Source of the DNA: Sipunculus nudus
Lineage: Eukaryota; Annelida; Sipuncula; Golfingiida; Sipunculidae
Assembly: GCA_026874595.1 (NCBI GenBank)
Contig: CM049318.1
Location: 23,039,456-23,103,455, forward strand
Direction: 5' to 3'
Length of the DNA stretch: 64,000 nucleotides
The position numbers and the translations under genes were made by a program. The notes below the pieces were generated by a model. The model ran no database searches. It saw nothing but the letters and a program-made list of their open reading frames with translations, and was not told the origin of the DNA. Below are positions 1 through 64,000 of this stretch, piece by piece. Position 1 is the first letter of the stretch. The number at the start of each line of letters is the position of its first letter.

Positions 1-2230
1 CACACGTTGTTATTGGTGATTCGTTGGTCTCTTTGAGACTGCTGTCTGATGAACATGGGGATTCTTGTGCCTGAAAATTCTATCGAATGAGAGATTTCCA
101 AGTACAATCAAATCATAATCAGTCCAAATATGTGTGTGAATATCTGCTTGTAAACTTTGAATAAGAATATTATAATTAAAAGGATGCTTTCATCGAAAAT
201 ATCAAATTCTAAAGTCAGTTGTGTTATTTATTTGTATCATTTTTAATATTTGTGATTTGTAACTCTTGCTTGATAACTGTATATCCATTTAATTTTTAGT
301 TTTTACATGATATTATATAATATAAGTATTACTTTGAGTAATGTTAAATGTATTAAATTATTCTATATCATACTCGTGTGTGCCTAGTAGGAAATGATTT
401 TTATGGGGCTGGAGCCACTGAATATGCAGTCTACGTGTTGGTTTGCGGCAAAAGTCCGTTCAAAGCAGCCACTTATCTTGCTGATTATTATATGTTTAAT
501 AATTAGGACATGAGGGAAATAATTGAGGAACAGGGTAGGGGTGGGGGGTCCTAGTGCAAACTCTCCTAACAGCTCCTACACAATTGCACCACGCATGGGA
601 CAAGAACAGCGCTCGGTGCTGCCGGGGATTTGGGACCCTTGGTTCCACAGCACCATCTTCACCAATGTTTTGTTTGTTAGAATAAGTATTTCCTTACAGG
701 ACACTGTTATTTTTAAGTTATAATCCGATAAACATTTCAGAAGATATTGAAAGTATCATATAATAATAAATAAATGGTGAATACAAACTGTATTAATATG
801 TTGGTATAATCGTTTATGATCTGACTAGGAATGCCATTGGGGATGGCAAAATATCACCCGGTAGGCACAAATTAAAACGTATGTCTAAACACATATAATA
901 AATGCAGTATAAATCAGACTAAAGCCCATTCCACCAACCTGTGTCAACCTGATAATTTTGGTAAAAATTTATATTTTTAATCATTTCGTAGAAAGCTGCA
1001 TGCCAGGACATAATGTGGCAATTGACAATTTTACAATCAGTATTAAGTTTTTTTTTCTCTACATTTTGGGCTCTTTAAAATGGTAAGAGGGATCAAATGT
1101 GTCCCTGCATTTGCAACCATATTTGTTTAATTTTGGTTATATTTTTAGAGTGTTTACATGACCCAATCAGCAGATGTCAATTGAGACTGTTTTAGCTTCT
1201 GACCAATGACATTGACCGCCATACCTGCGTCTGATATGTTGTAAAATGTAGACTACTTTCTGATATTGTTAAATAATTATTTTTCTTGCAGAAGGTGCAA
1301 GGTAGGCATTTATTTACCATGTCAAAAATTAGGTCCTTTAATCGTCTACCCTGCATGACAATTTTCCCCATGAAATGTAAATAATAGAAATGTTTATAAC
1401 AAAAACAGGTGGACATGAGGGGACGAAACGGGCTTTAACTTACAAGTTATACTATGGGGAGCTTAATATTATTTGTTTTGTAGAGACAGTGGTGAAGCTG
1501 TTTTACATGAAATAAAGTTTTCATATTCGCACATCACGTTGTATGAATCCAACTGCAAGTGTTGGCAGATGGAAATTATATTTCGTGTATTGAGGGGTGA
1601 TTTTTTTGTCGGAGTTCTTCTCTAATGACTAGTCAATTATTGTATTGATACAACTGTTTCAGCAGCTTCTTAAGAATTAAATTAGGCATCTGGCCTATGT
1701 TTACATGTTAGCTTGTTTTCGTGGTTAATTGTTTAGTGTGATCATTTGAGCAAGAGTAACATGTTTTGATGTAGAGAAATCCAAGATTTTGCGACGATAT
1801 TTCATTTAATAGAAAGTGATTTTTTTTTGTTAGATTGAACAAATATTGACTAAGTGTATACTAGCTGATAAACCAGGCAAGCGGCCTTTTTGTCGGGTTT
1901 TTGGATGCATTAAGTGATATGAATAATGTTAGCTCAATTTGCTTCTATTCTAAAAGTTAAGATACTCTCCCAATAAGATGTGTACAAATGTTTATTACAT
2001 TTATTTAGTTATGCTTCCTGTTCTTCGCACCGGCGGCATGTTTATGTTTTACAATGATTATATTTTGGGCTTTTCAACAAATGAGATTATCATGTAATTA
2101 AGCAACTTGTATGTTCAATATGACTCACTTTTCAGTTAAGCTTTTATTAGCAGCTTTTGAGGGTTGCTGCTTTGGTGTGGGAATCAAAGGGATATGATTT
2201 CCTTGGGAGGCTTGTTCATTGCTGTAAGTA
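1..2230. other. AT-rich DNA with no recognisable gene
   Basis: No exon with splice signals, repeat-family match or RNA gene was recognised here. Short open frames at 523-723 (+) and 1192-1416 (-) are low-complexity and show no domain. This could be the 3' flank or introns of a gene lying outside the window. Confidence 0.4.
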
Positions 2231-2231
2231 A

Positions 2232-2235
<4 letters not shown>

Positions 2236-2286
<51 letters not shown>
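2236..2286. repeat. (AT)n microsatellite
   Basis: An uninterrupted alternating AT tract of about 50 bases. Similar tracts recur through the window. Confidence 0.95.
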
Positions 2287-2291
<5 letters not shown>

Positions 2292-2489
2292 GAATTGTGT
2301 ATAATCTAAGGATAAGCCTTGAATATGAGATGTCAGATCAGAACGCCAGTCATATCATGTAACTGTTTCAGGCCTCAATCAAGCATAACCCTTTTCGATG
2401 AGACACACATGTATATTTAAAATGAGGATTTAAATGGATCCATCCATTTATAAAAGAAAACAAGTGAAGCTCTTCAAATTAATTCAACC

Positions 2490-5060
2490 TGGAACGCCTG
2501 AGCCAGTTTCGTCTTCTTTTCTATAACCAACTCCCATAAGCGACAAATGCCAGTATAAAGAGTGTAACTGCTATCAGGATTACAAATATTTGCCAGGCCT
2601 TTGCTTTCCTTGCTTCTTAACTGCAACCAAAGAATATAACCTCAATCAGATGGTCCAAGCTTTTCATGGTAACAATGTTACATTCGACTGAAATATTTTG
2701 CCAGATTGCATATTTATATGGGTGAGGAGAAACTTTTAGACTGAAGAAAAGAGAAATGACAACTGTTAATCTAACCTTGGCTGGATGTTGTTCCAACGCT
2801 TGCTACAAAGAGGAATGGATAACTCTTCATTCTATGCATGATGTCGTTCCAACGCTTGCTACAAAGAGGAATGGATTACTCTTCATTCCATGCATAATGT
2901 CTGAATTTGTTTCCTAATTCAACATTAAACGTATGCTCTATACATGCGATGGTAATTACGTATTTCAGTACTGTATTATGCTTATAAAAAAAGGTCAACT
3001 TCAACGGTGGTTACCAAAACTCAGCGACTGGGTTATTTATTGAAATATTGTTTGTAAGGTAGGATCTTTAAAAAGCCATTTTTGTCAAGACGTTAAATCT
3101 ACATGCTCATTAAAAAACAATTCATTCTAAGGAAAGCATTTTATTTGTTGGACAGTTTCCAAAATAAAGTTGTTATATGGTCAATAGGCAATAGGTTTAG
3201 GCCAAATCAAACTTTTCAATTTGATCATGGACTATATTATTATATATTACTCTCACCCGGCGAATCTTTTATAGAGATGTAATATACTTGAAAGAAAAAT
3301 GGCATTGTATAGCACATTTAGTAAATATACGTTTCGGCATGGTAACGGGATACTAGAGGTCTCGTTTCTATATGCTTATCTCGCAAATGACATCCTGTCT
3401 CTCTGAACACGTGACAGACCGCAACTCCAAGGTGCCATCACGACCGAGCTCTGCAGAGGAGCAGTTATGTCCATGGACCGGTTCACCGTTTAACCAATGT
3501 GTATTAATGACAAAGCCCCCTGTTCAAAGAGAGATAAAATATTAGGGATGTTCTCTGTGACACATATTTAGTTGACTGTGACGTTTAAATATTGAAATCA
3601 TCAGGTAAATTTAACAGAATTAACAGTGAAAAGGCATTTATTTTAAAATTGGTCCATTCTTTTATGGAATATCTTCTGTTTCGAGTAAAATATGTACACC
3701 TTTTTCAGCAAACCAGTCTTGTTTTCTTAGGCCATCTTTGAATAATAACAAATTCCAATCCCGCTCTCTTAAATTAAAAATAAAAAAGCATTTAGCATTC
3801 CAGTTGTGTTAAACACCGCCATGTTTGCGTCTTCACGGTCACATCTGTCTTGGGCAGCACACCAGTGTTCAACATCATATTCCAAGATAAATGTCACGTT
3901 GTGCTTGAAACACCTCTCATGTTGGCAACTGGATGACCCTGAAGCGTAAAATGAAATATGCGAGATCTATTTCAATTGAATATCTTGTCATAAAATTATC
4001 CAAAACAATCATAAAAATGAAATACATGCAGGTGAAATTTATAAATATTGCTTTAAAGGTTTGCTGTGACTCCTAGATAGATTTATTCAAGTTATCGATA
4101 GCTGATTGATAGTTTATTGAAGAATAAACAAAAGCGTTTCTCCTTGGTTTAAGCTTTTCGTGAATTAGAGTAGTGAAATGATTGACCAATGCAGAAATGT
4201 TTCTTTCCCGCACAATATACAGTTTCCACTGAATCTTAATATGTCATCATTGGAAAGATTCAGTGCATAATGAAATACCTTTATGTTGACGGATCACGCC
4301 TCCAAGTTTTCCTCAATATTCACATCTTCTCAGTAATATGTTACTCGCCCCTAGCAGAATTCCAGCACAGGTTTGATCTTTTGTGTATCCGATGAAATTG
4401 GTTAATGGGAAACCATATATTTCATTAACAAATGGATATCATCGAAGTTAGATCATATCATTTTGTACACTTTAGATTGACTGATTGATAAATCCGTTAA
4501 AATCATTTTTTCCCAGAATATGAAGAGTTTGGCATTACTCATTACTTGGCATGAAACATGCTTAATCTTCTCAAGTCATCCTTGAAGGTAAACTTAAATG
4601 CAATTTAACAAAGAGTTAGGTTCATTGTTTGACATGGTTGATAATGTATTGTATTTTATTATTGTTGTGGTCTTACATGTGTTCTTACATATTGTTGTGA
4701 ACTTTATTGGTCCACGTCAATTGGCTGGGATCCTTCTTGTAAATAGCCAGCCACGCTCGAGATATATTGTGTTTACTTATATATTCCGCTAGTGAAGTAT
4801 TATTGCTCCGATCATCAGGAAGCTTGCCAAACTTCCCACATACAGAAAACGCTTGTTCGCGAGACATTGGTTGACTATAATTGTATCGAAATAACTCATA
4901 TTGTCCTGATGAGATTGATAGAAAAATAATATGTCTTTTTTTAACCTTTCCTCAACGGGAAACAAATTTCTATGGTTCAAAGTATATAAAATAATATACC
5001 TGTAACAGGCAACAGTCCAAGCCAAAACGCAACCATAACAGAACCCATCTTTGTTTTCAT
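2490..5060 (-). pseudogene. Copy A: two-CTLD lectin-like receptor gene, damaged
   Basis: Exons on the minus strand. Signal peptide: 5000-5060, starting MKTKMGSVMVAFWLG and ending in phase 1 at CAG/gtatat. CTLD1a: 4689-4905, containing SREQAFSVCGKFG and the CTLD core ISRAWLAIYKKD. CTLD1b: 4279-4377, with an in-frame TGA at 4313-4315 just after RRCEY. CTLD2a: 3700-3938, containing EHWCAAQDRCDRED then GLRKQDWF; it is 239 nt, one base short of a frame, with the shift in a T run near 3800. CTLD2b: 3368-3519, containing HWLNGEPVHGHNC and SVTCSERQDVICE, then a TAG. A transmembrane-like exon relic lies at about 2490-2620 (WQIFVILIAVTLF) with stops on both sides of the helix. The last CTLD exon reads into a stop where paralogues have a splice donor (GAGA/gtaag there, GAGAtaag here). 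The CTLD1a donor is also one base out of phase. The family is membrane or secreted recognition proteins. Copy A is probably a pseudogene, or a soluble form if the indels are assembly errors. Confidence 0.72.
5000..5060 (-). CDS. Signal-peptide exon of copy A
   Basis: The ATG at 5058-5060 opens a short exon: a charged start (MKTK), a hydrophobic core (VMVAFWLGLLPV), then the donor CAG/gtatat at 4998-4999. It leaves one base of the next codon (phase 1), which joins the CTLD1a exon starting at 4905 in frame. Copies E and F carry the same kind of phase-1 signal exon. Confidence 0.7.
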
Positions 5061-6050
5061 CTGGAAATGGAAGCTGCCTATATTTAAATATATATTTACA
5101 GTAATGCGACCATGACCGTGTGAAGGATATGACACTACACACGTTGGGCGATTAGAGGTTCACTGAAAAACATGATAAAAATTTCGTTTCTACATTCTCT
5201 AGTTTTACCAGGAAATCCTATAAAACTACGCCTTCCAGTGGTAGATAGGGATTATCTATTAATAATTCATTGATATAACCCTACCATGGCGGCAGAAAAC
5301 ACAAACTCTACATTACACCATCGTGAAAAGTCTTTATTCCCCCCCCCCCCCCCCCCCCGAGTCCCTTATATCTTATATATCTTGTCCAGTTGATATACTA
5401 ATGTCATTTGACAAGCCGAAGTTCTAGAGTCCTGCTGGTGATCAGTGACCTTTATGAATTTGCACTGCCAAACGCTTAATAGAGGAATATTAAATGCGAG
5501 GGGTCATTACTAAGGACTAGTAAACTGATACCATCACTCGGTTTAATAGAAGTTGGATACTTTGTTTAGACTTGCTGATGTTTAGACTTGAGTATTGCAT
5601 CACAAAATTTCGGGTACTGCAACCCCCTTTCTTTATATTGAACTATGTATATCAAATGTATACATATTAGCAAAGCGATTCGATCTGATAATTAGATCAC
5701 CAATGTTATCGTAAATTATTATAGAATAGCTGTTATAAATGCCTATGTTTCTGTATTGTCCCTATATATATCTTTGTTCAATTAATCTTGCAATATCCTA
5801 ATGATAAGGATTTAAGTAAAAGGAGAGGCCAATAGGGCTTAAAGACAATATGGTCAACTACTGATAAACATAGGCTACACGGGGTATTACAGACACGGAT
5901 AAACCATTATATCTGCGGTCGAACGAGTTCATTATTGTAAGTAGTTACAATATCAAAAGGTCTTAAGTTTGGTTACTACTTTCGCAGATATTGATATTTA
6001 CCTTAGATCGGTGTGTGTAAATAGGGGCTCCCTTGTCCAATGTGTAAAAC
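5061..6050. other. Upstream flank of copy A; no gene seen
   Basis: Presumed promoter and 5' flank of copy A. It holds a run of about 18 C at 5341-5358. No promoter element could be assigned with confidence. Confidence 0.35.
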
Positions 6051-6075
6051 AATCTAGTCACCTGAAAATTATAAT

Positions 6076-6597
6076 TGACCTAGGGGTCATCACGCTCAGC
6101 TGTCTAGGAAAACATTCACAAAAGATATGTTCTCATCTAAATGCTAAATTTTGTAGGTGGTATCCCAATTGAACTGAAGCATAGCTCAAATGATATATTT
6201 AACAGAGATCTGTGGGTATCGACGATTTCAGGCCGGTACTAAAAATCACTCCTCAGAAAATGGCATTATTTATTCTAAAATTTCCGGGAGGAAAAAATGC
6301 GTTAAGAGCCGAAAAATCCAGGTGGCACCACCAGTCTGCAGAAACTCATGAAACAATCCATGTTGAATATACATGCGAAGAATCATGGTGATCAGATACT
6401 GTGGTTCAGATACTGGCGCTTTTGGATTAAATTTTTAATTATTCTGGGAGGTACTTCTGGGACCTATAGCTAAACGGACACGGGTAACGGGGACCTAATT
6501 TAAGGCTTCAAATGAGAGTTTTCATGGCCCTCCCGGGATGTCAAGTTACGGACAAAGACTGATCACTATAGCTTAGATGACGTGCAGTCAGCTGAGC
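6076..6597. mobile_element. Helentron/helitron-like non-autonomous element, one core unit
   Basis: The left end has a near-palindrome (TGACCTAGGGGTCA, 6076-6089) followed by GCTCAGCTGTCT at 6094-6105. The right end has AGTCAGCTGAGC at 6586-6597, its inverted complement with one mismatch. Between them lies one copy of the ~338-bp core repeated about seven times at 33.56-35.95 kb (shared: CACCACCAGTCTGCAGAAAC and GGGTAACGGGGACCTAATTT). No coding capacity. The helentron assignment is inferred from the layout: subterminal inverted repeats around a tandem core. Confidence 0.65.
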
Positions 6598-6609
6598 TAA
6601 AAACAAATT

Positions 6610-7550
6610 AATTTCTTGGGTTGGGTTTGACCTAAATACCTAAGTTTCCTCCTTCAGGTTGAACTATACACCATGCGACGGTTATATCGTGTCTCCCAAG
6701 ACAACAGTTAAGTTGGATATGACGAGATAAGAAAGCGACCTGATCACCCTCATCATACTTAATTATGATCTCGGAATATATTTAATATAGAGATAAGTGT
6801 CTGGAAAATAAACTTTGTCTTGGCCTTCTGACCCTTACAAAACGTCTTTAATCCATCGCATAACACACGTGTATATCTAATGCAAACACGTATTCAAAAG
6901 GATCCTTATTCTTCAGCTGATAATATTATGCTTGTTATATTATTTTAAGCATACTATCCTAACATATTTATGCACTTCCTAGTTTCGTGGCAATGATACA
7001 CTTCTTAATGTTGTAAATACGCGCACACCCTGAGTATGCAAACGTGGGAGTACATTAAATGAAACATTTAAAAAGTTATGGCGTTGATCCATATCGCTGT
7101 GCAAAACCGGAAGCTTCATTGAATGGGTTACATGATACATAATATCTCATGGCTGTCCATATATTCACAAAAGTGGAGGTTAGATAATCATGATATATTG
7201 ATTTTGCCATTCCTTATCATATTTACTGTTCCTATTGGTTTGTAAACATGTCGAACGAACGAAAAATGTAACCAAATTTATGAAGATAATTATAAATGCT
7301 ACACCAAGCCACGCTCATAGAGGTTGTCGACGTCTTCCAAGAGTAGCTCAAGAACACCGAGCACCGATTTCAAAAGGGAAGTCAGACGAGTTGAAGAGCA
7401 CCAGCAACCACGACCATTCCGCGATGAGGGCCTGAACACCCCATCAATCCGCACGGAGAGAGTATGACACTACAATCTTTATCTGAATGAAGACAGAACG
7501 ATGTCTGCTTTAATCATCGGCAAGCAGTTGGATAACTTACTCTTTACTCT
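6610..7550. other. Intergenic DNA, nothing recognised
   Basis: No exon or repeat-family match seen. A short frame at 7235-7435 (+) has no domain and no splice context. Confidence 0.35.
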
Positions 7551-7554
7551 GAGT

Positions 7555-8485
7555 ACGCTCTTTACACAACGCTTTACCAAAAGGCCTACTACCTATATCT
7601 CATGCGCTGCTTTTTTTTTGGCTTGATTTTCTGGGTCCCTACACGACAGGGGAGCATTGTATGTTGGGCCAATCAGATGAGACCCAGTGCTGAAAGTATT
7701 ATCCTCAATGATTACCTAAAAATGGTCACATGATTTATAGCAAATATAAATGCTGTTGGTAAAATCTTTTTAGGGGTGGAAGAGGCCATTATGTATGAGC
7801 TAGAGCAGAAACTGATTCCATAAATATTTGCTGCCTCTTGATTGTGTGTAAACAATGCCTAGAAAAGCGACACACAACTAATGCGACAATGAACCTACAT
7901 TTTAATCTGGACGTGGTGTCAGCAAAACAGGTACCAGCAAAGCGAGAAATGCACGGAGCCAATGTTGTTACATTTCATTTTGAGTGATAGTTCATTGCTC
8001 GGCAACCGTTTAATGGGGCCATAGACTCAGAGAGAATGGCCCGACCCATGGCTGCCGTAGGTCCTTGTGCACACAGGGTGCCGGCCGGGGAGCTGTCGAT
8101 CATACGAAATGTAACAACATTGGTTTCGTGCACCCGCTGGACTGGTATCCGTTTTGCTGGCAACGGATACATGGCTACGCTAAAATTGTCTTAATATCAT
8201 AATCGGTTGATGATGCGAGAACGCAGAGGGATCAAAATTTGACCTATTATTAATTAAGAGTAACCACCAAAATGTCACCAAGCTGCACTTGACGCACATC
8301 TCTGGGCGGAACTATGTTGGCTTTTCGAGTGTATATTAACTGGTATTTGATTTGCTGTTGGTCACATCATACGCACGATATTTTTCAGCGGACACCGACC
8401 CGCCACCTGGTGTCTAAGTCTATCATAACCGGTCATACCAGGCAGCGGTAAAATCAGTTTCTTCTTTTGAAGTGCAAGTTTTCCG
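7555..8485 (+). repeat. Left arm of a large inverted repeat
   Basis: The reverse complement of 9808-10690 aligns along nearly this whole arm. Shared stretches include CATTGTATGTTGGGCCAATC, a TAAATGCTGT stretch, and the GGTCATACCAGG end. The arm holds its own inverted pair, CCAATGTTGTTACATTTC near 7960 and GAAATGTAACAACATTGG near 8106, so it is itself partly palindromic. No protein is evident. Confidence 0.85.
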
Positions 8486-9807
8486 CTGTGATTTTACTGC
8501 ATCAATGTTAAGGTGTTTTTTTTTTTACTCGTGCTGCTTTTGTGTGTGTCTGTGTGTGTGTTATTTTATTTGGGATACAGTTTCACTTATAATGCTTTGG
8601 TAGTTAGCAAATATTTAGATCTCATCCTGCGTATGCCAACAGAAACATGTAAATAAGTAGCTATACATTAAAATATGATTTTCCAAATCGAGAAAAATTG
8701 ATAACGTCCATTTAAAACGTCAAAGATAGTGCATACATTGAATTTAAACTTTACTCTTAGTACGTAGGTAATAACAGCAATATCCCAAACCCGATAGCAT
8801 TATATGTGTCGGCTCTTTTGAAGAAGCCACCTTTTAGCAAAGAGGATAAAGATAAAGACACAATGCGCACCCTGGTGACAGAAAGCACGCTTTACGTGTG
8901 CCCATCTTTGGCATTCCTGTCTGAATCATTAAATCACATAAATCAAACCATCATTCCTGATCCGGGTCCACAAGATCCAGAGCTTAGTTATTCAGAGACA
9001 TTAAATGAAAAAAAAAAAAAAAAAAAAAAAAGCCAAACATGCATCTGACAACTATTCCCTTTTAGTCTGCTAAAATTCTTACACCGACGCATTTCCATAA
9101 CAAAGGGATAAAGATAAAAATTTAAAAGGTTTATTAATAAGTGCATAATATGGCAGGAAGGGCATATATTATGCCCTATGTATCTCTTAAATTTTCCCTC
9201 TCCCTGGCAGTATCATTCATTTTAAAGACCACCAATATAAGAAAATTCTGTTCCGAAAAGCACGTTTGAAAACTGTGGAACATTTATTCTATTTGTTGAA
9301 ATTCATTCGTATGAAATCATTCATTTATGCATTGATATCACACCACTGATGGACCTGTCTTGTACTTAAGCTGTTTCTATTATAGTATCTTGGGTACAGC
9401 ATCAATCACAAGCATTATACTATTAATATAAAATTCTAGAATATCGAACTGCCAGCTCATATCACTACCATACCGTCAAACAAACAGCACGATCGTACAC
9501 ACAGTATGACCATAGATATACCAAAGCGTAATGCAAAACATTGATTGTAGAGGCCTTCATCTTTGAGAGGCATATCAGATAAAAACAACATGCATTATGA
9601 GTATGTTCTTTTGGTAAACAGGACAACAAGTGTATTACATATTTTATAATAAAACACGTCTTGTACAACCAAGCTCGTGTGGATGTATGCCTCTTGTACA
9701 GGACTATGTGTTAACACTTTTGATTGATTATACTTTAGCAGAGATTATCTGAGGTATAATGGGTGATATATTTGTTCGAAACACATATATTGCTTGGCTT
9801 CAGAAGT
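8486..9807. other. Spacer between the inverted-repeat arms
   Basis: About 1.3 kb of unique AT-rich sequence with a poly-A run near 9008-9030. No transposase-like frame was recognised; the frames at 8806-9048 (+) and 9465-9668 (-) show no domain. Confidence 0.5.
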
Positions 9808-10690
9808 AGTGGAAGTCTTGCGCTTCACAATAAGCTACTGATTTCACAACTACCTGGTATGACCGGTTATGAAAGACTTAGATGCCAGGTGTCGGGTCGT
9901 ATCTGCTGAAAAACATCGTGCGTATAACGTGACCAACAGCAAACCAAATACCAGTTAACGAACACTCGACAGGCACCATGGCTCCGCTCAGAGATGCGCG
10001 TCAAGCGCAGCTTGGTGACATTTTTGTGGTTACTCTTAATAAATAATAGGTCGAATTTTTATTCCTCTGCGTTCTCGCATCATCGACCAATTATGACATT
10101 AAGCCTTTATCAGCGTAGCCACGTATCCTTTGCCAGCAAAACGGAAACCAGTCCTGCGAGTTGTGCACGGAACCAATGTTGTTACATTTCGTTTGAGTGA
10201 GAGCTCACTGGCCGGGCACCTTGTGTGCACAATGACCTGTGCCAACCACGGATCGGGCCATTCTCTCTGAGCCTGTGGCCTGTTCAACGGTTGCCGTGGC
10301 AATGAACTGTCACTCAAAATGAAATGTAACAACATTGGCTCAGTTAATTCCTCGCTCTGCTAGTATCCGTTTTCCTGGCAACACGTCCCCAAAAAATGAA
10401 GATTCCTTGTCGCATCAGTTGTGTGCCGCGTTTCGCGCATTGTTTACATTTTCCCACCCCTAAAATGGTTTTACTGACAGCATTTATATTTGATATAAAT
10501 TATGCGACCATTTCAGCCAGTCATAGAGGATGTTATTTCCAGCACTGGGTCTCGACTGATTGGCCCAACATACAATGTTCCCCGCTGGAGAAGTGACCCA
10601 GAAAACCAGCCCAAAATAAACAGCGCTTGAGATTTAGGTAGTAGGCCTATAGGTAAAGCGCTGTGAAAAGAGCGTAATATAATGCTGGTA
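9808..10690 (-). repeat. Right arm of a large inverted repeat
   Basis: Inverted partner of 7555-8485. It also carries the nested pair (CCAATGTTGTTACATTTC near 10175, and GAAATGTAACAACATTGG near 10321). The arms have diverged by many substitutions and small indels, so the inverted duplication is not recent. Confidence 0.85.
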
Positions 10691-11140
10691 CATAGGGTAG
10701 GGTCACGTAGGAAAGACGCTGCAATAATGTAAGAAACCCAACCGAAACCTCTGATAAATATTTTTCTTCTAGCCAATTGTATCTGGATCCAGTTTTTAAA
10801 AAAGAACCGTCCCCGACAAAAAAAAACCCCTCTCCCTTATCTAGTATTTTTTTCCGTTTTGAGTTTATTTAAATATGTCTCACTGACAACGTATGCAGTA
10901 TAATGAAAGACACAGTCCCTTTTTGTAAAGAACAATGTACACCCCTCTACTTGCAAAGTGTTTATTTATACAGCTCAAAATTGCTAATTCTTTTAAATTT
11001 AACTTTTAAACGGACCGCAATATGTCCCAGCATACCTTTAAGATAAATATAATACACAACTGTTCTTAAGTGATCAGACAACTTTAATTGTTTCAACTAG
11101 AAACATGATCGCCAGGCTAATACTGTAAAAAAAAAATACA

Positions 11141-11334
11141 CTAAATCGTAGTGGATTTTAAGGTACTATGCGTGTGTTTGTTGATGAGTTCCGTACACTC
11201 ATCCTTATTTGAAAGTATGTCCCATGGATTGAGAAGTAGTTCCTTCTTCTTCCCCTTTTTAGTTTGATCACAAAGGTCAGTCAGGACAGCATGCATAATC
11301 TTGGTTGACCTAAGGCGTTGGTATCGTTCACCAT
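11141..11334 (-). CDS. Charged tail exon of copy B
   Basis: The acceptor is TTGTTGTAG at the upstream edge, phase 1 in. It encodes DGERYQRLRSTKIMHAVL then a KKGKKKELLLNPWD stretch and ends at a TAG stop. Its start resembles the tail exons at 57184-57356 and 28699-28862 (GYTDDKLRRLKQ and GYTDHKLRYFKQ followed by MRR): same phase, and in each case it follows an exon ending in a hydrophobic segment. Function unknown; a cytosolic signalling tail is an inference. Confidence 0.6.
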
Positions 11335-13255
11335 CTACAACAAATATGTTTATTTACCTGTTGCCTCAGGCCTAATATATACATACACACATTCGACGTA
11401 TCGCATAATTTCTAATCACATACGTTTGTGGTAATACATTTTGTTTCTACGGAGAACTTCATCGAAGTATATTTTAATGGTTATTCACCGCAATTTCTTT
11501 TTTTTAAATGTTTATCTTTAGTAGTGCTATATGCACTTCTTTGCTTAGACCCAAAGTATTAATAAAGAAGCCAGATTCTTTAAAAACCATAGCGATACAC
11601 CTTTAACAAGGGGTTTCTGGACTTAGATATGTAGAATAAATGGTGTTTCAATGATTTCAAATAATGCAACCTTAGTTATAAAATTTTACTTCTAACCTTT
11701 ATTTCCTGCATACATAAGTAATATGGCAGATACCAGGGCAGCCAACCATGGACCTGGTTCCGTGGAAACTATACCCGATGAACCGCTTATCGGGTCAACA
11801 GGTGCATACATTGATGCAAATTCTTTCTTCTTCTTACGGAAATCAGATAAAATTCTGAAACTAATGTTGGGTTGACACTTGCTTTGCATTGAACTGGTCG
11901 GCTGGTCAGCGGCAAGGATTGTGCATGACTGGGCAAGATCTTCCCAAGCATCGCTGTCAAATATTCCCTCTTCTTTTGGGAAATCAAGAATTACAAGAAG
12001 CTCCGGAATTTTCTTTTTGATTTCTTTTACCTTTTCCAGAAAATGTTCACGGCTGTCTGAAGCTGAATTGTCGAATGTTTTCCATGTGCCCCAGATGAAT
12101 TGTAACAGGGCTCGCTTAAAACAACTCTGATCAATATGCAATATCCGTCTGATCACTTCCATAGGGAATCTATAATAAAATTCCTTTTCAAGTTCCTCTT
12201 CATAGGCATGTTTTGTTTGAGTAGAACTTAGGACATGTAGATCTATGATTTTTGTATCAAGGTTATCTTCTATTCTATTTAAGTAATTTTCTATGCTGGT
12301 GTATTTCTCCGTAGATTCAGCTCTTTCCTGTAATAAAGTACATTCAATTTAAGTGAGAAATAAATCAGCCTTACAACAAAGCCTGTATCTTAAGTAGAGA
12401 ATTGGAAGTTATAAATATATATGCTCAACTTTTTATCTTATTAAAGTATAACGTATCAACAAAATAAGAACTGGGTGAAAAATAAATGCTAGCAGTACAA
12501 CCAACCTCTTTTTTAGCTTCCTCCCCATACACATCTGGATGGTCCATGTGTCTGGAAATGAAACGTGATTTAAACCAGGTTGTACTAACAAACACGTCCA
12601 CTATATTGTCATGATTTATGATATCCATATCATTTGGCTATTCACTGTGTATCAAATTTCATATTTCCTTTATTTCAAATGTTCATTACTGTTATACATT
12701 ATCTACCTCCTCTTTTTATCTGTTATACGTAAACTAAACGAACTAAACTCCCAAAAGCTGTCTCACCTGTGACCCGGATGGTTGACCTCATTTGGTGATC
12801 AGCGTTGCAGTCAATATTCATCAAAGGGTCCCTCTCGGCGGGGATGGTGCCTGTCGAGTCAGCTTCCACAGGTGTTGTCTGACTGTAATAGAGATCATTC
12901 CATATTTTCGCTAAGAAATGCAGGTTGATGATTTGGTTAGTGTTGTCATAATAGTAAATATCCAGGTTTTATGGCACATTCCTTTATTGTAAATAAACCA
13001 AAATACATGGGAAAATAAAATCAATGTACAATCAATATTTTTTTTTTAATTCCAAAGATGACCGCCGGAAATGTTCTGTATTGGTCTTCTTTGTACAATC
13101 GTATTTACTCTGAATAAGGGTCACATCTCTACCACAGGCTAAAATCCAGATTAAAAGTTTCAGGGTTAGATAACACACTGAGAAGACAGCGAAACATATA
13201 TGTTCAATGTACATTATACTTACTCTGTTGATATTTATTTGTAGAGTAAAATTAA

Positions 13256-13308
<53 letters not shown>

Positions 13309-16300
13309 ACATGTATGTAAAGTGCTTATGACATAATTCAATGCATATAATGAGCGCTATATATATAATAAATTCATATATGTTAATATAACTGTGTATT
13401 TGTATGTCTGCTTTTGTGTGCATTACCTCTCGGTACTGGTGGGATTGTTTCCTGAAGCTTCCTGTGATGATGGAATCCGACCTGCCACAGACACGTCCCT
13501 TATTTCATCGGCCTGTATTTCTTGACTTTAATTGCACGAAACATCACGAAAAGATATATTTATTATACATATAAACTATACAGGAATTTGAATGTTCTTG
13601 ACAAACCAGTTTATCCGGGTTTTTATCTGGTCAAATGGATAGCGGCGAAACATTGTGTTAGACCATGACAATAAATCTAAAGTAGTCATTAAGAAATTTA
13701 TTAACAATACAGGTTATCCGAAAGACTGTAATATACCCACATGGGAAACAAACATACAAATACAATATAAAAGTATGTTGAATTACGAGCCGGAATAACT
13801 AATATGTATATATAAGAACAGATTAAATGAGATTAAAAATGGCTATTTGATAAACAAATCATGCGTAAGTGACGTAAGATTTCAGGATACTACGAAACAG
13901 GAATGATAGTATATTTGACATAAATACATGTATAAACCAAATTTATTTTGTTAGTAGACATACCAATACTCTATATCTCGTTTTCTCATCTTGTTCTTGC
14001 ACCAGCAAAATATTCCACATACTAATAACACTGCGAGAACTACTGTTGTTGTTAGGACAGGGATGATCAAATTAACTATGAAGTCCGAAGATCCGTCTGA
14101 TGGAGAAAAATATAAAAAAAAAAAAAATTCAACATTATGATGGTGCTTTCATAATATTTCATAACACAATGTCGTCAATAACTTTCCCTCCGTCAAACCT
14201 GGAGGATACGACTATAACACTATAGTTACAAGAAATCCTGTTTTGCTTTTACTACGACCAATTCTTAATCCTCACCTGAGTCAGGCACCGTGGGCAAGGT
14301 TGCTAAAACAAAATAAATGAATCTGCACAAACAGAATATTAAAAAAATGTGGGTAAATGATATCTTGACAGGTATTCGTTTTTAAAATGGCCGGAGGAAG
14401 TTTAATGCGAACGTTTTATTGTAGCTAATAAACAGGTGGAGAAGTTCGATGAATAACAGTAAAGTGGCTAAGCTGTAATATGCGTTTCTATTCTCTTCGT
14501 TCCTTAAACAAATCAAGAGCGAAGTTTACATAATCTCTATAGCGAATTGAATTTTTGACCACAGTAGATTGGTTTATACCCCTTAAAGATGGAATATTAT
14601 AATAAATTACTTTTGCACAATTTTCAATTGCTTTTATTTTTTTTTATCATTTTTTCCCAGTATCTGGCGGTTGTGGAATGATTTTGATATTCGGAAGCAA
14701 AATCATGTTTCAGTTATGAGGAAGTCTGTGCTATTTTGAGGAGACCTACTAATTTGCCTGTTGACTGACCCCCCCCCCCCCCCCGTTCCCCGGGAAAATA
14801 ATCCCACTGTAAGGGTTATAAAATGTCATAGTTCCTTAAATAGACGAACGGATTGAACTACCAGTGAATGGCTCAGAGAAGAATCATATAATCGGTCAAA
14901 CACTTCGCCCGGTCTTTGAATATCATGGGTAAGGCTTTACAATAGGATATCGGAACAAACTTCGTTTGTTAAAAAAAGAACCGAGACAAGAATTATATGT
15001 ATACTCACAGCTCTGACAAACTGCAACGCGTTTTTTATTGCAATTAACTGTTTCCCACATCACTTTATCTGATATCACTTGTCCAACAGTACAGTTTCCT
15101 TGATATTCCGGCTGTCCTTCTTGCCAGTGGGAATAGTTAATTACTTTGTTTTCTTAAAAAATAAGAGATACATCTGAAGATAGTAGTGCTCCACAATTTA
15201 AATTTTATGAAACACTGTCAGCAATTTCAAATATATTATCGAAGTGAAGTTGTTATATATGTGTAACCCTGTCTGGTAGCAAAGTACGCTAATTTCAAAA
15301 ATTTTACCCGTTTCCCAGTCTTCCATCCTTAGCCCAATCCAGAAGAAGCTGCAGAGCGCAAATTGAGAAAATTCACTTTTCTTCTCAGCGAATCTTTTGA
15401 CTTTTTTCTCTGTATCCATTTTTGCTAGAGTCATTCCCATTCTTGCACAGAGCATGCGAGCCGTGTAGAAATCATTCACGCCGCAGTCAAATGTATATGT
15501 TGTATTTTCATCCACGAAACAGGGCTCTGATTCATTACATCTGGCTGTACCTAAAATATCAAATCACAGGGAAGGTGCTAGAGATACAACTGGTTATTCG
15601 TAACATGGGCTGGCAGTAATCCAGAATATAATGCCTACCTATTGGTCCATTTGTTCTTCACTGAAATGGACTTTATTTGCTGAATCATATTTAAAATACT
15701 TAACAACGAATATTGCGGTAACTCTCCATCTAATTCTCTCCACATCTTTTGGAGGATTAATATGTGTGATAAAAGAGAATCCATCTTGAAACTTTAACAG
15801 CTGAGTCACCTTTATTTTGGCATATGTAACCTTCATGGTCTCCGCCATAGTTACATCGCATGGGGCGCCTTGAACGATCCACCACTGCAATTCCTCCACA
15901 CACACGACCCAAGGTATCCAACCCAGCCAAGGCATCCGATCCTGTAAGTAAAGTAAAGTAATAGGTCGATAATTATTTATTATATATGTGGATCGCATTT
16001 ATTTTTTTATTCACATATGATACACTGTTTGTTTTATATATGTTGAGAGGAACTATGATCTACCGAGAAGTAAGACAATTCAATTATACAGAGTTACTGA
16101 AACAGCTTCGACGCACTCTACATCCATTTTGATCAATTTTATTCCGAGAATATGTTCAACGACACCTATAGTTCCATCCAGCCATGTCCAGTCCTGTAGC
16201 TTTTGCCTCTTGAAACCCATCCATGCATATGTTAAATTGACATTCTTCATGTATATTGATAAACTGGTGTGGTTAGTCGACAAGGCGGTGATGGTGACCA

Positions 16301-16367
16301 TAACTCTTGCAAAAGTCTACAGCTTCATCGTGGGGCATCTCAATAGGTGAGTGTACAAAACCTCCCT
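11141..16367 (-). CDS. Copy B: two-CTLD type I receptor with long C-terminal region
   Basis: Ten or eleven minus-strand exons: CTLD1a 16166-16367, CTLD1b 15810-15941, CTLD2a 15308-15544, CTLD2b 15009-15152, linker 14276-14302, TM 13964-14096, cytoplasmic 13427-13525, 12767-12882, 12506-12551, 11697-12327 and last exon 11141-11334 (stop TAG 11141-11143). CTLD2 has the classical core SFFWIGLRMEDW, the HWQEGQPEYQGNC loop and a terminal NCNKKRVAVCQ. The EPN/QPD and WND sugar-binding motifs are absent, so calcium-dependent sugar binding is doubtful. The TM helix (FIVNLIIPVLTTTVVL...) is followed by CKNKMRKR, a stop-transfer signal, giving type I topology. Exons from 1b to the tail join in frame by phase. 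CTLD1a is 202 nt where 201 is expected; the frame breaks near 16,283. About 614 codons by the long route. The signal exon is not certain; a decayed candidate lies near 17,470-17,540. Confidence 0.75.
11697..12551 (-). CDS. C-terminal module of copy B (large exon plus small exon)
   Basis: The large exon 11697-12327 (631 nt, phase 0 in, phase 1 out) follows a small exon 12506-12551 encoding HMDHPDVYGEEAKKE. It begins ERAESTEKYTSIENYL and is acidic and lysine-rich, probably helical, through FPMEVIRRILHIDQSCFKRA and a KEIKKKIPELLVILDFP stretch. It ends with a hydrophobic segment (PWLAALVSAILLMYAG) before the donor AAAG/gttag. I do not recognise the domain. It might instead belong to a separate downstream gene starting at MDHPDV, but the phases join it to the 13427-13525 exon in frame. 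Copy G has a similar hydrophobic-plus-tail ending, so the arrangement is likely real. Confidence 0.6.
13259..13304. repeat. (AT)n microsatellite
   Basis: Alternating AT tract in a copy B intron. Confidence 0.95.
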
Positions 16368-16369
16368 CT

Positions 16370-18180
16370 GAAAGTGTCGCACGAAATCGGTATTAATTAC
16401 TGAAAAATGAATAATTTTTCTCACACTTTTGAAGTTTCACTGTTTTTGTATCATATACATTCTAATACCTGATATCTTAGGTACAACCCACCCTAGTAAT
16501 AATAGTATACTTTTAACAAGACATGATTTGGTTTTTGTTTGCCAAATATAATACGCCTATTAATATCATATTTATTGTAAGTAATAATACCAAACCTTTA
16601 TTGAGTGCTACATGCGACGGGTGTCTGACTTCCAATGTAGCGGATTAAATCTGCTTCGTACAATGGGGGTCTGACATAAAAGGGTTGCGTTCTAAATCCT
16701 TATGACCTGACGCTAACATAAACTTTGAGGCGATCATAATGGGATGGCTTAAGGACGCCACTGACCTATACCATGTGAGAATATATTGAACATTTTGTTT
16801 GTTCGAATGTTTGTTTGAGCGACTGGAGATGCCTATATATACATATCAACTGATTAAATGCATATAAATTGGACAGAATTAAGACCATTGTTTATCAACT
16901 ATAATAGGAAACTTTCATTTCGTTCGAGAGATATTCCATGCGATAACACATATAATCATTCTGCTCATTCCTAATCCCTATGTTTAATGTGTTGTAATTG
17001 TGTTTAACGAAGCGGGCCGCTTCCTGTGATCAAATGCAGGTCGCTTCACTACGCTGAAGCCCGACTGGACCCGCCCCCCCCCCCCCCACCAGAACCGTCG
17101 TAGGGAGGACAGTCATATTTTTAACATGCAATAATTTGGTCTGGGTAATAGAAGAAATACACCCTGTTGAACAGGGGATGCCTCTTACCTATAATGTGCA
17201 AGAGATAAATAACAATAAAGCCACACAGGTATATCTGAAAGAAAGAAGAAAACAAAATCATCAGTTAGATAATGCTAACTCACTGGGAGATATGCAGATA
17301 AAAAAAGTAGTCAGGATTTAATCGGCTGGTGTATATATGTTCTAAGAAGCACATCATATTTTCTTATAGTGACATGCCTGGTATTTCTATCATGACGTAA
17401 TTATTTCCTGATGTATACACACGCCCATAGTAATCAAGCACAAGACGATAGTGTACCAAGGACACATTCACTACTAGTAAACCCGCTAGCAAGACATATC
17501 GATTCCATTCACGATACTCACCATGTTGTAGTTCCGGGCCACTGTAACCGGTTGGACTTGGGACGAAATTTTGAACAGGATCAAGCACGACAATGTACAC
17601 GTCTGCCTATTCCGAGATACATCTAGGCAAACCCTCCATATCACCAAACCCTCCCGGATGTGGTTATAGTTAGTTTTTAAACATATAAAGCAGGCAAATC
17701 ATATGATTTTTAACTCTACTTTGGAATGCGTCTCACTTCCTTTCCCTTAGGCAACACACATAGCACGCCCGTTGAAATTCGGGAGCCACAAAAAGTATTG
17801 CTAAACATAGCTATAACCATAGGTATGCATTGGTAACCGTGCTTACGGCTGGAAATCCCCTGCAAGGATCCACATAAAGCTGGAGACACCCGTTGGTCTG
17901 TCCCGGAGCAGTCCTGTCATATACTGATGATTGTAGAAGTTCATTTCTTTGATGATATATCAGAAAAAAAACAGACATAACAGATTTTCTTCTGATAGTC
18001 ATGAAAAATGAAAGGATTATCAAGTAAAGGTAGTTTGACTTGGCATAAGGTTTTATATGTGCACCGCCTATATCGATATAAGACCCCGTAAACCAGGCGA
18101 CATGTAATTTTATGTTGGCAAGTTTTCGTTGAACAGTTATTGTTACTTCGTGTAGCAGGCACAGCCAAACCCTACACTGA
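16370..18180 (-). repeat. 5' part and flank of copy B, paralogous to 22,550-24,130
   Basis: Long stretches match the flank of copy C in the same order, for example the CATAATGG stretch near 16,735 and 22,856 and the ACACATTCACTACTAGTAAA stretch at 17,461 and 23,584. A hydrophobic stretch on the minus strand near 17,470-17,540 (RYVLLAGLLVVNVSLV) could be a decayed signal peptide. Relative to the copy C version it lacks one base, and the frame from ATG hits a stop. This marks an old tandem duplication of the gene's 5' region. Confidence 0.5.
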
Positions 18181-18429
18181 AAAGTATTTTTCCAATGTAT
18201 GTTGCTAAAGTTACTTATCCCTGGTCATCTAAATTAACCAATAATATATAAATATATTTGGAATTTCTATTGCCAGTTATAAGAAATAAATGTTATGTCC
18301 GATAATTAATATATATGTAAATCTGGCTAATATACATTTGAAATCGACCACATTCTTCAAGCGCTGCTCCATTTGTAGTGGATGAACCTACTCTTAATAC
18401 ACACGTGCAAAACTTAAAATGAACTCTTT

Positions 18430-20990
18430 CAAATAATTCCCTCTTATCAAATCCCTAAAGGTCTGATTCGTAAAGTAATATTGGTTCGATCATTCTATCA
18501 AACAAATAAAGTAACTTATTTCATGTGAAATTACTATACTTCCGGTTAAAATTCTTGATGCCAAGTGCCCTCTCTGCTGGTGAAGCTTGAGCCTGCTGTG
18601 TTTTATACCAAGATAATCTACTTGTAAAATTTATCCCTACATATTTGTAAAATGATACACTTTCAATCAGATTCTTTTGATAATACCATTTCTCAATTTT
18701 ATTAATGGTCCTCCATGTCTAAAAGCATTACCTCTGTCTTTTGCAAATTTACCCTCATATCATACATAGTACAATAATCCTGTAATTTATTGATTTGTTG
18801 TCGAAGTCTTCCCACTGTTTCACTAAAATTGACTAAATCATCTCCATACATTAAAAACATTATATTGTGCAGATTTGCAACTATAATATACCATGACAAT
18901 TTCAATCGAGTCCCATATACACATGGAAATATTCCGTTGTGTCTTTTTCTGTAATTATACATGATTTCATTTGTTTGTCTATAGACTGCAAAGTTACTTA
19001 TATTTTAATATGTATACCTGATTTTGCTAACATAAACCACAACAGATCATGTTGGACACAATCAAATGATAACGAAAAATCAATAAATTACAATAAAGCT
19101 ATCATCCTATCTTTGATAAGTACTTCTGGGTTTGACCATAAATGTAAACGCAGTGTCTATTGTTAGCTACCCTTTTCTATACCCAGCCTGTGCCTGAGTT
19201 ATTTTACCTGGTGATTCTGCATAATCTTTTAGCCTGTTTGCTTATATCTTAGAAAAAAGCTTGCCAATACAATTTAACAGAGAAATTCCTCTAAAACATA
19301 TGGGATCACAGGTGCTACCTTTTTTGTTAACTTGGAATATAATTCCTTTACTCAGTCTGATAGAAATTCCACATTATTAAATATACTATTAAAAAGATCA
19401 ACTATACAATTAGCAAAGAAAGGGAATATCGTTTTCAATTTGTCCACCATGATTTCATGGGGCCCAGGGGCCGTTCCATTCTTCATTTGATTGAGGGCTT
19501 GCAGTACCTCCTCATCAATTTTATAACCCTATTATGTTGTCAATTTTCTTCATCAGTTCTAAACAGTTGTACCTGCAGGTATTGAATAACATGCTGCTTG
19601 ACATTGTTGGCAACCTCAAAGTTATTCAGTTAATCGTTAAAGTGTGTATACCCAATAATTGGTTATTTTCATCATTTTTATTCTCTTAGTTATATATATT
19701 TTTACATTTTATTAATGTCAGGTGCATATAGTACTTTTGCGCACTTACTTAACTATTCTTTTCTTTCTTTTCTTTACATGTGTTTTTGAATGTTTTTTGC
19801 TTTGTCTATAAACTTTTAGGTCTGATTCTTGATTTGATTTCCTGAATTTATTGAGTAATGTATACTTAATTTGTTTAGGGTTTCAAAGTCCTTGTCTAAC
19901 CAGTCTGCTTGAAATGTATTCTTCGTTTTTTTACTGCTAGCATTGTAATTGTCACATAATGAAGTATTGTCATCAGTGCCTAAGATGCATTATTTGGATT
20001 GAAAAAAATTACCTGATTAAACAATTAGTTTTTCACATTTTTTTTTTGCATTTTTGTAGAAATATTATTTTTTAATTTCATCGCATGATAATTCATATTT
20101 AATTTTTTCTTGTAATTTGATTGGTTCTCTCAATAGTGCTTTTTATCATGTCTCTTGATATTGATGGTACACCATATTGGTAAGTGATCAGAAATGTCAT
20201 CAGTTGAAAAAACAAAATGTTTGACATATTAAAACAGTTCACTGTTCATAATTACATTATCTACAAGTGCAACCTGAATGTGTGATACATGTGAACTCCC
20301 TTGGAATCACTGTCCCCACGCCTTCATTTACAAGATGTACACCAAATGAACAGCATAGTTACTGTAATTTCCAACCCAATTCATTCACTGTTTTGACTGA
20401 CGCGGAATATCAAAGTTAATAACTACGTAACAATTCTCAAAACCTGTATGTTCTGGTAAGTCATTATTAATATAATCGTTTAAATCTCTCATCTTTGCAT
20501 TCAGATCTCCCATTACTATAAGATTTAACTTACCCAAGTCACTTAAATTTCTAATAATATTTTTTCCAGTCTCATTATTTCATCATTTTCTTTCATATTT
20601 CCATAAACTTAAGAACCCACAGGTCCAACATAACAACATACAAGAGCAAGAACTCTAAATTCACCCAGTTTTTTTCCATCCGGATCAGAATAATTTCATC
20701 AGTATATTTATATACTTATCTTATAAAAAAATTAAGCTTTTCATGTTCAAGTACTAAGATCCCATCACGTCAAGTACTAAGATCCCATCACGTCCTACTT
20801 CTTTTCGTGCTACATCATATTCAGTCTTTCCCCAATGTGTATCAATAAATTCAACATCTCTGGTTGAGCAAATTTCAGTCATACATATAAAATCTTTTTA
20901 TTTTCAAAATTAATGAATGTAGTTTATTATGGCCTTTTATGTTTTACATACTGACCCTGGTCTAAACCCCAGCTGCTACAATTAACTGTT
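18430..20990 (-). mobile_element. Degenerate non-LTR retrotransposon (endonuclease and RT remains)
   Basis: Minus-strand frames carry reverse-transcriptase blocks broken by stops and shifts: an APGPHEIMVDKLK-like block near 19,480, a GISLLNCIGKLF-like block near 19,270, and an intact 18,702-18,962 segment with YGDDLVNFSETVGRLRQQI and VNLQKTEVMLL (the usual YADD reads YGDD). Upstream, near 20,750-20,900, the frame TEICSTRDVEFIDTHWGKTE with VGRDGILVL resembles the apurinic-type endonuclease of LINEs. Clade uncertain (L1/Tx1- or jockey-related). A 24-base local duplication at about 20,754-20,800 is one of the breaks. Confidence 0.7.
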
Positions 20991-21668
20991 TTCTTGTCAT
21001 TTGGGGATTACTCCCATACAGAGCTCGATTTTCAATCACTAATTAATCAAATGACAATATGCTTCTTTAGTTTAAACATATTTATTTTAAATAAGCGATT
21101 GGCAAACAGCAATACTGCTATGCAAATGCTCCTCGCATCACCATTGTACAATACGATATGCAACATAATATACAGTCGAATGATGATGTGAATGAACAAG
21201 CGCTTTGTAGGTCACAGTTATCTTCACATTGTCATAGTTAGCCTTCATGGTCTTCGCCATATTTGCATCCCATGGGCTGCCTTCAACGACCCACCACTGA
21301 AATTCCCGCACATACACGACCCTGGGTATCTACCCCAGTCATAGTATTCGATGCTGACGATAAAGGGAAGTATTTTATACATTGATAATTACATTTATTA
21401 TCTAAAAATCTCATTTTTTTCCATATATGACACACTAGTCGTTATTCATATTTTGAAAGAAAGCGATCTACTGAGAATAAAACTATTTCAATTTGGCAGA
21501 GTCATAGAAAGAGCTTCCACACATTCTGCAGCCATTCTGAGAATATGTAATACGACGCCCATAGTTCCATTTAGTCATTTCAAGCCCTGTAGTTTGTGCC
21601 CTTTTGACTGCCATCCAAACATTGAAACGTTGTTAAATTGATATTCTTCATGCATATTGATAAAGTGG

Positions 21669-22466
21669 TGCCACGAAATGGATCGTGTCAATCCTTTTAT
21701 TTATTTTCATTTCTCGGGTTAACTGTACCGGATTAGCTGTACATTTGTATTTGTTGAGCTAGAAGTGACGCGCCGGTCAGAACTCTATTTCCTTAACGAT
21801 GGCCGCTTTCAAGGTAATTTGGGTGAGTGTATTGCAGGCCTTTGATCAATAGCTCTGGGGATCTAGTTAAGCCTTTTGATTAAAGCGATCGCTTCAGAAT
21901 TATCGTTATTTTTTGTTCCCAGCCTATTTAGTATTCAGCGTGCTTATGAATTAAGATTGGCCTCCGGGGTATTTAATACCTACAGACGATTATTTGAGGG
22001 TCAGACACAAAGTGGAGCCCGTAGAGACAAGAAATACCGTCCGCCCCTGTCCAGTGAGTAGCCACTGCAGAGTGACAAGTGAGGTGCTGTCCGATGAGGT
22101 CCCGCTGCCCAGTGACCAGACAGGTGTCCAGAGAGGTGTTGTCGCCCAGTGACCGTAGAGGTGTCCAGAGAGGTGCTGTCGCTCAGTCACCAGAGAATTG
22201 TCCAGTGAGGTGCCGGCGCCCAGTGACCAGTGAGGTGCTGTTAAGTGAGGTGCCAGTTAGCAGTGAGGTACTGTCCAGTGACTTGTTGTCCAGTGAGGTG
22301 CTGTCTTTCGAGGTACTGTCCGGCGAGTTCCTGTCAAGCGAGGTGCTGTCCAGTGAGGTGCCGCTGCCCAGTGACCCGAGAGTAGCTTTCTAGCTGTCAC
22401 GTTGAACCAAAGACAACACGGTCCGTCACTTGGCAAGGGGAAAAGAGGAACTTTTATCGGGTGACA
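21669..22466. mobile_element. Solo LTR inserted in the copy C CTLD exon
   Basis: It begins TGCCAC and ends GTGACA, a near-perfect short terminal inverted repeat with TG...CA ends. It is flanked by AGTGG (21664-21668) and ACTGC (22467-22471). The unoccupied paralogous site in copy B (near 16,260) reads ACTGG, so both flanks are one substitution from a single 5-bp target duplication. No internal region is present. Element family (Gypsy, Pao or other) not determined. Confidence 0.75.
22062..22385. repeat. Minisatellite inside the solo LTR
   Basis: Imperfect tandem repetition of a ~15-30 base motif around CCAGTGAGGTGCTGTC, with variants such as CCAGTGACCAGAG and GTTAGCAGTGAGG. The 104-residue frame at 22,079-22,393 is only this repeat read as protein (SSEVLSSEV). 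Confidence 0.85.
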
Positions 22467-24343
22467 ACTGCTGTGGTAAGTGTTGTCGAGAAGGCGATGA
22501 TAGTGACAATTGCTCTAACCAAAGTCTATAGCTGCATTGTGGGGAATCTCAGTATCTGAGGGTATAAACCTTCTCTCTCCAAGTATTCGGGCAATCGGTG
22601 TATATTAATGAATAATGAATGATTATCCTCACATTTTGGAAGGTAAATTGTATTTGTTTCAGATACATTTTAATACCTGATATCTAAGCAAACAAAACAT
22701 GAACAACACATCTTAATGATAATAGTATACTTTTACGGAGCGCTACGTGCGACCTCCGTTGTAACGTATATATTCTGCTTCGTGCGATAGGGGTCTACCA
22801 TCAAGGGCTGCGTTCTTAATCCGCAAGACCTGACGCTAACACGAACTTTGAGGCGTCATAATGGCCAAGCTTTAGGCCCCGCTGATCTATACCATGTGAG
22901 AATATCGAAGATTTTTTTTGTTCGAATGTTTTTCGAGCGAGAGTTGATTATATATGAACATGTTAACTGATTAAGTGCATATAAATAAGACAGAATTAAA
23001 ACCATTGCTAATCAACTATTGCTAATCAACTAAACTTTCATTACTTTCGCCCGAGAATACACACATAATCACTGCTCGTGCCTAACCAATATTTTCAATG
23101 TGTTGTGATTGTATTTTATTCATTAACTACGACCCTAGACCCCTGTCGCCCGAAGAGGGTCCCCTTCCTGTGATAAAGTGCTGGTTGCTCTACTTCGCTT
23201 CAACGTGACTGGTCATAAAAAAGGGGGGGGGGGGTGTCGCAGGATACGTCGAAGGAAGGAGAGTCATACATTTAACATGCAATCATTTGGTCTGTGTGAT
23301 AGAATCTTACCTATATTGTGCAAGAAATAAATAACAATAACCCCACAAAGGTATATCTGAAAGGAATAAAAGAAAATCACCATATTAATAATTCTAAATC
23401 ACTGGAAGTTATTTAAATATAATGAAGTTGTCAGAATTTAATCGTCTGATGAATATATGATCTAGGAATCACATCTTACCTTTCTTATAATGACATGCCT
23501 GGTATTACTATCACGAAATTGCTCCCTGTAATATACACTAACACCTAATTGTCTAGAAAAGTGACAGACGCTTGTGTAACATGGACACATTCACTACTAG
23601 TAAAGCAACTAGACCAGACATATAAATTCAATACACGGTACTCCCCATATTGTAGTCAAATGGACTTTGGAACGTGTCTCTGTGCAGTCAGCTCAAGAAA
23701 CACACAGCATGCCCGTTGAAACCTCAGCCACAAAAAAGCATTGTTAAAGATAGCTTTCGTCACAAGCATTCACTGGGAACCGTGATTACGGCCAGAACCG
23801 TCGTGTTCCCAATTGTAACGCTCATGTTTACAGTGCTTAAGGCTAGAAATCTATTGTAAGGATCCACGTAAAGCCACAAGTTTTGAGGACATTGAAGGAG
23901 ATACCCTTTAGACTGTCCCCCAGCAGTCCTGACATACCGGCGATCGTAGAATTTCCAATCTTTGATGACATATCATGTTATCTTCGGACAATCAGGAAAG
24001 ACGCAAGAATTAACAAGTAAAATGATTGTATAATGTATGCTGCTCATTTCCAGGTATAAGACCCCGTGACCCAGGTGCCATGTCATTTCTGTTAGCAAAT
24101 TTTCGTTTGGTCAGTTTTTGTTACCTGATGAAGCTAGCACAGCTACTCTGACACCAAAGTAAAACAATAGACTGTCAGGTGGGCATAAACGAAATTTGAT
24201 CTGCTGTTATGCTATTCAAATATTGCCAAACGTTTGTGCTACCTCTTTATTGTTGATTTGCTTAGTGCCGTGTATTAAATAACACGTCTTATCAGCCTTA
24301 AAATTATTACGATTTTGAAAGCCGCATAATGTTATACCCCGGG

Positions 24344-24344
<1 letters not shown>

Positions 24345-24409
<65 letters not shown>
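24345..24409. repeat. (AT)n microsatellite
   Basis: About 65 bases of alternating AT. Confidence 0.95.
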
Positions 24410-24413
<4 letters not shown>

Positions 24414-25179
24414 ATATACATAAGGCTTTGGAAAATTGTTAAAGGTCGGGCTGTCAAGTCATGTATATATAATATATACATTCATGTATTTAGAAAACAT
24501 AAGTTGTTCTATTGGATGTTTATACATTAGGGTCTACCTTTAAATGAAATCTGAAAATATTATTATCGCTACAACTCTAGCATCCTGGTAGTCCGCTGTA
24601 CCAGATGTCCACACTTGAATACATAGTTTGTCATGGAAGTCTGACAAAATAAAATTTGTTGTGGTCAACTGGTTGTCAATAGGTTGTCAAATAGCAAGCG
24701 GTAACAGTGCAAGTAACGTGTGTCGTTTGAACCCAGCAAGTATTTCAACTTAAGTTTCTGCAATGAGCACCACCTTCCGGGATGAGCTTCTTTGACACTT
24801 TGTAAAATGACCAATTAGCTTCATCGCTGCTGGTTTATAGTAAAAGAGCTTCTCACTTATAACTCCCCTTTGGTGAGAATAGTTTCAATAAAAGATCTTG
24901 TCTCATGTAGCAATATTTCTTTCATAAGGGAACATGTATATGATCCCTGTTAATGTGAAATAATTAAGCGGTCATCCTGGCTACCATTTTAAAGGTATAA
25001 GATATCAGCAAACTAAGGGATTAATGCCCTGATTGTTCACATAAGAATTACAACAATAAATTCAATTTGGTAATCATTTGACTTTTCAGGGGTGTTTTTA
25101 TTCAGGTTTTTTGAAGGCCATTGTGAAAAAAAAAATTGTTTGTGTCAGTACTTTACACTTTCACATAATAACGAATAAG

Positions 25180-25180
<1 letters not shown>
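24410..25180. other. Intergenic DNA, nothing recognised
   Basis: No exon, RNA gene or repeat-family match seen between two (AT)n tracts. Confidence 0.35.

Positions 25181-25181
<1 letters not shown>

Positions 25182-25232
<51 letters not shown>
25182..25232. repeat. (AT)n microsatellite
   Basis: About 50 bases of alternating AT. Confidence 0.95.
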
Positions 25233-25235
<3 letters not shown>

Positions 25236-25529
25236 ATATGTGTGTGTGAAAATACTTTCGTGATAATTGAAACTAAATAATATTCAGGTGCAATGGCCTT
25301 CATGGAGCACAAGTGGTATAATTCAACAAAAGCCTATATTTTTTCATAAAATTATGTTAACATCGGCCATCTGCCATCTGCGTGTATAACCGTGTTACTG
25401 TGGTCACACTGGCGCAAAATAATGTTAAACCCAACTTATGTATTTCTATAAGAAACAAGAAGGTTTCTTTCAGCATGTGACTACTGCACGTGCGGGCCAT
25501 GGGTGTGTTATCGTCCCCATTAATGGATC

Positions 25530-25717
25530 AAACCACCGACGAACTCCCAAAAGGAGCACTCGTTTGGAAGTGAAGCACGGTTATTGGGCACAGCCTTTTA
25601 TTTTAATCATGCAGAACGCTCACCCAGGGTTAGGAACGACTTTGAAAAATCCCAACGATTAGGCTGAGATTCGAAGTTACGATCTTGCGGCTTTGAGCCT
25701 TCTGAGCCACAGAAGCA
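25530..25717 (-). mobile_element. tRNA-derived SINE, copy 1
   Basis: On the minus strand the head reads GCTTCTGTGGCTCAGAAGG, an A-box-like sequence, followed about 30 bases later by ACTTCGAATCTC, a B-box-like sequence. The body shares GTGAGCG-TCTGCA and the AAACGAGTGC-CCTTTTGGGGG stretch with copy 2 at 26,635-26,826. RNA polymerase III promoter boxes and a shared body indicate a SINE. Confidence 0.7.
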
Positions 25718-26634
25718 GGTAAATGCCGGCCCTCTCAAGTAAGTGCCTTAGACGTTGACCAAAAAGGAGGCACAGTATTAACGTCTCAGTGGTAATTTCT
25801 ACGTCTGTTGCATCACCGGCCAACCAAATAGTTAATTAGTTTAACGGTACGAAAAGATATGTTACTGTAAGAGAGGAACGTCGATTCAGTGTCCTTCTTA
25901 TCATAACAAACACTCAATATTGACTGTGCAAATACCTCTATGGGAGTTGTAGTGTGCATGAACAGGGATTTTACCTTTGGCTGGAATTTCGTCCGCCTAA
26001 AATCATGTCTCTCCATATTTGTTTGCTCCAGCTCGTTATTTGACGTAGCATGTTGAGTTACACTCCTGAATTTTAGCATGTCTGCGCTTACACTGCCACT
26101 CTTATAATGTATACATAACAGGGTTTGCAAATTTCCTGGAAGATAGGTATTTCTTCCCTTCCCAGAGAAGAAATGAAAGTTTCCGGGAAAAAAGGATTTT
26201 TCTGGGAAGAAAAGAAAATTAGGGAGGAAACTCTGATTTTTTTTTGCCCACAGGTTCCCACAAGTTTTTCTTTATAATATATAACATAGTATATACGCAT
26301 ATATAACAGAGATCCACAGAATGATATATCACAGCTGTTCATTCTGCACACATTGTAAATCAATATTTACACTCAGATAGTTATGATTTTACAGAACACA
26401 GTCAATTCAATAGTCCAAAAAAGTATTTGTATTTGGCATACTATATTTGACCGTCCCGTGGTAACCGCCTCCATTGGTTTTTGCTTGCTTAAACTATAAC
26501 TTAGTGCTTCTGCAGAGTTCGATTCCAGTTTCGGATTACGTGACATGGCTCTTACCCGGTTATCCTGGTGTCAGCCAGGATTGGTGTAACACTCCTTCAG
26601 ATCCCGGATGTTTGTCATTCCCATTGCTGAGACA

Positions 26635-26826
26635 CAACACCAAGGAACCCCCAAAAGGCGCACTCGTTTGTGAGTGACACATGACTGTTGGCGTAGTCTC
26701 CCCATTAAACTTGCAGAGCGCTCACACTTGGTGGGGGCTGACCGTGAAATATCTCAGTGCCTCTGCTGAGATTCAAACTCATGATCTCCTTTGAGTCCTA
26801 ATCTCTACCCCTGAGCCACAGAAGCT
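26635..26826 (-). mobile_element. tRNA-derived SINE, copy 2
   Basis: The minus-strand head GCTTCTGTGGCTCAGGGGTA is a good A box; the B box is AGTTTGAATCTC at about 26,766-26,779. The body matches copy 1 (GTGAGCGCTCTGCAAG, AAACGAGTGCGCCTTTTGGG). The homologous unit may extend left to about 26,500. Confidence 0.72.
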
Positions 26827-26889
26827 AGTAATCCAGTAGTGAGTTGCTCACTTTGATAAGTTGGATGGAGTAGGTAAGCTACCAGAAGA

Positions 26890-27060
26890 CATGGCTTGAC
26901 TGCCAATTACTCAACCAAAACCAGCCCAATTGTACAAGCGAAACTCCACCCCTTGAGAGTAGGAACTCAAGTTGGGTTCATCCTAATTACTCATCTTAAG
27001 GCTGGCTCAACTGTAAAAGCCAAACTGAACCCCTGAAGGGTATGAACTCATGTTGTTGTT
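26890..27060. repeat. Short tandem satellite (about 75-80 bp period)
   Basis: Two adjacent diverged units share CTCAACTGTA/CCCAATTGTA, an AACCCCTGAAGGGTATGAACTCA-type segment and TTCATCCTAATTACTCA. A further partial unit lies at about 27,680-27,760 beyond the LINE relic, so the LINE appears to have landed in the array. Confidence 0.6.
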
Positions 27061-27239
27061 CATTCTTGATTTTTTCTTTCTTTATGTCTCAGGATTTTTT
27101 CTTTACCAGTTTGTTTATATATTGTCATTTTCATCACCGAAATCTCCCGAAACTTAGAATACAAACATTTACATGCATACAAGAGCAACACTTATTTTAT
27201 TTAACTTTTTGAAGTATCACAAATGTATCAACCCAAAGA

Positions 27240-27600
27240 TAACAATATACGTTTCCACTTTTGCAAATGTATTTCTGACTTTTTGTGTTTTTCGGCAACA
27301 TTACGTTTTAATCTTTCTAACCTAACCAAATATTTCATAAATATATGAATAGATGGCGGATTTATCTTATCACGATAGGAAAACAGAAAAAAACTTAAAA
27401 ATCAACAATAAAATATCTACAATGATCTTATTGGGGAAATTCTTATCACACCCCATATACTTTAAAGCTGGACTCAGCCGTGAAATATTAATTCCAGCAC
27501 TCTTTGCCCATGTTTTAAGCTGGTTATAAAAGATTTTACTCACATGACACTCGCAGAATATATGTACTATTGACTCATTCAATAAAACAATATGAACATC
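27240..27600 (-). mobile_element. C-terminal fragment of an L1/Tx1-like LINE
   Basis: The minus-strand frame has NESIVHIFCECHVSKIFYNQ, matching the Cys-His zinc-knuckle-like region that follows RT in L1/Tx1-type ORF2, then LKYMGCDKNFPNKIIVDILL and, after a frame change, a basic segment ending LQKWKRIL typical of the ORF2 end. No complete ORF. Confidence 0.6.
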
Positions 27601-28339
27601 TTTTACTCTCCATTATTCGCCAGTTGTACAGTTGTTCATTCTTAAAACTTAACTAAAAAAAACAGCTCAACTATACAAACAGAACAACATTCTTGAAGGC
27701 TATATACTCATATTGAGTTCATCCTAATCACTAAGCTGAAGACTATACACATCGAGCCCCATCATAAAATTACACACCTGTCACATCCACATTGTTTGTA
27801 TCCTTTATTTACTAAAGGGTATGAAAAACAATCTCTCTGATTCGCACTGATATGACAAGCTTAAACGTCTTTTGAAGAACGTGTGAATTACAGGTATGGT
27901 GTAACTCTATTTCTGCACTGGGAAGAAATGGTGGGAAGTAAGTATATCTTCCCCTTCCGGGAAGAAAATATTTCTTCTAATCCCTTCCCTCCCGGAAGAT
28001 TGTGCCAGACCTGATACATAACATGTATACTAAAATAACAATCCACCATTTGTGTTATTTTGTGATACTTTATTTATCGAAGAGATCTTACATGGTAAGG
28101 AACGGGTTTCTTGTATATGTAGGTGACATTTATTCTAGATCCAGGCTCTATGAAAATTATATAAGTGTTCAGCACTAGTGTGACCCTAATTACTCAGAAA
28201 TATTAGACAACTAATGGAAAGGAATGCGGTTATTGAAACATTCGGTTGAACTATATCGTCATTAATGTTACTTTGAAACTTAACGTGTTGGGGTGTTTGA
28301 CAGGGAACCTACCGACCTTCCCAATTTGTTTTACTCCAA

Positions 28340-30170
28340 TAAATACAGATATAATTATTCTCCATTTTATCAGAGGAAATAGGGAAGTTAGCAGCAGCTG
28401 CAAAACTTGTTAAAAAATAAAAGACGAAAACAAAAAACACATAAACACATAAACAAGCACAATTTTAATATGTTAAGATTCCTCAATGAAACCTCTACAG
28501 TTGCAAACAGCAAGGAGAAAGATTTTATACAAAATATTAACAAGGAGAAAAAGCGTTAACTTAATTGTGTAATTCTAGTATGATAATACAAATCATATGT
28601 AAGATGACCTACAAGGTTATGGAAATAAGCCATGTTATTAATTTTATTATGTTGTTTTTTTTTTGTTTGTTTTTTTTTGCTGCTTCAGAGTCAATCATTT
28701 ACTTCACAAACTCATTAATAACTGCGGTGACATAAGCCAAGTCCATTAAAGTGTTTCTGTATAAAGCACATGACTTCCTCCATTTTGTTTTTTCCATTCG
28801 CTGAAGCATTCGCCTCATACTGGATGTTTGTTTAAAGTATCTGAGCTTGTGGTCAGTGTATCCTGAATCAAAATATTTATACCGTACTAAGACGTATTAA
28901 CCAACCAATAAAAAGTTAACCAAATCTGCATATATTGGAATATCGGCATGAAATAGAACTTAACCTGTAGTCATACGTACATTTCGCTTTGAAGATCAAC
29001 TTTTCAAGCGCGACCAGCATGACCACAGTCTATGCTGACACTTTGACCTCAAGTGGCTTGTCTCCATGGGCAAACGGGTGCATTGTATCTTTTTTTTTCA
29101 GGAACACATGCATCTACCTGTTGATGATAAATAATGTAATTCTCAGATACTGAAACTGCACTTATAGATCTTTTGTCGCATAATAGGCGACCAGGTATGA
29201 TAACACGACAGTCAGTGATATCGTCCCAGTAACCCTCTAGAAATTTAATTACTATGCCTACCAGTTATTAGAATATCAGATGACCCATTTTGTAATAGTA
29301 TATGAAAACATGGATTTGAAATCAACACAAGAAAACGTCATGGACATCAATAAATTGGCCTGCTTCAGAATTAATGGTCGATCATCATATTCAATTGAGT
29401 GTGACTTAAAAGGCGTGATCTCAAACATGTGTCAGCGGAATCGCTCTATATTGTTGTTCAGTATAACGTGTAGATTAAAGGAACAATCAACATTTGTGAT
29501 CAAATCTTCGACGATTTATTCATTTTATTTACAGGAACGTAATTGGTCTTGCTGCAAATAATTCAAGAATGTACGAACATCAGGGGACATTTCTTCAAAA
29601 CTTTGATTTAAATTTTAGTGACATTGCATTATTCCATATTCCTTGCTTTTTTGAGTATATTTTTTTACCCCTGAAAATAAAATTGCATAGAAAACATTGC
29701 CCATTATATATTATATATCGAATATATGCATCTACTATTTGTATGCTTAACGCTACATAACTTCTTTGTTTCACGGGGTTTTCGATCAGGGTCCTTTTAA
29801 CAATACCATCAGAGATACCCGGGTGCGTAAATATTTCTTTAAATATATTCAAGTTGGGGTTTTAATATTATATATTTGTTCAGTGGAACATTAGGTAAAT
29901 AACATCATGCACTTAATTATTAATGCGAGTCTCTACTTCAGTTAAAATCTTACGCACATTTCTGAATGATTTAGATGTATTCTTATAAAGAAGAAAATAT
30001 TAAATATTAAAACCCACGATTCTATATCATGTTTCGCCCTTCTTTTTTCGACATTAATTAAGATAAAATGATAGTATCTTTATAACTGCCACTTATGCTA
30101 CTGGGATCAGTGTCCCGAAAATAACTGGTATGAACTCTTCGTGTATCTGTAAGTATCTGTCCAAAAACCA
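28340..30170 (-). pseudogene. Copy D: TM and C-terminal module remnant
   Basis: This block is a diverged duplicate of 56,840-58,565. Tail exon 28699-28862: GYTDHKLRYFKQTSSMRRM, then a stop after VTAVINEFVK. Hydrophobic-module exon near 28,985-29,100: ends LIFKAK before a preserved GT, but has an in-frame TAG. Middle exon near 29,350-29,545: DLITNVDCSFNLHVILNN and FEITPFKSHSIEYDD, with a TGA where copy G has Cys. TM exon near 30,020-30,151: IHEEFIPVIFGTLIPVA then TAA. No CTLD exon was found upstream. Clearly dead. Confidence 0.72.
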
Positions 30171-30179
30171 AATCACCAA

Positions 30180-33100
30180 ATAGGAAAATGTAAAATGCTG
30201 GGATACTTTTTTGTTAAAGATTGAAGCAGAACTCCGAGGGGCAAACACGGCAAAATTTACTTAGTTCATGCTTATATACTGCAGTGTTTTCAAGACAAAA
30301 CCAAGCATGGTGTATCTTCTTGAAAGAACACAGGGAGATTTAGGGGACTCTCTTATAATCGAGATGGAAGCGAGTATCAAGATGTCGTCTACGAATATGG
30401 TTGTCGCGGTTGTGGCAATAGCTTACATGAAGGCGTGAAATCTCTTACTACAACCAAGTAAATTGTTCCTCAACACATTTCCCTCAACTAAATTGTTTGA
30501 TGCACCATTCCGTTAGCCTTGCAATGAATCCGACATAGAAATCTAATTTGTCACTGTTATAGTTAAACGTGCCTTTATATGCCCAGGAACCTACCACAGT
30601 CCTTGTCAGTATAAAAACCACTATCCCATGCCAGCAATATTCAGTCTCAATAAAACTGTCAGTAGTGCTAGGCAAGCCTCAATGCTCACTACAATATATC
30701 TTTCATTTTTAGATGAATGTAAAAAAAATATTTCATATGCAGGGTAGACTTTGATTGTAAAACATTTGATAATAGCTTTGCCATATGGGACCTGTATGTC
30801 CGTTACACTACACTACCAAATGGTGTCCTTACATTGACACCTGGTCAGAAGCTTTCGTTATTGACATAGAGACACCAGGTGTCAGTGTATACAGTATATA
30901 CGTTTGTGCAGTCATTTGCGTTTCACATTCGAGAACGTCCTTACCCGTTTTATTCTTAGGCAACGTATTCAATATGTGCCTTAAATTCGATCCCAGGTTT
31001 TGACGCCATCTGAGACATGAGTATGTATGGTTGTTACTTAATGGGTTTACGCAATGGGCTAAAATGTAACCTTAGTAGGCCAAGCACGAAGGTTAGTCAT
31101 TTGTACCAATGTTTCCAACACACGTGTATTGATCTGATAAGCTCCCAAGAATAAGTGCCCCTTACACATTTACGAGAGATAACAAAGATAAGTTATTGCC
31201 ACTACTTTCTACCGTAGTAGTGATCTTTGCATTCCTTTAATTACTCCACTTAAACCGTGCATGTTGTAGCTTTATAAAAACAGACCAGGGTACATTGATT
31301 GCACCAAGAAATATATATGGCCAGTGTAATACACGTTACATACATGCCCTCAGCTATGGTTGCGTGGGAAAGCTATGGCAAGAGGGAATAAAAGAATTAC
31401 CTAAACCATGCATAAATGAAAGAGTCGAGTTAATGCAGTGCTGACAGAGTAACTAGCACTGGTATCCAGAGCGGCCAAATTAACTATGTATAAAACAAAA
31501 ACGCTTAAAAAAAGACACGCTTTCCATTGTGTCTACCCCGGCAGACCAAACGAAATGCCCTGGTCCATTAGGCTATGACGAACAATGTGAGGTTTTATGA
31601 GAGATAAACCCCGCTATGCTAAATTTTATACTTTATTACTTATGACCAAAAGGAGTTTGCTTGAACCCACATATGTTTAATTAAAAATTAGTTCTATTAA
31701 TAATTCGTTAAGATTATGCCATTCCGATGCCCGTTTTATCATACGAATAATTGTTTATTGATGAATTAGTTACCGTTATTAGAATGATAATATACTTCAA
31801 TATGAGTCTGATCTTTGGTACAATGGACCCCTTCACACAAATTGTTTGCTCTAGCTAAGCATCTGACTTACTCTGCTAAGCGATGTATCATAATGCCATA
31901 TATCTTTAATGCTTAAGTATATATCAAGCAGAAAATATATTAAATCTCTGAAATAACAACATTTAAATAGCTCTGTTTCAAGCAATTCCTCATCTCATTG
32001 TCAATCCTTCCTTAATTCGTCCTTACTAAATGCTAAGAAGCGACATTATGACGTAAATGTACCTTCGTATTCATCCGTGTCAAAACAGGACACTTCCATA
32101 GCATTTCAGTAAAAATGCGTGATACATTTTAGAACAGCATATGCATTAAAAAATCGGACATGGAAAAAGCAGACTGAACCGATAAGTTTTTGGGTGAATT
32201 ATGATATATAATCGAAAAAACATATATTGTTAATCATACAAGCGCGTGAAACCACTTGTTAAACATTTATAGTAGCATGGTAGACTAACAGTACGCCGTG
32301 AATCTACACCATGTGGTTTATCCTGTGCATGCAAAGGTAATGGGGATCAATATTTACTCTGCCTGCTATATATCACAACATGCAAAAGGACAGCTCCTAT
32401 CTCTATGTATAAAAGATACTCATCATTTTATTAATAATATGTGGCCTATATCGGTTTGATCACATACACACGTACTTTAGCGTATACAATCGTTATCCGA
32501 TGTGTAAAAACAAGCAGTCAGGTGCGATTAACACATGGACATCAGATGTATGGGTCTGTATGGTACTGGAAAATACTCATTTACATGTATCGTCTCTCAC
32601 TGAAGTACACAACTGGCTCAGACTAAGAACAGGGAAGAGGGGGGGGGGGGCTTAAATATGTTTTCGAGCAATTATGTCCTACATCAAGCATTTGCAATTT
32701 GATCGGATATATACTTTCATTGTACATAATGATCGGATATATACTTTCATTGTACATAGTTGATATTTCTATACTGACTAGCTAGATTATCTGGCTTAGT
32801 TTGATGGAATATGTGGCATAGTAGGCATAGTATAAAGGACGCCTACTTTATCAACTGTATCAGTAAAACATATTGCATAATTACTCAAAAAAGATTATAC
32901 CATCCGGTAAAACATACTACATGGTGGAAAAACAAAAGGATCTAAAAATTGTATAATTTTAATTTGGTTAAAATATGGCAAAGTTACAATAAGGTAATGG
33001 CATCACACCCGACGGTACATCTCTCAGGAGAAATACTAAACGTGGTGCTGTGGCCATATGGTTGTAGCATTTAGTTAATAAACCTGAGTTTCGAAGTTCA

Positions 33101-33560
33101 TATCAGGCTTTTCATATGGTCGATTTTTCGGAACCACAAAAATATATGTCTAAGCAATGCACCTTTCCCCCACCACCATCATCTCAAATGTTTAATTACT
33201 TATCTGGGTCCGTTATATTAACTTAAGGGTGGCCTTAACAGACGTAGTCTTTCAGTCAGGCTCCAGTATACCTGGTTTTATTAAAGAACCATAAAACTGG
33301 CCAATTATGCACAAAACCGAAGAGGACGAGATATGAAGTGCCCATGTACATAGAAGTATATCCGTGGCCTACACATTAATCTCAGCTTAGTGACCCCACT
33401 TATGATCAGTGCATGATGACACCACAGCATGACTCACATTAAAAATGTTAGGCCCCCCTTGGCAAATTAAAATTAAAATCCAAACAATTCATAGGCAATG
33501 GTTTTTAGAAATATCTTTTGTATTTACGAGGTTTTGTGTAATTCATATGATCATATAACA
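30180..33560. other. Intergenic region, partly paralogous to 38.5-39.3 kb
   Basis: No exon recognised. The part from about 31,440 to 31,880 aligns loosely with 38,580-39,060 (shared CTGGTATC-AG-CGG, CAAATTGTTTGCTCTAGC), evidence of another old duplication. An exact 30-base unit is repeated head to tail at 32,701-32,760 with one mismatch, and a G run lies near 32,640. Confidence 0.45.
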
Positions 33561-33562
33561 AG

Positions 33563-35935
33563 TGACCCATGGGTCATGACGCTCAGCTGACTGGGAAGAG
33601 ATTCGCAAAAGGAAATTTTATCATCTGAATGGTAGTATATACCCTTTCAACTGAAACATCAAACAGATTGACCAAAAGGCCAAGATTGATTCTGTATTTA
33701 TATATCTAAAAAAAAATAGAGAAAAATTACGTATACTTAAAAAAAAACACAGGTGGCTCCACCAGTCTGCAGAAACTAATAAAAACACTTAATGGTTAAT
33801 ATCAATGCAAAGATTCATGGTGATCTCTGCATTAGTTGTTCAGATACTTCAGCTTTTGTATCAAATTTTCCATTATTCTGAGGGATACCTCAGAGTCATA
33901 TATAGCTTGAAAGATATGGGTAACAGAGACCTAATTTCAGGTTTCCACATACACTTTTAATGGGCCTCCTTGCATAACAAGAATGAAGATTCTAGGTCCA
34001 GTTGTTCCAATTTGTGCCACGTTAACACATGACAGCATTCTTAAAGGTCTCAAAAATAGAGAAAAACATTTCGAAAAATTGAATAAAATATAGTTGGCAC
34101 CACCAGTCTGCAGTAACTGGTGAAACTCTCCATAATCAATATCCATGCAAAGAATCATGGTGATATCTGCATTAGTTGTTCAGATACTTCAGCTTTTGTA
34201 TCAAATTATCCATTATTCTGAGGAATACTTCAGGGGCCTATAGCTTGAAGGATATGGGAAACCGAGACCGTATTTCAGGTTTCCACTTTTCATGGGCCTC
34301 CTTGCATGACAAGAATGAAGATTCTAGGTCCAGTTGTTACGATTTGTACCCTGTTGACAGATAACCACATCTTTAAAGGTCTCCAAAATAGAGAAAAAAA
34401 TGTAAAAATTTGAAAAAAATAGAGGTGGCGCCACCAGTCTGCAGTAACTGATGGAACTCCTCATGATCAATATTTATGCCAAAAATCATGACCATCATTG
34501 TTTTAGTTATTTAAATACTGCAGTTTTTGTATCACATTTTTCATTATTCTTTGGGGTATTTTGAGCTATACAGCTTAAAGGATATGGTGAACAGAGACCT
34601 AATTTCAGGTTTCCAAGGAGACTTTTCATGGGTCTCCCTGTGTGTCAAGAATGAAGATTCTAGGTCCAGTTGTTATGATTGGTGCCCTGTTAACAGATGT
34701 TCATATCTTTAAAGGTCTCAAAAGTAGAGAAAAAATTCGTAAAAAGACCCGAACAAATACAGGTGGTGCCACCAGTCTGCAGAAACTGATGAAACACTCC
34801 ATGATCAATATCCATGCAAACAATTATGGTGATCTCTGCATTAGTTGTTCAGATACTTCAGCTTTTGTATCAAATTTTCCATTATTCTGAGCTGTAATTT
34901 GGAGTACCATAGCTCAAAGGATATGAGTAACAGAGACCTAATTTCAGGTTTCCATGGAGACTTTTCATGGGTCTCCCTGTGTGTCAATAATGAAGATTCT
35001 AGGTCCAGTCGTTACGATTTGTACCCTGTTAACAGATAACTACATCCTTAAAGGTCTCAAATATAGAGAAAAAAATTGTAAAAATTTGAAAAAATACAGG
35101 TGGTGCCACCAGTCTGCAGGAACTGAGGAACACCTCTTGATTAATATGCATGTAAAAAATTATGACCATCATTGTTGTAGCTAATGAGATACTGAAGTTT
35201 TTGTATGAAATTTTCCATTATTCTAGGGGGGGGGGGTAATTGGGAGCCCCACAGCTCAAAGGATATGGGTAACAGAGACCGTATTTCAGGTTTCCATTGA
35301 GACTTTTCATAGGTCTCTCACTGTGTCAAGAATGAAGATTCTAGGTCCAGTCTTTACGATTTGTGCCCTGTTAACATATGTTCACATTTTTAAAGGTCTC
35401 AAAAATAAAAAAAAAAAATTCGTAAAAAATAAAAAAATACAGGTGGCACCACCAGTATGCAGAAACTGATGAAACATCTCATGATCAATATATGCCAAAA
35501 ATCATGACAATCAGTGATGTAGTTAATGAGATATTGAAGTTTTTGTATGAAATTTTTGACAATTCAGGGGGGTACTTTGAGGCCCAATAGCTCGAAGGAT
35601 ATGGGTAACAGAGACCTTATTTCTGATTTCCATGGAGACTTTTCATAGGTCTCTCACCGTGTCAAGAATGAAGATTCTACGTCCAGTCTTTACGATTTCT
35701 GCCCTGTTAACAAATTTTCACATTTTTAAAGGTCTCAAAAATAGAGAAAAAAATTTGTAAAAAAATCGAAAAATACAGATGGCGCCACCAGTCTGCAGGA
35801 ACTGATTGAACATCTCATGATAAATATGCATGCCAAAAATCATGACCATCAGTGATGTAGTTAATGAGATATTCAAGTTATTGTATGAAATTTTTGACTA
35901 TTCTGTGGGGTACTTTGTCAAAAAGTCAGCTGAGC
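33563..35935. mobile_element. Helentron/helitron-like element with about seven tandem core units
   Basis: Left end: perfect 14-bp palindrome TGACCCATGGGTCA (33563-33576), then GCTCAGCTGACT (33581-33592). Right end: AGTCAGCTGAGC (35924-35935), its exact inverse complement. The core holds CACCAGTCTGCAG-type motifs at about 33761, 34102, 34433, 34771, 35108, 35451 and 35787, giving spacings of 331-343 bases. Each unit contains GGTAACAGAGACC, AAGAATGAAGATTCTA and TTTAAAGGTCTC. Subterminal inverted repeats around a tandem core fit helentron-associated elements; no replicase is present, so it is non-autonomous. Open frames here are repeat artefacts. Confidence 0.75.
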
Positions 35936-36399
35936 TAAAAATAAGCTATCGGTGTTAAATATTTGAATTGTCCTCAGTAATAAGGATATGTATTTTTTTA
36001 TGAGTCTCACGTTTAGGATGTCCCTCTACGCATCTGGATACCTTGCGTTCCTTCTTATGCTGATTTTGCTCTTTCTCTGTTGTGAACACGAATATTTAAA
36101 CTGCTATACCATAGAAAAATTAGATTAAATATTATGCACATAAACACTGAATCATAATACCGTGCTAGTAAGATAATACTAATACTATACATATAACGGG
36201 CATGTAAATATTTATTTGTAATTATAATGTAAGGCGATTTTTTTTTAAATCGTTGTCAAGTATTCTTCAAATATACATACTTACCCCATGGCATACTTTA
36301 CTAAAATAAAATATAGAAAAGCAATCAATCAATTATAGACACAAATGTTTATACAGTTTTTTTATAAGCCAGTAATATGACGGGAGTGTAATTGTATAC

Positions 36400-36830
36400 C
36401 CACTGTCCGTCCGTAAACTTTAAGTGTCGCCGCAATAACTTACCGGGGCTTCGATAGATTTTCATGAAACTCATAATAACTACATACCATCAGATTATCT
36501 CGCCTGAGTTCGATTATGGGCAACATCCATGCATAGTTGATAGGGTCACGGGTCAGTAGGCTACTTTTTGGTGTCGCCTCGATGACATACGAAGTAAAGA
36601 TTTTGATAAAACTGATCAGAAATGTTATTCGATAAAATATCTCGACTTAGATTGATCTCTGGCAGAATTCATGGATATTCAATGAGGTCAGAGGTCACCG
36701 CACCTTGGAGGCTCCTTGGTGACATACCAAAATCTTATAGACTTTCATGAAACCGATTAATCACATTTACCAAAAGTTTCTCACCTGAGTCTGAGTGTGT
36801 GCAGAGTATCATGTTCAGCCAGTAGCATGA
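36400..36830. repeat. Diverged tandem repeat, about 125-bp unit
   Basis: Three degenerate units share TTTCATGAAAC, ATTATCTCGCCTGAGT-like and GGTGTCGCCTCGATGACATAC-like blocks, each ending in a GGTCA- and GTGACATAC-type segment. No coding potential recognised. Confidence 0.5.
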
Positions 36831-36979
36831 AAAACCCAGCTAGAAAGAACACGTGTTTCATTTGATGTAAATTTCAAAGCAGTTTAGTAATTAGTAGGTA
36901 CCAACTGCATTCTTTGATGTTACTTTCTAAGTAGCATAAATTCTTCCGGACCGATATTGTATGACGGGTCTCCATAGTA

Positions 36980-37955
36980 ACTGTGTCTGGTATACGACAT
37001 CTTAACTGCGAACTTGCTTAGGGTAGCTTTCCCTCGAAATCGTCTCTGGGGGCGTGTCCGCGTTAGTTTGATGTGTAATGACAACGGACATCGTGGATGG
37101 AAGTGCTGATTGGCGGAGAGACTAGCGGGAGTTGTGACGTCAGGGGTCTCTTATGAGGCGTGAATCAAAGTACAACCGGAGAAGAGCCGGAGAGCTACGT
37201 GAGGGTTATGGTGCCTGAGGGTTTCAGCAGTCGACCTAGCTGGTCTGCTACGTTCTGTGTATACAAATAAATGATCGCGTATGTGTTTAGTCTACGTCTG
37301 GGGGAGGCCACATGGGTGATTCTCTGTAAAGCTCTTCAGAGACAGTGGTATTGTTTGCCGACAGACTGGCATTCTTGTGCTTAACGAGTGGTGCGTGCTT
37401 ACAGAAACAGGCAGGGGACTTTGTCCTGATGCTAAACTTTGATTTGCTGAATTTCGCTGCGAGAGGGCGTATCTTCGGTAACCTGAGACTCGAGGGCTCC
37501 AGTAAACTAAAGCTGTGAGAGTCGTTGAACTAGGGCTCTACAAGAACATTCAGTGTGCGACACGTGATTTATTGTCGGTGAACAGTTATACAGCTCTGAA
37601 AACAAGTTGTGTTCTGTGTCCATCTGTATTACGCTGGGATTAGACGGTGCTCCGTGTTTTACTGCGCCAGGGACTGGTGGAACGTCTAGATGTCACGTTA
37701 GAGCGAGGAGTCAAGTGACCCGGAACATTTAGAACAATGACTGTGCTATGCCGATTGAGTCATAGACTGTAAAATATTGTCATTTAATGCGTTTTTTATG
37801 TTGACCTCCTCTCGAGATCTGTACGTAACATATTATTTGTCATTATATTTTTTACATTACAACTGTCTTCGAGTCATTTTTGAGTGTGTTAATGTTTGGT
37901 CTGCCTGTTATTGTGACTGACTGAAAACAACCTGGAATTTAACATCCCCAGTGGT
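36980..37955. other. GC-richer, LTR-like block
   Basis: This stretch stands out from its AT-rich surroundings. It has TGACGTCAGG near 37,135, an AATAAA near 37,267 and an end reading GAATTTAACA followed by a TGGTGGCCA-containing segment that could be a primer-binding site. No second copy or pol was found next to it, so a solo or partial LTR is only a guess; a 5' exon or promoter of an unseen gene is the alternative. Confidence 0.25.
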
Positions 37956-38479
37956 GGCCAAAGAGATCACCAGATAGACGACGGGCGTTTTATGCACGTT
38001 TGCGATGATCTTGTTATATATTGTCAAGGGGCATTCGTTATATCGATGCTTCCAGGAAAAAAATCATTAACAGACCAAAAAATACACAGAGAGCAACGCG
38101 TTACTTTTCACCAACTCCACAGGTTTTGCCTCTCTAGCAATAGATCTGGACCATCGAAAAATGTCTTTTGATTTCCTAACCTCCTAAAGATTCAACATAA
38201 TTTGATGTTACGTTAACTGATGTTAAAGTTTAATTCCTAAAAAATAATATTTTGTTTCTTTTTTTTTGTGTCAAAACCCGTTAAAACATTGCAACAACTG
38301 TAATGTAGAATGTTGTTTCTAAATTTGCTGACAGGTAAATCAAGGGTAAAGTATAATTTCTCTCTTTTACTTGACATATGAATACAAATTCCTATTCCAG
38401 TCTACCATTTTAGTCACACTTAGAGTGAAAGAACCTTTCATAGAACATGCACATCTTGATAGATATCAACATTTACAAA

Positions 38480-39320
38480 CACGTGATATCACTTGATAGG
38501 GTTTTTTTTCAGACCAGTTACTACACGTAACACATTTGCTTGTATGAGAGATATCTAGGTCAACAGGAAGAGTGAAAGTACGACAGTGCTTGGACTTAGT
38601 GAATTGCAAACATTGGTATCTAGCTCGGTCCTATTAACTGTATATAAAAACGAAGAGCAAACTAATTCAAATAGGACCCGCTTTACATCGTGTAGACACA
38701 AAGTCCCATAAAACATCCACTGTCCCTTATGTGGAATACGGTCTTCAGTAAAAATAGATCAAACCCCCTTACCCCTCCCCCCCCCCCCCTCCAACAAACA
38801 CACAAAACAGGGACCATTCAATGTATATAAGTACCTGCAGCTACCAGGAATTCGGTAGCTAATAATTTGGTAATTAATTATTTACCATTCTAACGTCAGT
38901 CTAATGTCCGTTTCATCATAACGAGAATGCCATAATAAGGTTGTCACATATATGGAAGGAATTTTATATATCTTTTTCCTTTTGCTTTCGCCAACCTTAA
39001 TCCATGTCTCAAACAAATTGTTTGCTCTAGCCCGGCATTCGATGCCAGCTGAGTGACACTTCTAAATGTTACGGAATGTTACGCTTACTCGGTCAGTCTT
39101 ATAATATAAACAACACATGCGGAGACAACCTTTGTCAATAGAAATCCACCATGCGGTTTTTGGTAATTATGTACAAGTAACCTATGACGTTTCGATATTG
39201 ATTGCATGTATATGTAGGTGACATTTTTGCTAGATCGATGTTGTATGACAATTATGTAACTATGATTGTTATAGTCTGTGGCTTTTGCTTCAATATATAT
39301 TTAGCGAACAGTTTCAGCGC
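38480..39320. repeat. Paralogous non-coding block (with 31.4-31.9 and 28.0-28.2 kb)
   Basis: Segments match 31.4-31.9 kb and, at its right end, 28.0-28.2 kb (shared ATATGTAGGTGACATTT and a TCTAGAT/CTAGATC stretch). It is likely downstream flank of an array copy duplicated with the genes. No exon seen. A C run lies near 38,777. Confidence 0.45.
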
Positions 39321-40746
39321 ATATATTTAAACCAGGTATAATAGCTGAGTAGCTGTGAAAAAAAATATATGTCTAGTCTGATGACATTGACTGCATGGTT
39401 ATCGTTTCCCTTATTTGAAACGTTGCGGATTATGGCTAACACCCCCCCCCCCCTCAATCATAACAAGAATTGTGTTTCGGAAATTAATAATGTTGAATCG
39501 CAAGTATACTCGGTCTTACGAAATATATTTCTATCATGTAAATAGGTTTGATTTTTATAATTGTAGAAATACAAGTCACTATATAGCATCAGGCCTTGTG
39601 TTTAAACCTAATTGTGAAATTATTAATTAGTACCGCCAATTTTGTTGCTGAGGCAGTTGAGCCGACGAGTTTAATCATTTGCGCTCAAGCAGAATTAGGT
39701 ATGCGATCTGATGAAAAGCAGAAAATTCTTGCAAGAGCGGTCGTCGTGACAATCCTTCTATTATTGTAAAATGCTTTATTTAGAGATTATACAGGAAGTG
39801 ACCGCTGGTCACCAGTAGCAACATATAATGACATTAGGCCTTCAGTGAGGTTGTTAAAAGAACTGCATGCAATTTTGTATTCCTGTGACAATTTTACTAA
39901 AATCATGTACTGAACATTTTTTTTTTATCTATGATGAATCTAATATATTTTTTTTAAAATCCTGATCGTCCTCTACATATAATAGCTGTTGTTCTCACTT
40001 GGCGGCTGGCGAGTAAACATTTCACGCTAGGTAACTATGGCCTGATTTGTTCAGATAAAGAGAAAGGTAAAGGGGCGGTGTGGGTATCACTGTTGATAAA
40101 AACGTGGGTTATTCTGTCAATAAGTGGTTCCGTACTTTAAAGCCGAAGGAGTCTCAGTCAGAATACACGGAGCAGATGGGACAGCCCCAGACCAAGATTT
40201 AATAGTTTTTTTTAACCCCCAACATAAACATTGCAAAAACAGTTTTTCGGAAAAAAATTCGATTAATAAGTAATAATTATCTAATCTTATGTAATCTAAA
40301 CGCCCTCATAGATACTGCGGTGCTAGATATAGTAATGTCTTATGAATGAACTTGCAGATGGTTATTTAGTTTTTAGTTTTTTTTCCGCGTACCACGGACG
40401 CCAAGGTTTTGTTTAATAGAGTAAGTATGGTAGTAGATCGATCTTGGCGCAGAAACGATCTCTATGGTCAGAATATATTATCATTCTAGATCATAAAACA
40501 AAATCATAAGACAATTCAAACCTTTCTCTAACTCTTAATTAAACCCAAATATAGGACAGGATAAACCCCTTATACACCCTGACGGCACAGTCGCTACTGC
40601 AGCAAAGTGTCCTGCAGATCTATTAACGAATACTTTTAAACACGAAACCCTCGTTAAGTTAACCTCTTTTGTTTTATGTATAATTGTTTGAAATATAATT
40701 TTTAGCAGGATAAAGAATAAAAAGAAAACTCATAATTTTCTTTTAC

Positions 40747-42947
40747 CTTTTCTTTTTCGACTTTTATAAAGACAAATTGATAGTATGATTATAACTATCT
40801 CTAATGCTGTATTCAATATCCCGACCACTACTGGTTTGACCCGTGTTTGCATTCCAGCATCAACTAAATGTATTATAACAATGAAAATCATCAAATAGAA
40901 AATATAAAATACAGGGTAAAACCTCTGTTTAAATGTAGACAATATACGTGCTTACAGAGAAAACTACACTGATTTTGTATTCATATACCTAGGGATATAT
41001 TTTATGTTTCAGACTATTTTAACTGTTTTAGTACTTTCAGGCTGTTGCTAGATTGAACCAGGACATATTTGAGGAACAGGTCAGGGATTCATTTAAAAGT
41101 ATTTAGATAGCGCATCAAATCGCTTTGGGTTATATGCAATATAATTACTGGATAGGGGTTTCTGTATAATCAGTACAGGATCCTATACGTTGTATAAAAT
41201 GGTAAAGGCTCAATTCGGAGGATAAAGCATTTACCTTTATTATTACAACGACTCTTTATAATGTGTTACAAGCAAACCATAAACTTGAGCATGAGTAATA
41301 TTGGTAATTTGCGCCATTTATATTTGCTTTATTATTCATTAGCCTGTTTAAGAACAGCAACTCTGCTAACGTAATTGTATATTTGTTTTTCGTCGATGGG
41401 ATGCACACAGTTATTAACCCTACGTATGTATTCATAATTCCGTATTCGTTATGTTTTAATAGTTGGCACTAATCTAATAACATTGGCTAAATACAAAACA
41501 TAAAAACAAATTAAAAAAATAATCGCTACGTCTTTATTATACTACTTTTAAAAAATTCCAAAATCCAGTATATCTCCATACTAGAGAGCTAATCCAGTCT
41601 AAATAGTACATGAATTCATATATTTAAATTATTTCTGCAATAAAACATCAGCATACCTGTTGTATTATTGTAAATGTCCAATGACATTAAATTAGATTTC
41701 TTCCCTCTTTTTCAGGTTTCCTATGGTCTGTGAGACACATGTATAAGGAATAATAACCTATGCCTGAATAAAAAGGGCCAGATTAACTTCAGATTAAGGG
41801 TAGTTTAGGGGTAGAATTGCCATATTGTGCTGTATGTTAATACATAAAATGTAACGACATATTAAGAAATAAAAAATGACCAGCCTAAATCATCCTCAAG
41901 GGCTTACCCTATATACAGATACCTATAGGTTTTCGATCACATCTTATAGCACTCCATACGACAATATCCTCTTTGACTTTTGCAATGGCGCAATCAGTAA
42001 CAGCGTTAGGTTCCCCTGAAACCCAGCGATACGTCTGTATTCTTCTTTCTGAGAAACAAGAAAATATTACTTATTAAAAGTGATAATAAATGAGAGAGTA
42101 CTTAAACTGAGTAAAATTTGTCTCTGTGACACACCGGGTGCCTGAGGATGAAAAGCAGTTGCTTCATTACCACATTTTTTTTGGTCACAAATGCCAAATG
42201 CAGAATATAATTTTGATATATCCCTGCTAAATAAGAAATACCTAAGATTGATTCCTATAGTTTAAGTTTTACCCTTATCAGAAGAGCCGGATCTGTACCA
42301 GTCTTCTTTGCTGAGGCCGACCCAAAAGAAACCACAATATAACATGGCAGGTTCGTACGCCTTGGCTACAGACAGGGCATCTATCTTGCCTTGAGTATCC
42401 AGTTTATCTATCGTCGCGTTTCAGGTAACACAAAGATCTTTGGCATCGTACCAGCTACTTACACCGAACTGAAAGGTTAAGTTCATACCACTTTCCTGAA
42501 AGCATTGGGTGTCCTCGGCAGGACAAGCCCGCTCGTCTGAAAAGAAATTATTTATGATAAAATATTTTCTTGAGTTCTTGAGACTGTCTCTAAAACTACG
42601 TTCTTAATGTAAATGCTTTATTTTTACAAATGCCTTCTTGATCATACAGCCGTGTGTATATAGAGGGTTATCTGTAACATACCGGTGATACCAAATTGGA
42701 CTTACGTTAACAAACTACCCCATTGTTGTATCCTCCATAATTACATCGCACTGGTTTTATCGACCTTGTCACCGAGGATACACCTACACAGGCACGGTTA
42801 AAAGGCTCCGGCTTAGGCAGGAAGGGCGCCGCTAATGAAGACAATTGAATGTGTTTCATTGTAAATATTATAATTACTCCCTGAAGAATATGAATAAGTA
42901 TACGAACACTTCCATAGTAATGATTGTATTATCATGTTGGTTTTTTT

Positions 42948-43003
<56 letters not shown>

Positions 43004-43857
43004 CTCTGAAGAAAAACAACACTGTTAATTCACAACAGACTGTTTCACCGGATATATATATATAAAACATAAGGACACAGAAAACCTGACTTAATGTGAT
43101 CACCTTTCATTGAATATTTATATTTTTAGATGTATTACTTTGGTATCATTAGTAATCCATAGTCAAAAATCACATTCAGTAATTTGCGAACAGTAAAGAA
43201 TATTTTAACGGTTCATATGATAGTTTCTCGCCGATGACATTAGTGTAGGTTCTATTTTGTGCAGTATCCTCCATTTTGACAAACGGGCCATGCGGTTTTC
43301 TAACATACCTGTATCACCATCTGCCCATGTCCAGTCACTGAAAGATTTTCTTTTTATTCCCAGCCACACCGAATTTAACCTATTTCTTCGCATGTATGCT
43401 TGCAGTGAAACACCAGGCACTGAATTATCTACAAGGTAGTATAACAACGGCACACCTTCACAGCAGGACTCGGTAACTCCCTTGGTTAACGATGCTTTCA
43501 TGTGGCTCACGTCGAAGCCTGCAACTGTATAATTCAGAATTAACATGATCAATTTTCTTGATCTATCAGTATCGGCAACATTATAGCTGCAATCGAAATA
43601 AAATTTCTATTGCCTGGCTAGAAGTAGCTTCTAGCTAGAGCTACTTCTATCTAGACACATTCTGGGTGTTTATAATATTTGTTCGTCTACTGAATAGGCA
43701 ACCCCTGTCAGATAATTTTCTCTTTCATGAGTTGATTTACTGTTGGAATCTACGTTTGCATCCCTATGCTTGAACGCACAATGAAATATCAAACGTCAAA
43801 CCTACCTCCATGAGCCCACGCACTGATAATCAGCGCTGCAAAGTATATGACCGCCAT
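40747..43857 (-). pseudogene. Copy E: two-CTLD receptor with three stop codons
   Basis: Exons: signal peptide 43806-43857 (MAVIYFAALIISAWAHG, phase 1), CTLD1a 43309-43524, CTLD1b 42706-42831, CTLD2a 42273-42536, CTLD2b 41908-42048, TM 40747-40863. All lengths are multiples of three where expected and all joins are phase 1. CTLD1a has SVWLGIKRKSFSDWTWADGD; CTLD2a has FFWVGLSKEDWY; CTLD2b has an EPN triplet (SGEPNAVTDC) but no WND. In-frame stops: TAA 42707-42709, TGA 42421-42423 and TAG 41909-41911, at positions where copy G reads GAA, CGG and GAG. The CTLD2a donor present in G (TCTG/gtaag) is mutated here, with an in-frame GT six bases on. The TM exon gives VGILNTALEIVIIILSICLY, then KSRKRKGKRK. 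No cytoplasmic tail exon was found. Confidence 0.8.
42950..43001. repeat. (AT)n microsatellite in copy E
   Basis: About 52 bases; the equivalent tract in copy F (49,884-49,961) is about 78 bases. Confidence 0.95.
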
Positions 43858-44916
43858 TCTGTGTCAATAATTGCCAGAATTCCACCCTCAACCAAGTCAC
43901 TTCTTCCCAAACTGATCTGTAATTGTATAGTAATTTAATAATTAGTTATGTACACCTTGCATTGTCATAACTCAGTATAGATTTATTCACGAAGTATAAA
44001 CCTGTCCATAATATTTGCAGTTTAAATTTGATACAGTTGTTTACAATACTACCATGGGAGTGTCTAGGCTGACTTTCATATGGGTACCGTCCAATACCGT
44101 GATCGACCCTTTGTTTGTGATATGAATGTAATTATTTTTAGTCTATGCGTGTTAAATTATTTCGTGTCAACAGTTGAATACGTTCTCACCTTTGTGAACG
44201 TTTGCGCAGCAGGATCAAGTCATGTGTATGTATGTGGTTATAAAATGGATTCACACCAATATGAAGAAATTCAATATGGCTTGGTCAAGGACGGAGCGGA
44301 GTTTATTTTTGGCCGATTAGTTTTACCACTTCACGAAATAATGGTGTCTGCAAAGCAAGGTTAAATTCCATAGAGCGCAAGACTTTGGTTTGTTTACTAG
44401 GATCTGAGAAAATCCAAACCGAGTAATGGTATGATCAAGAGGCACATTGATCAGCATTACACTATTAAATTTATATTTACCATTACATTGGCAGCTTGAT
44501 AATGACTTCGGCCCAACTATCCAACATTCAGAATATTCACCTTTCATTTATTTTCTAAACAAAGCCTCTTAACCGCATTTTTAAACAAGGAAGCATTAAA
44601 ACCCGAAAAACAGAGGACAGGAACCGTCATGTATGTTTCGACTCCATCTAGTTCAGGACATGTCCTGTTTAAATCGGACATCCGTTAACGCGGCCGTGTT
44701 ATGGTAAACAAACAAACCCGGACCGTGTTTGCATGAAGAACCATAATAAGGTGTAAAGCAACTTAATGGGAAGTACTCAGACCGAGTTCTGGGATGGATT
44801 TGCTGGAAAACATTTGTATAAAGCAAAATGGAACTGATATTGTATAATAATAGGCATAATATTGCTTCTGATTACGTCCCTTTTACTATGAGTAGACTGT
44901 ACGCATAAGGTTCATA

Positions 44917-44919
<3 letters not shown>

Positions 44920-44970
<51 letters not shown>
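44920..44970. repeat. (AT)n microsatellite at the LINE 5' edge
   Basis: About 51 bases here against about 40 in unit 2 (51,880-51,919). It marks the truncated 5' end of the LINE. Confidence 0.9.
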
Positions 44971-44973
<3 letters not shown>

Positions 44974-46628
44974 TATGTATGTAAGCACTAACTTCATACA
45001 CAAATTGATTAGGAACTCAAAATCAAAAACGTCAACTCTTGATCCATTGCCAACATGGTTAATGAAGCAGTATACGGAGGAATTACTGCAAATTATTTCA
45101 GCCATTGTCAATTCCTCTCTGTCAACTTCAACTTTTCCAACGGCCTTCAAGCATCCGCGGGTCTATTCACTCATTAAGAAACAGGTTCTTGGTAAGAGTC
45201 TCTCAGTAACTACAGACCTGTATAAAAAACCTCAGTTTTGTCTCCAAATTGATCGAGAAAGCTGTCTTGGACCAACTACAGAAGCATCTTGCTGAAGCTG
45301 AGGTGTGCGACCGCTTTCAGTCTGCGTACAGAGCCTTTCATTCCACAGAGACAGCCTTCTCAAGGTCCAGACAGACATTATGAATAGGCTTGATGAGGGT
45401 TTGCCAGTAGTTTTGGTTCTTTTAGACTTGTCTGCAGCCTTTGATGCATTAGATCACCGCATCCTCCTAGACAGGTTAAAGCATGTCTGCGGCATCAAGT
45501 CAGAGGCTCTCGAGTGGTTTGAGTCTTACCTTACTGGCCGCTATAAAGCTGTTCAAACAAACGATGCTGTGTCTGATGAGAAACCTCTGCCATATGGCTT
45601 CCCCCAGGGCTCATGCCTCGGGCCACCACTTTTCTCCATCTACACTCAACCCCTTGGGGAGCTTATTCAACATTATGGTGTCAACTACCACTGTTACGCA
45701 GATGACACTCAACTTTACCTTTCCTTTCGTCTAGACCAACCCTTTGAATCGCTCGCCAAACTCCACAAGTGCATATCTGAAGTACGTATCTGGATGTCAC
45801 ACAACATGCTAATGTTAAATGACAGTAAAACCGAAGTCATTCTATTTGCACCTAAGGCGAAACTACACCTTCTGAAGGACTTCAGTGTGCCAGTCGGGGA
45901 CGATATTTGTTTGTCCAAAACGATAGTACGCAATCTCGGTGTAAAGCTGTCAAATGTGACGTCCATGAGCAATCACATCGACTCAGTCTGTCAGATATCA
46001 TTTATGCATCTCAGAACGATTGACAAATTTAGACAATATCTTTCTTCTGGGGCTACAAAAACACTTGTACATGGTTTAGTGCTTTCTTGTATCAATTATG
46101 CTAATTCCTTTCTCTGCAACGCTCCGGACTATTTCCTTTTAAAACTCCAACGGGTACAGAATTCTGCAGCGCGAATCATAACCAAAACACAGAAATTTGA
46201 CCACATAACTCCCGTACTGATTTCGCTTCACTGGCTACCTATTAGGCAGCGTATTGATTTCAAAGTACTTTTACTTGTTTTTAAAGCTTTGACAAACGTG
46301 GCACCAGGATACATTTGTGATCTATTACAGCTCAGAACTGCACCCAGGACACTAAGGTCTTCTACCTCACACTTTTTAGTCACACCAGTTTGTAGAACTG
46401 TGACTTATGGTGATAAGTGTTTCAGTTGTTACACCCAGAAACTCTGGAACAGTTTACCTGACGGCATCAGGAATGCTGGATCTATTCCCACTTTTAAGTA
46501 ACAACTCAAAACTTTTCTTTTTAAAAAGGCTTTTAATCTGTAATGTAGCGTTATGTAAAGCGCTCTAGAGTTAATAATTTTTACACCAGGGCGCTATGCA
46601 AATGTTGCATAATAATAATAATAATAAT
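44971..46628 (+). mobile_element. 5'-truncated CR1/L2-like LINE, copy in unit 1
   Basis: Reverse transcriptase frame 45,305-46,501 with motif A (VLVLLDLSAAFDALDH), motif B (GFPQGSCLGP) and motif C (YADDTQLYLSF), then the C-terminal block LQRVQNSAARIITKT and LHWLPIRQRI. The N-terminal RT region starts earlier (from about 44,990: KTSTLDPLPTWLMKQY) but is split by at least two frameshifts, near 45,185-45,235 and 45,345-45,365. The frame ends at a TAA where the tail (QLKTFLFKKAFNL) would continue. The 3' end has GCGCTATGCAAATG and an (ATA)n tail at 46,609-46,628. No endonuclease remains. Dead on arrival or decayed; not a host gene. Confidence 0.85.
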
Positions 46629-46824
46629 GTATAAATATATATACATATCAGTGTAATTACTCATAACGGGCACCTCTGTACTAAGGCCCCCTACTATTTG
46701 CGGCCACTTACGGGGAGACCCTGAAGAGTATTTCCCGACATATATAACTTCCTTATTAAGATCCCGATTTTTTCAGGGGGCAAAATGTCCGGTCCCGTCA
46801 GTGTCGGAAATTCGAAAGTTTTAA

Positions 46825-46858
46825 TATATATATATATGGAAATATATATATATATATT

Positions 46859-46893
<35 letters not shown>

Positions 46894-46903
46894 ATATATA
46901 TAT
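46825..46903. repeat. Compound (AT)n microsatellite near the duplication junction
   Basis: An AT-rich interrupted tract of about 79 bases; its unit 2 counterpart is longer (about 53,773-53,870). It lies about 60 bases left of the duplication junction. Confidence 0.9.
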
Positions 46904-47681
46904 TATCTCATTCAATCGAGCAGCAGGATTGCTATCGGTTTTTGATTTTGTCAAACAAAGGCTAGGTAACTATGGCCTGATTTGTTCAGATAAAGAGAAA
47001 GGTAAAGGGGCGGTGTGGGTATCACTGTTGATAAAAACGTGGGTTATTCTGTCAATAAGTGGTTCCGTACTTTAAAGCCGAAGGAGTCTCAGTCAGAATA
47101 CACGGAGCAGATGGGACAGCCCCAGACCAAGATTTAATAGTTTTTTTTAACCCCCAACATAAACATTGCAAAAACAGTTTTTCGGAAAAAAATTCGATTA
47201 ATAAGTAATAATTATCTAATCTTATGTAATCTAAACGCCCTCATAGATACTGCGGTGCTAGATATAGTAATGTCTTATGAATGAACTTGCAGATGGTTAT
47301 TTAGTTTTTAGTTTTTTTTCCGCGTACCACGGACGCCAAGGTTTTGTTTAATAGAGTAAGTATGGTAGTAGATCGATCTTGGCGCAGAAACGATCTCTAT
47401 GGTCAGAATATATTATCATTCTAGATCATAAAACAAAATCATAAGACAATTCAAACCTTTCTCTAACTCTTAATTAAACCCAAATATAGGACAGGATAAA
47501 CCCCTTATACACCCTGACGGCACAGTCGCTACTGCAGCAAAGTGTCCTGCAGATCTATTAACGAATACTTTTAAACACGAAACCCTCGTTAAGTTAACCT
47601 CTTTTGTTTTATGTATAATTGTTTGAAATATAATTTTTAGCAGGATAAAGAATAAAAAGAAAACTCATAATTTTCTTTTAC

Positions 47682-49882
47682 CTTTTCTTTTTCGACTTTT
47701 ATAAAGACAAATTGATAGTATGATTATAACTATCTCTAATGCTGTATTCAATATCCCGACCACTACTGGTTTGACCCGTGTTTGCATTCCAGCATCAACT
47801 AAATGTATTATAACAATGAAAATCATCAAATAGAAAATATAAAATACAGGGTAAAACCTCTGTTTAAATGTAGACAATATACGTGCTTACAGAGAAAACT
47901 ACACTGATTTTGTATTCATATACCTAGGGATATATTTTATGTTTCAGACTATTTTAACTGTTTTAGTACTTTCAGGCTGTTGCTAGATTGAACCAGGACA
48001 TATTTGAGGAACAGGTCAGGGATTCATTTAAAAGTATTTAGATAGCGCATCAAATCGCTTTGGGTTATATGCAATATAATTACTGGATAGGGGTTTCTGT
48101 ATAATCAGTACAGGATCCTATACGTTGTATAAAATGGTAAAGGCTCAATTCGGAGGATAAAGCATTTACCTTTATTATTACAACGACTCTTTATAATGTG
48201 TTACAAGCAAACCATAAACTTGAGCATGAGTAATATTGGTAATTTGCGCCATTTATATTTGCTTTATTATTCATTAGCCTGTTTAAGAACAGCAACTCTG
48301 CTAACGTAATTGTATATTTGTTTTTCGTCGATGGGATGCACACAGTTATTAACCCTACGTATGTATTCATAATTCCGTATTCGTTATGTTTTAATAGTTG
48401 GCACTAATCTAATAACATTGGCTAAATACAAAACATAAAAACAAATTAAAAAAATAATCGCTACGTCTTTATTATACTACTTTTAAAAAATTCCAAAATC
48501 CAGTATATCTACATACTAGAGAGCTAATCCAGTCTAAATAGTACATGAATTCATATATTTAAATTATTTCTGCAATAAAACATCAGCATACCTGTTGTAT
48601 TATTGTAAATGTCCAATGACATTAAATTAGATTTCTTCCCTCTTTTTCAGGTTTCCTATGGTCTGTGAGACACATGTATAAGGAATAATAACCTATGCCT
48701 GAATAAAAAGGGCCAGATTAACTTCAGATTAAGGGTAGTTTAGGGGTAGAATTGCCATATTGTGCTGTATGTTAATACATAAAATGTAACGACATATTAA
48801 GAAATAAAAAATGACCAGCCTAAATCATCCTCAAGGGCTTACCCTATATACAGATACCTATAGGTTTTCGGTCACATCTTATAGCACTCCATACGACAAT
48901 ATCCTCTTTGACTTTTGCAATGGCGCAATCAGTAACAGCGTTAGGTTCCCCTGAAACCCAGCGATACGTCTGTATTCTTCTTTCTGAGAAACAAGAAAAT
49001 ATTACTTATTAAAAGTGATAATAAATGAGAGAGTACTTAAACTGAGTAAAATTTGTCTCTGTGACACACCGGGTGCCTGAGGATGAAAAGCAGTTGCTTC
49101 ATTACCACATTTTTTTTGGTCACAAATGCCAAATGCAGAATATAATTTTGATATATCCCTGCTAAATAAGAAATACCTAAGATTGATTCCTATAGTTTAA
49201 GTTTTACCCTTATCAGAAGAGCCGGATCTGTACCAGTCTTCTTTGCTGAGGCCGACCCAAAAGAAACCACAATATAACATGGCAGGTTCGTACGCCTTGG
49301 CTACAGACAGGGCATCTATCTTGCCTTGAGTATCCAGTTTATCTATCGTCGCGTTTCAGGTAACACAAAGATCTTTGGCATCGTACCAGCTACTTACACC
49401 GAACTGAAAGGTTAAGTTCATACCACTTTCCTGAAAGCATTGGGTGTCCTCGGCAGGACAAGCCCGCTCGTCTGAAAAGAAATTATTTATGATAAAATAT
49501 TTTCTTGAGTTCTTGAGACTGTCTCTAAAACTACGTTCTTAATGTAAATGCTTTATTTTTACAAATGCCTTCTTGATCATACAGCCGTGTGTATATAGAG
49601 GGTTATCTGTAACATACCGGTGATACCAAATTGGACTTACGTTAACAAACTACCCCATTGTTGTATCCTCCATAATTACATCGCACTGGTTTTATCGACC
49701 TTGTCACCGAGGATACACCTACACAGGCACGGTTAAAAGGCTCCGGCTTAGGCAGGAAGGGCGCCGCTAATGAAGACAATTGAATGTGTTTCATTGTAAA
49801 TATTATAATTACTCCCTGAAGAATATGAATAAGTATACGAACACTTCCATAGTAATGATTGTATTATCATGTTGGTTTTTTT

Positions 49883-49962
<80 letters not shown>

Positions 49963-50816
49963 CTCTGAAGAAAAACAACACTGTTAATTCACAACAGACT
50001 GTTTCACCGGATATATATATATAAAACATAAGGACACAGAAAACCTGACTTAATGTGATCACCTTTCATTGAATATTTATATTTTTAGATGTATTACTTT
50101 GGTATCATTAGTAATCCATAGTCAAAAATCACATTCAGTAATTTGCGAACAGTAAAGAATATTTTAACGGTTCATATGATAGTTTCTCGCCGATGACATT
50201 AGTGTAGGTTCTATTTTGTGCAGTATCCTCCATTTTGACAAACGGGCCATGCGGTTTTCTAACATACCTGTATCACCATCTGCCCATGTCCAGTCACTGA
50301 AAGATTTTCTTTTTATTCCCAGCCACACCGAATTTAACCTATTTCTTCGCATGTATGCTTGCAGTGAAACACCAGGCACTGAATTATCTACAAGGTAGTA
50401 TAACAACGGCACACCTTCACAGCAGGACTCGGTAACTCCCTTGGTTAACGATGCTTTCATGTGGCTCACGTCGAAGCCTGCAACTGTATAATTCAGAATT
50501 AACATGATCAATTTTCTTGATCTATCAGTATCGGCAACATTATAGCTGCAATCGAAATAAAATTTCTATTGCCTGGCTAGAAGTAGCTTCTAGCTAGAGC
50601 TACTTCTATCTAGACACATTCTGGGTGTTTATAATATTTGTTCGTCTACTGAATAGGCAACCCCTGTCAGATAATTTTCTCTTTCATGAGTTGATTTACT
50701 GTTGGAATCTACGTTTGCATCCCTATGCTTGAACGCACAATGAAATATCAAACGTCAAACCTACCTCCATGAGCCCACGCACTGATAATCAGCGCTGCAA
50801 AGTATATGACCGCCAT
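47682..50816 (-). pseudogene. Copy F: near-identical twin of copy E
   Basis: Exons shift from copy E by 6935 bases left of the (AT)n tract and 6959 right of it: signal peptide 50765-50816, CTLD1a 50268-50483, CTLD1b 49641-49766, CTLD2a 49208-49471, CTLD2b 48843-48983, TM 47682-47798. The same three in-frame stops are present, so the gene was already broken before it was duplicated, or the stops are tolerated. The next sequence downstream on this strand is the unit 1 LINE, so no tail exons can follow directly. Confidence 0.8.
49884..49961. repeat. (AT)n microsatellite in copy F
   Basis: About 78 bases against 52 in the twin tract. Confidence 0.95.
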
Positions 50817-51875
50817 TCTGTGTCAATAATTGCCAGAATTCCACCCTCAACCAAGTCACTTCTTCCCAAACTGATCTGTAATTGTATAGTAATTTAATAA
50901 TTAGTTATGTACACCTTGCATTGTCATAACTCAGTATAGATTTATTCACGAAGTATAAACCTGTCCATAATATTTGCAGTTTAAATTTGATACAGTTGTT
51001 TACAATACTACCATGGGAGTGTCTAGGCTGACATTCATATGGGTACCGTCCAATACCGTGATCGACCCTTTGTTTGTGATATGAATGTAATTATTTTTAG
51101 TCTATGCGTGTTAAATTATTTCGTGTCAACAGTTGAATACGTTCTAACCTTTGTGAACGTTTGCGCAGCAGGATCAAGTCATGTGTATGTATGTGGTTAT
51201 AAAATGGATTCACACCAATATGAAGAAATTCAATATGGCTTGGTCAAGGACGGAGCGGAGTTTATTTTTGGCCGATTAGTTTTACCACTTCACGAAATAA
51301 TGGTGTCTGCAAAGCAAGGTTAAATTCCATAGAGCGCAAGACTTTGGTTTGTTTACTAGGATCTGAGAAAATCCAAACCGAGTAATGGTATGATCAAGAG
51401 GCACATTGATCAGCATTACACTATTAAATTTATATTTACCATTACATTGGCAGCTTGATAATGACTTCGGCCCAACTATCCAACATTCAGAATATTCACC
51501 TTTCATTTATTTTCTAAACAAAGCCTCTTAACCGCATTTTTAAACAAGGAAGCATTAAAACCCGAAAAACAGAGGACAGGAACCGTCATGTATGTTTCGA
51601 CTCCATCTAGTTCAGGACATGTCCTGTTTAAATCGGACATCCGTTAACGCGGCCGTGTTATGGTAAACAAACAAACCCGGACCGTGTTTGCATGAAGAAC
51701 CATAATAAGGTGTAAAGCAACTTAATGGGAAGTACTCAGACCGAGTTCTGGGATGGATTTGCTGGAAAACATTTGTATAAAGCAAAATGGAACTGATATT
51801 GTATAATAATAGGCATAATATTGCTTCTGATTACGTCCCTTTTACTATGAGTAGACTGTACGCATAAGGTTCATA

Positions 51876-51919
<44 letters not shown>

Positions 51920-51922
<3 letters not shown>

Positions 51923-53577
51923 TATGTATGTAAGCACTAACTTCATACACAAATTGATTAGGAACTCAAAATCAAAAACGTCAACTCTTGATCCATTGCC
52001 AACATGGTTAATGAAGCAGTATACGGAGGAATTACTGCAAATTATTTCAGCCATTGTCAATTCCTCTCTGTCAACTTCAACTTTTCCAACGGCCTTCAAG
52101 CATCCGCGGGTCTATTCACTCATTAAGAAACAGGTTCTTGGTAAGAGTCTCTCAGTAACTACAGACCTGTATAAAAAACCTCAGTTTTGTCTCCAAATTG
52201 ATCGAGAAAGCTGTCTTGGACCAACTACAGAAGCATCTTGCTGAAGCTGAGGTGTGCGACCGCTTTCAGTCTGCGTACAGAGCCTTTCATTCCACAGAGA
52301 CAGCCTTCTCAAGGTCCAGACAGACATTATGAATAGGCTTGATGAGGGTTTGCCAGTAGTTTTGGTTCTTTTAGACTTGTCTGCAACCTTTGATGCATTA
52401 GATCACCGCATCCTCCTAGACAGGTTAAAGCATGTCTGCGGCATCAAGTCAGAGGCTCTCGAGTGGTTTGAGTCTTACCTTACTGGCCGCTATAAAGCTG
52501 TTCAAACAAACGATGCTGTGTCTGATGAGAAACCTCTGCCATATGGCTTCCCCCAGGGCTCATGCCTCGGGCCACCACTTTTCTCCATCTACACTCAACC
52601 CCTTGGGGAGCTTATTCAACATTATGGTGTCAACTACCACTGTTACGCAGATGACACTCAACTTTACCTTTCCTTTCGTCTAGACCAACCCTTTGAATCG
52701 CTCGCCAAACTCCACAAGTGCATATCTGAAGTACGTATCTGGATGTCACACAACATGCTAATGTTAAATGACAGTAAAACCGAAGTCATTCTATTTGCAC
52801 CTAAGGCGAAACTACACCTTCTGAAGGACTTCAGTGTGCCAGTCGGGGACGATATTTGTTTGTCCAAAACGATAGTACGCAATCTCGGTGTAAAGCTGTC
52901 AAATGTGACGTCCATGAGCAATCACATCGACTCAGTCTGTCAGATATCATTTATGCATCTCAGAACGATTGACAAATTTAGACAATATCTTTCTTCTGGG
53001 GCTACAAAAACACTTGTACATGGTTTAGTGCTTTCTTGTATCAATTATGCTAATTCCTTTCTCTGCAACGCTCCGGACTATTTCCTTTTAAAACTCCAAC
53101 GGGTACAGAATTCTGCAGCGCGAATCATAACCAAAACACAGAAATTTGACCACATAACTCCCGTACTGATTTCGCTTCACTGGCTACCTATTAGGCAGCG
53201 TATTGATTTCAAAGTACTTTTACTTGTTTTTAAAGCTTTGACAAACGTGGCACCAGGATACATTTGTGACCTATTACAGCTCAGAACTGCACCCAGGACA
53301 CTAAGGTCTTCTACCTCACACTTTTTAGTCACACCAGTTTGTAGAACTGTGACTTATGGTGATAAGTGTTTCAGTTGTTACACCCAGAAACTCTGGAACA
53401 GTTTACCTGACGGCATCAGGAATGCTGGATCTATTCCCACTTTTAAGTAACAACTCAAAACTTTTCTTTTTAAAAAGGCTTTTAATCTGTAATGTAGCGT
53501 TATGTAAAGCGCTCTAGAGTTAATAATTTTTACACCAGGGCGCTATGCAAATGTTGCATAATAATAATAATAATAAT
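51920..53577 (+). mobile_element. 5'-truncated CR1/L2-like LINE, copy in unit 2
   Basis: Twin of the 44,971-46,628 element, carried along by the duplication rather than a second insertion. RT frame 52,254-53,450 differs by one noticed residue in motif A (SAAFD to SATFD). The same frameshifts, early stop and (ATA)n tail are present. Confidence 0.85.
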
Positions 53578-53803
53578 GTATAAATATATATACATATCAG
53601 TGTAATTACTCATAACGGGCACCTCTGTACTAAGGCCCCCTACTATTTGCGGCCACTTACGGGGAGACCCTGAAGAGTATTTCCCGACATATATAACTTC
53701 CTTATTAAGATCCCGATTTTTTCAGGGGGCAAAATGTCCGGTCCCGTCAGTGTCGGTAATTCGAAAGTTTTAATATATATATATATGGAAATATATATAT
53801 ATA

Positions 53804-53871
<68 letters not shown>

Positions 53872-54149
53872 ATCTCATTCAATCGAGCAGCAGGATTGCT
53901 ATCGGTTTTTGATTTTGTCAAACAAAGGCTTCAATGATAATATGATCCTTGCTTTTTCTTATATGCTTATTCCTGTAAATTTGTCATTTAATGGGGTAAG
54001 TGCTCTAGGCATCAGTAATATAATTTAGATAATTGTTTCACCATTGTTAGCCTTCAGGTCTTTAAACCCTTTTCAAACCTTTTCTCATGGTTAAATGAAT
54101 TGTTACGGATATATGTTGAGCGTCAATTGTTCATTACAGTGTTCTCTGC

Positions 54150-54270
54150 TGTGACACATTCCAGATTTGTAATGGCCCAGTCAAGTCCATAATTAGCGTT
54201 TCAGATGAAAGATCATACGTCCTTCAACATCCTCTAATATCTACTGAAAAAATTCCCCGGATATCGGAGG
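54150..54270 (-). pseudogene. Possible CTLD2b exon relic
   Basis: A minus-strand frame reads NYGLDWAITNLECVTAENT, which fits the C-terminal CTLD pattern (D-x-A-I ... C) and aligns loosely with 41908-42048 (shared ACGTAT and TGGGCCATT/TGCGCCATT). Stops follow at once. Weak evidence; it would be another dead array copy just outside the tandem duplication. Confidence 0.3.
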
Positions 54271-54739
54271 TCCCTTCTGTTTTACTGAGAACGCTGAATA
54301 TCCCGAATACAAAATGTTATTTCTTTACTTGTATCTCAAAATCATTTTCCAATTATTGCAAAAACTATATAATAATAATAATTATTATAAAAATCACAAT
54401 AAATCATAATAAATAATAATAATATGTCTTTTGTTAAGCATAACATCCACTGTGTTGAGCTCTAAAAGGCTATAACAAGCAAGCAATTGCATAAAAAATA
54501 CTGACTATAAAAAAATCGTTAAATAAAGATGCAGACTAAAATTTATATAAGAATGCTTGTTTTTTTATTTCAACGGTATTGATTACACCAAAATGGGACC
54601 TGCCACACAAAATGCTCTTTGAGCAACCATCGAAGACTTTGTACGTGGTACAAGTGATGATCGGCTTATTTGAGGCATCTAACTGGTGTGTGCGAATGAA
54701 TTAGATCTTGTAAGTAGAACGGAGCTTTGCGATGGTGGG

Positions 54740-54965
54740 TCTTGAAAAGTTATAAAGCTGCCTTAAATTTAATGCGCTGACTCACAGGGAGCCAGTGTAG
54801 GTCACGCAATACAGGTGTAATGTGATCATACTTGTCATATCCGCTTGGCACACGGGATTCCCTGTTCTGAACTCGCTGAAGCCTCTGAATTAATGTAAAC
54901 TGATACCTAAGAAGTAAGGCACATCCACAATCTAATTTATAGCGACACAAGCGTGGATCAGGCGC
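54740..54965 (-). mobile_element. CR1/L2-like LINE fragment
   Basis: The minus-strand frame has LQRVQNRESRVPSGYDKYDH and VLRDLHWLPVSQRIKFK, the same C-terminal RT block as the LINE at 45-46.5 kb but clearly a different, older copy. Only this block survives. Confidence 0.8.
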
Positions 54966-55339
54966 TCAAGAGAACGTTGATTCAAATAAGGTTTTATTTT
55001 AATTCTTTTTTATTTTATTTATATCAAAAGTAAACATGACCACTCATATACAAATTTGTATGTACAGTATTTTAAAGACAGGTTTAATCTGTACAATTTA
55101 TATATACATATCTTAAACAGAAACCTGGAAGAATGAATGTACACATAACTAATTATAGATCATCTTTACAAGAGGGACTTCTACGGCTGCCGTCCATGTG
55201 GATTGTTCTAACTTATGTGGCTTTTGTTCAAATGTGCTTCATATGTTTAGTATTTTCAGAACAAAATAGCTGACGGTTCTTGATAAGAGAAGTCCTTTAT
55301 TAATGTAACATATATGGAGAGAGGGAGAGGATAGAGAGA

Positions 55340-55510
55340 GAGAGAGGGGGGGGGGCTCTCTGGTCACCAAATATGTCGCCGGGTATGCTTCTTTTCTGTG
55401 AATTGAATTACTTAGCTTGAATTATGATAATGTAACATAGACCGACTGTGTGACAGTACACAAAACAAAGCCTTGAAATCGCGGAGAGAAAACAAAACTT
55501 TACACACTGG
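55340..55510 (-). pseudogene. Partial copy of the copy G C-terminal exon region
   Basis: Segments such as ATATGTCGCCGGGTA and GCCTTGAAATCGC match 57,675-57,770. No open frame of note. It suggests another truncated duplicate of the module downstream of copy G. A G run and GA-rich tract lie at 55,318-55,357. Confidence 0.4.
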
Positions 55511-56830
55511 AACAAGATGGTATGAAACTGTAAAATGTTAGCTCTTCAGATTCAGTTAAATTTAATCTTAACGGCACGTTCTCAAACATTACGGATTCGC
55601 ACTTTTGCTGAAACGTGTTTTGATTTTCCTATATCATTTCATTGTTGCGTGTATTTTATTCTCACGACAGACGTAAGTAGACCTGTATTGCGTGGCATAC
55701 CTGCATCTAACATAGTTTTGTTAAGCTGAATTGTCAATAGGAAGGAAGAGCAGGGAGATATGGGCAAATATGTTTGGTTAAGTCGAAATAAATTGTTGAA
55801 TGTTTGCCTTTAATATCAAAATTCAAATATTTGAATAATTACTTTTTCTGCCAACCTACCTCATTTTGAGCTTTTAAATATCTCAATTTAGGGGTCATCT
55901 GGGATCGTATTGGGTAGAAGGAGGCGCTGGGTCTTCATTCTAAATGGTTATCATAAATACAAAATTACATAAAAAATTTTAAAAAAAAAATAAAAAAAAA
56001 ATTAAAAAATTCTCTCTACAGACGAAAACAAATTCACATGAAAGATCAAGGAAAAGTCATGTTAGAGACTTTAGAATATAAGGATCACAACTGTTTATAC
56101 ATAAGGGATCATGCCCTGGGGCTTATTGGGATTAAGCTTCAGATCACGAGGGGCTGGTTTGTGAGAGGTTGTGTCCTCCTTCCGTGGTATAGAACATATA
56201 CACACAACCCGTTTTGCGTACATACCATATCCGACCTGGACTTGTCTTTGTTATACGTGGACTGATGATAACCTTTTCAACCTTTACAGCAGCCTGTAGA
56301 CGACCCGATCACCTCTCTGTAAATTTATGACTGGCTCGTACATGGAGCGCATATCGTGGGTGATATAGTACATATAGATAACAGTTGTATATATATATTT
56401 ATATTTTTTTGTTTTGGACCAGCTTGCTGCTAGTGGTTTCGTGAATAATCATACAAAATTATCAACTACGTCAGCCTTCTGTTAAACAGGCCAACATAAC
56501 AACAACAGTGCCCGGCACTTTTATTCAAAGGTTGTGAAATCTATGTTGCTTGGTTGGCACAATAAAGTACATCAAGTACACCCCCAACTCACTTGGTAAC
56601 TGACACCTGGAAGCTAGCTCACAGAGAACTGTGATAAAATTTAGGATTCTCCTCTTACCTTCACTTTTAAAGCAAGCGATATACCTGGTAGTCACTGGTG
56701 AAACTAATCATACATTTTAACCAGAAAGTGCTAAGCTATTTTCTGGTTTGATACGTGTTATCGTGTTTGACAGTAAACCTTTGCCATCGTGATGTCATAG
56801 TTATACATCTACCTTATCAGTCTGTTTGCT
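55510..56830. other. Intergenic DNA, nothing recognised
   Basis: Contains an A-rich run near 55,975-56,010 and a 75-codon frame at 56,038-56,265 (+) with no recognisable domain. From about 56,840 rightwards the sequence becomes paralogous to 28.34 kb. Confidence 0.35.
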
Positions 56831-57183
56831 TCAATAAGTACAACTGCCACTATTCTCCAATTTATAAGAGAATATAGGGAAGTTAGCAGCAGCTACGAAC
56901 GTTGGACCTTTTCACGAATTAAAGAACCAAAACAAAAGCACAGTAAGCACAACGACAATAAAAATTTTAATCTCTTATGAATCTTTACGGGAACCTCTAC
57001 AGTTGCAAACGGCAGGGAGAAAGTCTTTGTTTTGTACAAAATATTAACAAGGAGGAGAAACGTTAAGTAAATTGCATAGTTTTGTATGATAATACATAAC
57101 ATATGTAAGATGACCTATTAGCTTATGAAAATAATCCATTTGTTTAACAGTGTTATAAGTAGTTTGGATTTAGCTTTCTGGAG

Positions 57184-58007
57184 TCAATCGTTTACATCAT
57201 CGAACTCATTAATGACTGCTGTGACATAAGCTAAGTCCATTATTAGTGTTTCCAGATAAAGCATGTGTCTTCCTTCATTTTCATTTGCCATCTCCTGGAG
57301 TATACGCCTCATACTGGAAGCCTGTTTAAGTCGTCTGAGCTTGTCGTCTGTGTATCCTAAACACACATTTTATATCATTCATTTGACGCATTAACCAACC
57401 AACAAAAAAATAATCAAATCTGCATTTACTGGAATATCGGAATGGAATAGAACTGGACATGCAGTCATACGTACCTTTCGCTTTGAAGATCAACATGACA
57501 ACCACAACCAGCATGGCCACAGTCCACTCCTTGACTCCTTGACCTCTGGTGACCTGTCTTCCAGTGCAACTAGGTGCTTTCTATCTTTGGTATGTTCAGG
57601 AACAAATATGTCTACACGTTCTGTGCTGTTATTCTTTGTTACTGTAACTGCACTCTTAGCTCTGTTGTCACATAATATGTCGCCGGGTACGATTATGCCT
57701 ATCAGTTTGAATTTGTCAGTATGTGACATGGCTTATGACGTGACATAGAAAACGAAACCATGGCCTTGAAATTACAGTGAAATCAACTTTATGAACAGCA
57801 AGTAGTGGGTCTGCTTCAAAAGATATTAATGGTCGATCGTCATATTCAATTGTGTGTGACCTGAAAGGCGTGATCTCAAATACGTGGCAGCGATATCCCT
57901 CTATATCATTTTTCAGTATAACGTGTAGATAAAATGAACAATCAACACTTGTGATCAAATCCCACACGGTTTTTTTCATTTTGTTTCCAGATACGTAATT
58001 GTTCATG
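57184..58007 (-). pseudogene. Copy G C-terminal module (cytosolic domain, hydrophobic segment, tail)
   Basis: Three parts on the minus strand. The exon opening at 58007 joins the TM exon (58434-58563) in phase 2 and encodes DLITSVDCSFYLHVILKN and GYRCHVFEITPFRSHTIEYD. A following open region (about 57,475-57,730) encodes a GIIVPGDILCDN stretch and, in another frame, WTVAMLVVVVMLIFKAK before the donor AAAG/gtacg. Tail exon 57184-57356 encodes GYTDDKLRRLKQASSMRRIL and ends VINEFDDVND, stop 57184-57186. The middle region is two bases longer than its copy D match, near GTCAAGGAGTCAAGGAG, which throws the hydrophobic segment out of frame. I do not recognise the domain. The boundary between the first two parts is unclear. 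Confidence 0.6.
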
Positions 58008-58433
58008 CTGCAAAATTGTGAATGTATATATGAAAATTTGGATATTTAAAATCCTGCTCTATGCTATAAGCAATGCAATTATAAATATATAAATCAAGAG
58101 ATTCGATTTGAATATATTTGCGTAAACTCAAATTCGGTTTGTGTATATTTCTGCACATCGCTTGCCTTGAACACTATCATTATCTCACGAAGGAAAATAA
58201 GAAAAAATGGCAAACAAAACATTCTGCTGTTTAATGTAACAACATCATCAGCGATACCCGATTTGTTCAATTTTCTGTTCATATATACGATAAAAGTTCG
58301 ACCTTTTTTCCAAATACAGTTCAGTTTAAATATTTCACCCTTATGTATTTTTACGAGGTTGTGTTCGAGTAAACCTGTTTCTTTTTTATGCAAGGAAATG
58401 TGTGAGCAGCACAAAGAATGGAAAAAAACTTAC

Positions 58434-60777
58434 GTTTTAGTTCCTCGCTTCGTCTTTCTTTTTTGACGTTTATAAAGATAAAGTGATAGTATCATTATCA
58501 ATACTGCTGGAATAAATATCCCGATTATTAATGGTGCGACGTGTGTTTGTGTTCCAACATTGTCTGCACGCATGTGTACAAAATAGATCATCAGATGGGA
58601 AAATGTAAAATGTAGGGTAATTTTACCGGCTTACACAACAAACTCTACTAATTATTCATTAATATATTTGGAATATATTATGTGGTTCAAAGGAGAAAAC
58701 CTATTGCTGTTTATTCAACGGAAACGGGGGGAAAGGGTTTACAGGAATGCTTGATAATCGTGATCGAAGCATATTTGAGGATGTCGCGTGATAGGAGGCG
58801 GATGCTGTTGTTACATAGTCATAGCTGAATGCATGAAATATTCAAAGGAAACAGATACAGTTCGAAATAGTTAATTCTCCAATGGCTGATAATAAAATAG
58901 TAAATTAACTACATTCGTGGGGTATAGATTGTATAATTGTACGTATAATTGCGGTACCATGAAGAGTTATATACGCTAGTCTTTCTAATACGTTTCGAGT
59001 ATCAATGGATAACCATTGCTAAACACGTGACTTTAATTTGAAGGGACTCTAATGAAGCATTAACATCCCGTATGTTCTATGCAGTATAATTTTTGGGGAT
59101 TTTCCTGTAGATTGAGGAAAACATTATATACTCTTCGTGTAGCACTTGGAAATCACAAGAGCACGGAGACATACCATAGAGCTGATCTGTTTAAAAAAGA
59201 CACATTAAAGCATAACTTGTATGAATTTTGTTGAACTAAAATGCAGCATACCGTGACATTTTGGTGAATGTCCGATGAAAATGTATCATTTACTGTTCCC
59301 TTTGTTTCACAGTTTTGATAGGCTGTTACACACAGGAACCGAAACAAATATGAAGCCATGAACTGGCGCGACCATACAAGATTAGATTTACTTACTGGCA
59401 CGTAGGAATGGGATATTCATAAGGTGTTGGATATTTTTTTCTTGAAATGTCACGATATGTGATGAAAGAATGAGCAAATGACTAGTATGCCTTATAGGAC
59501 TTACTCTCTGTGCAGACGGCTACATGCTTCTGCTGACATTTTACAGCACTCCAAACTACGATGTCGCGTTTGACCTCCACAACGGCGCAATCATTTCCAA
59601 CGATGGGATCTCCTGGACCCCAGTGAAATTGCTGTATTCTCATATGTGAGATACAAGGAAATGTTTTTTTATGAAAAAAAAACCTGCGTTGGGAAGTATA
59701 TAATTTATTCCGTATGTGATTACTTGAATAAATTATTTTTTTTTCTTGTGAGATAATTTTCATATGAATTCAATATCTCTCTTCTATTGTTTGAACAGTA
59801 ACTTATAAATGTATGACTTACCAGAAGAACAGCTCCTGTACCAGTCCTCTTTGCTGAGACCGACCCAAAAGAACTCACAAAGTGACATGGTATCTCCCTT
59901 CCCCTTGGCTACAAACAGCGCTTTTATCTTGCTTTGGGTATCTAGCTTAGCAATCGTGCTGTTCCGGTTTTTACAGCAATCTCTGGCATTGTACCAGCTG
60001 CTTACACCGCATTGAAATGAAAAACATATACCACTATCCTCTAAGAATTGTCTGCCCTCGGCAGAACACGGATTCTCATCTGAAAAGTAATCCATGAAAT
60101 CATAACATTACTCCTTCCTAGAAATGGCGGCTGTATAGGTTTTTTTTCTTAATTCAAATATCATATTGTTACATATACCTTCTTAGTCAAAGAATATGTC
60201 TGATTGTAAAAAGTTATGTGATCAGATATAGCAAATGGATGACTATGGTTCTTCCTTACGTTCACACACAACCACCTCGTGGTGCTCTCCGTAGTTAAAT
60301 CGCATTGGTTTCATCGACCTCGCCACTGTTGATACTCCGCCACAGGTATGGGTTGCACGGTCGACGACAGTCAGGAAAGGTCTCGCTTACAAACACAAGT
60401 TTAATATTGACCTGATATATAACCTGAAATGTTATAACTGTCGCGTACTCTCTTAAAGTAAAAGGAACCTCAAGAGAACATGCTGTAACTGTGATATCAT
60501 TTTACTGGCGACAAATCATTTATATATTTAATAATTTTGAATCAACAGTGATTTATAATCACCAACACTTTTCTGTTATCTTTAACATGTACCGAGTTTA
60601 TCGAGTCCGTAGTGACTTTTTATAAATATATGTTTTAGCCCATTATTGGCAATACATTAGAGAGCATTTTTCTACATCTAGACAGACGATTCATTTATGA
60701 TCATACCTATATCACCATCTCCCTATGTCCAGTTAGTGAAAGATTTTCTTTGAATTGCTAGCCACACCGAATTATGT
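58434..60777 (-). pseudogene. Copy G: CTLD receptor, 5' part lost
   Basis: Exons: CTLD1a fragment 60707-60777 (SVWLAIQRKSFTNWT, then TAG where the family has Trp), CTLD1b 60260-60385 (THTCGGVSTVARSMKPMRFN; Phe where copies B and E have Cys), CTLD2a 59822-60079 (CGVSSWYNARDCCKNRN and CEFFWVGLSKEDWY), CTLD2b 59505 to about 59646 (GNDCAVVEVKRDIVVWSAVK, ending VAVCTE), TM 58434-58563 (PLIIGIFIPAVLIMILSLYL, then KRQKRKTKR). The CTLD2b acceptor that is CAG in copy E is CAC here (59646-59648); the next AG breaks the frame. No signal peptide: retroelement sequence begins at the CTLD1a edge. Individual exons are well kept, so the loss looks fairly recent. Confidence 0.77.
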
Positions 60778-63339
60778 AAAGGATGAGGTCGTCATGGTCT
60801 GTTAACTAGAACAATAGGGAGTACAATCTGTTCGCACCACGACCGGGGGTCCGTTGAGTGCACGCATTTTCCAGCATATTGGAATGAGAGCACTGCGTAC
60901 AGAATTTCGTTGTTCACTGTCGATCAAACATATCAAACATTAGGCTGCAAACTATACATACATTCTCGCATGACAAAGATAAGCTGCTGGTTACATTTCA
61001 TGATGTCTGCTGCATATAGAGTTCCCACTGCTTTTGTTGACTCAAATGTACTTTGTTCTACAGATGCATGAGGAACTTCAGTAGTGCACTACACTGATGA
61101 CAGCAAGTGTTACCTGATCAATTGCCTATGATAAATCAAGTGCAATGAAATATCTCTGCACAAAAGTGCATAGATGGTTGATCCTGACGTACATGTAGAG
61201 ATGTGGGGAGGCCATGTAAAACCTCACGAGGTACCACCATACAATTTCTGGGGCTACTTAAGGGTTCTTCGCGATGTACGAAAAGTCCGTCACGGGCGAT
61301 GGCTACTATATTCAGGTAACGCCTTATATTATGGACATGTTAGCCTTCTTTTTGGCGGCAGCGTACCTAGGTTCAAGCATGCGTGTGTACGGCGTAGTTC
61401 AGTGGACTCCTACTGTATGGATCTCCTTGTGGATCTGGTAGTGTAAGGGAAATTTTTATTATATGAACATTATATTGTCGATGGGGATTCTGTACACGGT
61501 CGGTTCTTCGGAACTAAATATAAATTAGCAAATCTGACATTCTTAATCAACACATGGGGCGGCATTTCAGCTTGGAAAGTCGAAGGGTACATTTGAGTGA
61601 TCTGCGAGATGTCGGATAGATACGTGGAAGCGACAAGTTGTGCCAAAAAAAGTCGACAATCTGGGGCTTTTAGAGACTGGCCTCCACATGATAGACTATG
61701 CCTGGACTAAGCCTTGATGATATAGGGGCTGAAGTGCTTTATGACGGCAGCGATATCTAAACCTTTAACCTCGCAGGGCTACTGCTTATTTGACGACCGA
61801 GAAGTTGCGCACTGGCGAACCCTGCGATGTGGATCTTCCCTTCTCCGGTTTATATATAACAATGCCCCAAACCCAGTTTTTTCAGGGCCTCCCCAGTAAC
61901 AATCCACATACGGTCCTCTGGGTGTAGTAACGTAAATTTGTGGTGGGGCTAAAGAGAAGACTGCGCTTCGGAAAACGATGTAGACAGTATGTCGCTCCAT
62001 TCAGTCTTATCTTGGGACTGTTCGCCTGCAGTTGCTTTTTCAGTACAAATGAATAGTCGGGTATTACTCGCGCGAGAAACTTTTAGGCACCCAGGGTGGA
62101 ATGTAGGCCCTTCATACTGCTTGGCATAGTACACGACGATTGTGTAGCTATGTGGACTGGTTTGAAGACTGCCCAGTTGCTATTTTCAGCCTAAAATAGT
62201 AGTAGTTTTGGGATATTTAATTGTCTTGCAGGTTGACGGAGTGAGGCCACACTTGTCTATCGCCTGAAGCACTCCAGTTGTGCCGATACTCTGAAGAACT
62301 ATTGCCACTGCAATACAAGTAATCTGCTTACTTAACTGCAATGGCTTCATTAGTTCCTCGAGAGCTGTTTCGGAACCGCGCATCCCCACATCAGTTATAA
62401 GCACGTACTCCATGGAAAGGTGGTTACTAGGCCATAATATTTCAAGGAATATTGCGAAGTCGGTATCTGGTAGAATGCACTTGTTAAATCTGTGGGGATG
62501 ATACAAGTCCTGCAACTGATTTTGTGCAAGAACAGAACATAACTTTATTCTGGGAAACATTGACTTTGGTCTGGAACGTTCAAGCAGCACCGTTACAGCA
62601 CTTATTTTTGGGATCGTACACATCGTCATACTCGTTGTTGTTGTTAATGAAATGTTCCCTCATATTGTGTGGAGGACAATGTCTGTGTCTAAGGACATTT
62701 CGTTTGAAAAGTAATCTTTTAACCGTGTGCTGGTACGAACGGGTATTTTGGAATCTCTTTGGGTTCTTTCTGAGGGATTGTCACTGGGCAGGACACAGAA
62801 AAGTTTTGACAAAAGTGTTCTTTGCGTTTAAGCATGCGTGAGTGCTTTGTCAAATTTTGGATGCGCGCCGTGCCTGAGTGACATGAGATAATAGAAGGAC
62901 CCGGTCACATGTCTTCAATCTCATGGACGTAGAACAGTCATTAGGGGGTCTCCAACACAAAAGATATGTCTGCAAGTGGCGCCAAGTCTGAAGATACTTC
63001 AACTTCTATGTAGACTCCTGGCCTGATGGTACATTCCTTGGCAGGAGCAAGCAGAACACAAGCATGTATTATAGATACGGTACTAACCTGTACAGAGCCA
63101 TAAAGAAGTACAAAGTGTTCATTGATTCGGAATTTCCTTTTTGCGAGCGCATGTATGAATGTAATTATCCCCATAAAGCGTATTCCTGCGAGTATGGGGA
63201 CGTCAAGTGTCTCACCAACCAGGCCTTCGAATATTAGGTCACGACTATTCCAAGATACTATGTATCTGGGTCCCCTGTAACACAAAGCTGAGTCTTTCCA
63301 TCAGCGATCCACATTTGGGCGTGGTACAGTCCAATACAC

Positions 63340-63397
<58 letters not shown>

Positions 63398-63900
63398 CTA
63401 CATTTCTGGGTTACAAATTCACGATAATACCATAGGCCGACAATTGTGTTCATATTTTCAATGCCCCACTTAATTTACTGGGAAGTTGATTTAGACGTTG
63501 ATGTTTTCGTTATGGGATATACATGGGTGTCCTCTTGACTTTCCGATGGTGCCGTTTCCAAACATTGTTTGTTCCTGTTCTGTATCCCATCGCATCATCT
63601 TACGCTACACAATAGTATCAATGTTGAGTTGGACACGCAGTGTAAAAATGTCTAGCAGGTATAAGTCATATGTTAGCGTATACAGTCCACCATCAGTAAT
63701 CAACTCCTGCCTGATACTTACACGCGAATGACCTTGGGACCCATCTTTTACGATTTTTGTGTATTTGAAGGAGACATCCGTTTTGCAGATCAATTGTGAA
63801 ATTTAACTTTTCGACCTCAATTTGTCCTTAAGGCTTTGGTATACAATTGGCAAACCGTGCATAACACTTCATCTACAGAGTAAATATTTATCACGCTGTT
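60778..63900 (-). mobile_element. Decayed LTR-retrotransposon pol region
   Basis: On the minus strand the order is: a protease-to-RT linker-like frame (62,941-63,285), the end of RT (62,186-62,629, with DKCGLTPSTCKTI and the TTTILG block), the connection and RNase H region (about 61,700-62,130, ATAGEQSQDKTEWSDI then PCEVKGLDIAAVIKHFSPYI), and integrase remains (about 60,850-61,450, with VVPREVLHGLP and a CHQCSAL-type zinc pair). Every part has stops and frameshifts and no LTR was found. The element ends abruptly against the copy G CTLD1a exon at about 60,778. It may continue beyond the window. Superfamily (Gypsy-like or Pao-like) not settled. Confidence 0.65.
63347..63390. repeat. (AT)n microsatellite
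   Basis: About 44 bases of alternating AT within the decayed retroelement. Confidence 0.95.
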
Positions 63901-64000
63901 GAAAGAAACAAGACATTTAAAGTATGAATGCGAATATTATTTCCTGGTCGATCCCTCATTTGACAGCAGCGAGCAAAAATCTCACGTCGCACAAATAAAT

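Follow-up and report, generated by a model that had tools for sequence, protein, structure and literature searches.

Receptor Copies in the Window

The window, by which we mean the whole 64,000-nucleotide stretch of Sipunculus nudus DNA analyzed here, carries copies or remnants of CTLD receptors at seven loci (A, C, D, E, F, G and H), and all receptor exons given below lie on its minus strand. Exon profiles matched this strand with E-values down to 1e-49 and, among the best matches listed, none fell on the plus strand at E < 0.1; since the profiles were built from the window copies, matches to those copies are to be expected, yet the contrast between the strands is unaffected. The first-pass annotation was thus right about the minus-strand location of the two-CTLD exon sets. 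Its count of at least seven copies sharing one exon plan is not confirmed, since the complete head set (signal, 1a, 1b, 2a, 2b and TM) is kept by C, F and G, whereas degraded copies are found at A and H and mere fragments at D and E, and F and G represent a single duplication. Its remark that several copies carry different lesions was an understatement: every window copy has at least one lesion in the exon models made here, and the damage differs. The frames are interrupted by TAA, TAG and TGA alike, which rules out an alternative genetic code. An Rfam search returned nothing at gathering scores. Splicing is predicted from sequence throughout and one assembly was used, so that any given lesion may be a private allele.

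Copy C has a head at 13964-17261, with signal (17261-17189), 1a (16367-16166), 1b (15941-15810), 2a (15550-15308), 2b (15152-15009) and TM (14096-13964) exons, and its exon 1a shows an 8-bp deletion relative to the open neighboring gene L031 (see below). Four cytoplasmic tail exons follow at 11692-13525, namely t1 (13525-13427), t2 (12882-12767), t3 (12551-12506) and t4 (12327-11692), the last of which encodes a 211-codon orphan domain. These exons were first proposed from splice sites and then borne out by L031; the plan drawn earlier ended with TM and missed them. Exon t2 of C is a net two bases longer than that of L031, which shifts the phase, and a weaker donor might restore it.

Copy A (2521-5060) has all six head positions (signal 5060-5000, 1a 4905-4689, 1b 4377-4279, 2a 3938-3700, 2b 3519-3368, TM 2620-2521), but its 1b is interrupted by an in-frame TGA, its 2a has a frame change, and its TM exon is out of phase, has TAA at its start and meets a stop directly after the membrane helix. 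Copy H (58434-60776) retains a partial 1a lacking its 5' part (60776-60707, with a TAG), 1b (60385-60260), 2a (60079-59822), 2b (59638-59505) and TM (58563-58434), and no signal exon was recognized in it. Copy D (21216-23450) consists of a signal region, a 1a split into two pieces by a tandem-repeat block, and a 1b with three stops; 2a, 2b and TM were looked for in this copy and not found. Copy E (28315-30128) is reduced to a weak TM-like remnant (30036-30128; 7.0 bits, E 0.14 against the exon profile) and a 3' flank that resembles the flank of H (56811-58014; 72% over 1272 columns). A 96-residue tail exon of H conserved with E (start 58007, end near 57714) was considered and not kept, having a weak frame signal, a pN/pS of 0.66 and 4 stop codons. 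The proposal that all introns are of phase 1 agrees with the GT-AG, phase-1 introns of C (outside the 8-bp deletion in 1a) and of F, but the 1b acceptor of F is uncertain, the 1a and 1b phases of A do not fit and the 2b exon of H has no in-phase acceptor.

The Neighboring Open Gene and Its Tail Domain

The plan of the family can be read from L031 (C13:23,016,689-23,024,391), which lies 15 kb to the left of the window and is an open 10-exon gene of 611 residues with consistent phases. It encodes, in order, a signal, CTLD1 (two exons), CTLD2 (two exons), TM and a tail of about 300 residues on four exons ending in a 212-residue domain, and with its splicing predicted from sequence this is the intact plan of the family. 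By eye, the translations of A, C, F and L031 include a signal-like exon, and those of C, F, H and L031 a TM-like one; t4, too, ends in a hydrophobic stretch.

The t4 of C, open over 211 codons, is 54% identical to that of L031 (E 2.6e-67). Between these two genes, the CTLD segments show a dN of 0.08-0.09 and dN/dS ratios of 0.34 (0.19-0.78) and 0.26 (0.13-0.52), and t4 shows a ratio of 0.45 (0.31-0.65), indicating that the heads and t4 were under constraint; TM plus t1-t3 yields 1.02 (0.59-1.87), i.e., no constraint. Overall, the tails have changed more than the heads between C and L031. Synonymous divergence is likewise lower in the CTLD exons (0.27-0.31) than in t4 (0.67), which could reflect gene conversion of the heads, but intron identity is mixed (0.74-0.82 in the head, 0.64-0.80 from 2b onward).

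Pfam, sequence and profile searches, hhalign and AlphaFold gave no confirmed fold or family for t4, and a signaling role for it is therefore a guess. The AlphaFold model of t4 alone had a mean pLDDT of 35.8. Three candidate identities were considered. Heme oxygenase was suggested by a phmmer match of C t4 to PDB 5kzl (E 7e-4) that was absent among the matches of L031 t4 and weakened to E 0.046 with a two-row profile. TIR, a likeness seen by eye, scored 13.5 in hhalign against three TIR sequences, inside the range of 40 column shuffles (7.1-18.0), with no Pfam TIR match, and SEFIR, also seen by eye, found no support in Pfam.

Lectin Domains and Ligand

The signal-to-t3 portion of L031 (399 residues) matched only Lectin_C (PF00059) in Pfam, in two stretches (44.9 bits, 2.2e-11). 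In the window, the reading of the translated exons as CTLDs was upheld by the joined CTLD2 exons of C (30.6 bits) and H (28.2 bits), both above the curated cut-off of 22.6 bits, but not by CTLD1 of F alone, which scored 14.9 bits. Classical calcium-dependent sugar binding by C-type lectins goes with an EPN or QPD motif together with WND. The first-pass observation that the CTLDs do not combine the two holds for each of the four distinct 2b exons that were read, those of A, C, F and H, with F having EPN without WND. Their joint absence makes an unusual ligand plausible for the window receptors, as far as motifs can tell.

Family History and Selection

In the same 1.43-Gb genome, 150 matches to exon 2a were scored among 422 candidates, in clusters on several contigs, and eight of the 150 lie at C13:22.89-23.19 Mb, all on the minus strand. 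Separately, a hand count put mobile CTLD frames at about 56 of 151. In the 2a-exon tree, the groups at 21.6, 9.2-9.3 and 56.2 Mb each form a clade, whereas the 22.9-23.2 Mb array does not: C groups with L031 and L032, F with H, and L029 with L030. Part of this array may therefore consist of older neighbors instead of recent local births, although F/G, and C with its neighbor, are clear cases of local birth.

This family history bears on the view, taken at first pass, that the array consists of diversifying recognition receptors, in which new copies with new binding faces would be selected for immune recognition and the pseudogenes would be a by-product. The size of the family, its spread over several contigs and the clades formed by position are in line with it, and immune gene families expanded by tandem duplication have been described in oyster (PMC4346834). 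However, of 15 pairs compared in sister clusters, 14 have a pairwise dN/dS of 0.13-0.25 over their CTLD segments (the remaining pair, L035-L036, has 0.76 with a wide interval of 0.28-2.85), and it is the head, not the tail, that is better conserved between C and L031, at 0.26-0.34 over the CTLDs. The CTLD segments are under constraint rather than overall diversification in this pairwise test, which is blind to selection at single sites. The diversification claim is not supported by this test, and we regard immune diversification as a possible but rather unlikely driver.

A Recent Duplication Inside and Tail Repeats Beside the Window

Copies F and G occupy a tandem duplication at 40026-53930, whose units (40026-46963 and 46961-53930) each hold one receptor copy and one LINE. 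Copy F (40730-43857) comprises signal (43857-43806), 1a (43518-43309), 1b (42831-42706), 2a (42536-42273), 2b (42048-41908) and TM (40863-40730) exons, with three nonsense codons: TAA as the last codon of 1b, TGA in 2a and TAG as the last codon of 2b. Copy G (47665-50816), whose exon ends were set by their offset relative to F, has the same exons and the same nonsense codons. The 6.94-kb units are 99.14% identical when indels are counted, differing by 8 substitutions (0.12%) and 3 indels, all in AT microsatellites. Since F and G share the three nonsense codons and differ by so few substitutions, the duplication took place after the copy had died, and the common codons count as one set of events. 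F versus H gives a relaxed dN/dS of 0.59 (0.41-0.82) over 230 codons.

A second set of repeats lies next door. The t4 domain has 13 matches in the genome, found only in this array at the sensitivity used, and 11 of them are open and about 10.2 kb apart, downstream of a single intact two-CTLD head. The ten spacings range from 10,195 to 10,255 bases, and one of the t4 copies has a different score. The one extra tail unit sampled lacked a head at the expected place and consisted of TM, t1, t2, t3 and the beginning of t4, at 99.6% identity. A comparison of two 10.2-kb units over 3.2 kb showed 7 substitutions and 2 gaps. This might be a locus with one head and many tails, in which the head may splice to any tail and the orphan tail domain is the amplified part, a reading that we hold to be improbable.

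Such closely similar units, and the exact abutment of F and G, could also arise if alleles or repeats had been joined end to end during assembly, which would make artefacts of F and G and possibly of the eleven tail repeats as well. We think this improbable too, given that real substitutions separate the units, that the t4 spacings and one t4 score vary, and that F and G meet in what looks like an ordinary duplication joint.

A stop far upstream of the final exon normally leads to mRNA decay, and it is very improbable that F and G live on as secreted single-CTLD proteins, with signal and CTLD1 released, even though the signal exon and 1a of F are open and the TAA of 1b directly follows the final CTLD cysteine, as the 1b acceptor is uncertain and the F-H ratios are about equal for CTLD1 (0.51; 0.25-0.99) and CTLD2 (0.48; 0.28-0.74), and so do not point to selective retention of CTLD1.

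A Probable Decayed Receptor Array

We consider it highly likely that the window covers the decayed section of an array of predicted type I membrane receptors, whose plan is read from L031 and whose turnover is mainly local duplication instead of selection on ligand specificity. The first-pass reading of two-CTLD membrane receptors in turnover is supported in this form by the single strand, the varied damage and the one very recent tandem pair. In the intact receptor, the CTLD pair would bind an extracellular ligand by a route other than the classical EPN/QPD-WND calcium-sugar site, and the signal might be relayed through the tail domain, the latter being a guess. A dead copy was duplicated again very recently to give F and G, and local duplication that copies live and dead pieces alike would drive turnover more than selection for new specificities.

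A generic diversifying lectin array is thereby replaced by a testable gene plan, in which a two-CTLD receptor carries a conserved cytoplasmic domain that is unclassified. A lectin array can consist mostly of pseudogenes and a dead copy can be re-duplicated, a warning against taking the number of CTLD loci for the functional repertoire. Splicing to the tail repeats next door, if it occurs, would be an unusual way of building a receptor locus.

Comparison with Known Systems

The receptors resemble PF00059 lectins in CTLD2 of C and H and in both stretches of L031, and differ from them in the 2b motifs of the window, in the sub-threshold CTLD1 of F and in the phase-1 intron that splits each domain. 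The bivalve membrane CTLs CgCLec-HTM and ScCTL-1, covered in a review, also place the lectin domain outside and a membrane helix C-terminal to it, but CgCLec-HTM is listed there as single-domain (PMC12842671), in contrast to the two CTLDs and the tail of about 300 residues with a conserved domain described here. A literature search, with subscription journals largely outside its reach, found no paper on this two-CTLD/tail plan.

Members of the mannose receptor family carry a cysteine-rich domain, an FNII domain and eight or more CTLDs. They are type I receptors with more than one CTLD, as is predicted for the receptor described here, whereas the ectodomain of L031 has only Lectin_C, with two CTLDs instead of eight or ten, and its tail is much longer. 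Clustered protocadherins, in turn, have repeated cassettes beside a single partner segment, an arrangement shared by the neighboring locus. Here, however, it is the tail that is repeated instead of the head, and splicing among the cassettes would add little variety because they look nearly identical.

Receptor copies and their lesions

Seven receptor loci (A, C, D, E, F, G and H) lie in the window. Profiles for exons 1a, 1b, 2a, 2b and TM, built from copies seen in translations and run against all six frames, located matches at A, C, D, F, G and H, and every match with E <0.1 among the rows listed falls on the minus strand; the scores of those copies used in the profiles are not independent, as the copies sit inside their own profiles. 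What is left of E is a weak TM-like match (7.0 bits, E 0.14); the 3' flanks of E and H are 72% similar. Thus, of the at least seven leftward copies at 11141-60777 plus one at 2.5-5.06 kb proposed by the first-pass annotation, the strand stands but the count does not: there are seven loci in all, E being only a remnant. The single exon plan with phase-1 introns proposed there holds in C and F, whose signal, 1a, 1b, 2a, 2b and TM exons are bounded by AG/GT with phase-1 junctions as read by sequence (except for a deletion in 1a of C, an uncertain 1b acceptor and a TM donor that is not fixed in F), but not in E or in D, where the exon-profile search of the window did not find 2a, 2b and TM. The suggested Pfam Lectin_C check succeeded for the joined CTLD2 exons of C (30.6 bits) and H (28.2 bits; cut-off 22.6) but not for CTLD1 of F (14.9 against 22.6 bits).

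The first-pass remark that several copies are broken is an understatement, in that each window copy carries at least one lesion in the gene models used. Compared with its open neighbor L031, C has lost 8 bp from 1a, and its t2 differs by a net two bases close to the end. In F and G, 1b ends on TAA, 2a contains TGA and 2b ends on TAG; H has TAG in 1a and a 2b without a usable in-phase acceptor; A has TGA in 1b, a frame change in 2a and an out-of-phase TM exon; and D has three stops in 1b and a 15/37/45-bp tandem repeat block between two 1a pieces. An alternative genetic code as the cause of the stops was rejected, since TAA, TAG and TGA are all among the lesions.

Duplication of a dead copy and other repeats

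F and G occupy head-to-tail units (40026-46963 and 46961-53930). The differences between these are 8 substitutions and three indels in AT microsatellites; all three nonsense codons are shared, so that the lesions of F and G go back to a single series of events. That no indel lies outside a microsatellite makes frequent base-level assembly errors unlikely for these two units. Both units carry the same LINE, copied along with them, with reverse transcriptase frames on the plus strand at 45302-46501 (RVT_1, 1.2e-18) and 52251-53450; a related minus-strand relic lies just past the second unit (54654-54884). As read from these units, an already dead copy was recently duplicated.

Elsewhere in the window, a 336-bp unit stands in tandem at 33712-35917 (6.4 copies), and one related copy lies apart at 6291-6544; the unit's relatives in L031, L042 and L047 mark it as a dispersed repeat. 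An inverted pair (7554-8487 and 10676-9808; 83-84% identical, about 1.3 kb apart) may be a mobile element whose arms are inverted.

The open neighbor and the repeated tail

The 1.43-Gb assembly holding the window (C13:23039456-23103455) was searched with exon 2a of H. Among 150 matches scored of 422 candidates, eight lie at C13:22.89-23.19 Mb, all on the minus strand, and further clusters lie on C13, C12 and C9, among others. Around C13:23022487, the ten predicted exons of L031 join stop-free into 611 residues with AG/GT at the junctions, in the order signal, CTLD1, CTLD2, TM and t1-t4; junctions are phase 1 up to TM, phase 2 at TM-t1, t1-t2 and t2-t3, and phase 0 at t3-t4. Pfam recovers Lectin_C in two stretches up to t3 (2.2e-11) and gave no match with t4. 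All four tail exons are present in C too, within the coordinates given by the first-pass annotation, and the t4 of C (12327-11692) shares 54% identity with the L031 t4 (E 2.6e-67).

Out of 15 candidates, a whole-genome search with t4 of C (E up to 0.01) gave 13 matches, none of them outside C13:22.91-23.05 Mb. Besides C, they comprise eleven copies, all open and stepped 10,195-10,255 bases apart (ten at E 2.3e-63, including L031, and one at 1.2e-62) and one broken fragment between the window and L031 (G000:C13:23032011-23032268; 36% identity, one TAA), which by its sequence is a further dead tail. As a DNA query, the head of L031 found full identity once, then C at 78%, then pieces of D; weaker matches on other contigs were mostly to one intron stretch that looks like a repeat (40 of 133 candidates scored). 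In the one extra unit sampled of ten, which was read except for about 0.5, 1.7 and 2.2 kb, 23007000-23010200 matches L031 at 99.6% identity (7 substitutions, 2 gaps) from TM through t1, t2 and t3 into the beginning of t4, and no head was found in 23011900-23014300, its expected place if the unit copied the L031 layout. The tail also holds a second stretch, 75% similar, with t1- and t2-like frames. For t4, a heme oxygenase (one match) and a TIR domain (a resemblance by eye) both failed on testing, and a single-sequence structure model was unusable.

Constraint and local birth

The first-pass annotation had proposed a diversifying recognition array, whereas pairwise dN/dS ratios, which are blind to single sites, point to constraint. 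Between C and L031 the ratio is 0.50 (0.40-0.66) over 595 codons: 0.41 (0.07-2.00) in signal, 0.34 (0.19-0.78) in CTLD1, 0.26 (0.13-0.52) in CTLD2, 1.02 (0.59-1.87) in TM plus t1-t3 and 0.45 (0.31-0.65) in t4. F and H give 0.59 (0.41-0.82) over 230 codons, leaving out codons that are a stop in either copy (CTLD1 0.51, CTLD2 0.48, TM 1.47 (0.70-3.81)). In profile-found exon segments of sister clusters, excluding pairs with <80 codons or dS >1.2, 14 of 15 listed pairs fall at 0.13-0.25; the fifteenth, L035-L036, is at 0.76 (0.28-2.85). Stops are present in segments of L036 and L037; seven of the listed pairs involve only the six copies free of them, and these give 0.16-0.25. These CTLD segments are thus under constraint as judged pairwise, with which selection at single sites is still compatible. 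Synonymous divergence between C and L031 is lower in the CTLD exons (0.27-0.31) than in t4 (0.67). Intron identities in aligned parts, at 0.74-0.82 within the head and 0.64-0.80 from 2b on, are mixed as evidence for head exchange.

In a FastTree of 23 sequences of exon 2a, taken from 21 loci, which do not include L036 and L039, and from two mobile-element frames, the groups at 21.6 Mb, 9.2-9.3 Mb and 56.2 Mb form clades. The 22.9-23.2 Mb array, however, is split (C with L031 and L032, F with H, L029 with L030), and the two C12 loci fall apart as well. Local birth is thus shown for some of the groups but not for the array as a whole.

About 56 (hand count) of 151 matches in one genome search, spread over contigs C1-C17, are CTLD frames without introns, 359-382 or 441 codons long and scoring almost the same. 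In six places two or three stand in a row, 1.4-1.5 kb apart, as at L049 (1468-2616 and 3047-4372 of G000:C17:12215000-12220000). The 441-codon frame matches L031 across both CTLDs (E 5e-16), and Lectin_C is found in two stretches (8.6e-17) or one (3.5e-10); the pattern suggests a mobile element or provirus, present in many copies, that carries relatives of the window family.

Proposed function and known systems

The gene plan, the constraint on heads and t4, the decay in the window and the recent F/G duplication are borne by the sequence itself. The product would be a type I receptor: its CTLD pair may bind a ligand by other means than the classical sugar site, and its tail domain may signal. 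The array would turn over by local duplication, taking live and dead pieces alike.

Three loci (L002, L005 and L007) resemble perlucin-like lectins, which would point to a mollusc as the probable source. Among the papers listed in the literature searches, none deals with the two-CTLD head-plus-tail plan. Among related systems, C-type lectins with membrane helices are described in bivalves (PMC12842671), and oyster immune genes are known to have expanded in tandem (PMC4346834).
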